Positions 1-39,749 of a stretch of 39,749 nucleotides of DNA are shown here, one piece after another. The notes beneath the pieces are model-generated. The model saw nothing but the letters and a program-made list of their open reading frames with translations. It was not told the DNA's origin and ran no database searches. Location: positions 1 to 39,749 of IMG/VR virus record IMGVR_UViG_3300023179_000236, one strand, 5' to 3'. A program made the position numbers and the translations under genes. Every line of letters starts with the position of its first letter. Positions within the stretch are counted from its first letter, which is position 1. This stretch comes from a virus.

Positions 1-137
1 TGCTTAAAAGGGTCACCTTGAGCCGCTATATTAGCGCCGATACCAGCTAGCTTTTTGTCATTATTCCAGTTTTCGGGGTCAAATATGTTTATGCTTTGCA
101 AAAAACTACCCATCATTTTTGCTGGGGAATAATTCTT
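1..137. repeat. Terminal direct repeat, left copy (circle-closing overlap)
   Basis: These 137 bases recur at 39614-39749. The two copies are identical except for one base in a G run: GGGG at 124-127 here, GGG at 39737-39739 there. A repeat this short lying inside a structural gene is best explained as the overlap of a circular or circularly permuted genome, not as a biological terminal repeat. Only the left version keeps the tape measure reading frame open across the join. Confidence 0.93.
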
Positions 138-1448
138 GAAATCTAAAGCCTCTCTTATAGACTTTCCTAGGTTCTCAAAAGCCTTGACCGTTTGGTTAAC
201 ACTTACAACCATTATATCAGCCCAAGTAACCGTCACCCCTTCAACTAACTTCATCTCTGCTTTAACTAATTGCAATAAGCCCACAACACTTAATAAGGCT
301 GCTGCAACAGTAGTACCCACAGCAAGGCCAGCAGCAGGGCCACCCACTAAAGCAGTCGCACCACCTACACCAATACCAGCCGCAATAGCCGCCACACTAC
401 CAATAATGCCGCCCGCTATAGGCTGTAATGACCTTAAGCTATTGGCAATCATCTGGATGCCTTGGTTAATCCCAAAGGTGACACTTTCCACATCCTTACT
501 AGAGCCAATAAGCTCTACAAATGAGTTATTCAATGAAGTCATAGCCCTATCAAAAGATATCGGCATACGGGCAAACTCAGTATTAATCTTGTTGGTGTTT
601 TTTAAAATAGCCTCAAACACTTCAACGTTAGTAATCTTGCCCTGCTTAACCATTCGGATAAACTGGCCCGATGTCATCCCCATGCCGTCTGCAATCTTAT
701 TAACAAGCACGGGCATTGTATCAATAATGCTTCTAAACTCCTCCATCTGAACAATAGGAGAGCCTAGCGCTTGGCTAAACTGCAACAAACCATCTCTCAT
801 CTGTTCATTAGATGAGCCACCAATAACCCCAATTTTAGCTACAAGGTCAGTAAGCTTTAATAACTCAACATTAGAGCGCCCCAAGTCTTTTTGGGCTATC
901 CCTAGGCGCTGAAACAGCTTTAAACCGTCCTCAATAGATACACCCGTTTTACTGGATATAGCAATTAACTCTTTTTGAACAGCAACATAATCACCTGTAT
1001 CATGTACTACGTTTTTAACCCTAGCGCTCATCATTGCCATACTGTTAGAAGCACCACCAATAGCAGAAATTAATCTTCCAGCGCCTAGGGATGTCACAAC
1101 AGCACCTAAACCAGCCGCTAACTGGCTCATACTAGAGCCAGCCCTTTGGGCCTCAACACTTGCAGCCTCTAATTGTTGTTTTAACTTAGCATTAGCCATT
1201 GCAAGCTTTTGTGTTTCTAGCGCTGCCTTTTCCGCACTAGCACGCATCTTGTCCATACGGTTAGAAGCCAATACAAGCTTTTGGGCGTTTTCCTCTGTCC
1301 TTAGTGAAACAACTTTTTGAGACTTGGTTAGCTTATCCGCACTTTTCCCAGCCCCGTCAGTGGCTTTCGCTAAATCGTCTAAAGCTTTTTCAGCTTTTTT
1401 AGCCTTACTAGAGTCTATCTCATACTGTAATTTAATTAAATCACTCAT
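1..1448 (-). CDS. Tape measure protein, N-terminal part (continues at 39749)
   Basis: The ATG at 1448-1446 overlaps the stop of the upstream tail chaperone frame (ATGAGTGA). The frame stays open to base 1 and continues across the circle join into the segment at the right end, giving a protein of about 1067 aa. The first 110 residues are Lys/Ala-rich, charged and coiled-coil-like. Around residues 195-280 there are motifs typical of the tape measure N-terminal domain: GGSSNEQMRDGLLQ, QFSQALGSPIVQMEEFRS and FIRMVKQGKITNVEVFEAI. A Gly/Ala-rich hydrophobic stretch is encoded at about 300-440. The protein should set tail length, pass through the tail tube and help DNA cross the inner membrane. The split is an artefact of where the circle was opened. 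Confidence 0.93.
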   Translation of the reverse strand, partial: MSDLIKLQYEIDSSKAKKAEKALDDLAKATDGAGKSADKLTKSQKVVSLRTEENAQKLVLASNRMDKMRASAEKAALETQKLAMANAKLKQQLEAASVEAQRAGSSMSQLAAGLGAVVTSLGAGRLISAIGGASNSMAMMSARVKNVVHDTGDYVAVQKELIAISSKTGVSIEDGLKLFQRLGIAQKDLGRSNVELLKLTDLVAKIGVIGGSSNEQMRDGLLQFSQALGSPIVQMEEFRSIIDTMPVLVNKIADGMGMTSGQFIRMVKQGKITNVEVFEAILKNTNKINTEFARMPISFDRAMTSLNNSFVELIGSSKDVESVTFGINQGIQMIANSLRSLQPIAGGIIGSVAAIAAGIGVGGATALVGGPAAGLAVGTTVAAALLSVVGLLQLVKAEMKLVEGVTVTWADIMVVSVNQTVKAFENLGKSIREALDFKNYSPAKMMGSFLQSINIFDPENWNNDKKLAGIGANIAAQGDPFK

Positions 1449-1815
1449 TTAATGCAGCCATAGCCTCTAGGTAAGCGTTATCAATAACCTTAATTAGCCT
1501 TACAGTTTCCCAGCAATAATCCAAGCCAGTCAACTCAAAATAAGACTTAATCTCATTATAGCTTATAGGTAACGGGCCACCCATACCGCTTTGACGTGTC
1601 TCTGAAATATCCTTAAACACCCTAACCAAAGGCGTAAAAAACTCAGGCGCATCAGGCACATCTAATTCAGGCGGCATTACACCCGTTTGTTGCCACACAA
1701 TTTCTAAGTGTTCACGCAAGGTAAGCTTACCCACCTTTTTATGAAGGGCAACATTACCTTTAATATGTGTTACGAGCTTTTCTAAGCCTTGCTCTATGCT
1801 TAACTCGTCTGTTTC
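1441..1815 (-). CDS. Tail assembly chaperone, -1 frameshift extension (gpT-like)
   Basis: This 124-residue frame is fused to the upstream 149-aa frame by a -1 ribosomal shift at 1815-1821, giving a product of about 269 aa. Counted alone it has only a GTG start in mid-frame (97 aa), with no ribosome binding site of note. The frame stays open from the slippery site through residues ETDELSIEQGLEKLV into GKLTLREHLEIVWQQTG. In lambda and many other long-tailed phages the gene pair between major tail protein and tape measure is expressed this way: the short and long forms act as tail assembly chaperones that load the tape measure and recruit tail tube subunits. The gene stops inside the tape measure start codon. 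Confidence 0.85.
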   Translation of the reverse strand, partial: ETDELSIEQGLEKLVTHIKGNVALHKKVGKLTLREHLEIVWQQTGVMPPELDVPDAPEFFTPLVRVFKDISETRQSGMGGPLPISYNEIKSYFELTGLDYCWETVRLIKVIDNAYLEAMAALNE

Positions 1816-2249
1816 AAAAAATTAGACTCATCCCCAACAAAGTCATCGACTTGGGCACGAATACCATGGAAACGCTTTAGCAATCTAACAGCAGCCGCAT
1901 GGCTATAAATTAAACAGTTTTTATCGTCAAAAGTAGCACCAGCCTTAGTGAAATATTCTTTAAGTTCATCGCTATTGACCTGTAGGTTTTGAATCCCTGT
2001 AATACAAGTGGCTAGCGTGTCGATGTTTTCAGCTTCCACTTGCTCGGACTTAACCATAGCCTTAGAAGACTTAGCCACTTTGCTTACTCTATCGTTTTGA
2101 ATCTTATGTTGTTTAGCTCTAACAGTAGGGTGAAAAACACTCACAACATATAAGCCAACAGGATTGCCATCCAACTCCATCGCTACGCCATTAGAACCTT
2201 CTAGCGCTAAAAAGCGGGGCTTATCTTCAATTAGTAAATCATCTAACAT
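1800..2249 (-). CDS. Tail assembly chaperone, short form (gpG-like)
   Basis: A 149-aa protein lying between the major tail protein and the tape measure, the standard place for the tail chaperone. I take the second ATG (2249): a GGGAG sequence lies about 10 bases before it, but directly abuts the first ATG at 2258. The middle is Lys/Ser/Val-rich (KVAKSSKAMVKSEQ) and probably flexible; the C-terminal part looks helical. The last four codons follow the slippery site, so most ribosomes make this short form and a minority make the 269-aa fusion. It is named by position and frameshift architecture, not by sequence similarity that I recognise. Confidence 0.8.
   Translation of the reverse strand: MLDDLLIEDKPRFLALEGSNGVAMELDGNPVGLYVVSVFHPTVRAKQHKIQNDRVSKVAKSSKAMVKSEQVEAENIDTLATCITGIQNLQVNSDELKEYFTKAGATFDDKNCLIYSHAAAVRLLKRFHGIRAQVDDFVGDESNFLKQTS
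1815..1821 (-). promoter_or_regulatory. Programmed -1 frameshift site T TTT TTG
   Basis: On the minus strand the short chaperone frame reads AAT TTT TTG AAA, which contains the canonical heptamer T TTT TTG in the right phase. It lies four codons before the stop of the short form. Slipping back one base opens the frame that runs on to 1441. Position, heptamer type and downstream open frame all match the G/GT arrangement of lambda-like tails. Confidence 0.85.
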
Positions 2250-2294
2250 AAAAACCATACTCCCTATAAACTAACCTTTTAAATAATACCACAG

Positions 2295-2320
2295 AAAAAA
2301 CCACCGTTTTGAGGCGGTGG
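2295..2320 (-). terminator. Intrinsic terminator after the major tail protein gene
   Basis: On the minus strand: stem CCACCG / CGGTGG with an 8-base loop, followed by six T residues. It sits about 40 bases after the major tail protein stop and before the tail chaperones. Partial termination here would lower expression of the tape measure and tail-tip genes compared with capsid and tail tube. Confidence 0.85.
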
Positions 2321-2356
2321 CTAGGGGTAAGGAAAGAAAGTTGTTAGGTTGGAAAA

Positions 2357-3259
2357 TTAAGACTTAACCAGCTTGATTGGGGTAGCTTCACTTGAATCTC
2401 TCAAAGCAGTAAACCCAATTGTAGCAACACGGCTGCCCGTACCAGTTTCATCAATAGAGTGGCTGGTGTATTTAATCGTGGGCATTGAGAAGGTATAAGT
2501 GCTAGTGCCGTCAGTTAGCGCAACACTTAATGAGCTAGCAGTTTCGTTTAAAAACTTATTTAACAAGCTAGCGCTTTCAAAGTATGCACTAAAGTTACCA
2601 GTTACCATAGCGGTGCTGTTTTCCAGTTGCGCCCCAGTGGTTGACCCAATAACAAAGTTAGCAGCCAAATTATTGTTAATCTCAAAATCAAGGCTAGTAA
2701 CAGTAGCAATAGAGCTGCCGCCCTCATTCAACACAGCGTTTAAGCAAGTCATAGGCTGGTTACCACTAGCAGCGGTTGGGGTTGCATCAATAGAGCCTGT
2801 GGCAGTAACCATGTTCTTGCCAAGTAAATCAAACTCGGCCATAACAAGTTCGTTTACATTCATCGAGAAACCAACACGGCTAACAGTCATACCAGTAAAC
2901 AAACGATAAACGCCACTAAGGTCATTCACACGCTCCTCAATGGTAAAACTTTTCTGGGTTGTGCCGATTTTCATAATGCCAGTGGAAATAGTGCTAAAGA
3001 AAGCACTTTCCAAGAAAGCATCATAATCAGTAGCCTTTAACTCGCACGAAATAGTGCCTTCAGCAGTTCTTACGCCGTGCTTAAGAAACTCACGCATTCT
3101 GTCGCTACGGATTTCACTACTTTCTAGAATCTCTTTAGACAGGTTTAAAGATGAGTTATTAACAGGTAGCAAAATAGTGGAGGGGCTACCAGGGGTTGTT
3201 CCCCATGTGGACTCTGCCACATAGGCTAAATCGGTTCTTGACGCTTGTGCGAATACCAT
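2357..3259 (-). CDS. Major tail (tube) protein
   Basis: A 300-aa protein. The N-terminus MVFAQASRTDLAYVAESTWG is typical of phage tail tube subunits, where a short pre-strand is followed by a statement such as AxESTWGTTP. The composition is rich in Ser/Thr/Asn and beta-prone throughout, with an Ig-like Ser/Thr-rich C-terminal third. It should polymerise into stacked rings around the tape measure. The start has a good AGGAG box 12 bases upstream. It follows the tail terminator gene and precedes an intrinsic terminator and the tail chaperones, as expected. Confidence 0.85.
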   Translation of the reverse strand: MVFAQASRTDLAYVAESTWGTTPGSPSTILLPVNNSSLNLSKEILESSEIRSDRMREFLKHGVRTAEGTISCELKATDYDAFLESAFFSTISTGIMKIGTTQKSFTIEERVNDLSGVYRLFTGMTVSRVGFSMNVNELVMAEFDLLGKNMVTATGSIDATPTAASGNQPMTCLNAVLNEGGSSIATVTSLDFEINNNLAANFVIGSTTGAQLENSTAMVTGNFSAYFESASLLNKFLNETASSLSVALTDGTSTYTFSMPTIKYTSHSIDETGTGSRVATIGFTALRDSSEATPIKLVKS

Positions 3260-3312
3260 AATTAAAAAGCTCCTATAATCTTAGTTACATTGTACAAAAT
3301 CACTGTTTATAA

Positions 3313-3726
3313 TCACTCAAAGCAGAACCACTCAACGGTTATGGGTATCTGATACCACCCGTCGAAGTCTAAAGCGCTACCCCTACGCTCGCAAAAGCGC
3401 ACATTGACAATAGTGCTTAAGCCTGTCTCAGTTAGCACCGTGCCCGCCTTGAATTGCTCTAAAATACTATCTACAATAGTATCTGCTAATTGTGGCCCCT
3501 TATCCCTAGGGTAAAACAAATCAATAAAGAACAAGCCCCGCATTTCACGCCCTGCATTAGGGCCTAAAGTTGCTGGCCTGCTAGATGTATGCACCACGGC
3601 GCATTTGATAAACGTAGCGCCCTCAGTAGGCTTATAGTTAAAGTTCTCATAGGCAATAGGGTAATTGCCCGTCATAATATCCAAGCGCTTCTCTAGTAAT
3701 ACCCTAATATCTTTAAGCGTTGCCAT
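3313..3726 (-). CDS. Tail terminator / tail completion protein (gpU- or DUF4128-like)
   Basis: A 137-aa protein between the HK97 gp10-like protein and the major tail protein. The fold pattern fits tail terminators of the gpU/DUF4128 kind: an N-terminal helix (LKDIRVLLEKRLDIM), beta strands with a conserved-looking central segment (GLFFIDLFYPRDKG), a helix (LADTIVDSILEQFKAG) and a C-terminal strand (WYQIPITVEWFCFE). Such proteins cap the tail tube and join it to the head. It overlaps the preceding gene by 14 bases. The function rests on gene order plus general sequence pattern. Confidence 0.7.
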   Translation of the reverse strand: MATLKDIRVLLEKRLDIMTGNYPIAYENFNYKPTEGATFIKCAVVHTSSRPATLGPNAGREMRGLFFIDLFYPRDKGPQLADTIVDSILEQFKAGTVLTETGLSTIVNVRFCERRGSALDFDGWYQIPITVEWFCFE

Positions 3727-4126
3727 TAGCGTTTATCCTCATTAAAGTGGCTTGGGCAATCTGGTCTGCTTTAGCTATCGCAATCCTAACCATACCGTTA
3801 GGGGCTTGCTGGCTATGCCCATACTCAAGCGGCAAAATATAAGCTACGTTATTACCACTTATAAACTTGTCACCTACTTTTAGATTAGCCACTGTTTGAG
3901 CTGTTTGCGCTTCAGGATTAGCCCGCTGGCCCTTCTCAAGGTTAAAGGCAACAGGCGTATTGATACTTGTGAACCAGTGGTTACGAGCAAACCCCGTATC
4001 AATCGGCGTAGTGGTGATAATTTCATTATTTAAATCTTGGCAAAAGGCTCTATAAAAGCGCTCGCTTTTTTGCTTAGCACGCTTTACCCAATCACTCATA
4101 TCTCTACCAAACTTAGAGCCGCTCAT
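3713..4126 (-). CDS. HK97 gp10-like head-tail joining protein
   Basis: A 137-aa protein counted from the ATG at 4126, which overlaps the previous stop as TAATG; an upstream in-frame Met at 4144 lies inside the neighbour. It shows hallmarks of the HK97 gp10 family: TPIDTGFARNHW, a strand plus NNVAYILPLEYGHSQQAP, and GMVRIAIA. This family forms part of the neck between connector and tail. The gene order here (adaptor, stopper, gp10-like, tail terminator, tail tube) is the usual one. Confidence 0.88.
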   Translation of the reverse strand: MSGSKFGRDMSDWVKRAKQKSERFYRAFCQDLNNEIITTTPIDTGFARNHWFTSINTPVAFNLEKGQRANPEAQTAQTVANLKVGDKFISGNNVAYILPLEYGHSQQAPNGMVRIAIAKADQIAQATLMRINANGNA

Positions 4127-4473
4127 TACAACCTCACTTGGCAAACATGGGCCACAATATCGCTGCCTTCTCTAATCGTATGCACCGCTATAATTCTGTA
4201 CTTCAAATCCTCAAATACAATCTTGTTAGATACTTTAGGCGTTATAGCAAGCCCCTTTGCCGCAATAAGTGCTTTCCTATCAGATTGCAAAATGCTAGTA
4301 CCGTCTTTATCTTTGCTCGCATAATCAACCACACAACCAATAGCCTCATAAGTTACAATCGTTGGCTCAGTTAGCCCCGCCGCTGGGCTGTAAGTAGGGG
4401 CTGTTAAACCTTGCTCAATCTGCAAAGGCTGCCCCATATCAGCTAATAAAAACTTAATTGCACTAGATAACAC
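4126..4473 (-). CDS. Head-tail connector / head closure protein
   Basis: A 115-aa protein with the N-terminus MLSSAIKFLLADMGQPLQI and a run of beta strands, ending AHVCQVRL. Size, beta-rich character and position between the adaptor and gp10-like genes match head-closure (stopper) proteins. It overlaps the upstream gene by 11 bases and shares TAATG with the downstream one, so the neck genes are translationally coupled. I do not recognise a specific family motif. Confidence 0.6.
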   Translation of the reverse strand: MLSSAIKFLLADMGQPLQIEQGLTAPTYSPAAGLTEPTIVTYEAIGCVVDYASKDKDGTSILQSDRKALIAAKGLAITPKVSNKIVFEDLKYRIIAVHTIREGSDIVAHVCQVRL

Positions 4474-4891
4474 GGCCAGCGCCCCTCATAGAGGAGTCAA
4501 ACTGCCCTACATAAAAAGCATCAGGCATCCTATTAGTATCAGCTCTCAAAGCGTCAACCTCACTCACATTGACACCAGTAGCCAATAACCCAGCACAAGC
4601 GTTCAATTCACCAGCCTTACGCTTGATATTGCTTGCCATTTCAGTAAAATGCTTTTGTAGCTGTGAGTACTTAACACTCACGCTCTCAATATCGGTATCC
4701 ACTTTACTGGCATACTTAGCCGCAATAGATAAGCAGCATTGTTCAGCAGCGCTAACATAGCCACCAAACAGCGTTACCATAGCGCTAATAGACTCATCCT
4801 CTAGATGATAATCATCACTATCGGTATCGCCAATAAAAAAACGCACCTTGCTAACGTCGTTGTCAAGGGCGGGGTTAAAACTAAAGCTCAT
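4463..4891 (-). CDS. Head-tail adaptor protein (gp6-like)
   Basis: A 142-aa, mostly helical protein. Near its start it has the pattern VRFFIGDTDSDDYHLEDE, typical of phage head-tail adaptors of the HK97 gp6 / SPP1 gp15 kind (VRxLIGDTD followed by an acidic segment and a helix). A long helix with AAEQCCLSIAAKYASKVD follows. These proteins form a ring under the portal. It starts a few bases after a 51-aa gene downstream of the major capsid, the usual neck position. Confidence 0.72.
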   Translation of the reverse strand: MSFSFNPALDNDVSKVRFFIGDTDSDDYHLEDESISAMVTLFGGYVSAAEQCCLSIAAKYASKVDTDIESVSVKYSQLQKHFTEMASNIKRKAGELNACAGLLATGVNVSEVDALRADTNRMPDAFYVGQFDSSMRGAGRVI

Positions 4892-4895
4892 TTAA

Positions 4896-5051
4896 TCAGC
4901 CTTTTACTGCCTCAATACGGCCAGCCGCTAAAAATCTTTTAATAGTGTCTTGAGACTTAGAACCAAAAGAGTCACCCAACTTGTAAAACTTACCCTCATG
5001 ATTGAAGGCCGTTAAACAAATGTAAGTAAGCTCTTTTGATTCTTTAGTCAT
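4896..5051 (-). CDS. Small protein between capsid and adaptor genes
   Basis: A 51-aa protein starting MTKESKELTYICLTAF and ending KRFLAAGRIEAVKG. It is a compact alpha/beta protein with the pattern 'strand, FYKLGDSF, helix, LAAGRI', as in small phage head proteins that follow the capsid gene and sit in front of the adaptor (a Rho-N-like or DUF7210-type role is possible but not provable here). Start and stop fit tightly between the neighbours, and the codon use matches them. Function unknown. Confidence 0.7.
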   Translation of the reverse strand: MTKESKELTYICLTAFNHEGKFYKLGDSFGSKSQDTIKRFLAAGRIEAVKG

Positions 5052-5062
5052 CTTAATTCACC

Positions 5063-6076
5063 TTACAAGCAATCGTACATAAAGTAACCAGTGTCAGTAG
5101 ATACGATTTCAGGGGCGTTGTGTAACACACCGTCAACCATAATTGCACCACGCTTATTGGGGTCATTCCAAGTGGCGATATAAACACCATTAGAACCACC
5201 GCCACCTTTGTAACCAGTCCAGTTAAAGTGGTAACCAGCAGCAGGGGTGTTCTTAGAAGGGGTGTCAGGTGCGTAGCTAATCAAGATGTTATCGCCAAAC
5301 ACTTCAGCCATAGAAGCGGTAGCGCCGTGGTTAGCAGTGTTGTAAATTGCACTAGATACAACTAGATTTTTCTCTTTAATACCTAGCGCACCAGCAATTT
5401 CAGCAGCACCTACTTGGCCATCACCCATACCGCTAGCACTAGAAATGCCTTTGGTATATTTAACACGCTCAATAACGGTGGAGTGCTTAGCAATTGCTCT
5501 GAACACTTTGTAGCTCATAGAAACGGTTAAGTCTTGGGCCATGATGCCAGTGGTTTCATAGATTTTAACTAAACCAGCTTCAATAGCATTCAAGGGGTTA
5601 GCAGCAGACTCACCAAACTTATAGAAGCCAGTGCCGCCAGTAGTACCCACAACGGTAGTACCCCAAACACCAGTAACTAAAGCGGTAGCAGCAAACTCAA
5701 GCTCTTGTTTCAACAACAACTGGTTAGTAATAAACTCAACAGCCGTTTGATACAAGTCAATCTGTCCACCAGCTTGGCTAGCAGCTTCACCAAACACCTC
5801 TAAGTCGATTGCATTAGCTAATGCTTTCAACTCACTACGGTAAGTGCCGTTGGTAATAGCGAACTGCCCAACAGGCGTATCAACTAAAGGCCCAACCTTT
5901 TCAGCTTGTGAGCGCATCATATCGGCTTTACTTAACTTATAGTAAACGCCTGCAATGTCACCTACAGCGATAGGCTTAAAGATTTTAGCCGCAACGTAGG
6001 CCTCTTGCTTTTGCATGTAAGCTGTAGAGATGTTACTCAAAACACCGTTAACAGCATATCCAGTAGGGTTACTCAT
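5063..6076 (-). CDS. Major capsid protein
   Basis: A 337-aa protein of the size and position expected for the coat protein, after scaffold and decoration genes. Features common to phage major capsid proteins of the Mu/encapsulin-like and E-like groups are visible: an N-terminal helix region (YMQKQEAYVAAKIFKPIAVG), a P-domain-like helix segment (ITNQLLLKQELEFAATAL), the motif LTVSMSYKVFRAIAKH and a C-terminal Gly-rich segment with the closing strands RGAIMVDGVLHNAPEIVS. It forms the icosahedral shell. The start follows a good ribosome binding site (AGGAG). Confidence 0.88.
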   Translation of the reverse strand: MSNPTGYAVNGVLSNISTAYMQKQEAYVAAKIFKPIAVGDIAGVYYKLSKADMMRSQAEKVGPLVDTPVGQFAITNGTYRSELKALANAIDLEVFGEAASQAGGQIDLYQTAVEFITNQLLLKQELEFAATALVTGVWGTTVVGTTGGTGFYKFGESAANPLNAIEAGLVKIYETTGIMAQDLTVSMSYKVFRAIAKHSTVIERVKYTKGISSASGMGDGQVGAAEIAGALGIKEKNLVVSSAIYNTANHGATASMAEVFGDNILISYAPDTPSKNTPAAGYHFNWTGYKGGGGSNGVYIATWNDPNKRGAIMVDGVLHNAPEIVSTDTGYFMYDCL

Positions 6077-6088
6077 TGTTTAAAACTC

Positions 6089-6463
6089 CTAAACAGTGCC
6101 TTGGTAATCTAACGAAATTTCAATAATGTCACCACTTGCACCAGCAGCTTGCAGTGCTTGGCCTTGAATATGACCGCCAGTGGTAGCAGTAACTGCTAAA
6201 CCAGCGTTGTCACTCATAACCAAAGCGCCACGGGTGATAGCAGCACCAGCCTTAACTAATGCCTTAGCACCAAAGCGGGTAACAACAGCAGTTACATCAG
6301 CAGCATTAGGCTTATTATCAAGTACGCCAGCCACACGACCACCACTAGTAGTGTTTACAGCAACTTTGCCGCTAGAGTTGACCACTACAAACTTGTATTG
6401 GTCAGCAGATAAGTCAGCATTAGCAGGCAGACTTAATCTTGTTACTTCTTGGAAGTTAGCCAT
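6089..6463 (-). CDS. Capsid decoration protein (DUF2190-like)
   Basis: A 124-aa, Ala/Gly/Val-rich beta protein with the line 'GRVAGVLDNKPN', 'VKAGAAITRGALVMSDNAG' and a C-terminal EISLDYQGTV. This is the pattern of small head cement or decoration proteins of the DUF2190 type encoded directly before the major capsid gene. It should bind the outer capsid surface and stabilise it. It overlaps the scaffold stop by one base. Confidence 0.75.
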   Translation of the reverse strand: MANFQEVTRLSLPANADLSADQYKFVVVNSSGKVAVNTTSGGRVAGVLDNKPNAADVTAVVTRFGAKALVKAGAAITRGALVMSDNAGLAVTATTGGHIQGQALQAAGASGDIIEISLDYQGTV

Positions 6464-7137
6464 TATTGTTTTTCTCCTACAACTTGTGCGAATAACTCAG
6501 GATTAGAAAGCGCCGCTTTAGCAATGGATTGCTCCACAGTTAAACTAGCGTCAGCATCACGCAAGCTTTTAGCGATGTCCTCAATCTGTCCTTTAGAGTC
6601 ATCAGTAACAGCTTTAGCGATACCAACAGGCTTAACCAAAGTTGCAAACGCTTCATTAGCAGACTTAAGCAATTCTGTGAAAGCCGCTTTGGACTCATCA
6701 GAAACAGCCTTTTCAACTTCGTAAACAAGCTCTACAAGCTTATCGCTTTTAGCAATCACGTTAGGCAATTCAGTAGCCACACGCTTTTCGATAGCAGCAA
6801 TCTTGTTAGCTTTTTCAAGTTCAACTAACTTTTTCTCAAGGGTCTCAACAGAGCTAGCTTTTTCTAAAGCTTCCTTGTTGGCTTTTTCCAAAGCTTCCAC
6901 TTGCGCTTGTGCTTTTTCTAAAGCTTCGGCTTTTTCGTTAGCCGCCTTTTCTAAAGCTTCAATCTTTTCGTTAAGTTCCATTTTCAAGATATCCTCATCT
7001 TTGGTAACAGGGTTGTTTTTACTAACTATATCAAATCGCTTGAATAAAACCATTTCAGCTTCCTGATTAGCGGGGATGTCAACCAAGCTAATCTCGTTAA
7101 CGCTTATCTTGTTAAATATTTTAGTCTTTGTACTCAC
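6463..7137 (-). CDS. Head scaffolding protein
   Basis: A 224-aa protein. The first 30 residues carry VNEISLVDIPANQEAE, which resembles the C-terminal tail region of XkdF-like prohead proteases. Then comes a long Ala/Glu/Lys coiled coil with repeated EALEKA units (about residues 55-120), and a mixed C-terminal half with a charged helical end. Coiled-coil proteins between protease and capsid genes are scaffolds that guide prohead assembly and are then removed. It overlaps the protease gene by 17 bases in another frame, so the protease-linked tail and the scaffold may derive from one ancestral gene. Confidence 0.83.
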   Translation of the reverse strand: MSTKTKIFNKISVNEISLVDIPANQEAEMVLFKRFDIVSKNNPVTKDEDILKMELNEKIEALEKAANEKAEALEKAQAQVEALEKANKEALEKASSVETLEKKLVELEKANKIAAIEKRVATELPNVIAKSDKLVELVYEVEKAVSDESKAAFTELLKSANEAFATLVKPVGIAKAVTDDSKGQIEDIAKSLRDADASLTVEQSIAKAALSNPELFAQVVGEKQ

Positions 7138-7522
7138 CAGAACCTCCTATGCTAGCGGCTGCCAGTTTACCGCTTTTAACTAATCCCCACACTTTATCAT
7201 CATGAACTTTCATAACAACTAACCAGCCTTCAAAACCTAGGTCAATGCCAAGGGCTTTTTGTAGCTCGTTAGTAAAAAACATAGACTCAACCACATCACT
7301 AACCTTAATAGGTTCTTTTGACTCGTCATCTTTTAAATGCATTACGCCACCAGTGCGCTTGTTTAAAATAAACTCATGGGCAGCCGATTGCATGGCTTGT
7401 GTTTCAATAGAGTGGCCTTGTTTATCAATAAGTAATTCACCACCCTTAGTCGTTACACTTGCCCATACATAAGCTAACCGCTGGTCTTCATCAAAGCTTT
7501 TTAAAACTTGTTGTTCCATCAT
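7121..7522 (-). CDS. Prohead protease, XkdF-like
   Basis: A 133-aa protein of the XkdF / Peptidase S78_2 type. It has the signature regions DKQGHSIETQAM followed by the helix AHEFIL, MHLKDD, VVESMFF, GWLVVMKVHDDKVWGLVKSGKLAAASIGG. In this group the His of the MHL segment and the Ser of the last segment are candidate catalytic residues. It likely matures the head by cleaving scaffold and/or capsid. The start overlaps the Mu F-like gene stop by ATGA, with AGG a few bases upstream. Confidence 0.85.
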   Translation of the reverse strand: MMEQQVLKSFDEDQRLAYVWASVTTKGGELLIDKQGHSIETQAMQSAAHEFILNKRTGGVMHLKDDESKEPIKVSDVVESMFFTNELQKALGIDLGFEGWLVVMKVHDDKVWGLVKSGKLAAASIGGSGEYKD

Positions 7523-8484
7523 CTAAACCTCGTTATAACCCTACATCTGCAATTAATTCTATTCTTTAAACTTGCGCTGGGGTCACCAGGGTACATAATA
7601 GCACCTAGGGGACTTTGAAAAGGTTGGTTCATCCCTACACCACCCTCATTAAGCCTAGGAATAGCCACATGGGATGACCTTGTGCGCCCGTCCTTGCCAG
7701 CTACCCATAATCGCTCAATATCTTGCTCTTTAACAACACCGTCATCAATCATCTGCACCCAGCCTTGCCGCTCGGACTCACTTAAAATTTGTATACCTTG
7801 CGTGCGTGCAATAGTCTCTGCCCGTAGCTTGGTAAACTTCTCTCGGTAGCGTGACACCATTTTGTTAATCACGTCATCTGGTAATGGTTGTTTTAACCTA
7901 ACCGCTTTCCTTACTGTCTTATCAAAGCGTTTATCCCTTAGCTCCCTTGATAAAGCTTGCATAGGCTCATCTTTAAGCAGGCGCTTGTAATTCTGCACAA
8001 TGTTTTCCTGTTTATCAGTTAAGCCAATTACTTCTCTGAAATCCCTAGCAATTTGTTTAGCGCCTAACCCATCTCTTATTCCTGTGTTAATCGTTTGATA
8101 AACAACATCACTCATATCACGGGTGACACCGTTTAATAACTCAACTTTTCTACTCATTAAGATGTTTTGTAGTTGAGGGTTTTGTACATCAAAGGCAATC
8201 TTAAACTCAGAGCTTCCCACCTTAAGAGGGGGGATTGAATCAATAAACTTTGCACCCGCCACGCTATAGCTACTAGCCACTGTATTGGTAAACGGCGCCA
8301 TGCCCTGCTTAACAGCAGCGTCATTTATTAACTGGGTGGCCTCATAAGTGCGCCCTTGCTCTATAAGAATAGCCAAAGCATCCACATCAATAGAAGCCTT
8401 AAGCGTGTCGATTGACTCAAGGTAAGACTTGTAAAGGCCCTTTTCAATTTTATCTAAGAGGGCTTCAAACTCCTCATTAGTCAT
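7519..8484 (-). CDS. Mu F-like minor head / head morphogenesis protein
   Basis: A 321-aa protein. The C-terminal third shows the Mu F family pattern: RAETIARTQG, RLWVAGKDGRTRSSH, FQSPLGAIMYPGDPSAS and the closing NRINCRCRVITRF with its conserved Cys pair. The N-terminal two thirds are helical and charged. Members sit inside or at the portal vertex and are needed for head assembly or DNA ejection. It lies directly between portal and protease, with a one-base overlap with the portal stop. Confidence 0.92.
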   Translation of the reverse strand: MTNEEFEALLDKIEKGLYKSYLESIDTLKASIDVDALAILIEQGRTYEATQLINDAAVKQGMAPFTNTVASSYSVAGAKFIDSIPPLKVGSSEFKIAFDVQNPQLQNILMSRKVELLNGVTRDMSDVVYQTINTGIRDGLGAKQIARDFREVIGLTDKQENIVQNYKRLLKDEPMQALSRELRDKRFDKTVRKAVRLKQPLPDDVINKMVSRYREKFTKLRAETIARTQGIQILSESERQGWVQMIDDGVVKEQDIERLWVAGKDGRTRSSHVAIPRLNEGGVGMNQPFQSPLGAIMYPGDPSASLKNRINCRCRVITRFR

Positions 8485-9791
8485 TAGTTGCCGTCCATTG
8501 AATTGCTATCAGAATGGGGTAAGCCAAGTTTATCAGCAACAAAGTCACTCACAGCAGGGTTATTTGTTAAATCTAATACACCAGCTAAGGTAAAGTTTTT
8601 AACGGCCTCACTTAACTCGGTCACATCAACATCCTGCAAGCCCACACCCTTGAGCTTAGGCATATAGGCGATATCCCAACCATTAAGTAACCAAAGCTTT
8701 TTAATTAACTGGTTGTTAAACGTGGCGGCAATGTTGTCAATGTAGCACTGTAAAGACTTATAGAACAAACCTAGCTTCACATCACCAAGGGAGTAGCTAC
8801 CACCTGAACCCTGAGAGCCAAGTTTTTGAAACTCTGCAATACATGAGCGCAAAATAGCTTCATCGTATCGGTTGATAATCTCAGTAGTGTTATTAGCTCT
8901 AGTGCCAGCCGATGCAACCAAGCTAAACTCGAACTTTCTAACATTAGTGGGCTTGCCCGTATTATCTTCATAGGTATCACTTGGCACAATGATGCCCGAT
9001 TGCTCATTTTTCTGAATCGTAGCCAGTATGCGCTTAATGGCCTCAACATAAGTTTTCTTATCAGCAGAGGCATCAGCCGCAAGGTATTCCATAGGCAATG
9101 TCATTTGAGGAATACCAGACAAGTCTCGTTGGATGCCTATAATCTCGTTTTGTTCGGCGTACTTTTTACGCAAGTAAGGGGCATAGCACGCTCTAAGAAT
9201 TGAGCGGCCTTCAGGGTTATTGCGCTTAGTAGTGGTGCGGTAATGCAAAAGCCTTGTGCTTGGAATGTCTACAATCCTAGAGTTATCGCCGCCAAAAATC
9301 TGCTGCTTAACCCCTGTGATTACATCGTCCTTTATATACCACTGTAATAATGTTTCTTGCACACGCTCATTAAGCGTTGAAATCCCTAGCTTGCCATCAG
9401 GTAGCTTTTTATAAACCACCTCGAACACGCTAAAGCCGTAAACCAGCATCGACAACGCTTCATTGATATGGTCTGCAAAGCCTGTATCCATCTCACTAAA
9501 CAAAGCATTATGCAACCAAGCGGCGTGGCCCTGCATGTCTTCGAAGTCATCCTCACAAGGCTGTATCACCCACTCAACGCCTCTAATCATGGTTTCAATT
9601 GAATAAAGCATACCCCCTATAGTAGGGTCATTATCTGCCATTTCTCTAAAATCACGGCGGCGGTATTCAGGATTTTTAAGCTTTAGTAGCAGCTCATCAT
9701 AAACATAACCCGCTTGTATATCTAAGCCACTAGCACCCACTGCTTGCGTAGGTGGTGTTTTATCTGCTTGTAGAAAATCAAAAAAGCCCAT
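8484..9791 (-). CDS. Portal protein (DUF935 / Mu gp29-like)
   Basis: A 435-aa protein following the terminase. It carries the portal-family segments NDPTIGGMLYSIETMIRG, VEWVIQP, HINEALSMLVYGFSVFEVVY, TLLQWYI and the line RLLHYRTTTKRNNPEGRSIL, all typical of DUF935/Mu gp29-type portals. The dodecameric portal forms the DNA channel at one capsid vertex and docks the terminase. It starts with a clear MGFFDFL N-terminus 3 bases after the TerL stop. Confidence 0.92.
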   Translation of the reverse strand: MGFFDFLQADKTPPTQAVGASGLDIQAGYVYDELLLKLKNPEYRRRDFREMADNDPTIGGMLYSIETMIRGVEWVIQPCEDDFEDMQGHAAWLHNALFSEMDTGFADHINEALSMLVYGFSVFEVVYKKLPDGKLGISTLNERVQETLLQWYIKDDVITGVKQQIFGGDNSRIVDIPSTRLLHYRTTTKRNNPEGRSILRACYAPYLRKKYAEQNEIIGIQRDLSGIPQMTLPMEYLAADASADKKTYVEAIKRILATIQKNEQSGIIVPSDTYEDNTGKPTNVRKFEFSLVASAGTRANNTTEIINRYDEAILRSCIAEFQKLGSQGSGGSYSLGDVKLGLFYKSLQCYIDNIAATFNNQLIKKLWLLNGWDIAYMPKLKGVGLQDVDVTELSEAVKNFTLAGVLDLTNNPAVSDFVADKLGLPHSDSNSMDGN

Positions 9792-9794
9792 ACA

Positions 9795-11267
9795 TTAAAT
9801 GATACCAAACCCACCGTCCATAACAATAGCAGCGCCCGCTTTTTGTTCAATCCGTGCTTTTAAATAAGATAACGCTTGCGTGGTAGCGTCCACTTGGTCA
9901 TCGTGTTTTGATGCTGGAAACATCGTTAGTTCACCCACATAATCAGCAACCCATGAGCGCCCTTCAGGTACAAACACTTTGCCCGCTTCAAATAAAGGTG
10001 AGACAAGATTAACCCGTTCTACCTTAGAGTGGCCCATGCTTTTACCTGGGGTCATAGGCAATACTGGCATACTAGTGGAGCGCTTAAAATCTTGCAATAA
10101 TTGCTGCCCGCTTGCTTTATCCTCTATTAACACAGCGGTTGAGGGATTAGCCTCATAATGCGTTTGCACCAGTCGTTTCAATTCAGGGTATTCCATCTTG
10201 CGCTTGATATTTTCAACTAAGTAATAGCCGTTAGCACATTCTGCCCACAATTGCCCACAACTAAAGTCATTGTGCTGGCCCTCTTTTATAGCGGTATCCC
10301 ATGACCACACATAGCGCTTAACAACAGGAAGCTCATTATAGTATTGCAACCAAGCTACCTTAATTAAACTACCCTCTGCTGGTGCTGGTCGTTGCTGCAA
10401 CTGCCCTGCTATACCGTATGACCCTAGTTGCAATTTAAGCTTGTTAATCTCCTCTAAGCCCTCACGTGCTGGCCATAACAACTCACCTTCCTCTGTGCGG
10501 GGGTCAGTAAACCCTAAAGAAGATACACACGGGGTCGGGTGGTTTAACTCATATTCTTGTGGGAAGCAAAGCACATCCCAATGCACGCCCTTACTTATTT
10601 GTGACTCGTAAATGTGCCCCACAAGGTCATTAACGTGCAAACGCTGCATAATCACCACAAAAGCGCCTGTTTTCTTATCGTTTAAACGAGTGCTTAACGT
10701 GTTATCCCAATACTCTACAGCGCCCTCTAATTTTAAGAGGCTTGAAGCGTCAGAGGCATTTAAAGGGTCATCCACCACGATTATATCGCCACCTTCACCA
10801 GTAGTTGCGCTACCCGTGGAGATTGCCAGCCTATAGCCTGTCTTGTCGTTTTCAAAGCGCATCTTTTGGTTTTGGTCAGAGCTTAATTGATAGAGATTAC
10901 CCCAACGCTCCTTATACCAATGGGAATCAATAAGCCGCCTACACTTAACAGAGTCACGCACAGTCAACCCTTGCGCATACGTTGAAAACATCCACTTAGT
11001 AGTGGGTTTGAACGTCCACACCCACGCAGGCCACAACACAGATACCAATAAAGATTTCATGTGCCTTGGGGGGATGTTGATAATCAGGCGTTTAATCTCG
11101 CCACGGCTTACAGCTTCTAAGTGGTCACAAATAGCGTTAATGTGCCAGTTTTCTTTAAAATCTACACCTGGCTCTATAACGTGCCATGCTTGTTTCACAA
11201 AATTAGAGAAGTTTTGACACTCTCTACGGCTTAACTCTAACTCTACGTCTTTAAGGGTTGGCAACAT
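9795..11267 (-). CDS. terL: Terminase large subunit
   Basis: A 490-aa protein counted from the ATG at 11267; a longer GTG start at 11279 lies deeper inside TerS. ATPase part: Walker A-like PPRHMKS at about residues 66-72, an adenine-binding region around TYAQGLTVRD, Walker B IIVVDDP at 162-168. RNase H-like nuclease part: acidic residues in WSWDTAIKEG (D324), IEDKASG (E382/D383) and KHDDQVDA (D456/D457). It packages DNA into proheads and cuts concatemers. It overlaps the TerS gene by 17 bases. Confidence 0.96.
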   Translation of the reverse strand: MLPTLKDVELELSRRECQNFSNFVKQAWHVIEPGVDFKENWHINAICDHLEAVSRGEIKRLIINIPPRHMKSLLVSVLWPAWVWTFKPTTKWMFSTYAQGLTVRDSVKCRRLIDSHWYKERWGNLYQLSSDQNQKMRFENDKTGYRLAISTGSATTGEGGDIIVVDDPLNASDASSLLKLEGAVEYWDNTLSTRLNDKKTGAFVVIMQRLHVNDLVGHIYESQISKGVHWDVLCFPQEYELNHPTPCVSSLGFTDPRTEEGELLWPAREGLEEINKLKLQLGSYGIAGQLQQRPAPAEGSLIKVAWLQYYNELPVVKRYVWSWDTAIKEGQHNDFSCGQLWAECANGYYLVENIKRKMEYPELKRLVQTHYEANPSTAVLIEDKASGQQLLQDFKRSTSMPVLPMTPGKSMGHSKVERVNLVSPLFEAGKVFVPEGRSWVADYVGELTMFPASKHDDQVDATTQALSYLKARIEQKAGAAIVMDGGFGII

Positions 11268-11649
11268 CAGGCGCAACACTTGCCTTAACCATTAACGCTT
11301 GAAAAGTTTTCAACTCCTCATTAGTTAGCTTGCTTAAATCAAACTGGCCGCCATTTATAAACCCACTATGCTCAATCTTTTGTTTTTCACTAAATCCAGC
11401 CCGTGTTTTAAGCCAAAATATCTGGGCTGTGGTGTCTCCTAATTTAGCCTTATTATAAAGCGAGTTTGCAATAACAGCGTTTGCTTTTATACGGCCTTCC
11501 TCTAGCTCAACCTTGTAGTACTTTGTCAACGTATCGGACGATATACCAAGTAAAATAGCAATATCCTCATAACGAGTACCCATAGCAGAATGAGATTCAA
11601 CAAGTTTTAAATGCTCTTCTGTGCGCTCATAAGGTACACCGCTAGTCAT
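11251..11649 (-). CDS. terS: Terminase small subunit
   Basis: A 132-aa protein directly upstream of TerL. It has an N-terminal helix-turn-helix (about residues 20-55: MGTRYEDIAILLGISSDTLTK), the helix pattern NSLYNKAKLGDTTAQIFWLKTRAGF, which is highly typical of phage small terminases of this group, and a short C-terminal tail. TerS recognises viral DNA and recruits it to TerL. The start overlaps the stop of the ParB-like gene by 8 bases (ATGACTAG). Confidence 0.9.
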   Translation of the reverse strand: MTSGVPYERTEEHLKLVESHSAMGTRYEDIAILLGISSDTLTKYYKVELEEGRIKANAVIANSLYNKAKLGDTTAQIFWLKTRAGFSEKQKIEHSGFINGGQFDLSKLTNEELKTFQALMVKASVAPDVANP

Positions 11650-12235
11650 TGATTAACTCCGCCTTTTGGCCGTCCATAAGCTTTTCAACATCAGTAATAC
11701 TTGTAGCATCCCCGCACATTAACCTGTGATTGCCCAACTGGTAAACATCACCCAACTTACTAACAGCCTCTTTGGGTGGTTCTGGCACATCATCCTCATC
11801 CGTTAAAGGCTCTAACACCTCAACAGCCAACGGCTCAAAGTCTAAGTTAATAGAGTCGCTTATAGCGTCATAATCAATATCATCTATAAATAAATCGAAA
11901 CTTTCCTGTGTAATATCGCCATGCCTTGACGATGCCATTAAAACAAGCTGTTTATCGGCTTCCATATCAGTTGCCCTAATAGAAACAATAGGCAAACTTG
12001 GTATTAACTCACCCTCAGCCTCAAGCTCTAATAACGCCTTAACACGCCCAGCGCCATCAATAATATAATCATTCCCAGCCCAAACAAAGAAAGGGAAACA
12101 AAACCCTTGCTTCTTTATAGCAGTCTTTAATACCTTAACATCCCTATCATCTACAGGTTTTAAATCATTAGCCTTTAGGGCTTTAATCTTATCCCAAGCC
12201 AACACATCACAACCAGTAACCCTAACGTTTATCAT
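11642..12235 (-). CDS. ParB-like nuclease-domain protein, truncated ParB/DNA methyltransferase
   Basis: A 197-aa protein. The N-terminal part (about residues 15-100) is a ParB/Sulfiredoxin-like domain (LKPVDDRDVKVLKTAIKKQG, DYIIDGAGRVKALLELE). The C-terminal segment LGDVYQLGNHRLMCGDAT and the end EKLMDGQKAELIND match the linker that normally leads into the DPPY motif of ParB-methyltransferase fusion proteins common next to phage terminases. The gene ends just where the catalytic motif (NDPPY) should begin, so no methyltransferase domain is left. It may still bind or nick DNA, or be a leftover of a module exchange at the TerS boundary. Confidence 0.85.
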   Translation of the reverse strand: MINVRVTGCDVLAWDKIKALKANDLKPVDDRDVKVLKTAIKKQGFCFPFFVWAGNDYIIDGAGRVKALLELEAEGELIPSLPIVSIRATDMEADKQLVLMASSRHGDITQESFDLFIDDIDYDAISDSINLDFEPLAVEVLEPLTDEDDVPEPPKEAVSKLGDVYQLGNHRLMCGDATSITDVEKLMDGQKAELIND

Positions 12236-12281
12236 AAACCTTTTATAACTCCGATTTTACCTAACTAAAATATATCACAGT

Positions 12282-12857
12282 TTAATAAATACGTTTGTAG
12301 TAATGTTTTAAGCTAAAGTAAGGCAGTGGCCACTCCTCTGCTACATCAGGATTAGTTTGATAGCACTGCATCTCTGGGGCGCAATTAGCTAGAAACTCTT
12401 TACAGCGGTCATTTAAAACAGCGTCTGCCACGTCCTCAGTATCTATAGTGCCGTCGTAATGGTCAAAGCGTTGTTTAGAGTGGTCAATACCTATGAGTAA
12501 ACACTCATCAAAACCCTGCAATAAAGCCCAATTAACCGCGCAGGTCACAGTAAAGAAAGCATAGTGAAGCAATAGAACCTGTTTCTTACTCGTAAGCTTC
12601 ATATACTTTTGCTTTATGGGTTCACTATCTGGGGTGAACTTAAAGTAGGTTGTTTTTTCGCACCCATCAACCCACCATGGCAGATATATCTTAGTGTTAC
12701 CCTTAACAGGGTAGTGGAAGTCACAAGAAAATAGGTAATCGGTTTCAAAATCTATACCAGCGTTATTGATTCCAATAGTGGTGTAATCCTGTTTAATGGC
12801 TTCAATGTCTACTTTATTAACAAAAGGGCTACGCCCTATAATTGCAACTTTACTCAT
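12282..12857 (-). CDS. Unknown protein with a Rossmann-like N-terminus
   Basis: A 191-aa protein starting KVAIIGRSPFVNKVD, then YTTIGINNAG and DYLFSCDFHY. These strands, with a small-residue loop after the first one, suggest a nucleotide-binding Rossmann-like fold. The later segment GFDECLLIGIDHSKQRFDHYDG has a conserved-looking GID/H pattern, as in phage proteins annotated as DUF115-like or glycosyltransferase-like. I do not recognise the family, and no reaction can be assigned. It ends the small-gene block just before the packaging module; the stop is followed by 46 non-coding bases. Confidence 0.78.
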   Translation of the reverse strand: MSKVAIIGRSPFVNKVDIEAIKQDYTTIGINNAGIDFETDYLFSCDFHYPVKGNTKIYLPWWVDGCEKTTYFKFTPDSEPIKQKYMKLTSKKQVLLLHYAFFTVTCAVNWALLQGFDECLLIGIDHSKQRFDHYDGTIDTEDVADAVLNDRCKEFLANCAPEMQCYQTNPDVAEEWPLPYFSLKHYYKRIY

Positions 12858-13089
12858 TCCTTAAAATCTCACTTACTCTTTTGGGGACTTTACCCCGCCT
12901 TCCTAACAGCTTTTTTAGTATTTCAGGCATGTGGCACTCGTCTTTTCTATTTAAAGCATTGTGCATCACGCAAAAGTCACAACCTCGTCCTTTTCTAGCA
13001 CCCTTATTGTAATTAAGACACTCATAGGCAGACTCTGTCCACTCAATGGGTGGCCCTCCTATGTCAAAAAAAGACAGTTGCTCAAACAC
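12850..13089 (-). CDS. Small Cys-rich, probably zinc-binding protein
   Basis: A 79-aa protein with cysteines at YECLN, GCDFCVMH and DECHMP. The CxxC plus C..CH spacing suggests one bound zinc. The C-terminal third is very basic (LLGRRGKVPKRVSEI), which would suit binding of nucleic acid. It overlaps the next gene by 8 bases. Function unknown. Confidence 0.72.
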   Translation of the reverse strand: MFEQLSFFDIGGPPIEWTESAYECLNYNKGARKGRGCDFCVMHNALNRKDECHMPEILKKLLGRRGKVPKRVSEILRNE

Positions 13090-13129
13090 TCAATCAAACT
13101 CTAGCTACCTCGTTTATAGTATTAATCAT

Positions 13130-13396
13130 TTATAGCTTTCGTGCAATCTTGTTTTTACGCATAAACTGGCAATTAGGACAAATACAGCCTTTAACGCCTA
13201 AAGCATGTAAATAAACATCTTTTCCCTTAATACGCTCGACACCATAATCATCATCCCCACAAAGCCAATGCACCATAAAACCAAAAATTGAAACCGTAAC
13301 TTGTGTGGCGCATCTTCTATCTACACGCTCAATTAAGTAGAGCTTTGTGTTTTCCACTAAAAGCTTTTCTATTTTGTTTTTTACAAAGTTAATCAT
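13130..13396 (-). CDS. Small unknown protein with CxC..C cluster
   Basis: An 88-aa protein, basic and beta-rich in the middle (VTVSIFGFMVHWLCGDDDYG), with a C-terminal Cys cluster CICPNCQF followed by a Lys/Arg-rich tail. This could hold a metal, although only three cysteines lie close together. It overlaps the upstream gene by 8 bases. No family recognised. Confidence 0.65.
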   Translation of the reverse strand: MINFVKNKIEKLLVENTKLYLIERVDRRCATQVTVSIFGFMVHWLCGDDDYGVERIKGKDVYLHALGVKGCICPNCQFMRKNKIARKL

Positions 13397-13658
13397 TTAA
13401 GTATTTCACCTCCCGCCCGTCCTTTAACTCATCTGGTAGCTCGCTAATTGGCCGCCAAGGGGATTTAGGGTGGGCTTTACTCAAAATCTCAACAATCTTT
13501 TCTACGCCTGCTTGTATAAAAAAATCTCTTGAAGTCAACTTAGCCTTGCCGTTACCACTTACTATTTTGGGTTTTACTGGAGAAAACCCAAGGCTCGTCA
13601 TAATCAACTCGGCAATTATTTTCAATTCCCCCGAATTCGTCGGTTTTAAATCAGTCAT
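13389..13658 (-). CDS. Small unknown protein with a DUF551-like end
   Basis: An 89-aa protein with a helical N-terminal half (GELKIIAELIMTSLG) and the C-terminal line SPWRPISELPDELKDGR. The pattern 'W.pISELP..' recalls the DUF551 family of small phage proteins, though only that short part matches. It starts 8 bases inside the end of the upstream membrane-protein gene (ATGACTGA). Function unknown. Confidence 0.7.
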   Translation of the reverse strand: MTDLKPTNSGELKIIAELIMTSLGFSPVKPKIVSGNGKAKLTSRDFFIQAGVEKIVEILSKAHPKSPWRPISELPDELKDGREVKYLND

Positions 13659-13806
13659 TTTCTTTCTCCTTAATTATTTTAATAGTAAATCCTTGAGGCC
13701 AACCTTTTTCCATCACACACAAAAAAGACAAAAACATAGCCATTATTGAAATGACAAACAGCACTATTACAATTAGTGCTAATATAGAAATAATGTTACT
13801 GTCCAT
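13651..13806 (-). CDS. Small single-pass membrane protein
   Basis: A 51-aa protein. Residues 5-30 are strongly hydrophobic (IISILALIVIVLFVISIMAM), followed by a short polar tail ending KIIKEKEND. It is likely an inner-membrane protein with one segment. A ribosome binding site (AGGAG) lies 9 bases before the start. It overlaps the next gene by 8 bases. Function unknown; membrane location in a defence-rich small-gene block would suit exclusion or lysis control, but this is a guess. Confidence 0.72.
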   Translation of the reverse strand: MDSNIISILALIVIVLFVISIMAMFLSFLCVMEKGWPQGFTIKIIKEKEND

Positions 13807-13817
13807 AATTTACGCTC

Positions 13818-13940
13818 CTATGCTAGCTCATCAAGCAGTTCTTTGTACTCATCCAAAATTTCATCTGCTAAAGCGTTTACTCGCTTAAAATCACGAACAA
13901 ACTCGATTAGTTTTTTAGCTTCAACGTCATCAACTTTCAT
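13818..13940 (-). CDS. Very small helical protein
   Basis: A 40-aa, acidic, helical protein (MKVDDVEAKKLIEFVRDF, then ILDEYKELLDELA). The start overlaps the stop of the Cys-rich gene upstream by ATGA. Heptad-like Leu/Ile spacing suggests a helix that pairs with a partner or with itself. Its tight coupling on both sides is the main support that it is real. Confidence 0.6.
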   Translation of the reverse strand: MKVDDVEAKKLIEFVRDFKRVNALADEILDEYKELLDELA

Positions 13941-14143
13941 TCTTTAGCCTCCCAAAACTTGCCAGTGGGGCCACACTTTTGTTCTCTAAAAAGCCACTCA
14001 AAAAAGCTTCTACCACGTTGGCTAGTGCAATACTCATCTAATGGGGCAGGAACAGGCCCAACCTCACGTTGACATTTATCTAAACTGGAGCGCTCACCAT
14101 ATCTAAGTTGATAGTGCTTACAATCCTTGCAAAACTTAGTCAT
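13937..14143 (-). CDS. Small Cys-rich protein, KFWEAK paralogue 2
   Basis: A 68-aa protein with N-terminal FCKDCKHY (CxxCxH), two or three further Cys (DKCQREVG, EYCTS, EQKCGP) and the C-terminus GKFWEAKE. The same head and tail (FCKDCKHW ... GKFWEAK) occur in the 84-aa protein at 17382-17636, so the two genes are paralogues with different middles. The CxxCxH plus later Cys could bind zinc. It shares a 4-base overlap with both neighbours. Function unknown. Confidence 0.8.
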   Translation of the reverse strand: MTKFCKDCKHYQLRYGERSSLDKCQREVGPVPAPLDEYCTSQRGRSFFEWLFREQKCGPTGKFWEAKE

Positions 14144-14367
14144 CTTTTAATCCCGTCCTTTAACGCCTGTCTAAACCAATCAACTCGTTGTTTATCATAA
14201 ATTGCTTGAAGTCTGTTCACTTCGGCAGCAACAATCATGCGGTTATAAATAACTGCTGGTGTGCTTATCATATTAAGCAAGTCGTCTAGTAGGCACTGGG
14301 CCTCTGCTAATGGTAAAACTGCGGGGAACTTGCTCTGTAAATCCTGCATAGCTTTGTTGTTATCCAC
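14140..14367 (-). CDS. Small helical unknown protein
   Basis: A 75-aa protein that looks helical throughout (LAEAQCLLDDLLNMIS, VIYNRMIVAAEVNRLQAIYD, VDWFRQALKDGIKR). It overlaps the neighbouring genes by 4 and 8 bases. No known motif recognised. Confidence 0.68.
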   Translation of the reverse strand: MDNNKAMQDLQSKFPAVLPLAEAQCLLDDLLNMISTPAVIYNRMIVAAEVNRLQAIYDKQRVDWFRQALKDGIKR

Positions 14368-14548
14368 GTTTCCATGCCTCCTCTGCTTTCATAAAACAAT
14401 ACACAATTGCCAAAAACCCAAAAAATACTATGAGGAATGCACTCACAATAACAAATGCAACAATCCCAAAAACCCAATAAGCTAGCCCTAACAAAGGAGC
14501 AAGCCCGAGTAAAGCCCACAACAGCGCTTTTATTTTATTTTTGTTCAT
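14360..14548 (-). CDS. Small two-segment membrane protein
   Basis: A 62-aa protein, almost entirely hydrophobic. After a basic N-terminus (MNKNKIK) come two likely membrane segments (about residues 8-30, ALLWALLGLAPLLGLAYWVF, and 31-54), then a charged end KAEEAWKRG. A second frame of similar length overlaps it at 14307-14519, but this one has the start coupled to the upstream gene and a clean basic-then-hydrophobic layout. Function unknown; too far from the lysis genes to call it a holin. Confidence 0.7.
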   Translation of the reverse strand: MNKNKIKALLWALLGLAPLLGLAYWVFGIVAFVIVSAFLIVFFGFLAIVYCFMKAEEAWKRG

Positions 14549-14723
14549 CTAAAATCACTCCTATTGCCTGCTTAATTCTATCTGCGTCTGTCTCACTTAC
14601 ACCTATCATCAACCCAATAGCGCAACCTAAACCTTGATGGTAATTAAAAGTGCAGCTAGACATTACATTAGCCAACAACTTGGCTGCTTCGTCCTTTGTG
14701 ATTTCACATCTCTGATTAGTCAT
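14535..14723 (-). CDS. Small unknown protein
   Basis: A 62-aa protein: MTNQRCEITKDEAAKLL, then a Gly-rich stretch GLGCAIGLMIGVSETDADR, then a helix to the end. Its start overlaps the stop of the preceding gene by 8 bases and its stop overlaps the next start by 14. No known motif. Confidence 0.65.
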   Translation of the reverse strand: MTNQRCEITKDEAAKLLANVMSSCTFNYHQGLGCAIGLMIGVSETDADRIKQAIGVILDEQK

Positions 14724-14877
14724 TTAATAAAATCCTCAATGCTTTATAAGATTCAGCTTCATCGTTAAAAATCATTACCCATGTGGCTGCTTGCTGTTCC
14801 TCAAACCCTAGCGTCCTTGCCCACTTAAGGTAGTCACTAACGACTTTTCTAGCCTCGTCTTTATTCATTTCAGTCAT
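14716..14877 (-). CDS. Small helical unknown protein
   Basis: A 53-aa protein, MTEMNKDEARKVVSDYLKWA then EEQQAATWVMIFNDEAES. The start ATG overlaps the upstream stop (ATGACTGA, 8 bases) and the stop overlaps the next start by 8, the coupling used throughout this block. Its N-terminal 'xKDEAxKxV' resembles the neighbour's 'TKDEAAKLL', so the two could be distant relatives. Function unknown. Confidence 0.65.
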   Translation of the reverse strand: MTEMNKDEARKVVSDYLKWARTLGFEEQQAATWVMIFNDEAESYKALRILLND

Positions 14878-15199
14878 CGCTTAGGGCCTCCAATGAAGCT
14901 CTGACGATGCAATCTTTTGCTTCTAGTAGCTTCCTCAGCCCCGCAGTTTTTTCTGCACAATTGGGGATGTTTTTATCAATAAAAGTCGCCATATCAAAAA
15001 ACACCTTAGATGTGCATTGAAGTCTCTCTGGCAAATGCTTGTATTCAAAATATTTCATCATCGTAGTTGCTCCTTTTTCTTTTTTGTAATCAATAAGCAC
15101 GTAAGTAAGTATTTGCGTAAGCTGCCTTCGCAATGCTTGCACGGCGATAGAATTTCTCATTAACTCGTCAACAATCTTCTCTATAATTGGGTCAGCCAT
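14870..15199 (-). CDS. Acb2/Tad1-like cyclic-nucleotide sponge candidate (anti-CBASS/anti-Thoeris)
   Basis: A 109-aa protein from the ATG at 15199, which overlaps the upstream stop by 8 bases. The C-terminal 63 residues have the layout of the Acb2/Tad1 hairpin family: an aromatic head KYFEYKHLPERLQ, a first helix with FFDMATFIDKNIPN, then EKTAGLRKLLEAKDCIVRA, matching the family pattern 'P..REKs.AL.kLeeA...A'. Known members bind the cyclic nucleotides or cADPR-type signals of CBASS and Thoeris and block abortive infection. The first 48 residues form a separate helical piece; a strong AAGGAG site before the Met at 15061 would allow the family part to be made alone. The assignment is from memory of the family, so moderate. 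Confidence 0.55.
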   Translation of the reverse strand: MADPIIEKIVDELMRNSIAVQALRRQLTQILTYVLIDYKKEKGATTMMKYFEYKHLPERLQCTSKVFFDMATFIDKNIPNCAEKTAGLRKLLEAKDCIVRASLEALSDD

Positions 15200-15449
15200 T
15201 AAATATAACCTCACCTAGCTTGGGTTGCAGTTCTTCGGGTGGGGTGTAGGTGATGGGGTAATAATAAGCCCTGCTTACGCCATAAGTAATGTAATACTCT
15301 GCAATATTGGTCGTACCAACCCCATCGGTTAATTCTAATTTTGGGTTGAGTACCGCAAACAGCATTAGCTCATTCATTTGAGTTTCTGTGAAAACCTGCG
15401 GCTGTTTGGGGTCTCTTACATACACACACTTTTGATTAAATCCATTCAT
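15192..15449 (-). CDS. Small unknown protein
   Basis: An 85-aa protein counted from the ATG at 15449, which follows a GGAAAG box; a longer frame to 15494 reaches into the previous gene. It is mixed alpha/beta with a Tyr/Pro-rich end (YYITYGVSRAYYYPITYTPP). It overlaps the next gene by 8 bases. No known motif, no assignable function. Confidence 0.65.
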   Translation of the reverse strand: MNGFNQKCVYVRDPKQPQVFTETQMNELMLFAVLNPKLELTDGVGTTNIAEYYITYGVSRAYYYPITYTPPEELQPKLGEVIFNG

Positions 15450-15468
15450 TTCACTTTCCTTGCCATTC

Positions 15469-15762
15469 CTAAAATAAACCTTTTTGCACGCCACCCTTGG
15501 TCTCTAAAGCCCATTGAGCGCATGCTGTTTCTGCGTCCATCACTGGTTGGCTTTTTTCGCTGTTTAACTCAACCCATTTACGGTAGGCACGGTCAATTGA
15601 CGTGTGAGGGGTCTCACCATGGATAAACTCTAGCCTAGTCACATAGTCAAACTGCGCCCAATATCTTCTCAATAAATCGTTTTGGCTTTTAGGCACAAAC
15701 CCGCTGGCCATAAGCTTGCATATATTGCCGTAAACGGTGTTAAGCTCGCTTTTCTTATCCAT
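15469..15762 (-). CDS. Small unknown protein downstream of the Dam gene
   Basis: A 97-aa protein counted from the ATG at 15762, which overlaps the methyltransferase stop by 8 bases; the longer frame reaching 15858 lies inside that gene. Helical N-terminus (KKSELNTVYGNICKLMASGF), Trp/Arg-rich middle (LLRRYWAQFDYVTRLEFIHG), and a C-terminal AETACAQWALETKGG. The Dam-coupled position suggests co-expression. Function unknown. Confidence 0.68.
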   Translation of the reverse strand: MDKKSELNTVYGNICKLMASGFVPKSQNDLLRRYWAQFDYVTRLEFIHGETPHTSIDRAYRKWVELNSEKSQPVMDAETACAQWALETKGGVQKGLF

Positions 15763-16342
15763 TAGGAAACCTCCACATGGCTGTGGCTTTAACAATATCC
15801 TGCTGCTGCCAGCGCCGAAAAAAGTTTTGCCGCTCAAAAATGTTGCCAAAAACAACAAGCGCTAAGGCGCAAGGGGCTTTACCTTCTTTTCCGCCCTTCA
15901 TCAAGGCGGGCTCACCATCCATGTAAAAAGCCCACTTGCCTTGCAAAAACAAAACAAGGGTGTTGTCGGCCATTACGACATCGTGCCAATACTTAGTTTC
16001 TGTTCTCACAGGCACAAGGGCCACTGTTGATAGGTTGTTTTTAGACTGCTGCAAGTTAGCTGCATGCAACCACAAAGCTGCTTTGTCGAAAGGGGGATTA
16101 CACCATGCTACTTTATCCCCAAAATAACAAATATTAGGCAATTTCTCGCCAGTTAAAAAAGGATTGGAGTCTCCTAGATGGTTTTTAAAATGCGTCCATG
16201 CTGGGATGTTTTCACGACTGCAACAAACATCAATACTAAAAATGTTTCTATCTAAAGCAAGCAAAACAGCCTTAATAATATCGGGATGAGTCTCCCACGA
16301 CTGGCTGCTCGCCTTGTACAATCCATCGTGTGTTTTAGCCAT
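15755..16342 (-). CDS. Phage Dam-family DNA N6-adenine methyltransferase
   Basis: A 195-aa protein of the phage N-6-adenine methyltransferase family (PF05869-like). The family pattern is visible: SQSWETHPDIIKAVLLAL (usually DxWxTP), FSIDVCCSRENIPAWTHF (the SAM-side 'DxxA' region), the catalytic motif WCNPPFDKAALW at about residues 80-91, and FLQGKWAFYMDG, GKAPCALALVVFGN near the end. It transfers a methyl group from SAM to adenine in DNA. Its target site cannot be read from sequence; GATC is not found in this genome. It lies in the early small-gene block, so it could modify DNA soon after entry. Start ATG at 16342 has no strong ribosome site. Confidence 0.88.
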   Translation of the reverse strand: MAKTHDGLYKASSQSWETHPDIIKAVLLALDRNIFSIDVCCSRENIPAWTHFKNHLGDSNPFLTGEKLPNICYFGDKVAWCNPPFDKAALWLHAANLQQSKNNLSTVALVPVRTETKYWHDVVMADNTLVLFLQGKWAFYMDGEPALMKGGKEGKAPCALALVVFGNIFERQNFFRRWQQQDIVKATAMWRFPNG

Positions 16343-16403
16343 GTAATTATTCCTTTATTTGCTCTGTAACCACAACTGCTGGATAGAACCCAAACAGCCG
16401 TGG

Positions 16404-16436
16404 CTACAGGCAATGTAGTCTGTATTGTGCCTGTAG
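16404..16436. promoter_or_regulatory. Inverted repeat between the RHH remnant and the Dam gene
   Basis: Perfect 9-base arms CTACAGGCA (16404-16412) and TGCCTGTAG (16428-16436) with a 15-base centre, in an untranslated stretch of about 120 bases. It has no T run, so it is not an intrinsic terminator. It could be an operator or an mRNA hairpin that controls the methyltransferase gene just downstream. The adjacent remnant of a ribbon-helix-helix regulator makes an operator role attractive. Confidence 0.6.
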
Positions 16437-16464
16437 TGCGATTGCTCGCTTATTTATTCAATCA

Positions 16465-16654
16465 CTAGCTGTTGTTTTTGTCAATACATTCATTTTCTTT
16501 TACCCATTTAGTTACAAGCATCCTGAGCGCTTCGGCTTTGTTTAAGCCTTTACTTGCTGCGATTTGCTCAAATTTTATAACTAATGGTTCTTCCATCTCG
16601 GTGGATACTCGGCGAGTTAGCTTTGTAAATACTTTCTTCTTTCTTCCTTGCCAT
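16465..16654 (-). pseudogene. Ribbon-helix-helix DNA-binding protein, frameshifted
   Basis: The ATG at 16654, preceded by AAAGG, opens a frame (MARKKE) that ends after 28 codons. One base further on, a second frame without its own early start encodes KKKVFTKLTRRVS, then TEMEEPLVIKFEQIAASKG, then LNKAEALRMLVTKWVKEN, which is the strand, helix A and helix B of a CopG/Arc-type repressor. Joining MARKK to this frame needs a +1 shift within a purine-rich run (AAGGAAGAAAGAAGAAAG). It may be a real mutation, a sequencing error or programmed shifting. The first internal Met in the second frame (16596) would lose the DNA-contacting strand. Confidence 0.62.
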
Positions 16655-16671
16655 TCACAGCCTTTACAGTA

Positions 16672-16893
16672 TTACCTTTTACTCCGATGAGTCTTATTGC
16701 AAGATATACACCTTTTAATCGGGTTTGCGGGTAGCTCTTGGTCTTCAGCTCTAAGGCGTTGGGTTATTATTGCCGCCTTGGTTGTCTTTTTAAGGCTTGT
16801 TACTGGGTCTACCCAGAGTTGTTCTCCGTATGGATTGACCTCGACGGCAACCCATCCAGTTTTAATTAAGTTGTCTAATTGTGCTTTCTTCAT
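16672..16893 (-). CDS. Small basic protein with a C-terminal CxxC
   Basis: A 73-aa protein counted from the ATG at 16893 (MKKAQLDNLIKTGWVAVEV), which overlaps the upstream stop as ATGA. The middle is Lys/Thr-rich, and the C-terminus carries RCISCNKTHRSKR, a CxxC with a basic tail that could bind zinc or nucleic acid. The frame can be read further upstream without an ATG, but the coupled ATG is the likely start. Function unknown. Confidence 0.68.
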   Translation of the reverse strand: MKKAQLDNLIKTGWVAVEVNPYGEQLWVDPVTSLKKTTKAAIITQRLRAEDQELPANPIKRCISCNKTHRSKR

Positions 16894-17042
16894 TGTTGTG
16901 GCCCTTTCTTGTCGCCCCACAATAAAAACGATAAAAACTCTGCCCAGACAACGGTCATTCTTGTTAACCTATTCATAATTAAAAGCGCAATAAAGCTTGG
17001 GATATTAAGTACAGAATAGATAATTATTTTGATTATGTTCAT
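16890..17042 (-). CDS. Small membrane protein
   Basis: A 50-aa protein, MNIIKIIIYSVLNIPSFIAL, then a basic patch (NRLTRM) and a second hydrophobic stretch (VVWAEFLSFLLWG) before a polar end. GGAG lies 8 bases before the start, and ATGA overlaps join it to both neighbours. Likely in the inner membrane; function unknown. Confidence 0.66.
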   Translation of the reverse strand: MNIIKIIIYSVLNIPSFIALLIMNRLTRMTVVWAEFLSFLLWGDKKGPQQ

Positions 17043-17389
17043 TGTGGACTCCTTTTAAATAAACTACTGATAGGCGCTCTCTTGGTTGACCATGTGTGTG
17101 TGGCGCTGTTAAATGTCTTAGTGGTGTCTGTCTCTTTATAAAACTCCATGGGCATCAATAATGCGGGGAATCCGTAGCGGTTGTTTGCCCCATCAACAAA
17201 AAAATAGCCTGTTGGCACTCCATCGCTGTCGTATTCAATTTTTATTGAGCCTGCTTGGAATGGCATCACTCTGGGGTATGAAATCAATTTAAGGCGTGTG
17301 AGGGGGCTCTGCTTGATTATGTTTATTAGCGTCTCTGCTGGTGATTGCTGTTTGCCGTTATTGCTTGGTGTTTCGCTTAGTTTAGCCAT
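17039..17389 (-). CDS. Unknown protein
   Basis: A 116-aa protein counted from the ATG at 17389, which overlaps the stop of the Cys-rich gene by 8 bases (ATGGCTAA). The longer frame to 17494 lies inside that gene. Polar N-terminus, then a helix (AETLINIIKQSPLTRLKLI), a beta-rich core (GSIKIEYDSDGVPTGYFFVD) and a Lys/Ser-rich tail. No known motif. Confidence 0.68.
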   Translation of the reverse strand: MAKLSETPSNNGKQQSPAETLINIIKQSPLTRLKLISYPRVMPFQAGSIKIEYDSDGVPTGYFFVDGANNRYGFPALLMPMEFYKETDTTKTFNSATHTWSTKRAPISSLFKRSPQ

Positions 17390-17636
17390 TATCTTTAGCC
17401 TCCCAAAACTTGCCTTTTTTGCCGCACAGGCCATCATAGCGCTCATCTTTGCAAAAATGCACCTTACCAGTAAAACGCCAAGTTGTTTCACCACTCACAA
17501 GGTCTATCCCGTCATTTTGTATAGTATAATCCCGTAAACAAACAGCCAGAGGCGTGCAACCCATATCGTACACCACCCTTGGGTTATGATTCCAGTGTTT
17601 ACAATCCTTGCAAAACTTTAAATCAGCGTTTTCCAT
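17382..17636 (-). CDS. Small Cys-rich protein, KFWEAK paralogue 1
   Basis: An 84-aa protein starting at the ATG that overlaps the initiator stop (TAATG at 17636). N-terminal FCKDCKHWNHN (CxxCxH), Cys at GCTPLAVC, HFCKDE and GLCGKKG, and the C-terminus GKFWEAKDNG. It is a paralogue of 13937-14143. The Cys/His spacing suggests one or two zinc ions. It is directly coupled to the replication initiator, so it is probably made early. Function unknown. Confidence 0.8.
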   Translation of the reverse strand: MENADLKFCKDCKHWNHNPRVVYDMGCTPLAVCLRDYTIQNDGIDLVSGETTWRFTGKVHFCKDERYDGLCGKKGKFWEAKDNG

Positions 17637-18517
17637 TAGCACGATACCTCCACGGTTTTGTCACCATTGGCCACAAGCTCGGCAAAGGTCACAAGGTTTT
17701 CTTGATACAAAGCATTGTTTTCTCCATGCCGCTCAATGATGCTGGTGGCATACGTCAACTCATTGTCGGCGTTGGTTTTCTCGATAATCAGCGCAAAAGC
17801 GGTCATCCTGACGTGTAGTGGGTGTTTTATCCAGCGGTTGTAAGTCTTTTGGTAGCTAGGGAAGCGGTCAAAAAACGTTTTAAAATCAAACTGAGAGGCG
17901 GCAACATTGGCCTTAGAACAAAGCTGTTGTAGTATCCAGCCTTCCTCGCTAAACACTGAGCCATTGCGGTTTATGTGAAAAAACTCGATGCCTTTTGTCC
18001 AGTAGTCGGCAGAAACAGAAGCGCCTTGGGGCACAATTTGTTTTTGCAGATTAGCAACTTTAGCAGGATTAGCAGTTAGCAAAGCAACGGTTTCGTTTTT
18101 TTGCAAAAGATAATCATCATGATGATGTTCTCTCTCTCTATTCTCTCTCTCTATTCTCTCTGTACTTCGTACACTTATTGGTTCTAGTGGGATTGATGCC
18201 TCATGTTTGCTCAAACTTTGGTCAAACTTTGGTGAACTTTTGTGAAAGTTTGGTCGAACTTCGCTAAACTTTGAGTAAACTTTGCCTAAACTTTGGCAAA
18301 CTTTGGTTAAACATTGCTCAAGTGTTGGCAAAATCCTTTCAGCTTTTCGGCTATTTATCCCAAACATGCGGCATAAAAGTTTAGGGGATATTGTTCCCTC
18401 GTCGTCCATTTCTGCCAAAATTGCGGCCAACATTCCATAACCCTCGTAGCCAAGTGAATCTATTAATTCAATGATTGCTGGGTGTGATTGTGTTGGCATT
18501 TTAAACCATCTAGCCAT
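17636..18517 (-). CDS. Replication initiator-like protein (DUF4373-like N-terminus), carries the origin repeats
   Basis: A 293-aa protein counted from the ATG at 18517, which has AGGGA 7 bases before it (an upstream Met at 18535 has none). The N-terminal 70 residues (ARWFKMPTQSHPAIIELIDS, GYEGYGMLAAILAEM, LLCRMFGINSRKAERIL) match the winged-helix-like head of phage replication proteins of the DUF4373/Lin1244 kind. The middle (about 75-140) is low-complexity Ser/Lys, then Arg/Glu/His; its DNA holds the iteron array. The C-terminal half contains FSEEGWILQQLCSKANVAASQ and is helical. It likely opens the origin and loads host replication proteins, comparable in layout to lambda O. First gene of the leftward unit. 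Confidence 0.75.
   Translation of the reverse strand: MARWFKMPTQSHPAIIELIDSLGYEGYGMLAAILAEMDDEGTISPKLLCRMFGINSRKAERILPTLEQCLTKVCQSLGKVYSKFSEVRPNFHKSSPKFDQSLSKHEASIPLEPISVRSTERIERENREREHHHDDYLLQKNETVALLTANPAKVANLQKQIVPQGASVSADYWTKGIEFFHINRNGSVFSEEGWILQQLCSKANVAASQFDFKTFFDRFPSYQKTYNRWIKHPLHVRMTAFALIIEKTNADNELTYATSIIERHGENNALYQENLVTFAELVANGDKTVEVSC
18113..18126. repeat. 14-base perfect palindrome
   Basis: ATCATCATGATGAT reads the same on both strands and encodes HHHDD in the initiator gene. It lies about 90 bases from the iteron array and next to a pyrimidine-rich tract (18129-18161) with a repeated TCTCTCTCTATTC unit. It may be part of the origin; a chance product of His/Asp codons is possible. 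Confidence 0.6.
18129..18173. repeat. Pyrimidine-rich repeat and short hairpin beside the iterons
   Basis: 18129-18161 is a one-sided C/T tract with two copies of TCTCTCTCTATTC. It is followed by TGTACTTCGTACA (18161-18173), a 5-base stem with a 3-base loop. Strand-asymmetric tracts and small hairpins next to iterons are common in phage origins as melting or priming sites. On the protein level it encodes an Arg/Glu-rich linker. Confidence 0.6.
18213..18316. repeat. Iteron array, ten AAACTTTG-type octamers, probable replication origin
   Basis: Cores start at 18213, 18224, 18234, 18245, 18256, 18266, 18277, 18288, 18298 and 18309. The spacings are 11, 10, 11, 11, 10, 11, 11, 10 and 11 bases, so three units take exactly 32 bases. 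Six copies are perfect AAACTTTG; the others differ by one to a few bases. Because the period is not a multiple of three, the repeat is selected at DNA level and not for the protein. All copies face the same side of the helix, as expected for cooperative binding of an initiator. One extra copy lies in the leader of the gene (18559-18566). Confidence 0.85.
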
Positions 18518-18558
18518 AGTTGTGTCCCTATCCATTTGACTAGGCCACTACTAACCAA

Positions 18559-18566
18559 AAACTTTG
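18559..18566. promoter_or_regulatory. Isolated iteron copy in the initiator leader
   Basis: A perfect AAACTTTG, identical to the array units, lies about 42 bases upstream of the initiator start codon and downstream of the predicted leftward promoter. Binding of the initiator here could repress its own synthesis. A chance match is possible because the octamer is AT-rich. Confidence 0.4.
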
Positions 18567-18654
18567 TCGTCGACATGAGTAGGTCAGGCGTTCATGGCCT
18601 TCGTCAAAAGGCTTCATTTATGTGATGACGAAGTGAGTTTTTAGGCTCATTTAT

Positions 18655-18682
18655 ATTATACACACCTGCGGGAATGGTGCAA
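18655..18682 (-). promoter_or_regulatory. Leftward sigma70-type promoter
   Basis: On the minus strand TTGCAC (18682-18677), 16 bases, then a perfect TATAAT (18660-18655). The start would lie near 18648, giving a leader of about 130 bases before the initiator ATG at 18517. It is the best match in this direction in the control region. Confidence 0.6.
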
Positions 18683-18774
18683 GGTTTTTGTTCACAGGCC
18701 CGTTAATCCTAGTTCTAAAAGAACGCTGAAACGCAACGCGAGACCTTTCGGGGATGACAGACTTCTGGCTTTTA

Positions 18775-18798
18775 ATTGTATAACACAAATAGTACAAT
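18775..18798. promoter_or_regulatory. Inverted repeat, candidate operator
   Basis: Perfect arms ATTGTA and TACAAT separated by 12 bases, between the two divergent promoters. The 18-base centre-to-centre spacing would suit a dimeric regulator contacting two neighbouring major grooves. No repressor gene of the CI type was found to go with it. Confidence 0.4.
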
Positions 18799-18946
18799 GT
18801 AAATGACTACTCAAACCCATTGAGATTGAATTAACGGGGGTCTATCAGGCTTAACCTTGTCCGTTGATGGCATTTTAGCGCGCTTATCCTGGCCACCTAT
18901 GTAAAGTATACAGCTATACGCAAAAACTGTACAACTAAAAAAGTAG

Positions 18947-18975
18947 TTGACAACTTGCAAGCTATGTGTTTTAGT
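18947..18975 (+). promoter_or_regulatory. Rightward early promoter 1
   Basis: TTGACA (18947-18952), 17-base spacer ending TGT, and -10 TTTAGT (18970-18975): a consensus -35 with an extended -10. The stretch CTATGTGTTTTAGTATAGACA is closely matched at promoter 2 (20048-20076). The palindrome AGTTG-A-CAACT overlaps the -35, so a regulator could block it. Confidence 0.72.
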
Positions 18976-19007
18976 ATAGACAGCTGAGCAAGCAAAAGGA
19001 AAGTAAA

Positions 19008-19103
19008 ATGGATATTCAACAACTAAAGTTTAATAACACAATGAATAAAATTGCAATTGCGTTACTGATTGCCACATTTTTTGTGGCTTGCTATGGAGCC
19101 TAA
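19008..19103 (+). CDS. Very small membrane peptide or lipoprotein-like peptide
   Basis: A 31-aa peptide: polar N-terminus (MDIQQLKFNNTMNK), then IAIALLIATFFVACYGA. It has a strong ribosome binding site (AAGGAAAG) and is the first gene after early promoter 1. The hydrophobic stretch with a late Cys could be one membrane segment or a lipobox. The next gene starts 1 base after its stop. Confidence 0.6.
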   Translation: MDIQQLKFNNTMNKIAIALLIATFFVACYGA

Positions 19104-19104
19104 T

Positions 19105-19290
19105 ATGATTAACTCTATACCTACATACAACAATGATATCAGCGAACTGGGTCAATTGCTTGAGCGTAGAATCAAAGCGTTTGACGAGTTTAAAGAAAGC
19201 CAGCGCATCTTTACTGAGAAGATGAATGCAGAGCTGGAAAGGCTTGGCGTTGAGATTACAGCGTTATTGCGTGAGGATTCTTTTAGATGA
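19105..19290 (+). CDS. Small coiled-coil-like unknown protein
   Basis: A 61-aa protein counted from the ATG at 19105, which has GGAG 6 bases upstream; longer in-frame starts lie inside the previous gene. Helical and charged (ISELGQLLERRIKAFDEFKE, MNAELERLGVEITALL). It overlaps the next gene by 4 bases. No family recognised. Confidence 0.68.
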   Translation: MINSIPTYNNDISELGQLLERRIKAFDEFKESQRIFTEKMNAELERLGVEITALLREDSFR

Positions 19291-19478
19291 ACATTATCGA
19301 AGCGTTAAATGAAGCATATCAGGGTCACACAGTAATTCACCATGAGTCACTTGCCAATCTAGCAATTTGCAATGAGTTTGGCGAGTTGGTTTGGAGGGAT
19401 GAGCCTAGTGTGCGTGTTGAAATTTGCCCTTATAGGGCTCACGGGTGGAGTCTATATAGTGAGGGGAGCTTAGAATAA
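19287..19478 (+). CDS. Small unknown protein
   Basis: A 63-aa protein, MNIIEALNEAYQGHTVIHH, with a Trp/Arg-rich second half (RAHGWSLYSEGSLE). It overlaps the preceding gene by ATGA and shares one base with the next (TAATG). No motif recognised; early expression is implied by its place. Confidence 0.66.
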   Translation: MNIIEALNEAYQGHTVIHHESLANLAICNEFGELVWRDEPSVRVEICPYRAHGWSLYSEGSLE

Positions 19479-19612
19479 TGATATTTAATCTAAGGTGTGG
19501 CTGGTGTCATGGCACGGGCAAGGGAGAGGCATTAGACACCACGTTGTTTAAGTGTAATTGTGGGTATAAATTTAGAACATTTGTTAGATTGGTTGTGAGG
19601 AAAGTAAAATGA
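19478..19612 (+). CDS. Tiny zinc-finger-like protein
   Basis: A 44-aa protein with CGWCHGTGKG and, 16 residues later, CNCGYKF: a treble of CxxC, C.C and His that could hold one zinc, with a basic C-terminus (VRLVVRKVK). The CHGTGKG part resembles DnaJ-type zinc knuckles (CxxCxGxG). It overlaps both neighbours. Function unknown; nucleic acid or protein binding is plausible. Confidence 0.66.
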   Translation: MIFNLRCGWCHGTGKGEALDTTLFKCNCGYKFRTFVRLVVRKVK

Positions 19613-20061
19613 CTGAAGCTGTAGATGAAGTTGTTGCAAGGCTAACCCCGTGGCCAACGCCTGATTTATTTGGCTACTTTCAGAGCCTACACAGCTTGCC
19701 TCTAGCTGACAGGCTGGCCGCTGTTAAGCATGTGGCTAAGATGGCCAAGGAGGAGGAAGCCAAGATTGTAGAAGCTGCTAAGGATGAGCTAGGCAATGGT
19801 GAAGTGATTGTTGCAGAAAGTGGCCGCGCCTTTGAGATGGTTAAAACAGAGCGCCGCACTTTTGGCAAGCCTGTTATTCATTGGCTTAAGCAATCTGAAT
19901 TGCTTGACAAGGTTGTAACTAGTGTTAGTCGTAAAGACTTAGATGCCGCTAAAAAAGCTAAAGTTTTAACCAGTGCGGCCTATGGCGTGTTGATTGACAT
20001 GGCAGATATTACGGTTAGCGCCGCCTTGCGTGATAAAAAATTAGATGTTGCCCCTGAATAG
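19609..20061 (+). CDS. Unknown early protein upstream of the ERF gene
   Basis: A 150-aa protein with helices separated by charged loops: LAAVKHVAKMAKEEEAKIVE, FEMVKTERRTFGKPVIHWLK and SRKDLDAAKKAKVLTSAAYG. Its start overlaps the previous stop (ATGA). Phage genes directly before recombination genes often code for nucleases or their helpers, but no such motif is visible here, so no function is given. Confidence 0.75.
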   Translation: MTEAVDEVVARLTPWPTPDLFGYFQSLHSLPLADRLAAVKHVAKMAKEEEAKIVEAAKDELGNGEVIVAESGRAFEMVKTERRTFGKPVIHWLKQSELLDKVVTSVSRKDLDAAKKAKVLTSAAYGVLIDMADITVSAALRDKKLDVAPE

Positions 20062-20076
20062 ACTATATGTTTTAAT
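20048..20076 (+). promoter_or_regulatory. Rightward early promoter 2, before the ERF gene
   Basis: TTGCCC (20048-20053), 17-base spacer ending TGT, -10 TTTAAT (20071-20076). It shares the core CTATATGTTTTAATATAAACA with promoter 1 at the same spacing, followed in both by a ribosome site of AGGAAAG type. The weaker -35 but identical extended -10 suggests both are read by the same polymerase and factor. Confidence 0.65.
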
Positions 20077-20104
20077 ATAAACATTGAGTAAGGAAAGTTG
20101 TAAG

Positions 20105-20749
20105 ATGAGTAAGATTGAACTATACAAAGCGCTCTTTGCCGCACAATCTGAATTGAGCCACGTTAAAAAAACCAATACTGCTAAAGCTGATAAATTTTCC
20201 TACGATTATGCAGACTTGGGCCGTGTGCTTGGTGTTGTTAAACCTGTATTACAAAAGCACAAATTGTTGTTAATTCAATCCCCTTGTGTGTCCAGTGGTG
20301 TTGCAATCACAGTTAAGACGCAATTGGTGCACGTTGAAAGTGGTGAGACGTTAGAGGGTGATGCATCTTGCCCATTGCCACGCAATGACCCGCAGGGTTA
20401 TGGCTCGGCGTTCACCTATTTGCGTCGATATTCAATTATGAGCCTATTGGGGCTTTATGCTGGTGATGATGATGATGGATATGGTGCAACTGATGACTCT
20501 AAAAAAGACCCTAAACCTGATGCTGCTAAGACTACCCCTGTGGCTAAAAAAACTGATTCTGGGGCTGCTAGTGGCTATGGTAAAACTTCGGATGTGGATA
20601 GTAAAAGGCGAGCCATAAGAGAGTTATCTGCATTACTAGGCGTTGACCCAGCAGCCGTGCATGCCCGTATTGCTGAAATTGGTGATAATGCCATCGAGTT
20701 AGACAAAGCTATTGGCAAATTGAATCTTGAGTTGGACAAATTAAATTAG
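20105..20749 (+). CDS. erf: ERF-family single-strand annealing recombinase
   Basis: A 214-aa protein counted from the ATG at 20105 behind AGGAAAG; the TTG upstream (20084) is less likely. ERF superfamily pattern (PF04404): IELYKALFAAQSELSHVKKT, FSYDYADLGRVLGVVKPVLQ, the line RNDPQGYGSAFTYLRRYSIM, SLLGLYAGDDDDG, then a polar linker and a C-terminal helix pair. ERF proteins anneal complementary DNA strands, for genome circularisation or replication-linked recombination. A nuclease partner may be the PDDEXK protein in the same unit, and the next gene carries an SSB-type tip. Confidence 0.92.
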   Translation: MSKIELYKALFAAQSELSHVKKTNTAKADKFSYDYADLGRVLGVVKPVLQKHKLLLIQSPCVSSGVAITVKTQLVHVESGETLEGDASCPLPRNDPQGYGSAFTYLRRYSIMSLLGLYAGDDDDGYGATDDSKKDPKPDAAKTTPVAKKTDSGAASGYGKTSDVDSKRRAIRELSALLGVDPAAVHARIAEIGDNAIELDKAIGKLNLELDKLN

Positions 20750-20760
20750 GAGTAAATTAA

Positions 20761-21009
20761 ATGGCAGAGAGAAGACCCAATATCCCATTTTGGCCATATG
20801 AAAACGGTACAACTACCAGCAAGTTTAGTAGTGGCAAAAAACCTGTTGAGTTTAATGGCAAGCGCTATTGGTTCAACATGTATGACAACGGGCCGCAGGA
20901 AGGCAACAAGCCACGTTTTACACTGTATTGGAAGGAAGCAGCGCCGTTGAATCAAACGCCTGATTCTAACCCTAGCTTTTTTGCAGATAACAATGACATC
21001 CCGTTTTAG
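20761..21009 (+). CDS. Small protein with an SSB-type C-terminal tip
   Basis: An 82-aa protein starting MAERRPNIPFWPYENG, with a beta-rich middle (VEFNGKRYWFNMYDNG, KPRFTLYWKEA) and a C-terminus ADNNDIPF. The end fits the acidic DxxIPF tip by which bacterial SSB proteins recruit replication and repair partners. Size and strands could form a small OB-like single-strand binding fold, but no SSB core motif is visible. Position directly after ERF supports a role in single-strand DNA handling. An intrinsic terminator follows 21 bases after the stop. Confidence 0.75.
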   Translation: MAERRPNIPFWPYENGTTTSKFSSGKKPVEFNGKRYWFNMYDNGPQEGNKPRFTLYWKEAAPLNQTPDSNPSFFADNNDIPF

Positions 21010-21030
21010 ACTCTATCCGTTCGTGTAGTG

Positions 21031-21061
21031 GGGCGGTTTTTAAGTGGCCGCCCGTTTTTTT
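21031..21061 (+). terminator. Intrinsic terminator after the ERF/SSB-like genes
   Basis: Stem GGGCGG (21031-21036) / CCGCCC (21048-21053) with an 11-base loop, then G and seven T residues. It would end or reduce transcription from the early promoters before the last seven rightward genes. Confidence 0.85.
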
Positions 21062-21077
21062 AAAAGAGGATTGACTA

Positions 21078-21446
21078 ATGGCTAAGAAAGCAGGTTTAAC
21101 TGGTGGGTCTATTGGTGTTAACACCACTAAATACGATGTTGTATTTGAAAGCATCGACGATTTACAACAACGTGTAGAACAAAACACTAATCAATATAGG
21201 GCGTTGTTTGGCAAGGTTAATGGCCACAACACTTACTTTAAAAATCAGATTAAACAAATTACTGAAAAGGATGCTGATTTAAGGTCATTGCTAAGGGCTA
21301 AACACTTTAAAATTGAACAGGCTATTGGGATTAACCACTTTGAGGCAAACAAGCGTATTAATGCCACCCAGTTTTTTATTAGTCTTGTGCTAGCCGCACA
21401 GGCCATTGCAATTGTTGTTTTATTTATTAAAGTTTATGGAGTATAG
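21078..21446 (+). CDS. Unknown protein with a C-terminal membrane anchor
   Basis: A 122-aa protein. Helical, charged body (about residues 20-95: ESIDDLQQRVEQNTNQYRAL, EKDADLRSLLRAKHFKIEQ), then one membrane segment near the end (FFISLVLAAQAIAIVVLFIK). GAGG lies 9 bases before the start. It sits after the intrinsic terminator, so its expression needs read-through or a promoter I could not find. No family recognised. Confidence 0.75.
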   Translation: MAKKAGLTGGSIGVNTTKYDVVFESIDDLQQRVEQNTNQYRALFGKVNGHNTYFKNQIKQITEKDADLRSLLRAKHFKIEQAIGINHFEANKRINATQFFISLVLAAQAIAIVVLFIKVYGV

Positions 21447-21449
21447 AAA

Positions 21450-21620
21450 ATGGATAAAAGAGCGCAACTTTACGAACTATCACTAGAGAGAAAAGAACAC
21501 CAAGTGAGGGTGGATGCCATGGCAGCAGACCTTAAAGAGGCACGGGCTTACCTGCGTGAGCTAACAGGCCACATTGATAGATTGTTGGGGGAGATTGAAG
21601 CAGATGAGGCCCAAGGCTAA
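21450..21620 (+). CDS. Small coiled-coil protein
   Basis: A 56-aa protein, almost wholly helical and charged (KRAQLYELSLERKEHQVRVD, DLKEARAYLRELTGHIDRLL). It starts 3 bases after the previous stop and overlaps the next gene by 17 bases. It may pair with its neighbour; function unknown. Confidence 0.68.
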   Translation: MDKRAQLYELSLERKEHQVRVDAMAADLKEARAYLRELTGHIDRLLGEIEADEAQG

Positions 21621-21741
21621 GCCTTTTGATTATGAACCTGTTAGGCAACTGCTAGAGGAAAAAATAGCCATGGGTGAGACTTTCACCATTACTGAAATAG
21701 TTGAAAAGACCAATAAATTAGAGAGGATTGGCAATGGCTAA
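21604..21741 (+). CDS. Very small unknown protein
   Basis: A 45-aa protein, MRPKAKPFDYEPVRQLLEEK, then MGETFTITEIVEKTNKLERI. The middle resembles one turn of a helix-turn-helix (FTITEIVEKTNK). It overlaps both the coiled-coil gene (17 bases) and the nuclease gene (8 bases), which supports translation. Confidence 0.6.
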   Translation: MRPKAKPFDYEPVRQLLEEKIAMGETFTITEIVEKTNKLERIGNG

Positions 21742-22234
21742 AGGGCGTAAGGATAGCAGGGCCAAAGGTGCTAATGGTGAGCGTGAGCTAGCCGCTGTAT
21801 TGCGTGACATGGGCTTTAAAGAGGCTCGACGTGGGCAGCAGTTTAAGGGGGGGCAAGACTCCCCAGATGTAGCCAATGCAATCAAAGGGGTGCATATCGA
21901 GTGCAAGCGAGTTGAAAAGCTAGACCTTGCCGATGCAATGGTTCAATCACACCGTGACTCTGGGGGTAATATTCCATGCGTGATGCACCGTGTTAATTAC
22001 AAGCCATGGTTAGTAACATTATACAGAGACAATATTGCCTCTTTTGTCTTACTCACCATGGAGGAGCTTGGCTGGCGTAACTATGATAGCACTTGGGATG
22101 ATTTCCTTTTCAACTTCCACCGCAAAGCTAACTACACAGTGGAGGGTAGCTATTTAACGTTTAGGCTTGAAGAGTTATTCAAGATACTAGAGTGCAATCC
22201 CCGCTGGATTGAGTTTGTAAAGGACTTTTACTAA
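21734..22234 (+). CDS. PDDEXK nuclease, Holliday junction resolvase-like
   Basis: A 166-aa protein counted from the ATG at 21734 (GAGAGG 7 bases upstream); a TTG at 21728 is possible. Nuclease core: basic start, KGANGERELAAVLRDMGF with E16/E18, then DSPDV (D45) and HIECKR (E56, K58), which together make the PD-(D/E)xK metal site in the order found in archaeal Hjc-type and phage resolvases. It likely cuts branched DNA from replication and recombination before packaging. In the same transcription unit as ERF. Confidence 0.8.
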   Translation: MAKGRKDSRAKGANGERELAAVLRDMGFKEARRGQQFKGGQDSPDVANAIKGVHIECKRVEKLDLADAMVQSHRDSGGNIPCVMHRVNYKPWLVTLYRDNIASFVLLTMEELGWRNYDSTWDDFLFNFHRKANYTVEGSYLTFRLEELFKILECNPRWIEFVKDFY

Positions 22235-22455
22235 TGGATGAAAAGGGCTTAGAAACGTATTACAAAAACCGTGGTGTGGCTTGGGTTGCCAGTAGTGGTT
22301 GTGACCATGAGGGCAAAGCACCTTTTGCCGCTGCCTACGATTTACTAACTGGTGAGACTATGAGCGATGATGATTTAAAAGCTCGCCTTAGCCTGTATAG
22401 TTTACAAAAGAGGATTGCAATTAATGAAACGAGACAAAATAATATTAACCGATAA
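22234..22455 (+). CDS. Small unknown protein
   Basis: A 73-aa protein starting MDEKGLETYYKNRGVAWVAS, with one CDHEG and a helical second half (SDDDLKARLSLYSLQKRIAI). It shares one base with the nuclease stop (TAATG) and overlaps the HTH gene by 32 bases. No motif recognised. Confidence 0.66.
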   Translation: MDEKGLETYYKNRGVAWVASSGCDHEGKAPFAAAYDLLTGETMSDDDLKARLSLYSLQKRIAINETRQNNINR

Positions 22456-22633
22456 AGAAAAGCAAGTGCTGCAACTAAGCGCTAATGGCTTTACACGGCA
22501 ACAAATAGCCGAAGTAATGGGTGTTAAGGTGGGCACAATTGCCTCACACATGCACAATATTCTTAAGCGCACATGTTCAACTCACAATGGCCATGTAATT
22601 GCAAAAGCTATTAGATTGAAATTGATTAAATAG
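22424..22633 (+). CDS. LuxR/GerE-type HTH regulator 1
   Basis: A 69-aa protein counted from the ATG at 22424 (GAGG about 10 bases upstream). It is a bare GerE domain: LTDKEKQVLQLSANGFTRQQ, then IAEVMGVKVGTIASHMHNIL and a third part VIAKAIRLKLI. There is no receiver or ligand domain. It probably binds DNA near promoters as a small activator or anti-repressor. It is at the end of the early unit, next to a second copy of the same fold. Confidence 0.85.
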   Translation: MKRDKIILTDKEKQVLQLSANGFTRQQIAEVMGVKVGTIASHMHNILKRTCSTHNGHVIAKAIRLKLIK

Positions 22634-22644
22634 GATAATAGAAA

Positions 22645-22875
22645 ATGAATGTAAACGGTGGCTGGCATAAAGTAATAAAAGAGAGTTTTCCCACCCAGAG
22701 GGAGATTCAAGTGCTTCAATGCGTTGCTGATGGCAACTCTCGTGCTTTAATTGCCAAGCTGCTAGGTATATCAACCCACACCGTTAATGCTCATATCAAC
22801 AGTGCGAGGGCTAAGCTTGGGGCTAAAACTACACCTCACGCCATTTCTATCTTAAAAGAAAAAAATTGCATATAA
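22645..22875 (+). CDS. LuxR/GerE-type HTH regulator 2
   Basis: A 76-aa protein with PTQREIQVLQCVADGNSRAL, IAKLLGISTHTVNAHINSA and RAKLGAKTTPHAISIL, a complete GerE DNA-binding domain without any sensing domain. It differs in most surface residues from its neighbour at 22424-22633, so the two are either old duplicates or separate acquisitions. Last gene of the rightward unit, a place where phages often keep their late-gene regulator; that role is inferred. Confidence 0.85.
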   Translation: MNVNGGWHKVIKESFPTQREIQVLQCVADGNSRALIAKLLGISTHTVNAHINSARAKLGAKTTPHAISILKEKNCI

Positions 22876-22901
22876 AAAAGCCCTTGTGTTACGCAAGGGC
22901 T
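22873..22901 (-). terminator. Intrinsic terminator at the end of the leftward (late) unit
   Basis: On the minus strand: stem AGCCCTTG / CAAGGGCT (22901-22894 and 22886-22879), 7-base loop, followed by six T. It lies between the converging units and stops leftward late transcription; rightward transcripts get the stem but no T run. Confidence 0.9.
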
Positions 22902-22928
22902 AGAGGAAAACACGGGTGAGAGAAAGTC

Positions 22929-23258
22929 TTATTCAATAAAGTTTTTAGCCATAGGGCCAGCGAACAGTAACAATAAAGCTTTGGCGATATGCTCAACACC
23001 CTTTAAAAACTGTTGCTCAGCTTCACCAGTAAAGAAAGGCAAGTCTAACTTTTCCAACAAGTTGAACACAAACCCAGTAGCAACACCGCCAAGCTCATTA
23101 ACTGCCTTTATGGGCAACTCACTTACTTGAGCTGTTTCACCATTACTAAACAGCAAGCCGTCGGCTGTGTGGTCTGCAATCTCCACAACGTTGCTAAAAA
23201 TAGAATCTTTAGGCGCTAACTTTTGAAGCAATCTGCCTACCATTGTACCGTTGCTCAT
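22929..23258 (-). CDS. Unknown protein, last gene of the late unit
   Basis: A 109-aa protein directly after the endolysin. Helical segments GTMVGRLLQKLAP, IKAVNELGGVATGFVFNLLEKL and FLKGVEHIAKALLLLFAGPM; the last is fairly hydrophobic. A clear AAAGGA ribosome site precedes the start. In many phages a spanin or lysis inhibitor stands here, but no lipobox, signal peptide or proline-rich spanin pattern is seen. Function unknown. Confidence 0.72.
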   Translation of the reverse strand: MSNGTMVGRLLQKLAPKDSIFSNVVEIADHTADGLLFSNGETAQVSELPIKAVNELGGVATGFVFNLLEKLDLPFFTGEAEQQFLKGVEHIAKALLLLFAGPMAKNFIE

Positions 23259-23300
23259 AAAGTAATCCTTTACTAATTGCTGCGTGATTAAATTGTACCA

Positions 23301-23729
23301 TTATGGGTTAAATGTTTGCCTTAATCCCCAGTTTCGAGTGTCTAAGTGAACCCATGTCGGTGTTGCTTGCCAGTTTTCTAATCGCCCTGGCCAATGCTTA
23401 CGGCAAAAATCCCAAAATTGCTTTTGTGTCATCCCAACAGGTGGCGCTAAGTCTACAGCTTGCCAGTCTAAATGAGCGCTTTTTAATGCCGCTGGTATGC
23501 CTTGTTTTCTTAGCCACAAAGTATACTCCATAGTGCGTGCGCCGCTGGTAATTGTTAATGGTTTACCCAAAGCATTGCGTAACTTTTGCAACTCAATAAA
23601 TAAAAAAATAGCATTAGCGTGTTGCTTTACATCTGGTTGCGCTAATTTATTAAACCCCTTTAGTAAGCAATACTCACGCCAATTAAATGAACCGCCTTTA
23701 ACTATAGGGGTGTCAAAATTTGTAATCAT
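23301..23729 (-). CDS. Endolysin, M15-type peptidase
   Basis: A 142-aa protein of the Peptidase M15 (VanY/D-Ala-D-Ala carboxypeptidase-like) fold. Zinc site: SAHLDWQAVDL, matching SxHxxxxAxD (H86, D93), and WVHLD (H128); GKPLTITSGART is the usual strand and SGxR part. It has no signal peptide, so it needs the holin encoded just upstream to reach the peptidoglycan, where it would cut peptide cross-links. It follows the holin stop by 2 bases. Confidence 0.9.
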   Translation of the reverse strand: MITNFDTPIVKGGSFNWREYCLLKGFNKLAQPDVKQHANAIFLFIELQKLRNALGKPLTITSGARTMEYTLWLRKQGIPAALKSAHLDWQAVDLAPPVGMTQKQFWDFCRKHWPGRLENWQATPTWVHLDTRNWGLRQTFNP

Positions 23730-23731
23730 TC

Positions 23732-24076
23732 TTACTTAATCTTTTTAGCTAAAAAATCTTTGAAAAGTCTATACCCTTCAAGGCCAGTAGAGCCAGCAAA
23801 AGCACCTAAGCCACCCGCTACACTACCACTGCTTAAGTCTAATACATAGCCCCAAAACTCAATATGCACCATTTGTATCAATGGGGTTAGCATTACTGCC
23901 ACGCAAAAGCTAAGCACACCACCGATAAAAATAACACTAGCTTCTACATTGCCGTTAGCGTGGCCTGTTAGCCATGCATAACACATGTGACAAAAGCCTG
24001 CAAACAACCCTACAGGCGTGTAAGTTACTAGCCATTGCATAAAGTTGATGTCTTGTTGCATTAATTTACTCGTCAT
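23732..24076 (-). CDS. Holin
   Basis: A 114-aa protein with three likely membrane segments (about residues 15-35, 45-70 and 82-104) and a basic C-terminus (FKDFLAKKIK). The length, the three-segment layout and the position right before the endolysin fit phage holins of the lambda-S-like superfamily (PF05106-like). It would collect in the inner membrane and open it at a set time. GAGG precedes the ATG at 24076. No second inner start of the antiholin kind is obvious. Confidence 0.78.
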   Translation of the reverse strand: MTSKLMQQDINFMQWLVTYTPVGLFAGFCHMCYAWLTGHANGNVEASVIFIGGVLSFCVAVMLTPLIQMVHIEFWGYVLDLSSGSVAGGLGAFAGSTGLEGYRLFKDFLAKKIK

Positions 24077-24109
24077 AAATTAGACCTCTTAACAAGTATA
24101 CACCACTGG

Positions 24110-24256
24110 CTAAACCAAAACATCAAACTCTCGTTTATCGTTTAGTTCAACTTGCAGCGGGTCAGGCAATTTATGTGGCTCAGTATTATAATAGTACGTC
24201 GTTTTACCAGTAGGCCATTTAATGATAGCAATGGGATAATATCTAATCCTTTGCAT
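24110..24256 (-). CDS. Very small unknown protein before the holin
   Basis: A 48-aa protein, MQRIRYYPIAIIKWPTGKTT, ending NDKREFDVLV. The ATG at 24256 overlaps the HNH stop (TAATG). It is beta-rich and basic in the first half. It could have any small lysis-related or HNH-related role; nothing can be assigned. Confidence 0.6.
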   Translation of the reverse strand: MQRIRYYPIAIIKWPTGKTTYYYNTEPHKLPDPLQVELNDKREFDVLV

Positions 24257-24621
24257 TACGCCACCATATCTAGCTTAGACCCCTTGGGCAAGCTCTCCAA
24301 GTAGTCACGGTCAAAAAAACGTGGGTCTAGCGTCTGGTGCACTTCTTTGTGGCAGCAATCACACAACAGCACACACTTTGCAGCCTCACGCCTAACAACG
24401 CTTTTGGCTGTCCTAACAGGCATTGATTCAACTAAGTTGTGTAATGTTCTTATATCCAAGGTAAACGCCTTTTTGCGGGGGTTTCTATGGTGCATCTCAG
24501 CTCTATTATAAGGCAAAGGAGCAGCGCCACACTTAGCACACTGGCAGCCTCTCTCGTGCAACAGTCGATTCCTTATCTCAATACCCATAGGATAATCTAA
24601 GTAATTGAAATCAGCTCGCAT
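24256..24621 (-). CDS. HNH endonuclease-type protein
   Basis: A 121-aa protein with an HNH pattern: CQCAKCG (Cys at 28 and 31), EMHHRNP (44-45), and a C-terminal CVLLCDCCHKEVHQ. The two Cys pairs would bind a structural zinc, and the HH with the later His forms the nicking site. Unlike packaging-linked HNH proteins it is not beside the terminase but between fibre and lysis genes, so it might be a free-standing homing-type nuclease or have a local function. Good ribosome site AAAGG. Confidence 0.82.
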   Translation of the reverse strand: MRADFNYLDYPMGIEIRNRLLHERGCQCAKCGAAPLPYNRAEMHHRNPRKKAFTLDIRTLHNLVESMPVRTAKSVVRREAAKCVLLCDCCHKEVHQTLDPRFFDRDYLESLPKGSKLDMVA

Positions 24622-24636
24622 AGGTAACCTTTTAAT

Positions 24637-24653
24637 GGGTGTAACCTACACCT
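24637..24653. other. Short hairpin between the fibre and HNH genes
   Basis: GGTGTA-ACC-TACACC gives a perfect 6-base stem with a 3-base loop, extended by a G-T pair. No T run follows in either direction, so a role in mRNA stability or processing is more likely than termination. Confidence 0.45.
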
Positions 24654-24673
24654 AGTTTAACAATATTATGTGG

Positions 24674-24946
24674 CTACTCTGTGACTATCTCAGAATTATC
24701 TTCGACGACTTCTTCAACGGGTAACCCTTCAACATTTTCCCAAATTTCTTTCTCTGCTTGCCATTTTTCTACTTCACGTTGCGCAATTTCAATATTTATA
24801 TCCGCCTCGCTTGTTTTACGCACTTTATGTTCCGCAATTAAGGCTAATGCTTGGGCATCATCCGCTCCTATTTCATCCTTTTGAATATCGGTATAATGCG
24901 CCGTTAATCTTCTAAGTGCCTTTTTTTCGTATGCCGTTAATGCCAT
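24674..24946 (-). CDS. Small acidic protein after the tail fibre gene
   Basis: A 90-aa protein, helical N-terminus (LTAYEKKALRRLTAHYTDIQ), a second helix (AREVEKWQAEKEIWEN-like, Trp/Glu/Lys-rich) and an acidic end (EEVVEDNSEIVTE). It follows the large fibre by 11 bases, where fibre chaperones are often encoded; a chaperone or fibre-associated role is possible but not shown. Start behind AAAGGAG. Confidence 0.68.
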   Translation of the reverse strand: MALTAYEKKALRRLTAHYTDIQKDEIGADDAQALALIAEHKVRKTSEADINIEIAQREVEKWQAEKEIWENVEGLPVEEVVEDNSEIVTE

Positions 24947-24957
24947 AAAATACTCCT

Positions 24958-27900
24958 TTAAACTGATATTGCTTTTGTGTAAGTCATGCGAGTGCCTGCG
25001 TAAATAGTTGCTGTATTGCTGGTTACAGTTGCACCTTGCAAGGTGATGCTCCCTGCATTTACGCCATTAACCACACGAAAAGTCATGCGGAATGTAACTT
25101 CAACCCCTATGCCTGTGGCAAAAGTTGTGCCAAGTGTATTAATTGCACTTATTAATGAAGGTACTGGTGCGGCAGCAAGAGTTGCTCCACCGAGATAGGC
25201 TTCCCCTTTAATTGTGCATCCTGTTGGGGCTGCAATAGCTAATTTCATACCTGTTGCAGTTGTAGCTTTTGATGCCGTCCCTTCAATAACCACTGTGTAG
25301 ATTTCATTAGCAGCAATAGCAAAAGTAAGATTAGTGCTAACAGCGGTTGTGCTTGCGGTGTTAAAGTTAGCGGCAAGCACTTCAGACCCACCCTTTTGAC
25401 GCAACTCCATTTCATCGTAAACAGCATTTTTAGAAGGGGCTTGCGTTGTAACACCGTTCCAGCTTGAAGCATAAGCAGTATCAGAGCATATTAATGGTGA
25501 CCACGCTCCACCACTATTTTTGCCTTCAACAACCCCTGCATTATTGCGAAGCCCATAGCCAGTTGTGCCAAGCGTCGTTGAAAAATTTAAATAATCACCC
25601 CCATTAATCTGCATTGTCCCAAGGGTGCCAGTGTAACGTATACCAGTATCGCAATTAATTGACCAAGAAGTGCCCGTATCTCCTTTTGATGATTCAGCAT
25701 AAGTTTGGGCGTAGTATGTTTGGTCAGTATCCCCATTAAAATACAAGGATGTATTTAGATATGTACCTAACGCATCAATAGGAGAATCTGATATTTGAAG
25801 ACCGCCAGCTTTTATATTTAACGGAACACCTAGGTTTACTGCACCTCTGGCAACCCCAATACTTACTATGCCTTGGTCAAAATGCCCTGCAATATTTACA
25901 GAACCGCCTGATGCACTAAAATATCCTGCAATATTATACGATGACGTACCTGTGTTCGTTACCGTTGAGTACAAGCCGTAAGAAAGATGATTAGCATTTG
26001 CATTTGTACCAGAGCGTGCACTATTAAGCATATAAGTTGTACCACTAGCATCTCCCAAGCCGCTGGCACCCGTAAGTGTAACCATAGCGCCTGAAGCCAT
26101 TGCCCTTGAAACATCTAAAACTGGAGCGTTATTAAGAGCCCCAATAAGTTGAGTTCTACCCGTAACACTAAGCGCATAGGTTAATGACCCCGTTATACTT
26201 AGGTTTGCAGACGGGCTGCTATTATTGATGCCTATAGCATTTGCACTAGCATCAACAAAAAGGGCGTGAGTTAATCCTGTTGTTTTTACTCTGAAGTCAG
26301 TAAATGTTGTTTGCTGCCCATTAATTACAACACCATTTGAGCTATCCCACTTAAACGCCTCTGTATTAGTTGAACCACTTTGGAGTACAAAACTATTGAA
26401 GCTATTATCAGCATCGGTTGTGCCAAAAGTTACGTTTGAGGGAGATATAGCATATTGCTGTGTTGTTCCGTCAAAGAATGACCAACTGCCAGCGCCATCC
26501 AAAGTAAGTTCTTGCGAGCCAGAGCCAAGTCTAAAATCCCCACCTGTCAATTTAAGACTATTAAGTGAATGCGTTAAAACAACATCGCCATTATTCCAAT
26601 TAATTACCCCACCAGAGGCAAGAAACAAATCGCTCCACATTTTGGTGGTGGAGCCAAGCGCTCCCCCATCTGATGTGCCAAGTAGTAAGGACGTGTTAAT
26701 TGCTGTTGTACCGAGGTTTGACAGTGTAGTGTTAGCGCCTACATCTATAGCTAAATCACCAGTGCCTAAAATAGAACTACCGTTAATAGTTTTAATGTTT
26801 GTGCCTGATACAAGACTTGCTTGCTTGCTATCTAGTGCAGTTTGCAATCCCGATGTTTTCGCAATAGACAGCGCCGCATCGGCAATAGATGTAGCGTTGC
26901 CAACAGATGTTACCACACCCGTTAAATTGGCATTTGTGGTGACTGTGCCCGCTGTTAAGCCCGATGCTGTACCCGTTAAGTTTGTGGCTACACCTGAAGA
27001 CGGAGTGCCAAGTGCGCCACCATTAACAACAACTGAGCCAGCAGTTCCAATATTTACGCCAAGGGCCGTTTGCACACCTGTGCCAAAAGTAATTGCTGAT
27101 TGTTTACCGTTAAACGTGTTCCAATCGGCACTAGTTAAAAACCCTTTTTGGCTTGTAGTTGCAGCTTGCCCATTTGTATAGTCTATAGAAACCACGCCAC
27201 CAGTAGCGTTAAAATCACTGGCAGTAAACGTTGCCGCACCTTTAGTTGTTCCATCAGCCGCCGCATCGGCAATAGATAAAGTACGGTTTGCGGATAAGTC
27301 ACCACCGCCGCTCAATGGGGCCGTTGTACTAATCGTTCTTGCGGGCTGAACAGCAGTATTAGCAAGACCAAGGGAAGTATTAACCCCAGCATCAAGCTTG
27401 CCTGATGCTATAGAACTAGCCACAATGCTTGCCGTGATACTTGGCGTAGCGTCGTTATATGTAAAATCCAATTCACTTGAATCAACTAAAATTGAACCAA
27501 CAGCATCTTGGGCACGCTCATCCGTAAAATACAGGTTAGTGTTTTCAGTAACTTGTGATGTATTGTAGTCTCCGCTGGTAGCCACAACAGTGCCTGTGCG
27601 ACCAAACACACTAGATACACCTGTTACCAATGCGGCTATATTGCCTACAACTTTTTGGAAAGCTTGCAAGATAGTGTCAGTTGCCGCAACCGTACCAGCG
27701 CCAGCGGTAAACCCAGTTAAAACCTTACCAATAACAGCAGCATTAGAAACTGTTGTCGTTATTGCTGTTGCACCTGAACCACTAACTTCTCCAGATAATG
27801 TGATTGTTTGGTTACCCGTTAAATAGGTGTTTGTGTCAATGGATAACGTGCCATCACCACCAGATGTTTTGACAAAGCCATTACCAGTTAAGTTGCTTAG

Positions 27901-29655
27901 CTTTGCAATGTTTTGAGTAGTGTTTACAGTAATTGTATTAATTGAGCGGGTTAAACCAGTTGAGAATGTTAATGCATTTTCTTTGCTATTAAACGTGTCA
28001 TAATCTGCTTTCGATATAGTCCCCGATGTAACACCTATGGTGGATGCTAGGGGTATATTTAAAGTGTGTGTTGATGTTGCGCTTGTGAAAGCAGGTGCTG
28101 TTCCTGCAGAGCCTGTAGCAAAAGTTTGAGTTGCCGCTGTTAAACCACCAAGTGATGTTATTGCTGCTGTTAAATAGGTGCTGTTGTCATAAGTAATTGT
28201 CGTTCCCGTGGCTTTAACAAAGCCAGTGCCATTTAATTGTGCTTGCTTGCCGTTAAAGGTGGACCAGTCGGCACTAGACAAAGCGCCTCTACTAGAAGCC
28301 GATGCCGTAGGCACATTAAGTGTAATAACTGGTGTTGTAGTGCCATTAGCTACCGATGAGCTTAAATCTGTGCCTGTAGTCCCAAGGGTAAGCGCCGCAA
28401 CCGATGTGACTGTGCCACCTGAACTAGGGGAGGTGTTAGTTACTGTGAAATTGGGGTAAGTACCTGTTACGCTAATCCCTGTTCCACTGGTTAATGCAAC
28501 TGTTTGGTCTGGGGCAGTGTTAGTAATGGTTATTGTGTCTGTTGTGGCGTTTGTCGTTATAGCAATCCCAGTACCATTAGCCAATGTTAAAGTGTCCGAT
28601 GTGCTATCAGCTATCACATTAGATTGACCAGAAACAGCAATAGTAGAGAATAAATTTTGGTCGCCTGTATTGGTACCACTAGTGTTTTCTATAACCGTTA
28701 ATTGGGCATCAGTTACATAACGCTTGTCTACACTAGATGCAATATCCGCTGTTGTTGCATCAGCCCCAGCAGTAACTAATCCTTTTGCATCGTAAGTAAT
28801 CTTAGTTTTAGTTGCCCCAGTTATTGCGCTATTTTTATCGACTTTATTATCAAGCCCTGTCTTAAGTAAATTAACGGTTGGATACTTTGTGGTGTCAGTG
28901 TCTATTGTTGTGTTTTCTTTATTACCTGCATTTTCAGGGGTGTAACCTAAAGCGGGTTGCTTGCCATTAAGTTGTGTCTGTATAGAGCTTGTGACCCCTT
29001 TAACATAACTAATCTCAGTTAATGAAGGATACGTTGCGGTGTTTAAAGATGTTAGCGTCTTACTTGCCCCTAGCGATAACAACGTATTGGCCGTACCGTT
29101 ATCGTAGTTCCACCCGCCGTACAGTGTGCCATTAGCACCACCACCAGAACCATAGTGTAATACAACTGTGTCGTTATTCGTGCGCAATTCACCACCAGCG
29201 CTACTTGATGCTTTTACTATTGGGGTAGTTACGCTAGTTGAAAAAGCAGGGTTGTTTATTGTGGATACTGCTGGATTGGCTGGGTCTGTATTGTCTACTG
29301 TTATATTTGTGCCACCTGTAACGCTTTCAACACCACCACCGCTGCCATTAGCCCATACAGTGTCATAATTAGCATTGCTAGCCTTTTTAAGAACTTGGCC
29401 AGTTGTGCCACCCGTAGGCACGCCTACACCAGCAATACCCTCATTTAACCCTAAAACAATGCTAGTGCTTTCAACCGCAACAATAGGATTACCACTGCTA
29501 GAGATAACAACACTGCTTGAACTAACAACGCTTGTGCTCTCAGTTTGCCCACTTTGCTCAATTACTAAAACAAAAGGACTCTCAGTAGCGGCAAAGCTCC
29601 CATTTGTGCTGTTAATAACCAGCACTTCATTAGGTTGCTCAATCTTAACGCCCAC
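24958..29655 (-). CDS. Large repetitive tail fibre / adhesin-like protein
   Basis: A 1565-aa protein, rich in Thr, Ser, Asn, Gly and Ala, with few charged residues. It contains repeated units of the kind 'ADW.TFNGKQ' (for example SSADWSTFNGKQ, TSADWNTFNGKQ, KADYDTFNSKE), each followed by a short beta stretch, as in long trimeric fibres of phages and bacterial adhesins. The middle is beta-rich, and the last 150 residues form a distinct end domain (FTIVIEG-type strands, TGCTIKGEAYLGG, FRMTFRVVNG). No S74 peptidase motif was seen. It probably binds the host surface and follows the BppU-like and assembly genes of the fibre module. Confidence 0.8.
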   Translation of the reverse strand: MGVKIEQPNEVLVINSTNGSFAATESPFVLVIEQSGQTESTSVVSSSSVVISSSGNPIVAVESTSIVLGLNEGIAGVGVPTGGTTGQVLKKASNANYDTVWANGSGGGVESVTGGTNITVDNTDPANPAVSTINNPAFSTSVTTPIVKASSSAGGELRTNNDTVVLHYGSGGGANGTLYGGWNYDNGTANTLLSLGASKTLTSLNTATYPSLTEISYVKGVTSSIQTQLNGKQPALGYTPENAGNKENTTIDTDTTKYPTVNLLKTGLDNKVDKNSAITGATKTKITYDAKGLVTAGADATTADIASSVDKRYVTDAQLTVIENTSGTNTGDQNLFSTIAVSGQSNVIADSTSDTLTLANGTGIAITTNATTDTITITNTAPDQTVALTSGTGISVTGTYPNFTVTNTSPSSGGTVTSVAALTLGTTGTDLSSSVANGTTTPVITLNVPTASASSRGALSSADWSTFNGKQAQLNGTGFVKATGTTITYDNSTYLTAAITSLGGLTAATQTFATGSAGTAPAFTSATSTHTLNIPLASTIGVTSGTISKADYDTFNSKENALTFSTGLTRSINTITVNTTQNIAKLSNLTGNGFVKTSGGDGTLSIDTNTYLTGNQTITLSGEVSGSGATAITTTVSNAAVIGKVLTGFTAGAGTVAATDTILQAFQKVVGNIAALVTGVSSVFGRTGTVVATSGDYNTSQVTENTNLYFTDERAQDAVGSILVDSSELDFTYNDATPSITASIVASSIASGKLDAGVNTSLGLANTAVQPARTISTTAPLSGGGDLSANRTLSIADAAADGTTKGAATFTASDFNATGGVVSIDYTNGQAATTSQKGFLTSADWNTFNGKQSAITFGTGVQTALGVNIGTAGSVVVNGGALGTPSSGVATNLTGTASGLTAGTVTTNANLTGVVTSVGNATSIADAALSIAKTSGLQTALDSKQASLVSGTNIKTINGSSILGTGDLAIDVGANTTLSNLGTTAINTSLLLGTSDGGALGSTTKMWSDLFLASGGVINWNNGDVVLTHSLNSLKLTGGDFRLGSGSQELTLDGAGSWSFFDGTTQQYAISPSNVTFGTTDADNSFNSFVLQSGSTNTEAFKWDSSNGVVINGQQTTFTDFRVKTTGLTHALFVDASANAIGINNSSPSANLSITGSLTYALSVTGRTQLIGALNNAPVLDVSRAMASGAMVTLTGASGLGDASGTTYMLNSARSGTNANANHLSYGLYSTVTNTGTSSYNIAGYFSASGGSVNIAGHFDQGIVSIGVARGAVNLGVPLNIKAGGLQISDSPIDALGTYLNTSLYFNGDTDQTYYAQTYAESSKGDTGTSWSINCDTGIRYTGTLGTMQINGGDYLNFSTTLGTTGYGLRNNAGVVEGKNSGGAWSPLICSDTAYASSWNGVTTQAPSKNAVYDEMELRQKGGSEVLAANFNTASTTAVSTNLTFAIAANEIYTVVIEGTASKATTATGMKLAIAAPTGCTIKGEAYLGGATLAAAPVPSLISAINTLGTTFATGIGVEVTFRMTFRVVNGVNAGSITLQGATVTSNTATIYAGTRMTYTKAISV

Positions 29656-29656
29656 A

Positions 29657-30007
29657 CTAAACCGCTCCTAGTACAGGTATTTCACCCCTAATAAAAGGTT
29701 CTAGCTTGCTATTTTTAACAGCTTTTAAATCAAACAGCAAGGCCGTCACACTTAAATTGGTCTCACTAGGGTCTAGGTCGATTGTAATAACACCACCAGC
29801 GCCACTATGTGAGCAACTCTTGTTAATTAAATAGCTTGAATCTGCTGCATTTTCTTTAGCCACTAAGGTAAACGTGTAGCCCGTTAAATCTCTTGCAGTG
29901 GCTTGCGTTTCATCAGTGTAAGCGGTCAAAGTGATATTGTAGCGCTTGTTCAGCTCCATAGGTGGTAGCGTTACTTTTGTTCTATCAAACTTTTTAACAA
30001 CAGCCAT
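29657..30007 (-). CDS. BppU-like baseplate/fibre-attachment protein
   Basis: A 116-aa beta protein: LPPMELNKRYNITLTAYTDE, then FTLVAKENAADSSYLINK, then a Gly-rich loop and LDPSETNLSVTALLFDLKAV. This resembles the N-terminal domain of BppU (phage baseplate upper protein), which links receptor-binding proteins to the tail tip and has the pattern 'T.....D..G.tf.l..........s..l...........L.......G.Y.yel'. It ends 2 bases before the fibre gene, suggesting it anchors that fibre. Confidence 0.62.
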   Translation of the reverse strand: MAVVKKFDRTKVTLPPMELNKRYNITLTAYTDETQATARDLTGYTFTLVAKENAADSSYLINKSCSHSGAGGVITIDLDPSETNLSVTALLFDLKAVKNSKLEPFIRGEIPVLGAV

Positions 30008-30009
30008 GG

Positions 30010-30576
30010 CTAACCCTCCAATGCAATATGAGAATAAGCGTCGATATCGTCGATATTGTCTAACTCATCTAAGGCCGTCTTTAACACAGGTGGCAAAGCT
30101 CTCAATAAATCCTTTTGGGCTTTAATCTCGGCTAACCCTTCCCCTGTCTCAACAGCTCTTAAAAAAGGCACATCTAACTTACTAAGTAACTGGTTTCGCT
30201 TAGCTCTCAATAATTCTAACTTAATAGCCTTAGCCTTTTCTATATCAATAGAAACCTTATCACCGTCAATAAACCAAGCATCACGGTAAACGCCGTATTT
30301 TCTTCTATCTGGTAGCTCCCAAGGGGCAATCTTGATAAAACTAAACGGTGTATCTGAACCCTTAAAGATATCAGCAGCAGCAGCCATAACATTAATTTCA
30401 TCAGCAACAACAGCTACCTTTTCGCCATTCTCACTAGTGAGTATTTCAACAGCAGGCGCTAAAATTTCAATATTGCCACTAAAAGGGTTTGTTACTACAA
30501 TCCTATAACCAGAATACTCAGGGATGGAACCATGACTAACGCCTTCAGGTAATTCAATGCCAGCGGGGTAACTCAT
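30010..30576 (-). CDS. Fibre-associated or fibre-assembly protein
   Basis: A 188-aa protein. The C-terminal half (KAKAIKLELLRAKRNQLLSK, LDVPFLRAVETG, then IKAQKDLLRALPPVL) resembles the tail fibre assembly / XkdW-type pattern 'R..rN..L...D...' in which a long helix with Arg/Leu spacing precedes a Asp-Trp-like motif. The N-terminus looks structural (beta strands, PYSGYRIVV-like). Its place between two fibre genes suits a chaperone or connector. Moderate confidence. Confidence 0.6.
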   Translation of the reverse strand: MSYPAGIELPEGVSHGSIPEYSGYRIVVTNPFSGNIEILAPAVEILTSENGEKVAVVADEINVMAAAADIFKGSDTPFSFIKIAPWELPDRRKYGVYRDAWFIDGDKVSIDIEKAKAIKLELLRAKRNQLLSKLDVPFLRAVETGEGLAEIKAQKDLLRALPPVLKTALDELDNIDDIDAYSHIALEG

Positions 30577-30577
30577 T

Positions 30578-31519
30578 TTATAAATCTCCTAAAAAGACAA
30601 CATCGGCATAATCAATATCACCCAAAGCGCCGCCGCTTAAGTTTACACAGCTAATCTCACAAGCGGTTGTTGTTGGGGCAGTTGTTGTTGTGCGCCCTAC
30701 TAGCCTTGTGGAAACATCAGAGCCAGTAACATTGTAAGATGACCCACTAACAATATAGTTAGCCGAACTAAAAGCCGTTGTAAAGTTTGCCGTGATTCTG
30801 CCAACGTTAGTATCTGTTAAGCTACTAATGCCCGAACTAATAAGGGTTGTAAATGAGCCATTATTATCACAACTAAAAGCAGCTTTAGGGTGTAAAGGGT
30901 GGAAGTGTTGCCGCCCTGGGGATACATAAACACTTGTGGAGCTGGCCGCTTCCATGTCTGCTTGACTGGCAGCGCTTAAGCTTGAGCCACTAGGGTTTTG
31001 AATTAGCATGTCCGTGCCGTCATAAGCCAGCAAATAAATGCCGCCGCTTAAAATAGCGTTAGTGCCTAGTGTTGCGCCTGAATTATCTTTAATCGTCTTA
31101 GCACTCAAACCGTTAAAAGAGATTGTTGCGCTACCCGTATTACTAAAATTAGCTTTAATTGCTACAACCTCACCCGTAGTGTAAGTTGTTCTAGCAGGGG
31201 AAAAGGCAGCAGTGTAAGCGTTTGAACTGCCCGCCGTTTGTATATAGTTTGTTGACCAGTTTTGAAACAAAGCGTTTGCAGGGCTAAAAACGTTAGTGGT
31301 GGCATTAACGTACCCCAGCAAAATGTCGTCCGTGCCGTCATACATGTACAGTTCCCACGGAGTGGCAGAGTTTTTAAGCCATACTGTGCCAGCCGCCGCA
31401 TAACTTGGCCGAGACGCACCGCTATGGGATGATAAATAGTTTGTGTTTTGGCCATTATGATTTGAGGCGTAAGTTGTCCCCGATAAAGTATCGTTTATAA
31501 CCATTGTATTTTGTGACAT
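30578..31519 (-). CDS. Tail fibre-like protein
   Basis: A 313-aa protein, Ser/Thr/Asn-rich and beta-prone. The N-terminal 60 residues describe a capsid-like repeat start (NTMVINDTLSGTTYASNHNG). The middle has the line SQADMEAASSTSVYVSPGRQ, common near the collar of short tail fibres in prophages, followed by the His-rich HFHPLHPKAAF. The C-terminal half is a beta barrel-like end. It starts right after gene J, so it probably joins the tip. Confidence 0.72.
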   Translation of the reverse strand: MSQNTMVINDTLSGTTYASNHNGQNTNYLSSHSGASRPSYAAAGTVWLKNSATPWELYMYDGTDDILLGYVNATTNVFSPANALFQNWSTNYIQTAGSSNAYTAAFSPARTTYTTGEVVAIKANFSNTGSATISFNGLSAKTIKDNSGATLGTNAILSGGIYLLAYDGTDMLIQNPSGSSLSAASQADMEAASSTSVYVSPGRQHFHPLHPKAAFSCDNNGSFTTLISSGISSLTDTNVGRITANFTTAFSSANYIVSGSSYNVTGSDVSTRLVGRTTTTAPTTTACEISCVNLSGGALGDIDYADVVFLGDL

Positions 31520-34500
31520 CTAGTTTACACTCCCATAGCCTTTAGCTATCCAGTCATAATTTCTACTAATACCTGTGCCCGCACTATTAAAGAATCTTAC
31601 TGTAAAACCTGTTCGACTTTGAGCGGTTACAGTGCAATAATCACCAGTAGCAAGGTTATTGCCGCTTATACCAATAGCAGGGGTTGCTTTAAATGCAGGG
31701 CTAAAAGTTATCGTATCACCAGCGGCGTTACTTGTTAAATTGCGATTACTTGCAACACGGTCAGGCATATCTATTGTAACACCCGCCTCACTTACAACAG
31801 GCGTTACACCATACTCATAAGAATACAACGCAAGCTTAAACCTAAACGCCCTAGCCGTATAATCGCCAACAATAAAAGCACTATACCCGCTCCATGTCGG
31901 TGAACCACTAGGATTATCGTTTGTAGTAGAGACCAGCAACGTTACACCCCAGTTAGAAACATTAGCCCCGCCCCATGAACTAACGCCACTAATAATAGGC
32001 CATGTGCCAACTGTGTTAAGCAAGTTGTCACCAGTTGCCAAGATATTTGAAGTCAAACGGCTTGTGTATACAGCCCCTAAGTCAATATAGCCAAGGCCAC
32101 TACAATCAAAATCATAATAACCAACATCAGCAAGGCCAGCCGCACCAATACCCCAAACACCAATATCACTAATTAAAGGCCAGTCACCTACAGTATCAGC
32201 ACCTGTTAATCTTAAAGCACCACTATTAACCCCTGTGTCTGTTTTAGTGCCCGCCCATGTGGGTTGCTCGGTTATGGTTTCAACTACATTAAGCCCCTCA
32301 ATAACAGCCACGTTAGAGCTAATAATAGCTTCATTAACACTATAAATGCCGCTAGTATCCACCGCCTTAATTAAGTAACTACCAACCATTGCAGGCACGG
32401 CCACGCTTTGTTGATTAGAACTAACACGGTCAACCAATAACTGACTAGCAGCCCATGACGGGCTAGCGTCCGTAGTGTACTTAATCACATAATGGCTTAA
32501 GTCTAAGTCTGCAACAGGTAGCCAACTCAAGTTTGCATTGCCACCAATAACGCTCATATTAAAACCAGTTACATCAGCAGGGGGTGACAACAAACCCGAT
32601 AAACTAAAAGAGCGGATTGCTTCAGGTGAGCGCTGGCCATTAAGCCCATTAACACCCACCACTTTTATGGTGTAATCACCCGTCAATGTGTCCAATAAAT
32701 CAATACTTGTGCCCTTGGTCTCACCTATAAGTTTATAAGTCACATCACCTGGACCAATATAACTAACCTCATAATAATTAACCCGTGCATCATCAGGTGG
32801 CAACCATGAAACAGTTACAGCGCTTTTAACGCTTGGCCCTGCCTTATAAAGAAACTCGCTATATGAGATATCACTAGCAGGCAATAAAACGCCACTTCTA
32901 AACGACGTATAAACAGGCTTAATTAACTCTAAGTTTTGCTCAATGCGTGCATACTTAGTAGGGTCATGGAATAAAGCTGTGATATCATAACGCAACTCAT
33001 CCTTTTCAACTACAGAGATAACTCTAAACTTCCTAGGCGCTAAAGCGGTGCTGGATAAAATCCACATAGCCCCATTAACAGGGGTGTCAGGTAGAGCGCT
33101 TGCAAACGTCAACACGCTAGCGCTGCCAGCACTATTGTTTAACACTCGCTCTTCTAGGCTTCCATCAGGCATGGTGATTGTGAGGGTGTAGGTTTCGAGA
33201 CTAGAGATTGTAACCGCCTTATCAATCGTTACGCTTGTTGTTGTAGCTGCTACAGCACGTCCGCCATAACGTAGTGACATATAGGCGGGGTCTGCAACAC
33301 TAATAATCTCACCTGGGCGCAAGTCTATCATATCCAAGCTGCCAACAAAATTAACGGTCTCGGTCTCACTCTTTTCGCTATCAAGTATCCAGCGCCCAAA
33401 GCGTACCGCTTGACCTTCACTTGTGCAACCAAAGGCCACCACATCAATAGGATTCCACCCATATTGATTAATAGAGTCCTTGTCTTCTACCACGGCTATA
33501 TTGAGCTTATAGTTTTCGCTAGGGTCATTCCAGCTTACAAGGGCAACTGTATGGCGTGCCTTTTTACCCGTACCAGAATAATTTAACAAGCCGCCCTCAA
33601 CGTTAGCAGGTGTAATCAACTTGGCAGGGTCACTAGGTGAATCTTGAGTACAAGTTACCGCACCACTAGCCCAATATCCCATCCCTCTAAACGAGCTTGT
33701 CACCGCACTAATAACGTTAAAAGCTTCCTCCTGCGTGTTAATAACGCCGTTAAAAGTAAAACGGGGCTCAGTGCCACCAAAGCCGTCATCTACCAACTCA
33801 TCACAGTATTGAGCAATTGAATACAAGGCAAACTTATCTACTTGTGCAGCTGTAATATGTCTACCAAGCCCCCAGCGGGGGTTGGTTAATAAGCCATAAA
33901 GTACCCATGCGGGGTTATCAGTGTAAGCCGTGGTAAACGTGCCCGTCCACACGCCTGTATAAACCCTTGTCACAGGGTTATAGTTGTCAGGTATTTGAAG
34001 CAATAAGCCCTTTACCTCGTAAGCACGGCTAGGCGCATCACTTCCAAACTTTTGCGAGTCTAGCGTGATACCCGCTAACGCACAATAAGGATAATAAGGC
34101 TTAGTGTCTATTAGCGTGGCAAAGCTTGAAAAGTATATTTCATTTTGTAGGGATGACACGGCGGCATCTGCTGTGATTCTAGTTAATCTGATATCCCATG
34201 GGCCAGTGCCTTCTAGTTCAACCCTGTAGCTTTCCTCATAAGCACCCGATTGTTTACCGCTAATGGTGATATAAGAGGGTGTTGCCTCCTCAAACTTGAT
34301 TAACGTACCGCTAACCACTTGTATTTCATAGTCATCAGGCGTTAAATCACTCACATAAAAAGAAGCACTTACTTGCTCGGTATTATCAGGCTGGCCATTA
34401 TAAGGGAATGGTTGGCTTATTTTCTGTGTTACCGTACTTGAACCCAATTGAATCCATGAGCCTGCCCCAACAGCCCTATAATTAACTTCAAAATTAGCGC

Positions 34501-35077
34501 TTTGGGTTGAACCAATAGGCCCGTTAATGTTTTTAGATAACGTAACCCTAATACCAGCCGCCACATTGCTAGTTGTTGTACCGCTTGCAATAGTTGTCCA
34601 CTCATAATTGACTGGGGCTAGCTTGTAGCTACCACCATTAGGCTTAACTTCTATCTTAAACTGTACACTTGTGCCCGTGATGTCACCCGTGGCCGTATCT
34701 TGCCTAAACAAGGCAGGTAAGCGCACCGTCACCCTTGCAGCATCAGCACTTAATTGTGTAACCGTTCTCACTACAGGGGTGGATTGCGTAACTTTAACAC
34801 CCACACCCACTTCACTTTCAATATAAGGAAAACCCTTTAGCGCATCCTGTACCGCATCACCGTTTCTGGTCTCAACGCTAACCCCTTGAAAGTTAAACGT
34901 CCCATCGGCATTTTGTAATGCTGTATCGTTCAAATAAATGCTTTGCAATCCATTAACAAGGCCACTAATTGGCCCTTCACCCAATAAATCAATAAGCCTA
35001 CCCGTTGCCCTAGACTGTAAGCTGTTTTTAGTTTCAACAGGAAGCCGTTGCGCTGGCTGTTTAGGTGCGCCGCCCAT
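31520..35077 (-). CDS. Central tail tip fibre protein (gpJ-like host specificity protein)
   Basis: A 1185-aa protein encoded after tail assembly gene I, in the place of lambda J. The N-terminus reads KNSLQSRATGRLIDLLGEGP then ISGLVNGLQSIYLNDTALQN, a line highly typical of this family. A central part has fibronectin-like repeats (for example PPADVTGFNMSVIGGNANLS) and DxW-type strands; the final 250 residues form a phage-specific receptor-binding end. It closes the tail tip and contacts the host receptor. Confidence 0.92.
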   Translation of the reverse strand: MGGAPKQPAQRLPVETKNSLQSRATGRLIDLLGEGPISGLVNGLQSIYLNDTALQNADGTFNFQGVSVETRNGDAVQDALKGFPYIESEVGVGVKVTQSTPVVRTVTQLSADAARVTVRLPALFRQDTATGDITGTSVQFKIEVKPNGGSYKLAPVNYEWTTIASGTTTSNVAAGIRVTLSKNINGPIGSTQSANFEVNYRAVGAGSWIQLGSSTVTQKISQPFPYNGQPDNTEQVSASFYVSDLTPDDYEIQVVSGTLIKFEEATPSYITISGKQSGAYEESYRVELEGTGPWDIRLTRITADAAVSSLQNEIYFSSFATLIDTKPYYPYCALAGITLDSQKFGSDAPSRAYEVKGLLLQIPDNYNPVTRVYTGVWTGTFTTAYTDNPAWVLYGLLTNPRWGLGRHITAAQVDKFALYSIAQYCDELVDDGFGGTEPRFTFNGVINTQEEAFNVISAVTSSFRGMGYWASGAVTCTQDSPSDPAKLITPANVEGGLLNYSGTGKKARHTVALVSWNDPSENYKLNIAVVEDKDSINQYGWNPIDVVAFGCTSEGQAVRFGRWILDSEKSETETVNFVGSLDMIDLRPGEIISVADPAYMSLRYGGRAVAATTTSVTIDKAVTISSLETYTLTITMPDGSLEERVLNNSAGSASVLTFASALPDTPVNGAMWILSSTALAPRKFRVISVVEKDELRYDITALFHDPTKYARIEQNLELIKPVYTSFRSGVLLPASDISYSEFLYKAGPSVKSAVTVSWLPPDDARVNYYEVSYIGPGDVTYKLIGETKGTSIDLLDTLTGDYTIKVVGVNGLNGQRSPEAIRSFSLSGLLSPPADVTGFNMSVIGGNANLSWLPVADLDLSHYVIKYTTDASPSWAASQLLVDRVSSNQQSVAVPAMVGSYLIKAVDTSGIYSVNEAIISSNVAVIEGLNVVETITEQPTWAGTKTDTGVNSGALRLTGADTVGDWPLISDIGVWGIGAAGLADVGYYDFDCSGLGYIDLGAVYTSRLTSNILATGDNLLNTVGTWPIISGVSSWGGANVSNWGVTLLVSTTNDNPSGSPTWSGYSAFIVGDYTARAFRFKLALYSYEYGVTPVVSEAGVTIDMPDRVASNRNLTSNAAGDTITFSPAFKATPAIGISGNNLATGDYCTVTAQSRTGFTVRFFNSAGTGISRNYDWIAKGYGSVN

Positions 35078-35079
35078 GC

Positions 35080-35718
35080 TTAAATCCTCTCAGCCGCTAC
35101 ACCAGCACTAGCAACAACTGAACCCACACGCATACGGCCAAAAATTAAAGGGATAGGGCCACCTTGGGCATTAGTGTTAATAGCCCCATTAAACAGAAAG
35201 CTTTGCCGTTGGTCAGCTTCAGGCCTGCCCGTGTATGAATCCACTTTTAAAGACGGTGTTAGCAACCCAGCTACCCCGCTTAATGCAGTGGCTAAACCAA
35301 TTGCAGCAATAGCACCATAAGTAATCCCAACGCTGCCAACACTAAAAGCTGTTACCCCTAAACCACTAATTCCAATAGTACCAGCAGCGCCACCGAAATA
35401 AATACCAGCCGCAACCAAAGCAACACCAATAACAATTTTAGCAATTTTGCCACCTTTACCACCTCGTCCTATCAATGCAGGCTCTAAGTGCATTTCGTTC
35501 TTACTACCAAACAATAAGCCTAATTCATTCTCATCTAAAGATGTTTCTGGCTTACGTTCGCCACGGTACACATGCCAATTGCCGTCACTAATAATCTGTC
35601 TAAAGCCTTGTAATTGGTGCAAAAGCCCACTCATAGCCATGGCGGGTGTCTCAACATCAAAACTAAAGCTTTCGCCAAACTTCTCTTTTAAAATGCCATA
35701 CAGGTAAACAGTTATCAT
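35080..35718 (-). CDS. Tail tip assembly protein I-like
   Basis: A 212-aa protein with an N-terminal ubiquitin-like beta-grasp start (ITVYLYGILKEKFGESFSFD), then AMSGLLHQLQGFRQII as in lambda gpI. The middle has two Gly/Ala/Ile-rich hydrophobic segments (about 95-160), and the C-terminus reads QGGPIPLIFGRMRVGSVVAS, a common match in lambda tail assembly I proteins. It works with the K-like protein in tip assembly. It overlaps that gene by 4 bases. Confidence 0.85.
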   Translation of the reverse strand: MITVYLYGILKEKFGESFSFDVETPAMAMSGLLHQLQGFRQIISDGNWHVYRGERKPETSLDENELGLLFGSKNEMHLEPALIGRGGKGGKIAKIVIGVALVAAGIYFGGAAGTIGISGLGVTAFSVGSVGITYGAIAAIGLATALSGVAGLLTPSLKVDSYTGRPEADQRQSFLFNGAINTNAQGGPIPLIFGRMRVGSVVASAGVAAERI

Positions 35719-36437
35719 TGTAAAGGCTCCCTATATCTAGCATAACACGCCATAAATGGCGCATAACGGTGAGCGCCTTCAATCCTGCTTAGCTGTAAGT
35801 CTAAGTGGTGTAATATCTTGCCGTCGCCGATATAAATACCAGCGTGATTAACCACATCAGAGCGAATCCGCATAAAAATTAAATCACCCTCTATAGGTTG
35901 CTCGCTTGTTTCAATCAACTTAAAGCCCTGTCTATCAAGGTTAGCCATGTAATGGTCTTGGTTAGCCCTATAAAAATCTTTTGAGCGGGGTTGCTCATCC
36001 AGTTCAATCTTGTAAGTGTGTCTGTAATAATCTTTAATCAATGCGAAGCAATCACCCTTGCCGTCTGTGCCAGTTGGCCCCCAACGGTATGGCCTGCCAA
36101 TAAATGGCGGTGACGGTACACCATTGCCCCAATAAAACAAATCTTCTCGTCCGTCATCATCTAGCACGCATAAGCCCCAAGGGATATTGCTATTAATCTG
36201 GCCAAGCATATCGGCCTCACTTGGGTAATCATTATTGCCATTGCCTTCAATAATGGGGTGGCTATGCACTAAAGCTAGTAATTCAACATCGGGCCAATCG
36301 ACATCAAACGAGTAAGCCTTATCAATGGCCTTATTCTCAATAGGCAGTAGCCCGCTTGCCGTAATCCCAATAACCCCCTCATTAGGATATACACCCTTTA
36401 GATAATCTATAATGCCTTGCCTGTATTGCTCAAACAA
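35715..36437 (-). CDS. Tail tip protein K-like, JAB protease plus NlpC/P60 peptidase
   Basis: A 240-aa protein with two enzyme domains, as in lambda gpK. N-terminal MPN/JAB domain: HSHP (H58, H60), then S73 and D76, the zinc site of JAMM proteases. C-terminal NlpC/P60 domain: GDCFALIKDYY (C130) and VNHAGIYIG (H198), typical of the Cys/His pair. It may trim a tail protein and cut peptidoglycan. Start TTG at 36437 with AGGAG 9 bases upstream. Confidence 0.92.
   Translation of the reverse strand: MFEQYRQGIIDYLKGVYPNEGVIGITASGLLPIENKAIDKAYSFDVDWPDVELLALVHSHPIIEGNGNNDYPSEADMLGQINSNIPWGLCVLDDDGREDLFYWGNGVPSPPFIGRPYRWGPTGTDGKGDCFALIKDYYRHTYKIELDEQPRSKDFYRANQDHYMANLDRQGFKLIETSEQPIEGDLIFMRIRSDVVNHAGIYIGDGKILHHLDLQLSRIEGAHRYAPFMACYARYREPLQ
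36408..36413 (+). promoter_or_regulatory. Possible -10 box for the plus-strand insert gene
   Basis: A perfect TATAAT on the plus strand, 38 bases before the insert gene start. No convincing -35 is found at the usual distance, so activity is uncertain. It lies inside the start of the K-like gene. Confidence 0.35.
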
Positions 36438-36451
36438 ATTAAACTACTCCT

Positions 36452-36811
36452 ATGAATATCTACCTAGACAAGTTTATGAGCCCACAGGCTATTGATGCCT
36501 TCAACGTTCATTATAATGGCTTAAAGCTGTTTGTTAAACCTAAAAACATTAAAGAACACTTAGCCTTGCTATTAGTGGCTGGTGAGCTTTATTACACCAA
36601 GATTAGCGATATTCAAACAGAAAATAACATGCAGGGCCAAGCCAAAATGAAACTTCTCATTGAAGCCACTGCCCTAATGGCTTACATTCATGGTTCTATC
36701 GCCACCTATGCAGAATCTAAAACAAACTGCGGTATAACACCTAGCTACGATTCAATAGATAGAGAGTTGAGAGAGCTTTACAACAAGCTAACTGTTAATA
36801 AAATTAGCTAG
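36452..36811 (+). CDS. Unknown protein on the opposite strand inside the tail-tip operon
   Basis: A 119-aa, mostly helical protein (MNIYLDKFMSPQAIDAFNVH, IKEHLALLLVAGELYYTKI, LRELYNKLTVNKIS). It fills the whole gap between the L- and K-like genes and points against them, overlapping the L stop by 8 bases. The minus strand has no long frame here, so the gap exists because of this gene. Its codon use looks normal, but no ribosome site is visible. By place and orientation it is a candidate cargo (moron) gene; function unknown. Confidence 0.68.
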   Translation: MNIYLDKFMSPQAIDAFNVHYNGLKLFVKPKNIKEHLALLLVAGELYYTKISDIQTENNMQGQAKMKLLIEATALMAYIHGSIATYAESKTNCGITPSYDSIDRELRELYNKLTVNKIS

Positions 36812-37514
36812 TACGCCCAACGCCAGGGAAGCCACTAAAAGGCAGCTCACCGTTTTGGCCGTACCTTGCCCTACAACCGTCTAGCGTCTTACTACATCTA
36901 TCCAAGCTTGGGTTTGTAGTAGGTTGGTTAGCCTTAGTGAAATAACTAGAGCCACTATAAGGGCATGGTGTTAAAGCATCATACTCAAACAAGCCTGTTA
37001 CTGTGTTGTAATATCTATAAACCCATGTGCAAGCATCCCTAAGCACTTGCCGTGCTGGCAACTTTTTGCCCTCAACGTCCACGCTCGCCGCTAACTTAAA
37101 CTCTATTTCATTCTTATTCATTAGCGTTTTTTGTTCAACATAAAAGATATCTACAGGAAAAGTAGCTGTAGGGTCTGCACCAGCCATACCGTCTAAAAAC
37201 TCTGCTAGGGTTCTAATGCGTGTAATCTTAGCCCCAAGCAAGTCATTATAAGCAATAACGGCTGATGTCATTGTGTTAGTTACGTTGCTAAGTCTAAGCG
37301 TAGGCGTTGGTAATGAACCCTTACCTACCCACTCAAAGCCAGTGGCCTCAATATCAATTGGCGTATAAGTAATGCCATTAAACACAATAGGGCTTGACCC
37401 GTTCACCATGCTTGTGAAGTGGTAAACACTATCACCTAAAGCAGTGGCATCTAGCTCAAACAGCGTAATGACAGCAGAGGGCGCTAACCCCTGTATGGAC
37501 TCGTTTAAGGTCAT
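36804..37514 (-). CDS. Minor tail protein L-like
   Basis: A 236-aa protein of the lambda gpL family: start LNESIQGLAPSAVITLFELD, then GITYTPIDIEATGFEWVGKG, PTPTLRLSNV, and the Cys-rich C-terminal part with DACTWVYRYYN, LTPCPYSG, DRCSKTLDGCRARYG and FSGFPGVGR. In gpL the Cys cluster binds an iron-sulphur cluster. It forms part of the tail tip cone. It overlaps the M-like gene by 4 bases. Confidence 0.92.
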   Translation of the reverse strand: MTLNESIQGLAPSAVITLFELDATALGDSVYHFTSMVNGSSPIVFNGITYTPIDIEATGFEWVGKGSLPTPTLRLSNVTNTMTSAVIAYNDLLGAKITRIRTLAEFLDGMAGADPTATFPVDIFYVEQKTLMNKNEIEFKLAASVDVEGKKLPARQVLRDACTWVYRYYNTVTGLFEYDALTPCPYSGSSYFTKANQPTTNPSLDRCSKTLDGCRARYGQNGELPFSGFPGVGRTS

Positions 37515-37861
37515 AAATCAAATACTTCCTCAATAGTCATTGTAAATCCGTAAACATCAGGCCCTATTACCTGCACCTGCCACTCCTTACAGGTAAATTT
37601 ACGGCTAGAGCTTTCCCATGGCAGCGTGTACTCAAAAGGCAAGTAACCCGCCACCGTGGTTTCGCAAAAGGTGTTTAGTGTGCTTAATTGAGCGGATGTT
37701 AAGCCTCTAAAAACTAACTGGCCCTCACGCTTAATATAATTTAATCCGTCAGGCGCTCTTAAGTTGTAACCGTCGCCAAAATCTACACGGTTTACCCTAA
37801 CCTTTGGGCCTACACTTGTGCCATCACGGCTTGGATTAATAGGGGGGCTAAAAGTGGTCAT
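37511..37861 (-). CDS. Minor tail protein M-like
   Basis: A 116-aa protein of the lambda gpM / DUF1833-like tail tip family: FGDGYNLRAPDGLN, LVFRGLTSAQLSTLNTF, EYTLPWESSSRKFTCKEWQV and the end MTIEEVFDL. It lies between tape measure and L-like genes with 4-base overlaps on both sides, exactly as H-M-L-K-I-J in lambda. It connects tail tube and tip. Confidence 0.92.
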   Translation of the reverse strand: MTTFSPPINPSRDGTSVGPKVRVNRVDFGDGYNLRAPDGLNYIKREGQLVFRGLTSAQLSTLNTFCETTVAGYLPFEYTLPWESSSRKFTCKEWQVQVIGPDVYGFTMTIEEVFDL

Positions 37862-39749
37862 GCAAAGCTAAGCCCCTTGTTTAATAAACCGCCTGGGCGT
37901 TGCTGGTCTTTAATTTGACTCACAACCATATTCTTAAGGGAATTTGTAACTTCCTCACCAATCTTTTTAGCCATAGCGTCGTCGTCCTCTTTTTTACCAC
38001 TAGAGCCACCCGATACATTAACAGTTACATTGTTATTAACTACATTGCCGCCAGAACCGCCGCCGCCTAAAGCTTTAACGCCTAGCTTGCCGTTAGCCCC
38101 TCTAGTGAGCGGCAAAATAGCTTCGGGGCCAGCCTCACCCATTAAACCAGTGTTGCCACCAGCGTAACCAAAGTAAGTGGGTGAAGTTACCACCCCACCA
38201 GTAGCATAGCGCTTAGCACCACTAGGGCTAACAACAGCCCCATCAGCAGCCGTTAAACCGAACGCCTTACCAATAGCAGTGATAGCTTTCATAATCAATA
38301 ACTGAATAATAGCTTTAGCAATCATTTTAGCTAAGTCACCCATAGCTTGACTAAAGCTTTTAGCGCCAACAATGGCATCTGCAAAGGCATCTGCAAAGCC
38401 CTCTTTTATTGTGTTAGCCACTTGGGCCATTTCTTGCCCTTTAGCTTTGGCTATATCCGTAGCTCTGCCAGTGTTAAGGATTGCAATTTGTGATTTTTTC
38501 CATGATTCAGCATACTTAGACACTTCACCATTAAGGCCAAGCATCTTTTGGTATTGAGCCTCTATAGATTGCAGCGCTAAGTCTTGTTCAACATTAGCAA
38601 AATCAAACTGCCCTGTAGCAGGGTTTAAACCCATTTTAGCCCCGCCATATGCTGCCTCCTCACGCTTAGCAGCCGCTAAGGACTCATTAACCTTTATTAA
38701 TTCAGTTTCAGCAGCCGCCTTTTGCTCTGCTACGAATCTTAAAGAGTTGCCAAAAAACTCTTGCCGCTTTTTTAACCTTGTGGCTCGCTCCTCTTCTGCT
38801 TTATCTAATGCCTTAATAGCATCGGCGCTATCTTTAGCCGCTTTTAACTGCTTATAGTAAGACTTAAACTCTGCATCGGTAAGCGTTACACCTTCAGCAC
38901 GCAACATGTTCTCTGCTTCAATGATATTTTTCATATTCTCATAGCTGGCCTCAGATTCTTTTCTGGCCGCTAATAGGCGTTGCATACTCTTTATTTCAAG
39001 CTCTACTTTGTCAATTAGCTTTTGTTTTCTTTTTAGGGCTTCCTCATCAACAGCCGTTGCCGCCGCCCCAGTAACACCGCTAACAGGGATATTACCAGCA
39101 ATCTTTAACGCTCTATCTATTGTGCTTGTATTGCCAGCGTTACCGCCACGCATAATACTCATTAAATCTACTGGGACACCATTAATGCGGCGTTCAGCAT
39201 GTAAGTGTGGGCCACTTGAAGTACCCGTGTTGCCCGACAACCCAATTGATTGCCCTTGGGCCACCATTTGACCTACCTTAACATTAGGTTTAGATAAGTG
39301 AGCGTAAATATCAGTAACGACCTTATTGCCTTGCTTGCCTGCAATAACAATCTTTTGGCCGTAGCCGTCTTTAGCGTCACCCACATAAACAACCGTACCT
39401 GTTGCCCCAGCCGTTACATTAGTACCCACAGGGGCTGCAAAATCAGTACCCTTGTGCTTATGGGTTTTACGTTGTTCTCCAAAGACACCCGTAATACTAC
39501 CCATTACTGGCCTTATGTAACCCTCGCCTTGGGCCGCTTTCATTAACGCCGCTTGGCCTGTTTTATCATCAAGCATCTGTAAGCCACGCTTTGAGGCCCT
39601 ATCTATCAAGGCTTGCTTAAAAGGGTCACCTTGAGCCGCTATATTAGCGCCGATACCAGCTAGCTTTTTGTCATTATTCCAGTTTTCGGGGTCAAATATG
39701 TTTATGCTTTGCAAAAAACTACCCATCATTTTTGCTGGGAATAATTCTT
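37858..39749 (-). CDS. Tape measure protein, C-terminal part with M23 peptidase domain
   Basis: This is the C-terminal 623 residues of the tape measure protein (from the in-frame Met at 39729) plus the repeat overlap. About 75-190 residues into this part, roughly 517-636 of the whole protein, is an M23/LytM-type zinc endopeptidase domain with the metal motif HKGTD, a YAHL motif and the HLH motif (GPHLHAE). It probably cuts peptidoglycan during DNA entry. After it come a long Ala/Lys/Glu-rich coiled coil and a hydrophobic stretch. The C-terminus is of lambda-type tape measure style, with GLMGEAGPEAILPLTRG followed by a Gly/Asn-rich linker. It overlaps the downstream minor tail protein by 4 bases (ATGA). 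Confidence 0.93.
   Translation of the reverse strand, partial: ELFPAKMMGSFLQSINIFDPENWNNDKKLAGIGANIAAQGDPFKQALIDRASKRGLQMLDDKTGQAALMKAAQGEGYIRPVMGSITGVFGEQRKTHKHKGTDFAAPVGTNVTAGATGTVVYVGDAKDGYGQKIVIAGKQGNKVVTDIYAHLSKPNVKVGQMVAQGQSIGLSGNTGTSSGPHLHAERRINGVPVDLMSIMRGGNAGNTSTIDRALKIAGNIPVSGVTGAAATAVDEEALKRKQKLIDKVELEIKSMQRLLAARKESEASYENMKNIIEAENMLRAEGVTLTDAEFKSYYKQLKAAKDSADAIKALDKAEEERATRLKKRQEFFGNSLRFVAEQKAAAETELIKVNESLAAAKREEAAYGGAKMGLNPATGQFDFANVEQDLALQSIEAQYQKMLGLNGEVSKYAESWKKSQIAILNTGRATDIAKAKGQEMAQVANTIKEGFADAFADAIVGAKSFSQAMGDLAKMIAKAIIQLLIMKAITAIGKAFGLTAADGAVVSPSGAKRYATGGVVTSPTYFGYAGGNTGLMGEAGPEAILPLTRGANGKLGVKALGGGGSGGNVVNNNVTVNVSGGSSGKKEDDDAMAKKIGEEVTNSLKNMVVSQIKDQQRPGGLLNKGLSFA
39614..39749. 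repeat. Terminal direct repeat, right copy
   Basis: Right copy of the overlap described at 1-137, one base shorter (GGG at 39737-39739). Reading the minus strand from the N-terminal half with this version would reach a TGA shortly after the run. The missing base is therefore probably an end-of-contig error, though a real variant in the population cannot be excluded. Confidence 0.93.

Follow-up and report, generated by a model that had tools for sequence, protein, structure and literature searches.

Complete or almost complete elimination of restriction sites was reported by Rusinov et al. 2018 for about one tenth of viral genomes, mainly for non-temperate viruses and for sites of orthodox Type II systems (PMC6286503). 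For the phage K group, the fRuSau02 report describes a genome entirely devoid of GATC and attributes this to host restriction enzymes (PMC5618024). Haloviruses of the HF1 group entirely lack GATC and CTAG, show depletion of further palindromes and encode their own methylases, the target of which cannot be GATC (PMC7230728). Finally, GATC, CCGG and GGCC are underrepresented in most genomes of Streptococcus thermophilus phages, which was related to predicted Type II systems of the hosts (PMC12322248).

The window analysed here covers one virus record over its full length of 39,749 bp (positions 1-39749), in which exact counting returned 0 copies of GATC and 0 copies of CCGG, on both strands as the two words are palindromes. 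The earlier note on this DNA had described both words as apparently absent from the whole genome, which the counts confirm. The reference to a whole genome is likewise justified: the ends overlap by ~136 bp (left copy at positions 1-137, right copy at 39614-39749; BLASTN, 99.3% identity) and the tape-measure gene spans the record ends, and thus the record closes into a circularly complete genome of ~39.6 kb.

The proposed comparison of all 256 tetramers with a Markov expectation revealed that GATC and CCGG are the sole tetramers missing from both strands and that both lie far below expectation. For GATC, 54 copies were expected under a first-order Markov model and 93 under the maximal-order, strand-symmetric model (Markov range ~50-93), and for CCGG the respective values were 66 and 60 (range ~56-66). 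The strictest null consisted of 300 synonymous-codon shuffles, in which every protein and the codon usage were kept, and yielded 78.0±6.3 copies of GATC (minimum 61, z -12.3) and 56.8±6.2 copies of CCGG (minimum 39, z -9.2). The Poisson probability of observing no copy amounts to ~1e-34 for GATC and ~2e-25 for CCGG. The other palindromes named earlier as present were all recovered, with counts from 37 to 444 (GGCC 123, GCGC 134, CTAG 159, AGCT 237, CATG 97, GTAC 73, TCGA 37 and TTAA 444), and GGCC, AGCT and CATG matched the expectation under synonymous shuffling.

The description as a loss of two sites holds for GATC and CCGG and is incomplete as an account of the genome, as further sites are depleted as well. 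CGCG was found 4 times in the window versus ~61-65 expected copies (2 versus 61.7 in the synonymous shuffles), and GGWCC twice versus ~21-33 (20.7 by synonymous shuffles). Weaker depletion was observed for CCWGG (11 in the window; 10 versus 26.2 in the shuffles) and GTTAAC (5 in the window; 4 versus 18.2), and GGCGCC, with a single copy, is also depleted. Following the convention for site-eliminating phages, i.e. an observed/expected ratio (CB) under 0.1 for a site with 15 or more expected copies, GATC (0/54-93), CCGG (0/57-66), CGCG (4/61-65) and GGWCC (2/21-33) are classified as eliminated. The two GGWCC copies are located at positions 28261-28265 and 32751-32755, and the residual CGCG copies at 12537-12540, 18737-18740, 18879-18882 and 19825-19828, a clustering of only weak significance (P 0.025). 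The second and third of these CGCG copies, together with one CCWGG, fall within a non-coding divergent region of 533 bp (18536-19068), which is promoter-like and possibly contains an operator or origin. Neither DNA folding (z 0.14, nothing unusual) nor notable repeats in this region offered a reason for the retention of CGCG.

Inspection of codon choice revealed how the sites were avoided. The overall share of GAT among aspartate codons is 64%, yet it falls to 0 of 55 where the next codon starts with C. Isoleucine ATC never follows G (0/140), serine after NGA is encoded by AGY in 7/7 and by TCN in 0/7 cases, CCG precedes G in 0 of 29 cases, and no NCC codon stands before a GGN codon. At the protein level, Asp-Leu pairs (62 versus 57.6 expected) and Asp-Pro pairs (23 versus 24.0) are undepleted, and Pro-Gly pairs are low (10 versus 35.6). 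The site loss is thus mostly synonymous, with proteins largely retained and the DNA altered, which matches the prediction of selection acting on the DNA word. Silent replacement of this kind is the customary route by which lytic phages evade restriction by bacteria.

A close relative of the phage was not found, the best terminase large subunit match (terL; 9795-11279, minus strand) in the phage collection being Roseobacter phage CRP-902 with 49.6%. Two distantly related phages with largely different gene content share much of the missing set. The first, G001 (IMGVR_UViG_3300043409_000487, 57 kb), has head and tail genes only in common with the window, including a homologue of the tail tip protein J (31520-35077, minus strand; 49% over residues 9-770), and its genes contain (observed/expected) GATC 2/110, CCGG 1/85, CGCG 1/85, GGCC 0/86 and GGWCC 5/44. 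The second, G002 (44 kb), has no more than terL and ERF in common with the window and shows GATC 0/106, CCGG 0/55 and GGWCC 0/34. In contrast, a tail-module relative with a GC content equal to that of the window (L101) carries GATC, CCGG and CGCG at expectation. A panel of 78 loci, mostly fragments and some of them closely related to one another, was assembled with the homologue of the minor tail protein L (36804-37514, minus strand) as the query. At least one eliminated motif was detected in 30 of these 78 loci, with GGCC eliminated in 16/66, GTAC in 8/48, CCWGG in 8/45, CTAG in 7/49, GATC in 3/72 and CCGG in 1/52, the lone CCGG case being G001 itself. Elimination is therefore common in this tail-gene group, whereas the sets are lineage-specific and that of the window is uncommon. 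The recurrence of this set in G001 coincides with a tail tip protein ranking among the closest found, although any link between the two is post hoc and concerns one case. The window also harbours a large repetitive tail-fibre-like gene (24958-29655, 1565 aa) with adjoining accessory fibre genes (29657-30007 and 30578-31519). In five related tail-module contigs with 38-39% GC (L121, L134, L140, L141 and L151), GGCC and CCWGG are gone and GTAC is almost gone, with L121 additionally lacking TCGA, a set that points to a different host restriction repertoire.

GATC, CCGG, CGCG and GGWCC are known Type II specificities, and the strongest losses in the window all concern palindromes of this kind. Taken together, we consider it highly probable (roughly 0.88) that GATC and CCGG, and nearly all CGCG and GGWCC, were lost because orthodox Type II restriction enzymes, encountered across the host range, selected against them over a long time. 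Genomes bearing sites would be cut on infection by host enzymes of the MboI/DpnII type (GATC) and the HpaII/MspI type (CCGG), probably joined by further cutters of the FnuDII type (CGCG) and the AvaII type (GGWCC); variants carrying fewer of these sites would then survive until none were left. Restriction pressure is strongly supported by the silent codon choice, by restriction-type palindromes being hit hardest, by the recurrence in phages with different genes and by the lineage-specific sets, while the four CGCG and 11 CCWGG copies remaining suggest that those pressures were weaker, older or newer.

A non-temperate lifestyle is typical of site-eliminating phages, though not obligatory. When 37 proteins of the phage, most of them non-structural, were scanned against Pfam, no integrase or repressor was detected by homology; the matches comprised ERF, an M15 peptidase, a PDDEXK protein and two HTH proteins of the LuxR type; the HTH proteins form a tandem pair of small LuxR/GerE-type genes in the early region (22415-22633 and 22645-22875). 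The phage is apparently lytic and siphovirus-like. The complete loss of several short palindromes without detected lysogeny genes fits orthodox Type II restriction, and the lack of an integrase or repressor in the scan matches the reported excess of elimination in non-temperate phages (PMC6286503).

Scans of viral contigs with terL, major capsid, portal, head morphogenesis, Dam, J and tail-L proteins yielded no match close enough to name a host. A scan of genome contigs with J returned one match to a Methylophaga MAG (39%), and a terL search in 369 gammaproteobacterial genomes returned one match (47%) on a short contig (L105). Endonucleases above cut-off were detected in 4 of these 369 genomes for the DpnII family and in 3 for the HpaII family, and none of the 369 had both families above cut-off. 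This rarity counts against the pairing of the two enzymes in a host, in a sample that was picked solely owing to one weak match there.

Among the alternatives, the one that survives best involves the phage's own methylase, which would methylate GATC and thereby mark the DNA for a methyl-dependent host nuclease of the DpnI or Mrr type. A Dam-family DNA N6-adenine methyltransferase of 195 aa is indeed encoded at 15755-16342 on the minus strand (PF05869, E 1.8e-8, 34.7 bits and thus above the gathering cut-off of 28.1; phrog_111, E 2.6e-18; PADLOC orphan MTase), with the catalytic NPPF intact at residues 82-85 and invariant in four homologues, and GATC was found to be reduced in 46/46 phages whose hosts carry Type IIM enzymes for GATC (Rusinov 2018, PMC6286503). 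However, this reading leaves CCGG, CGCG and GGWCC unexplained, and G001 and G002 have lost GATC although a motif screen of their open frames, which is not a profile search, revealed no methylase motif. In addition, the GATC specificity of the enzyme is putative: the assignment to PF05869 and phrog_111 relies on remote similarity, and a family name does not fix the target. A search for a close solved structure of the protein returned none. The targets of the enzyme are most likely other motifs that contain adenine. We therefore regard marking by the phage's own methylase as improbable. The paradox raised by the earlier note, i.e. a Dam-type enzyme in a genome without GATC, is accordingly weaker than it looks, given the remote family similarity and the HF1-group precedent of methylases in genomes without GATC. 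The note's proposal of host systems cutting GATC and CCGG is partly supported: restriction pressure as such strongly, the particular host enzymes as putative agents, and the DpnI-type variant as the less likely general cause.

A second methylase-related gene at 11642-12235 (minus strand, 197 aa) corresponds to a truncated ParB-type DNA methylase (phrog_498, E 9.3e-28, profile positions 51-226 of 633). It retains the ParB-like N-terminal part and ends right before the catalytic DPPY, so that the catalytic domain is not present in this 197-aa protein; its stop codon overlaps the start of terS, which lies directly next to it. It aligns with 38% identity to the N-terminal part of a 404-aa methylase of Psychrobacter phage pOW20-A (L107), with which the window shares the gene order methylase-terS-terL. 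Judged by its sequence, the stump may work alone or may be a relic. It is conceivable, if doubtful, that ancestors first relied on a ParB-type methylase for protection and later purged the sites. The catalytic domain, no longer needed, would then have been lost, so that one defence against restriction gave way to another, of which the stump would be the remnant. pOW20-A itself has a gene annotated as integrase, and its ParB-type methylase is intact, yet it contains 3 CCGG versus ~61 expected (3 versus 41 in genes) and partly avoids GATC (38 versus 120 expected), and thus an intact methylase and avoidance can coexist. A Moraxellaceae host was considered on the basis of the methylase homologue and the CCGG avoidance of pOW20-A and was kept as a lead only, as this phage has no other gene in common with the window. 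A further candidate methyltransferase at 7121-7522 (phrog_1530, 'DNA methyltransferase') was rejected, since the match covers profile positions 235-352 only and the motif screen detected no methylase motif in the protein.

It is also possible in principle that a phage nuclease cuts host DNA at the missing sites and that the phage purged its own genome for self-protection. Two nuclease-like genes are available for such a role, a PDDEXK/RusA-like gene (21728-22234, plus strand; phrog_244, E 5e-17; PF24608 under its cut-off) and an HNH endonuclease (24256-24621, minus strand; phrog_2255, E 6e-8). However, homologues of both are absent from G001 and G002, which have much of the same missing set, four unrelated sites would not be recognised by one nuclease, and both proteins look like the common phage nucleases that serve in recombination or packaging, making self-protection highly improbable. 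The uneven dinucleotide use of the genome could be invoked for plain compositional or codon bias without selection on sites. This reading is refuted by the null that keeps codon usage (z -12.3 and -9.2), by the way in which the choice of Asp, Ile, Ser, Pro and Arg codons depends on their neighbours, and by the Poisson probabilities. Equally negligible is an assembly or library artefact, such as the loss of fragments at restriction sites, in favour of which nothing was found: the contig has no breaks, closes into a circle and codes for proteins along nearly its whole length, and where sites would arise the codons have been exchanged for synonymous ones instead of being deleted.

With host Type II restriction as the preferred explanation, the set of missing sites can be read as a record of which restriction enzymes a phage lineage has met and can help to predict the hosts of uncultivated phages. 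The joint loss of GATC and CCGG in three phages whose genes mostly differ, and its absence in a tail-module relative, suggests that hosts could be fingerprinted by the set of sites that a phage avoids.

The phenomenon as such is already known and has strong precedents, while the exact set of sites missing from the window is uncommon. The survey of Rusinov et al. covered phages with known hosts, unlike the phage described here (PMC6286503). Complete absence of GATC is shared with the phage K group, which, however, consists of unrelated, larger Staphylococcus myophages, for which the passage concerned mentions GATC alone (PMC5618024). The HF1 group resembles the window in having lost two palindromic tetramers while carrying a methylase, but comprises archaeal myoviruses in which the second site is CTAG instead of CCGG (PMC7230728). 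The same GATC/CCGG pair is affected in S. thermophilus phages, although as under-representation rather than total loss and in Gram-positive hosts (PMC12322248). The most similar pattern is that of G001, in which GATC, CCGG, CGCG and GGWCC are nearly gone and the tail module is related, and which differs in its 57-kb genome, the additional loss of GGCC, a negative motif screen for a methylase and a terminase without a match to that of the window.

Follow-up and report, generated by a model that had tools for sequence, protein, structure and literature searches.

A viral genome from IMG/VR (IMGVR_UViG_3300023179_000236; the whole stretch analysed, 39,749 nucleotides, is referred to here as the window) has the gap between two of its tail genes filled by an open reading frame (ORF) that points against the tail operon. 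This arrangement raises the question of whether the ORF is a gene and, if so, how it came to lie there and what its product may do. The ORF (36452–36811, plus strand) starts with ATG, encodes 119 amino acids and lies, as the initial annotation had stated, between minus-strand homologues of the minor tail protein L (36804–37514; PF05100, E 2.7e-48; PHROG 18, E 9.8e-85) and the tail assembly protein K (35715–36437; PF00877 NLPC_P60, E 6.4e-16; PHROG 30, E 2.4e-45). It is convergent with L, whose stop it overlaps by 8 bp, and divergent from K, the two start codons being 14 bp apart. The start codon of K is TTG, and this assignment is backed by alignment with the K protein of a Halomonas phage. 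The M, I, J and tape measure genes also sit where that annotation had implied, and its statement that all other genes from the tape measure to lysis point leftward holds as far as the lysis region near 23 kb, with no further plus-strand gene recognised.

The ORF is very probably a real gene, being open beyond chance and gene-like in its codon usage. When the 374-bp gap was simulated 20,000 times with a Markov model, no frame of at least 119 codons arose on either strand, and the five other frames of the gap contain 8 to 15 stops apiece. Its codon score (0.161 per codon) is comparable to those of the phage's genes (range -0.05 to 0.52), and of 20 ORFs lying within other genes 19 score lower, whereas the five other frames score negative. 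No minus-strand ORF of at least 40 aa is present within the gap; with no gene on the opposite strand, the possibility that the ORF is an antisense shadow of another gene was ruled out. Its GC content (38%, compared with 44–45% for K and L) is low partly because of its amino acid content (GC2 0.29).

The signals for its expression are faint. Inspection of upstream regions revealed no Shine–Dalgarno sequence for the ORF, although such a motif precedes most of the phage's genes; portal and Erf are among the few that likewise lack a clear example. An upstream start is impossible because of an in-frame TAA at 36440–36442. The CTCCT just 5′ of the start is the complement of the AGGAG of K (36447–36451, minus strand), which was identified from the sequence and the upstream regions and abuts the ORF start codon on the opposite strand. 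Having this motif of its own at 36451–36447, K is independently translatable despite the insert. The start region of the ORF has almost no structure (-0.2 to -3.0 kcal/mol), and no Rfam RNA was matched. The initial annotation had proposed a promoter at a TATAAT (36408–36413, plus strand). The hexamer is present, but it makes a weak candidate (best -35 AGGATA, spacer 18, 9/12 overall) and is absent from the list of the standard scan. No rightward candidate upstream of the ORF exceeds 9/12, and scan counts are no higher than in shuffled sequence. A stronger match, TTAACA-16-TATAAT (11/12; 36510–36537, minus strand), lies inside the ORF and is aimed at K; the window contains two others as strong, and this one may drive K, I and J or have arisen by chance. 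A rightward terminator-like hairpin (37047–37061, plus strand) is found inside L, about 240 bp past the ORF stop rather than immediately 3′ of it, and may also be due to chance.

Relatives of the locus indicate how the ORF came to lie there. Loci were fetched by L, K and J, and 113 contained both L and K (some contigs counted twice). The L–K gap measures at least 150 bp in 14 of these; in the remainder, including a locus whose J is 49% identical to that of the window (L188), the two genes touch or nearly so, and the start of K overlaps or adjoins the L stop in many relatives. The ORF of the window is therefore an insertion, in agreement with the initial annotation, which had described L and K as normally adjacent. 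The same conclusion is supported by three pairs of sister phages, one filled and one empty: L209 and L203 (flanks 95.8% and 93.4% identical), L212 and L210 (87% and 86%), and L026 and L025 (84% and 76%). No same-genus relative with an empty L–K site turned up, and the insertion is deduced from more distant ones. Relatives of the whole phage were not found via the capsid, and distant ones only via terminase and J; a wide alignment of L was too diverse for scanning. No direct repeats, as a clue to the mode of insertion, flank the ORF. A conserved minus-strand gene at L–K in relatives, which the initial annotation had named as the observation to set against its reading, was not found for the lineage of the window.

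The L–K junction is a recurrent cargo slot, at which small genes are repeatedly gained and lost, often against the operon. Several unrelated slot contents were seen, four of which include a counter-operon gene. The Halomonas phage vB_HmeY_H4907, which is temperate (PMC10580944), its relatives (loci L006, L026, L019 and L022) and a further set (L206, L207 and L209) share with the window a small reversed gene that fills the gap at this same junction, and which in their case is absent in sisters. These genes, all counter to the tail operon, encode 77 and 79 aa in L006 and L026 (homologous to each other), 65 aa in L019 (6031–6228, minus strand) and L022, and 72 aa in L206, L207 and L209 (4660–4875, minus strand, in L209). 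The 65- and 72-aa proteins are homologous (about 39%), belong to no known family and are predicted to fold into one helix and three strands, with a pLDDT of 78.5 for the 72-aa protein. The 72-aa model has no significant fold match; AcrF10 and Acb4 appeared at E about 0.2, which is no evidence of relationship. The Halomonas relatives carry one sense and one antisense gene at L–K, and the extra sense gene beside L distinguishes the H4907 group from the window. Although loci L019 and L006 share 94% identity across the 4.4 kb that run onward from K, their antisense genes differ, the pattern expected from cassette replacement. In L198, the locus whose K matches best, the slot (2302–3220) contains a 47-aa Arc-like repressor on the minus strand and an endonuclease VII/HNH-like gene on the plus strand.

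Several filled L–K loci contain sense genes alone. An HNH gene is found at the junction in phage XT34, and a hypothetical gene in ACG-M12 and in a Salmonella plasmid-prophage; these three were picked for having a gap and give no measure of frequency. In some Salmonella prophages, sodC occupies the L–K junction. Gaps are also present at M–L and I–J, some of them perhaps gene-start errors, so that L–K is not the sole variable junction. At the neighbouring K–I junction, the Moraxella phage Mcat24 (L009) carries HicB-like (4494–4907) and HicA-like (4964–5152) genes on the minus strand, against the tail genes. Like the gene of the window, these are counter-oriented accessory genes, but they form a known toxin–antitoxin pair, whereas the window's gene is single and matches no such family. 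A limited search of open papers found none in which L–K is described as a slot that counter-oriented genes have in common.

The product of the ORF is predicted to be a soluble, five-helix protein. Its single-sequence AlphaFold2 model is all-helical (mean pLDDT 76, pTM 0.69), and no membrane segment was detected (best 19-residue hydropathy 1.16). It is an orphan: no homologues were found in Pfam, PHROGs, PADLOC, NCBIfam or PDB sequences, nor in phages, plasmids, viral contigs or genome contigs. When 398 genomes were searched with the ORF, it had only chance-level matches (best E 0.006 per genome) in frames of other lengths. Known defence and anti-defence families in PADLOC, Pfam and NCBIfam were not matched; such proteins are often orphans. 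Foldseek returned no match to the model at E < 0.1, and VIA-align values of up to 7.6 were at the level of unrelated helical bundles. Nor are the H4907-type and L206/L207/L209 slot proteins detectably related to it. The Halomonas-type 77/79-aa and 109-aa slot proteins score like shuffled sequence, and the comparison with the 65-aa protein (P 0.031) is not significant over four comparisons.

The remainder of the genome bears on whether the ORF could be expressed from a prophage. Models for integrase (PF00589), resolvase (PF00239) and the HTH_3 domain of CI-type repressors (PF01381) had no match in the genome, and prophage expression is therefore not supported. Erf and RusA genes are located on the plus strand at 19.6–22.2 kb. 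Near the end of this early cluster lie two adjacent small plus-strand genes (22415–22633 and 22645–22875) with LuxR-type (GerE) helix–turn–helix domains, which are possible late-gene activators. The late region includes an HNH endonuclease-like gene near the lysis genes (24256–24621, minus strand). Further genes of note are one for a 1565-aa protein without PHROG match downstream of J (24958–29655, minus strand) and the tape measure gene, whose product has an M23 peptidase domain (37858–39729, minus strand). Positions 1–137 and the last 136 bases of the window, both within the tape measure gene, are direct repeats of each other (99.3% identical). The genome thus appears complete and either circular or circularly permuted, the contig having been broken in that gene.

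We consider it probable that the ORF is a genuine accessory gene of the moron type at L–K, whose soluble helical product would be made from transcription outside the late phase and would bind a protein of the host or of a competitor. The moron reading had been put forward in the initial annotation, and it is well supported by the position and behaviour of the gene and fits a slot whose contents are unrelated from phage to phage. The role then suggested, exclusion or anti-defence, fared less well than the position: the protein has no detectable relative and no predicted membrane segment, and no integrase, resolvase or HTH_3 repressor domain was seen in the genome, which makes prophage expression less likely. 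Timing, promoter and function we infer as follows. Because the ORF converges with L and diverges from K, leftward transcripts that pass from L into K in the late phase would cross it in antisense; it would most likely be transcribed rightward, on the same strand as the Erf/RusA cluster, before or outside the late phase. A small, soluble protein would most likely act by binding to a protein of the host or of a competitor, and anti-defence or host takeover would be the best fit. In favour of the accessory-gene reading we count the open frame, the codon use, the filled and empty sisters, the counter-oriented slot genes and the lack of a transmembrane segment, together with a position antisense to lytic genes that has been described as typical of morons (PMC7067206). 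The missing Shine–Dalgarno sequence, the weak rightward promoter, the lack of a homologue, of a same-genus empty site and of visible lysogeny genes count against it.

Two known genes offer parallels. STMMW_20121 of the Salmonella prophage ST64B is a lone accessory gene antisense to lytic genes, in a position typical of morons (PMC7067206). Transcription from its own promoter has been measured, and the gene of the window is likened to it by position. Tab (tail assembly blocker) of the Pseudomonas phage JBD26 is a small orphan moron protein encoded in the late genes (PMC10884400) and is likened to the window's product by description; it has 83 residues, is encoded in the late operon between two terminase genes and acts from the prophage.

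Other explanations assign the locus a different product or role. The gene could serve the phage itself, encoding for instance a tail-tip chaperone or a small regulator, with its place on the other strand being incidental. Its compact fit between L and K and the Arc-like repressor in the L198 slot agree with this, but sister phages live with the slot empty and the protein shows no similarity to regulators or tail proteins, and we regard such a role as unlikely. Comparably improbable is that the product is an antisense RNA, in which case a rightward transcript running into L would limit tail genes, for example those of a superinfecting sister phage. A precedent exists in STnc6030 of the Salmonella prophage BTP1, which is antisense to late genes and excludes BTP1 (PMC7067206), and both the convergent overlap with L and the lack of a Shine–Dalgarno sequence are compatible with an RNA. 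However, the whole gap is open in one frame with gene-like codon use, the antisense genes of related slots encode proteins conserved across different phages, and, without read-through of the transcript, just 8 bp of L are overlapped.

Quite unlikely, in our estimate, is an untranslated ORF in a gap that acts as a spacer or as the site of a promoter reading leftward into K, I and J: the internal leftward promoter-like site, the missing Shine–Dalgarno sequence and the lack of a homologue would suit it, but the simulations, the codon scores of all six frames and the fairly confident single-sequence fold model argue for translation. The HK97 gp15 gene, another moron to which the window's gene is likened by description, is located among tail genes. 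A prophage-expressed superinfection exclusion protein of this kind, which blocks DNA entry at the membrane, would match the location of the ORF inside the tail genes, and gp15, as cited in PMC10883804, is a moron product with such a role and a predicted inner-membrane protein. The protein of the window, in contrast, has no membrane segment, which makes a gp15-type function unlikely, and the lysogeny domains sought in the genome were absent; we give this explanation very little weight.

Structural operons are already known to harbour morons, some of them antisense to lytic genes, and the locus described here adds a new orphan protein, and with it a family with a predicted fold. Returning to the moron-type accessory gene, a broader and rather doubtful extension would be that L–K is a general docking site for counter-operon genes that are silenced late and made before the late phase or in lysogens, the orphan being one of an unrelated set with anti-defence or exclusion roles. 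L and K are easily recognised and normally touch, and their junction can therefore be mined in lambda-type phages for small accessory genes. The reversed orientation gives a simple prediction of when such L–K genes are made, and, if they share anti-defence or exclusion roles, the junction would become a guide to new ones.
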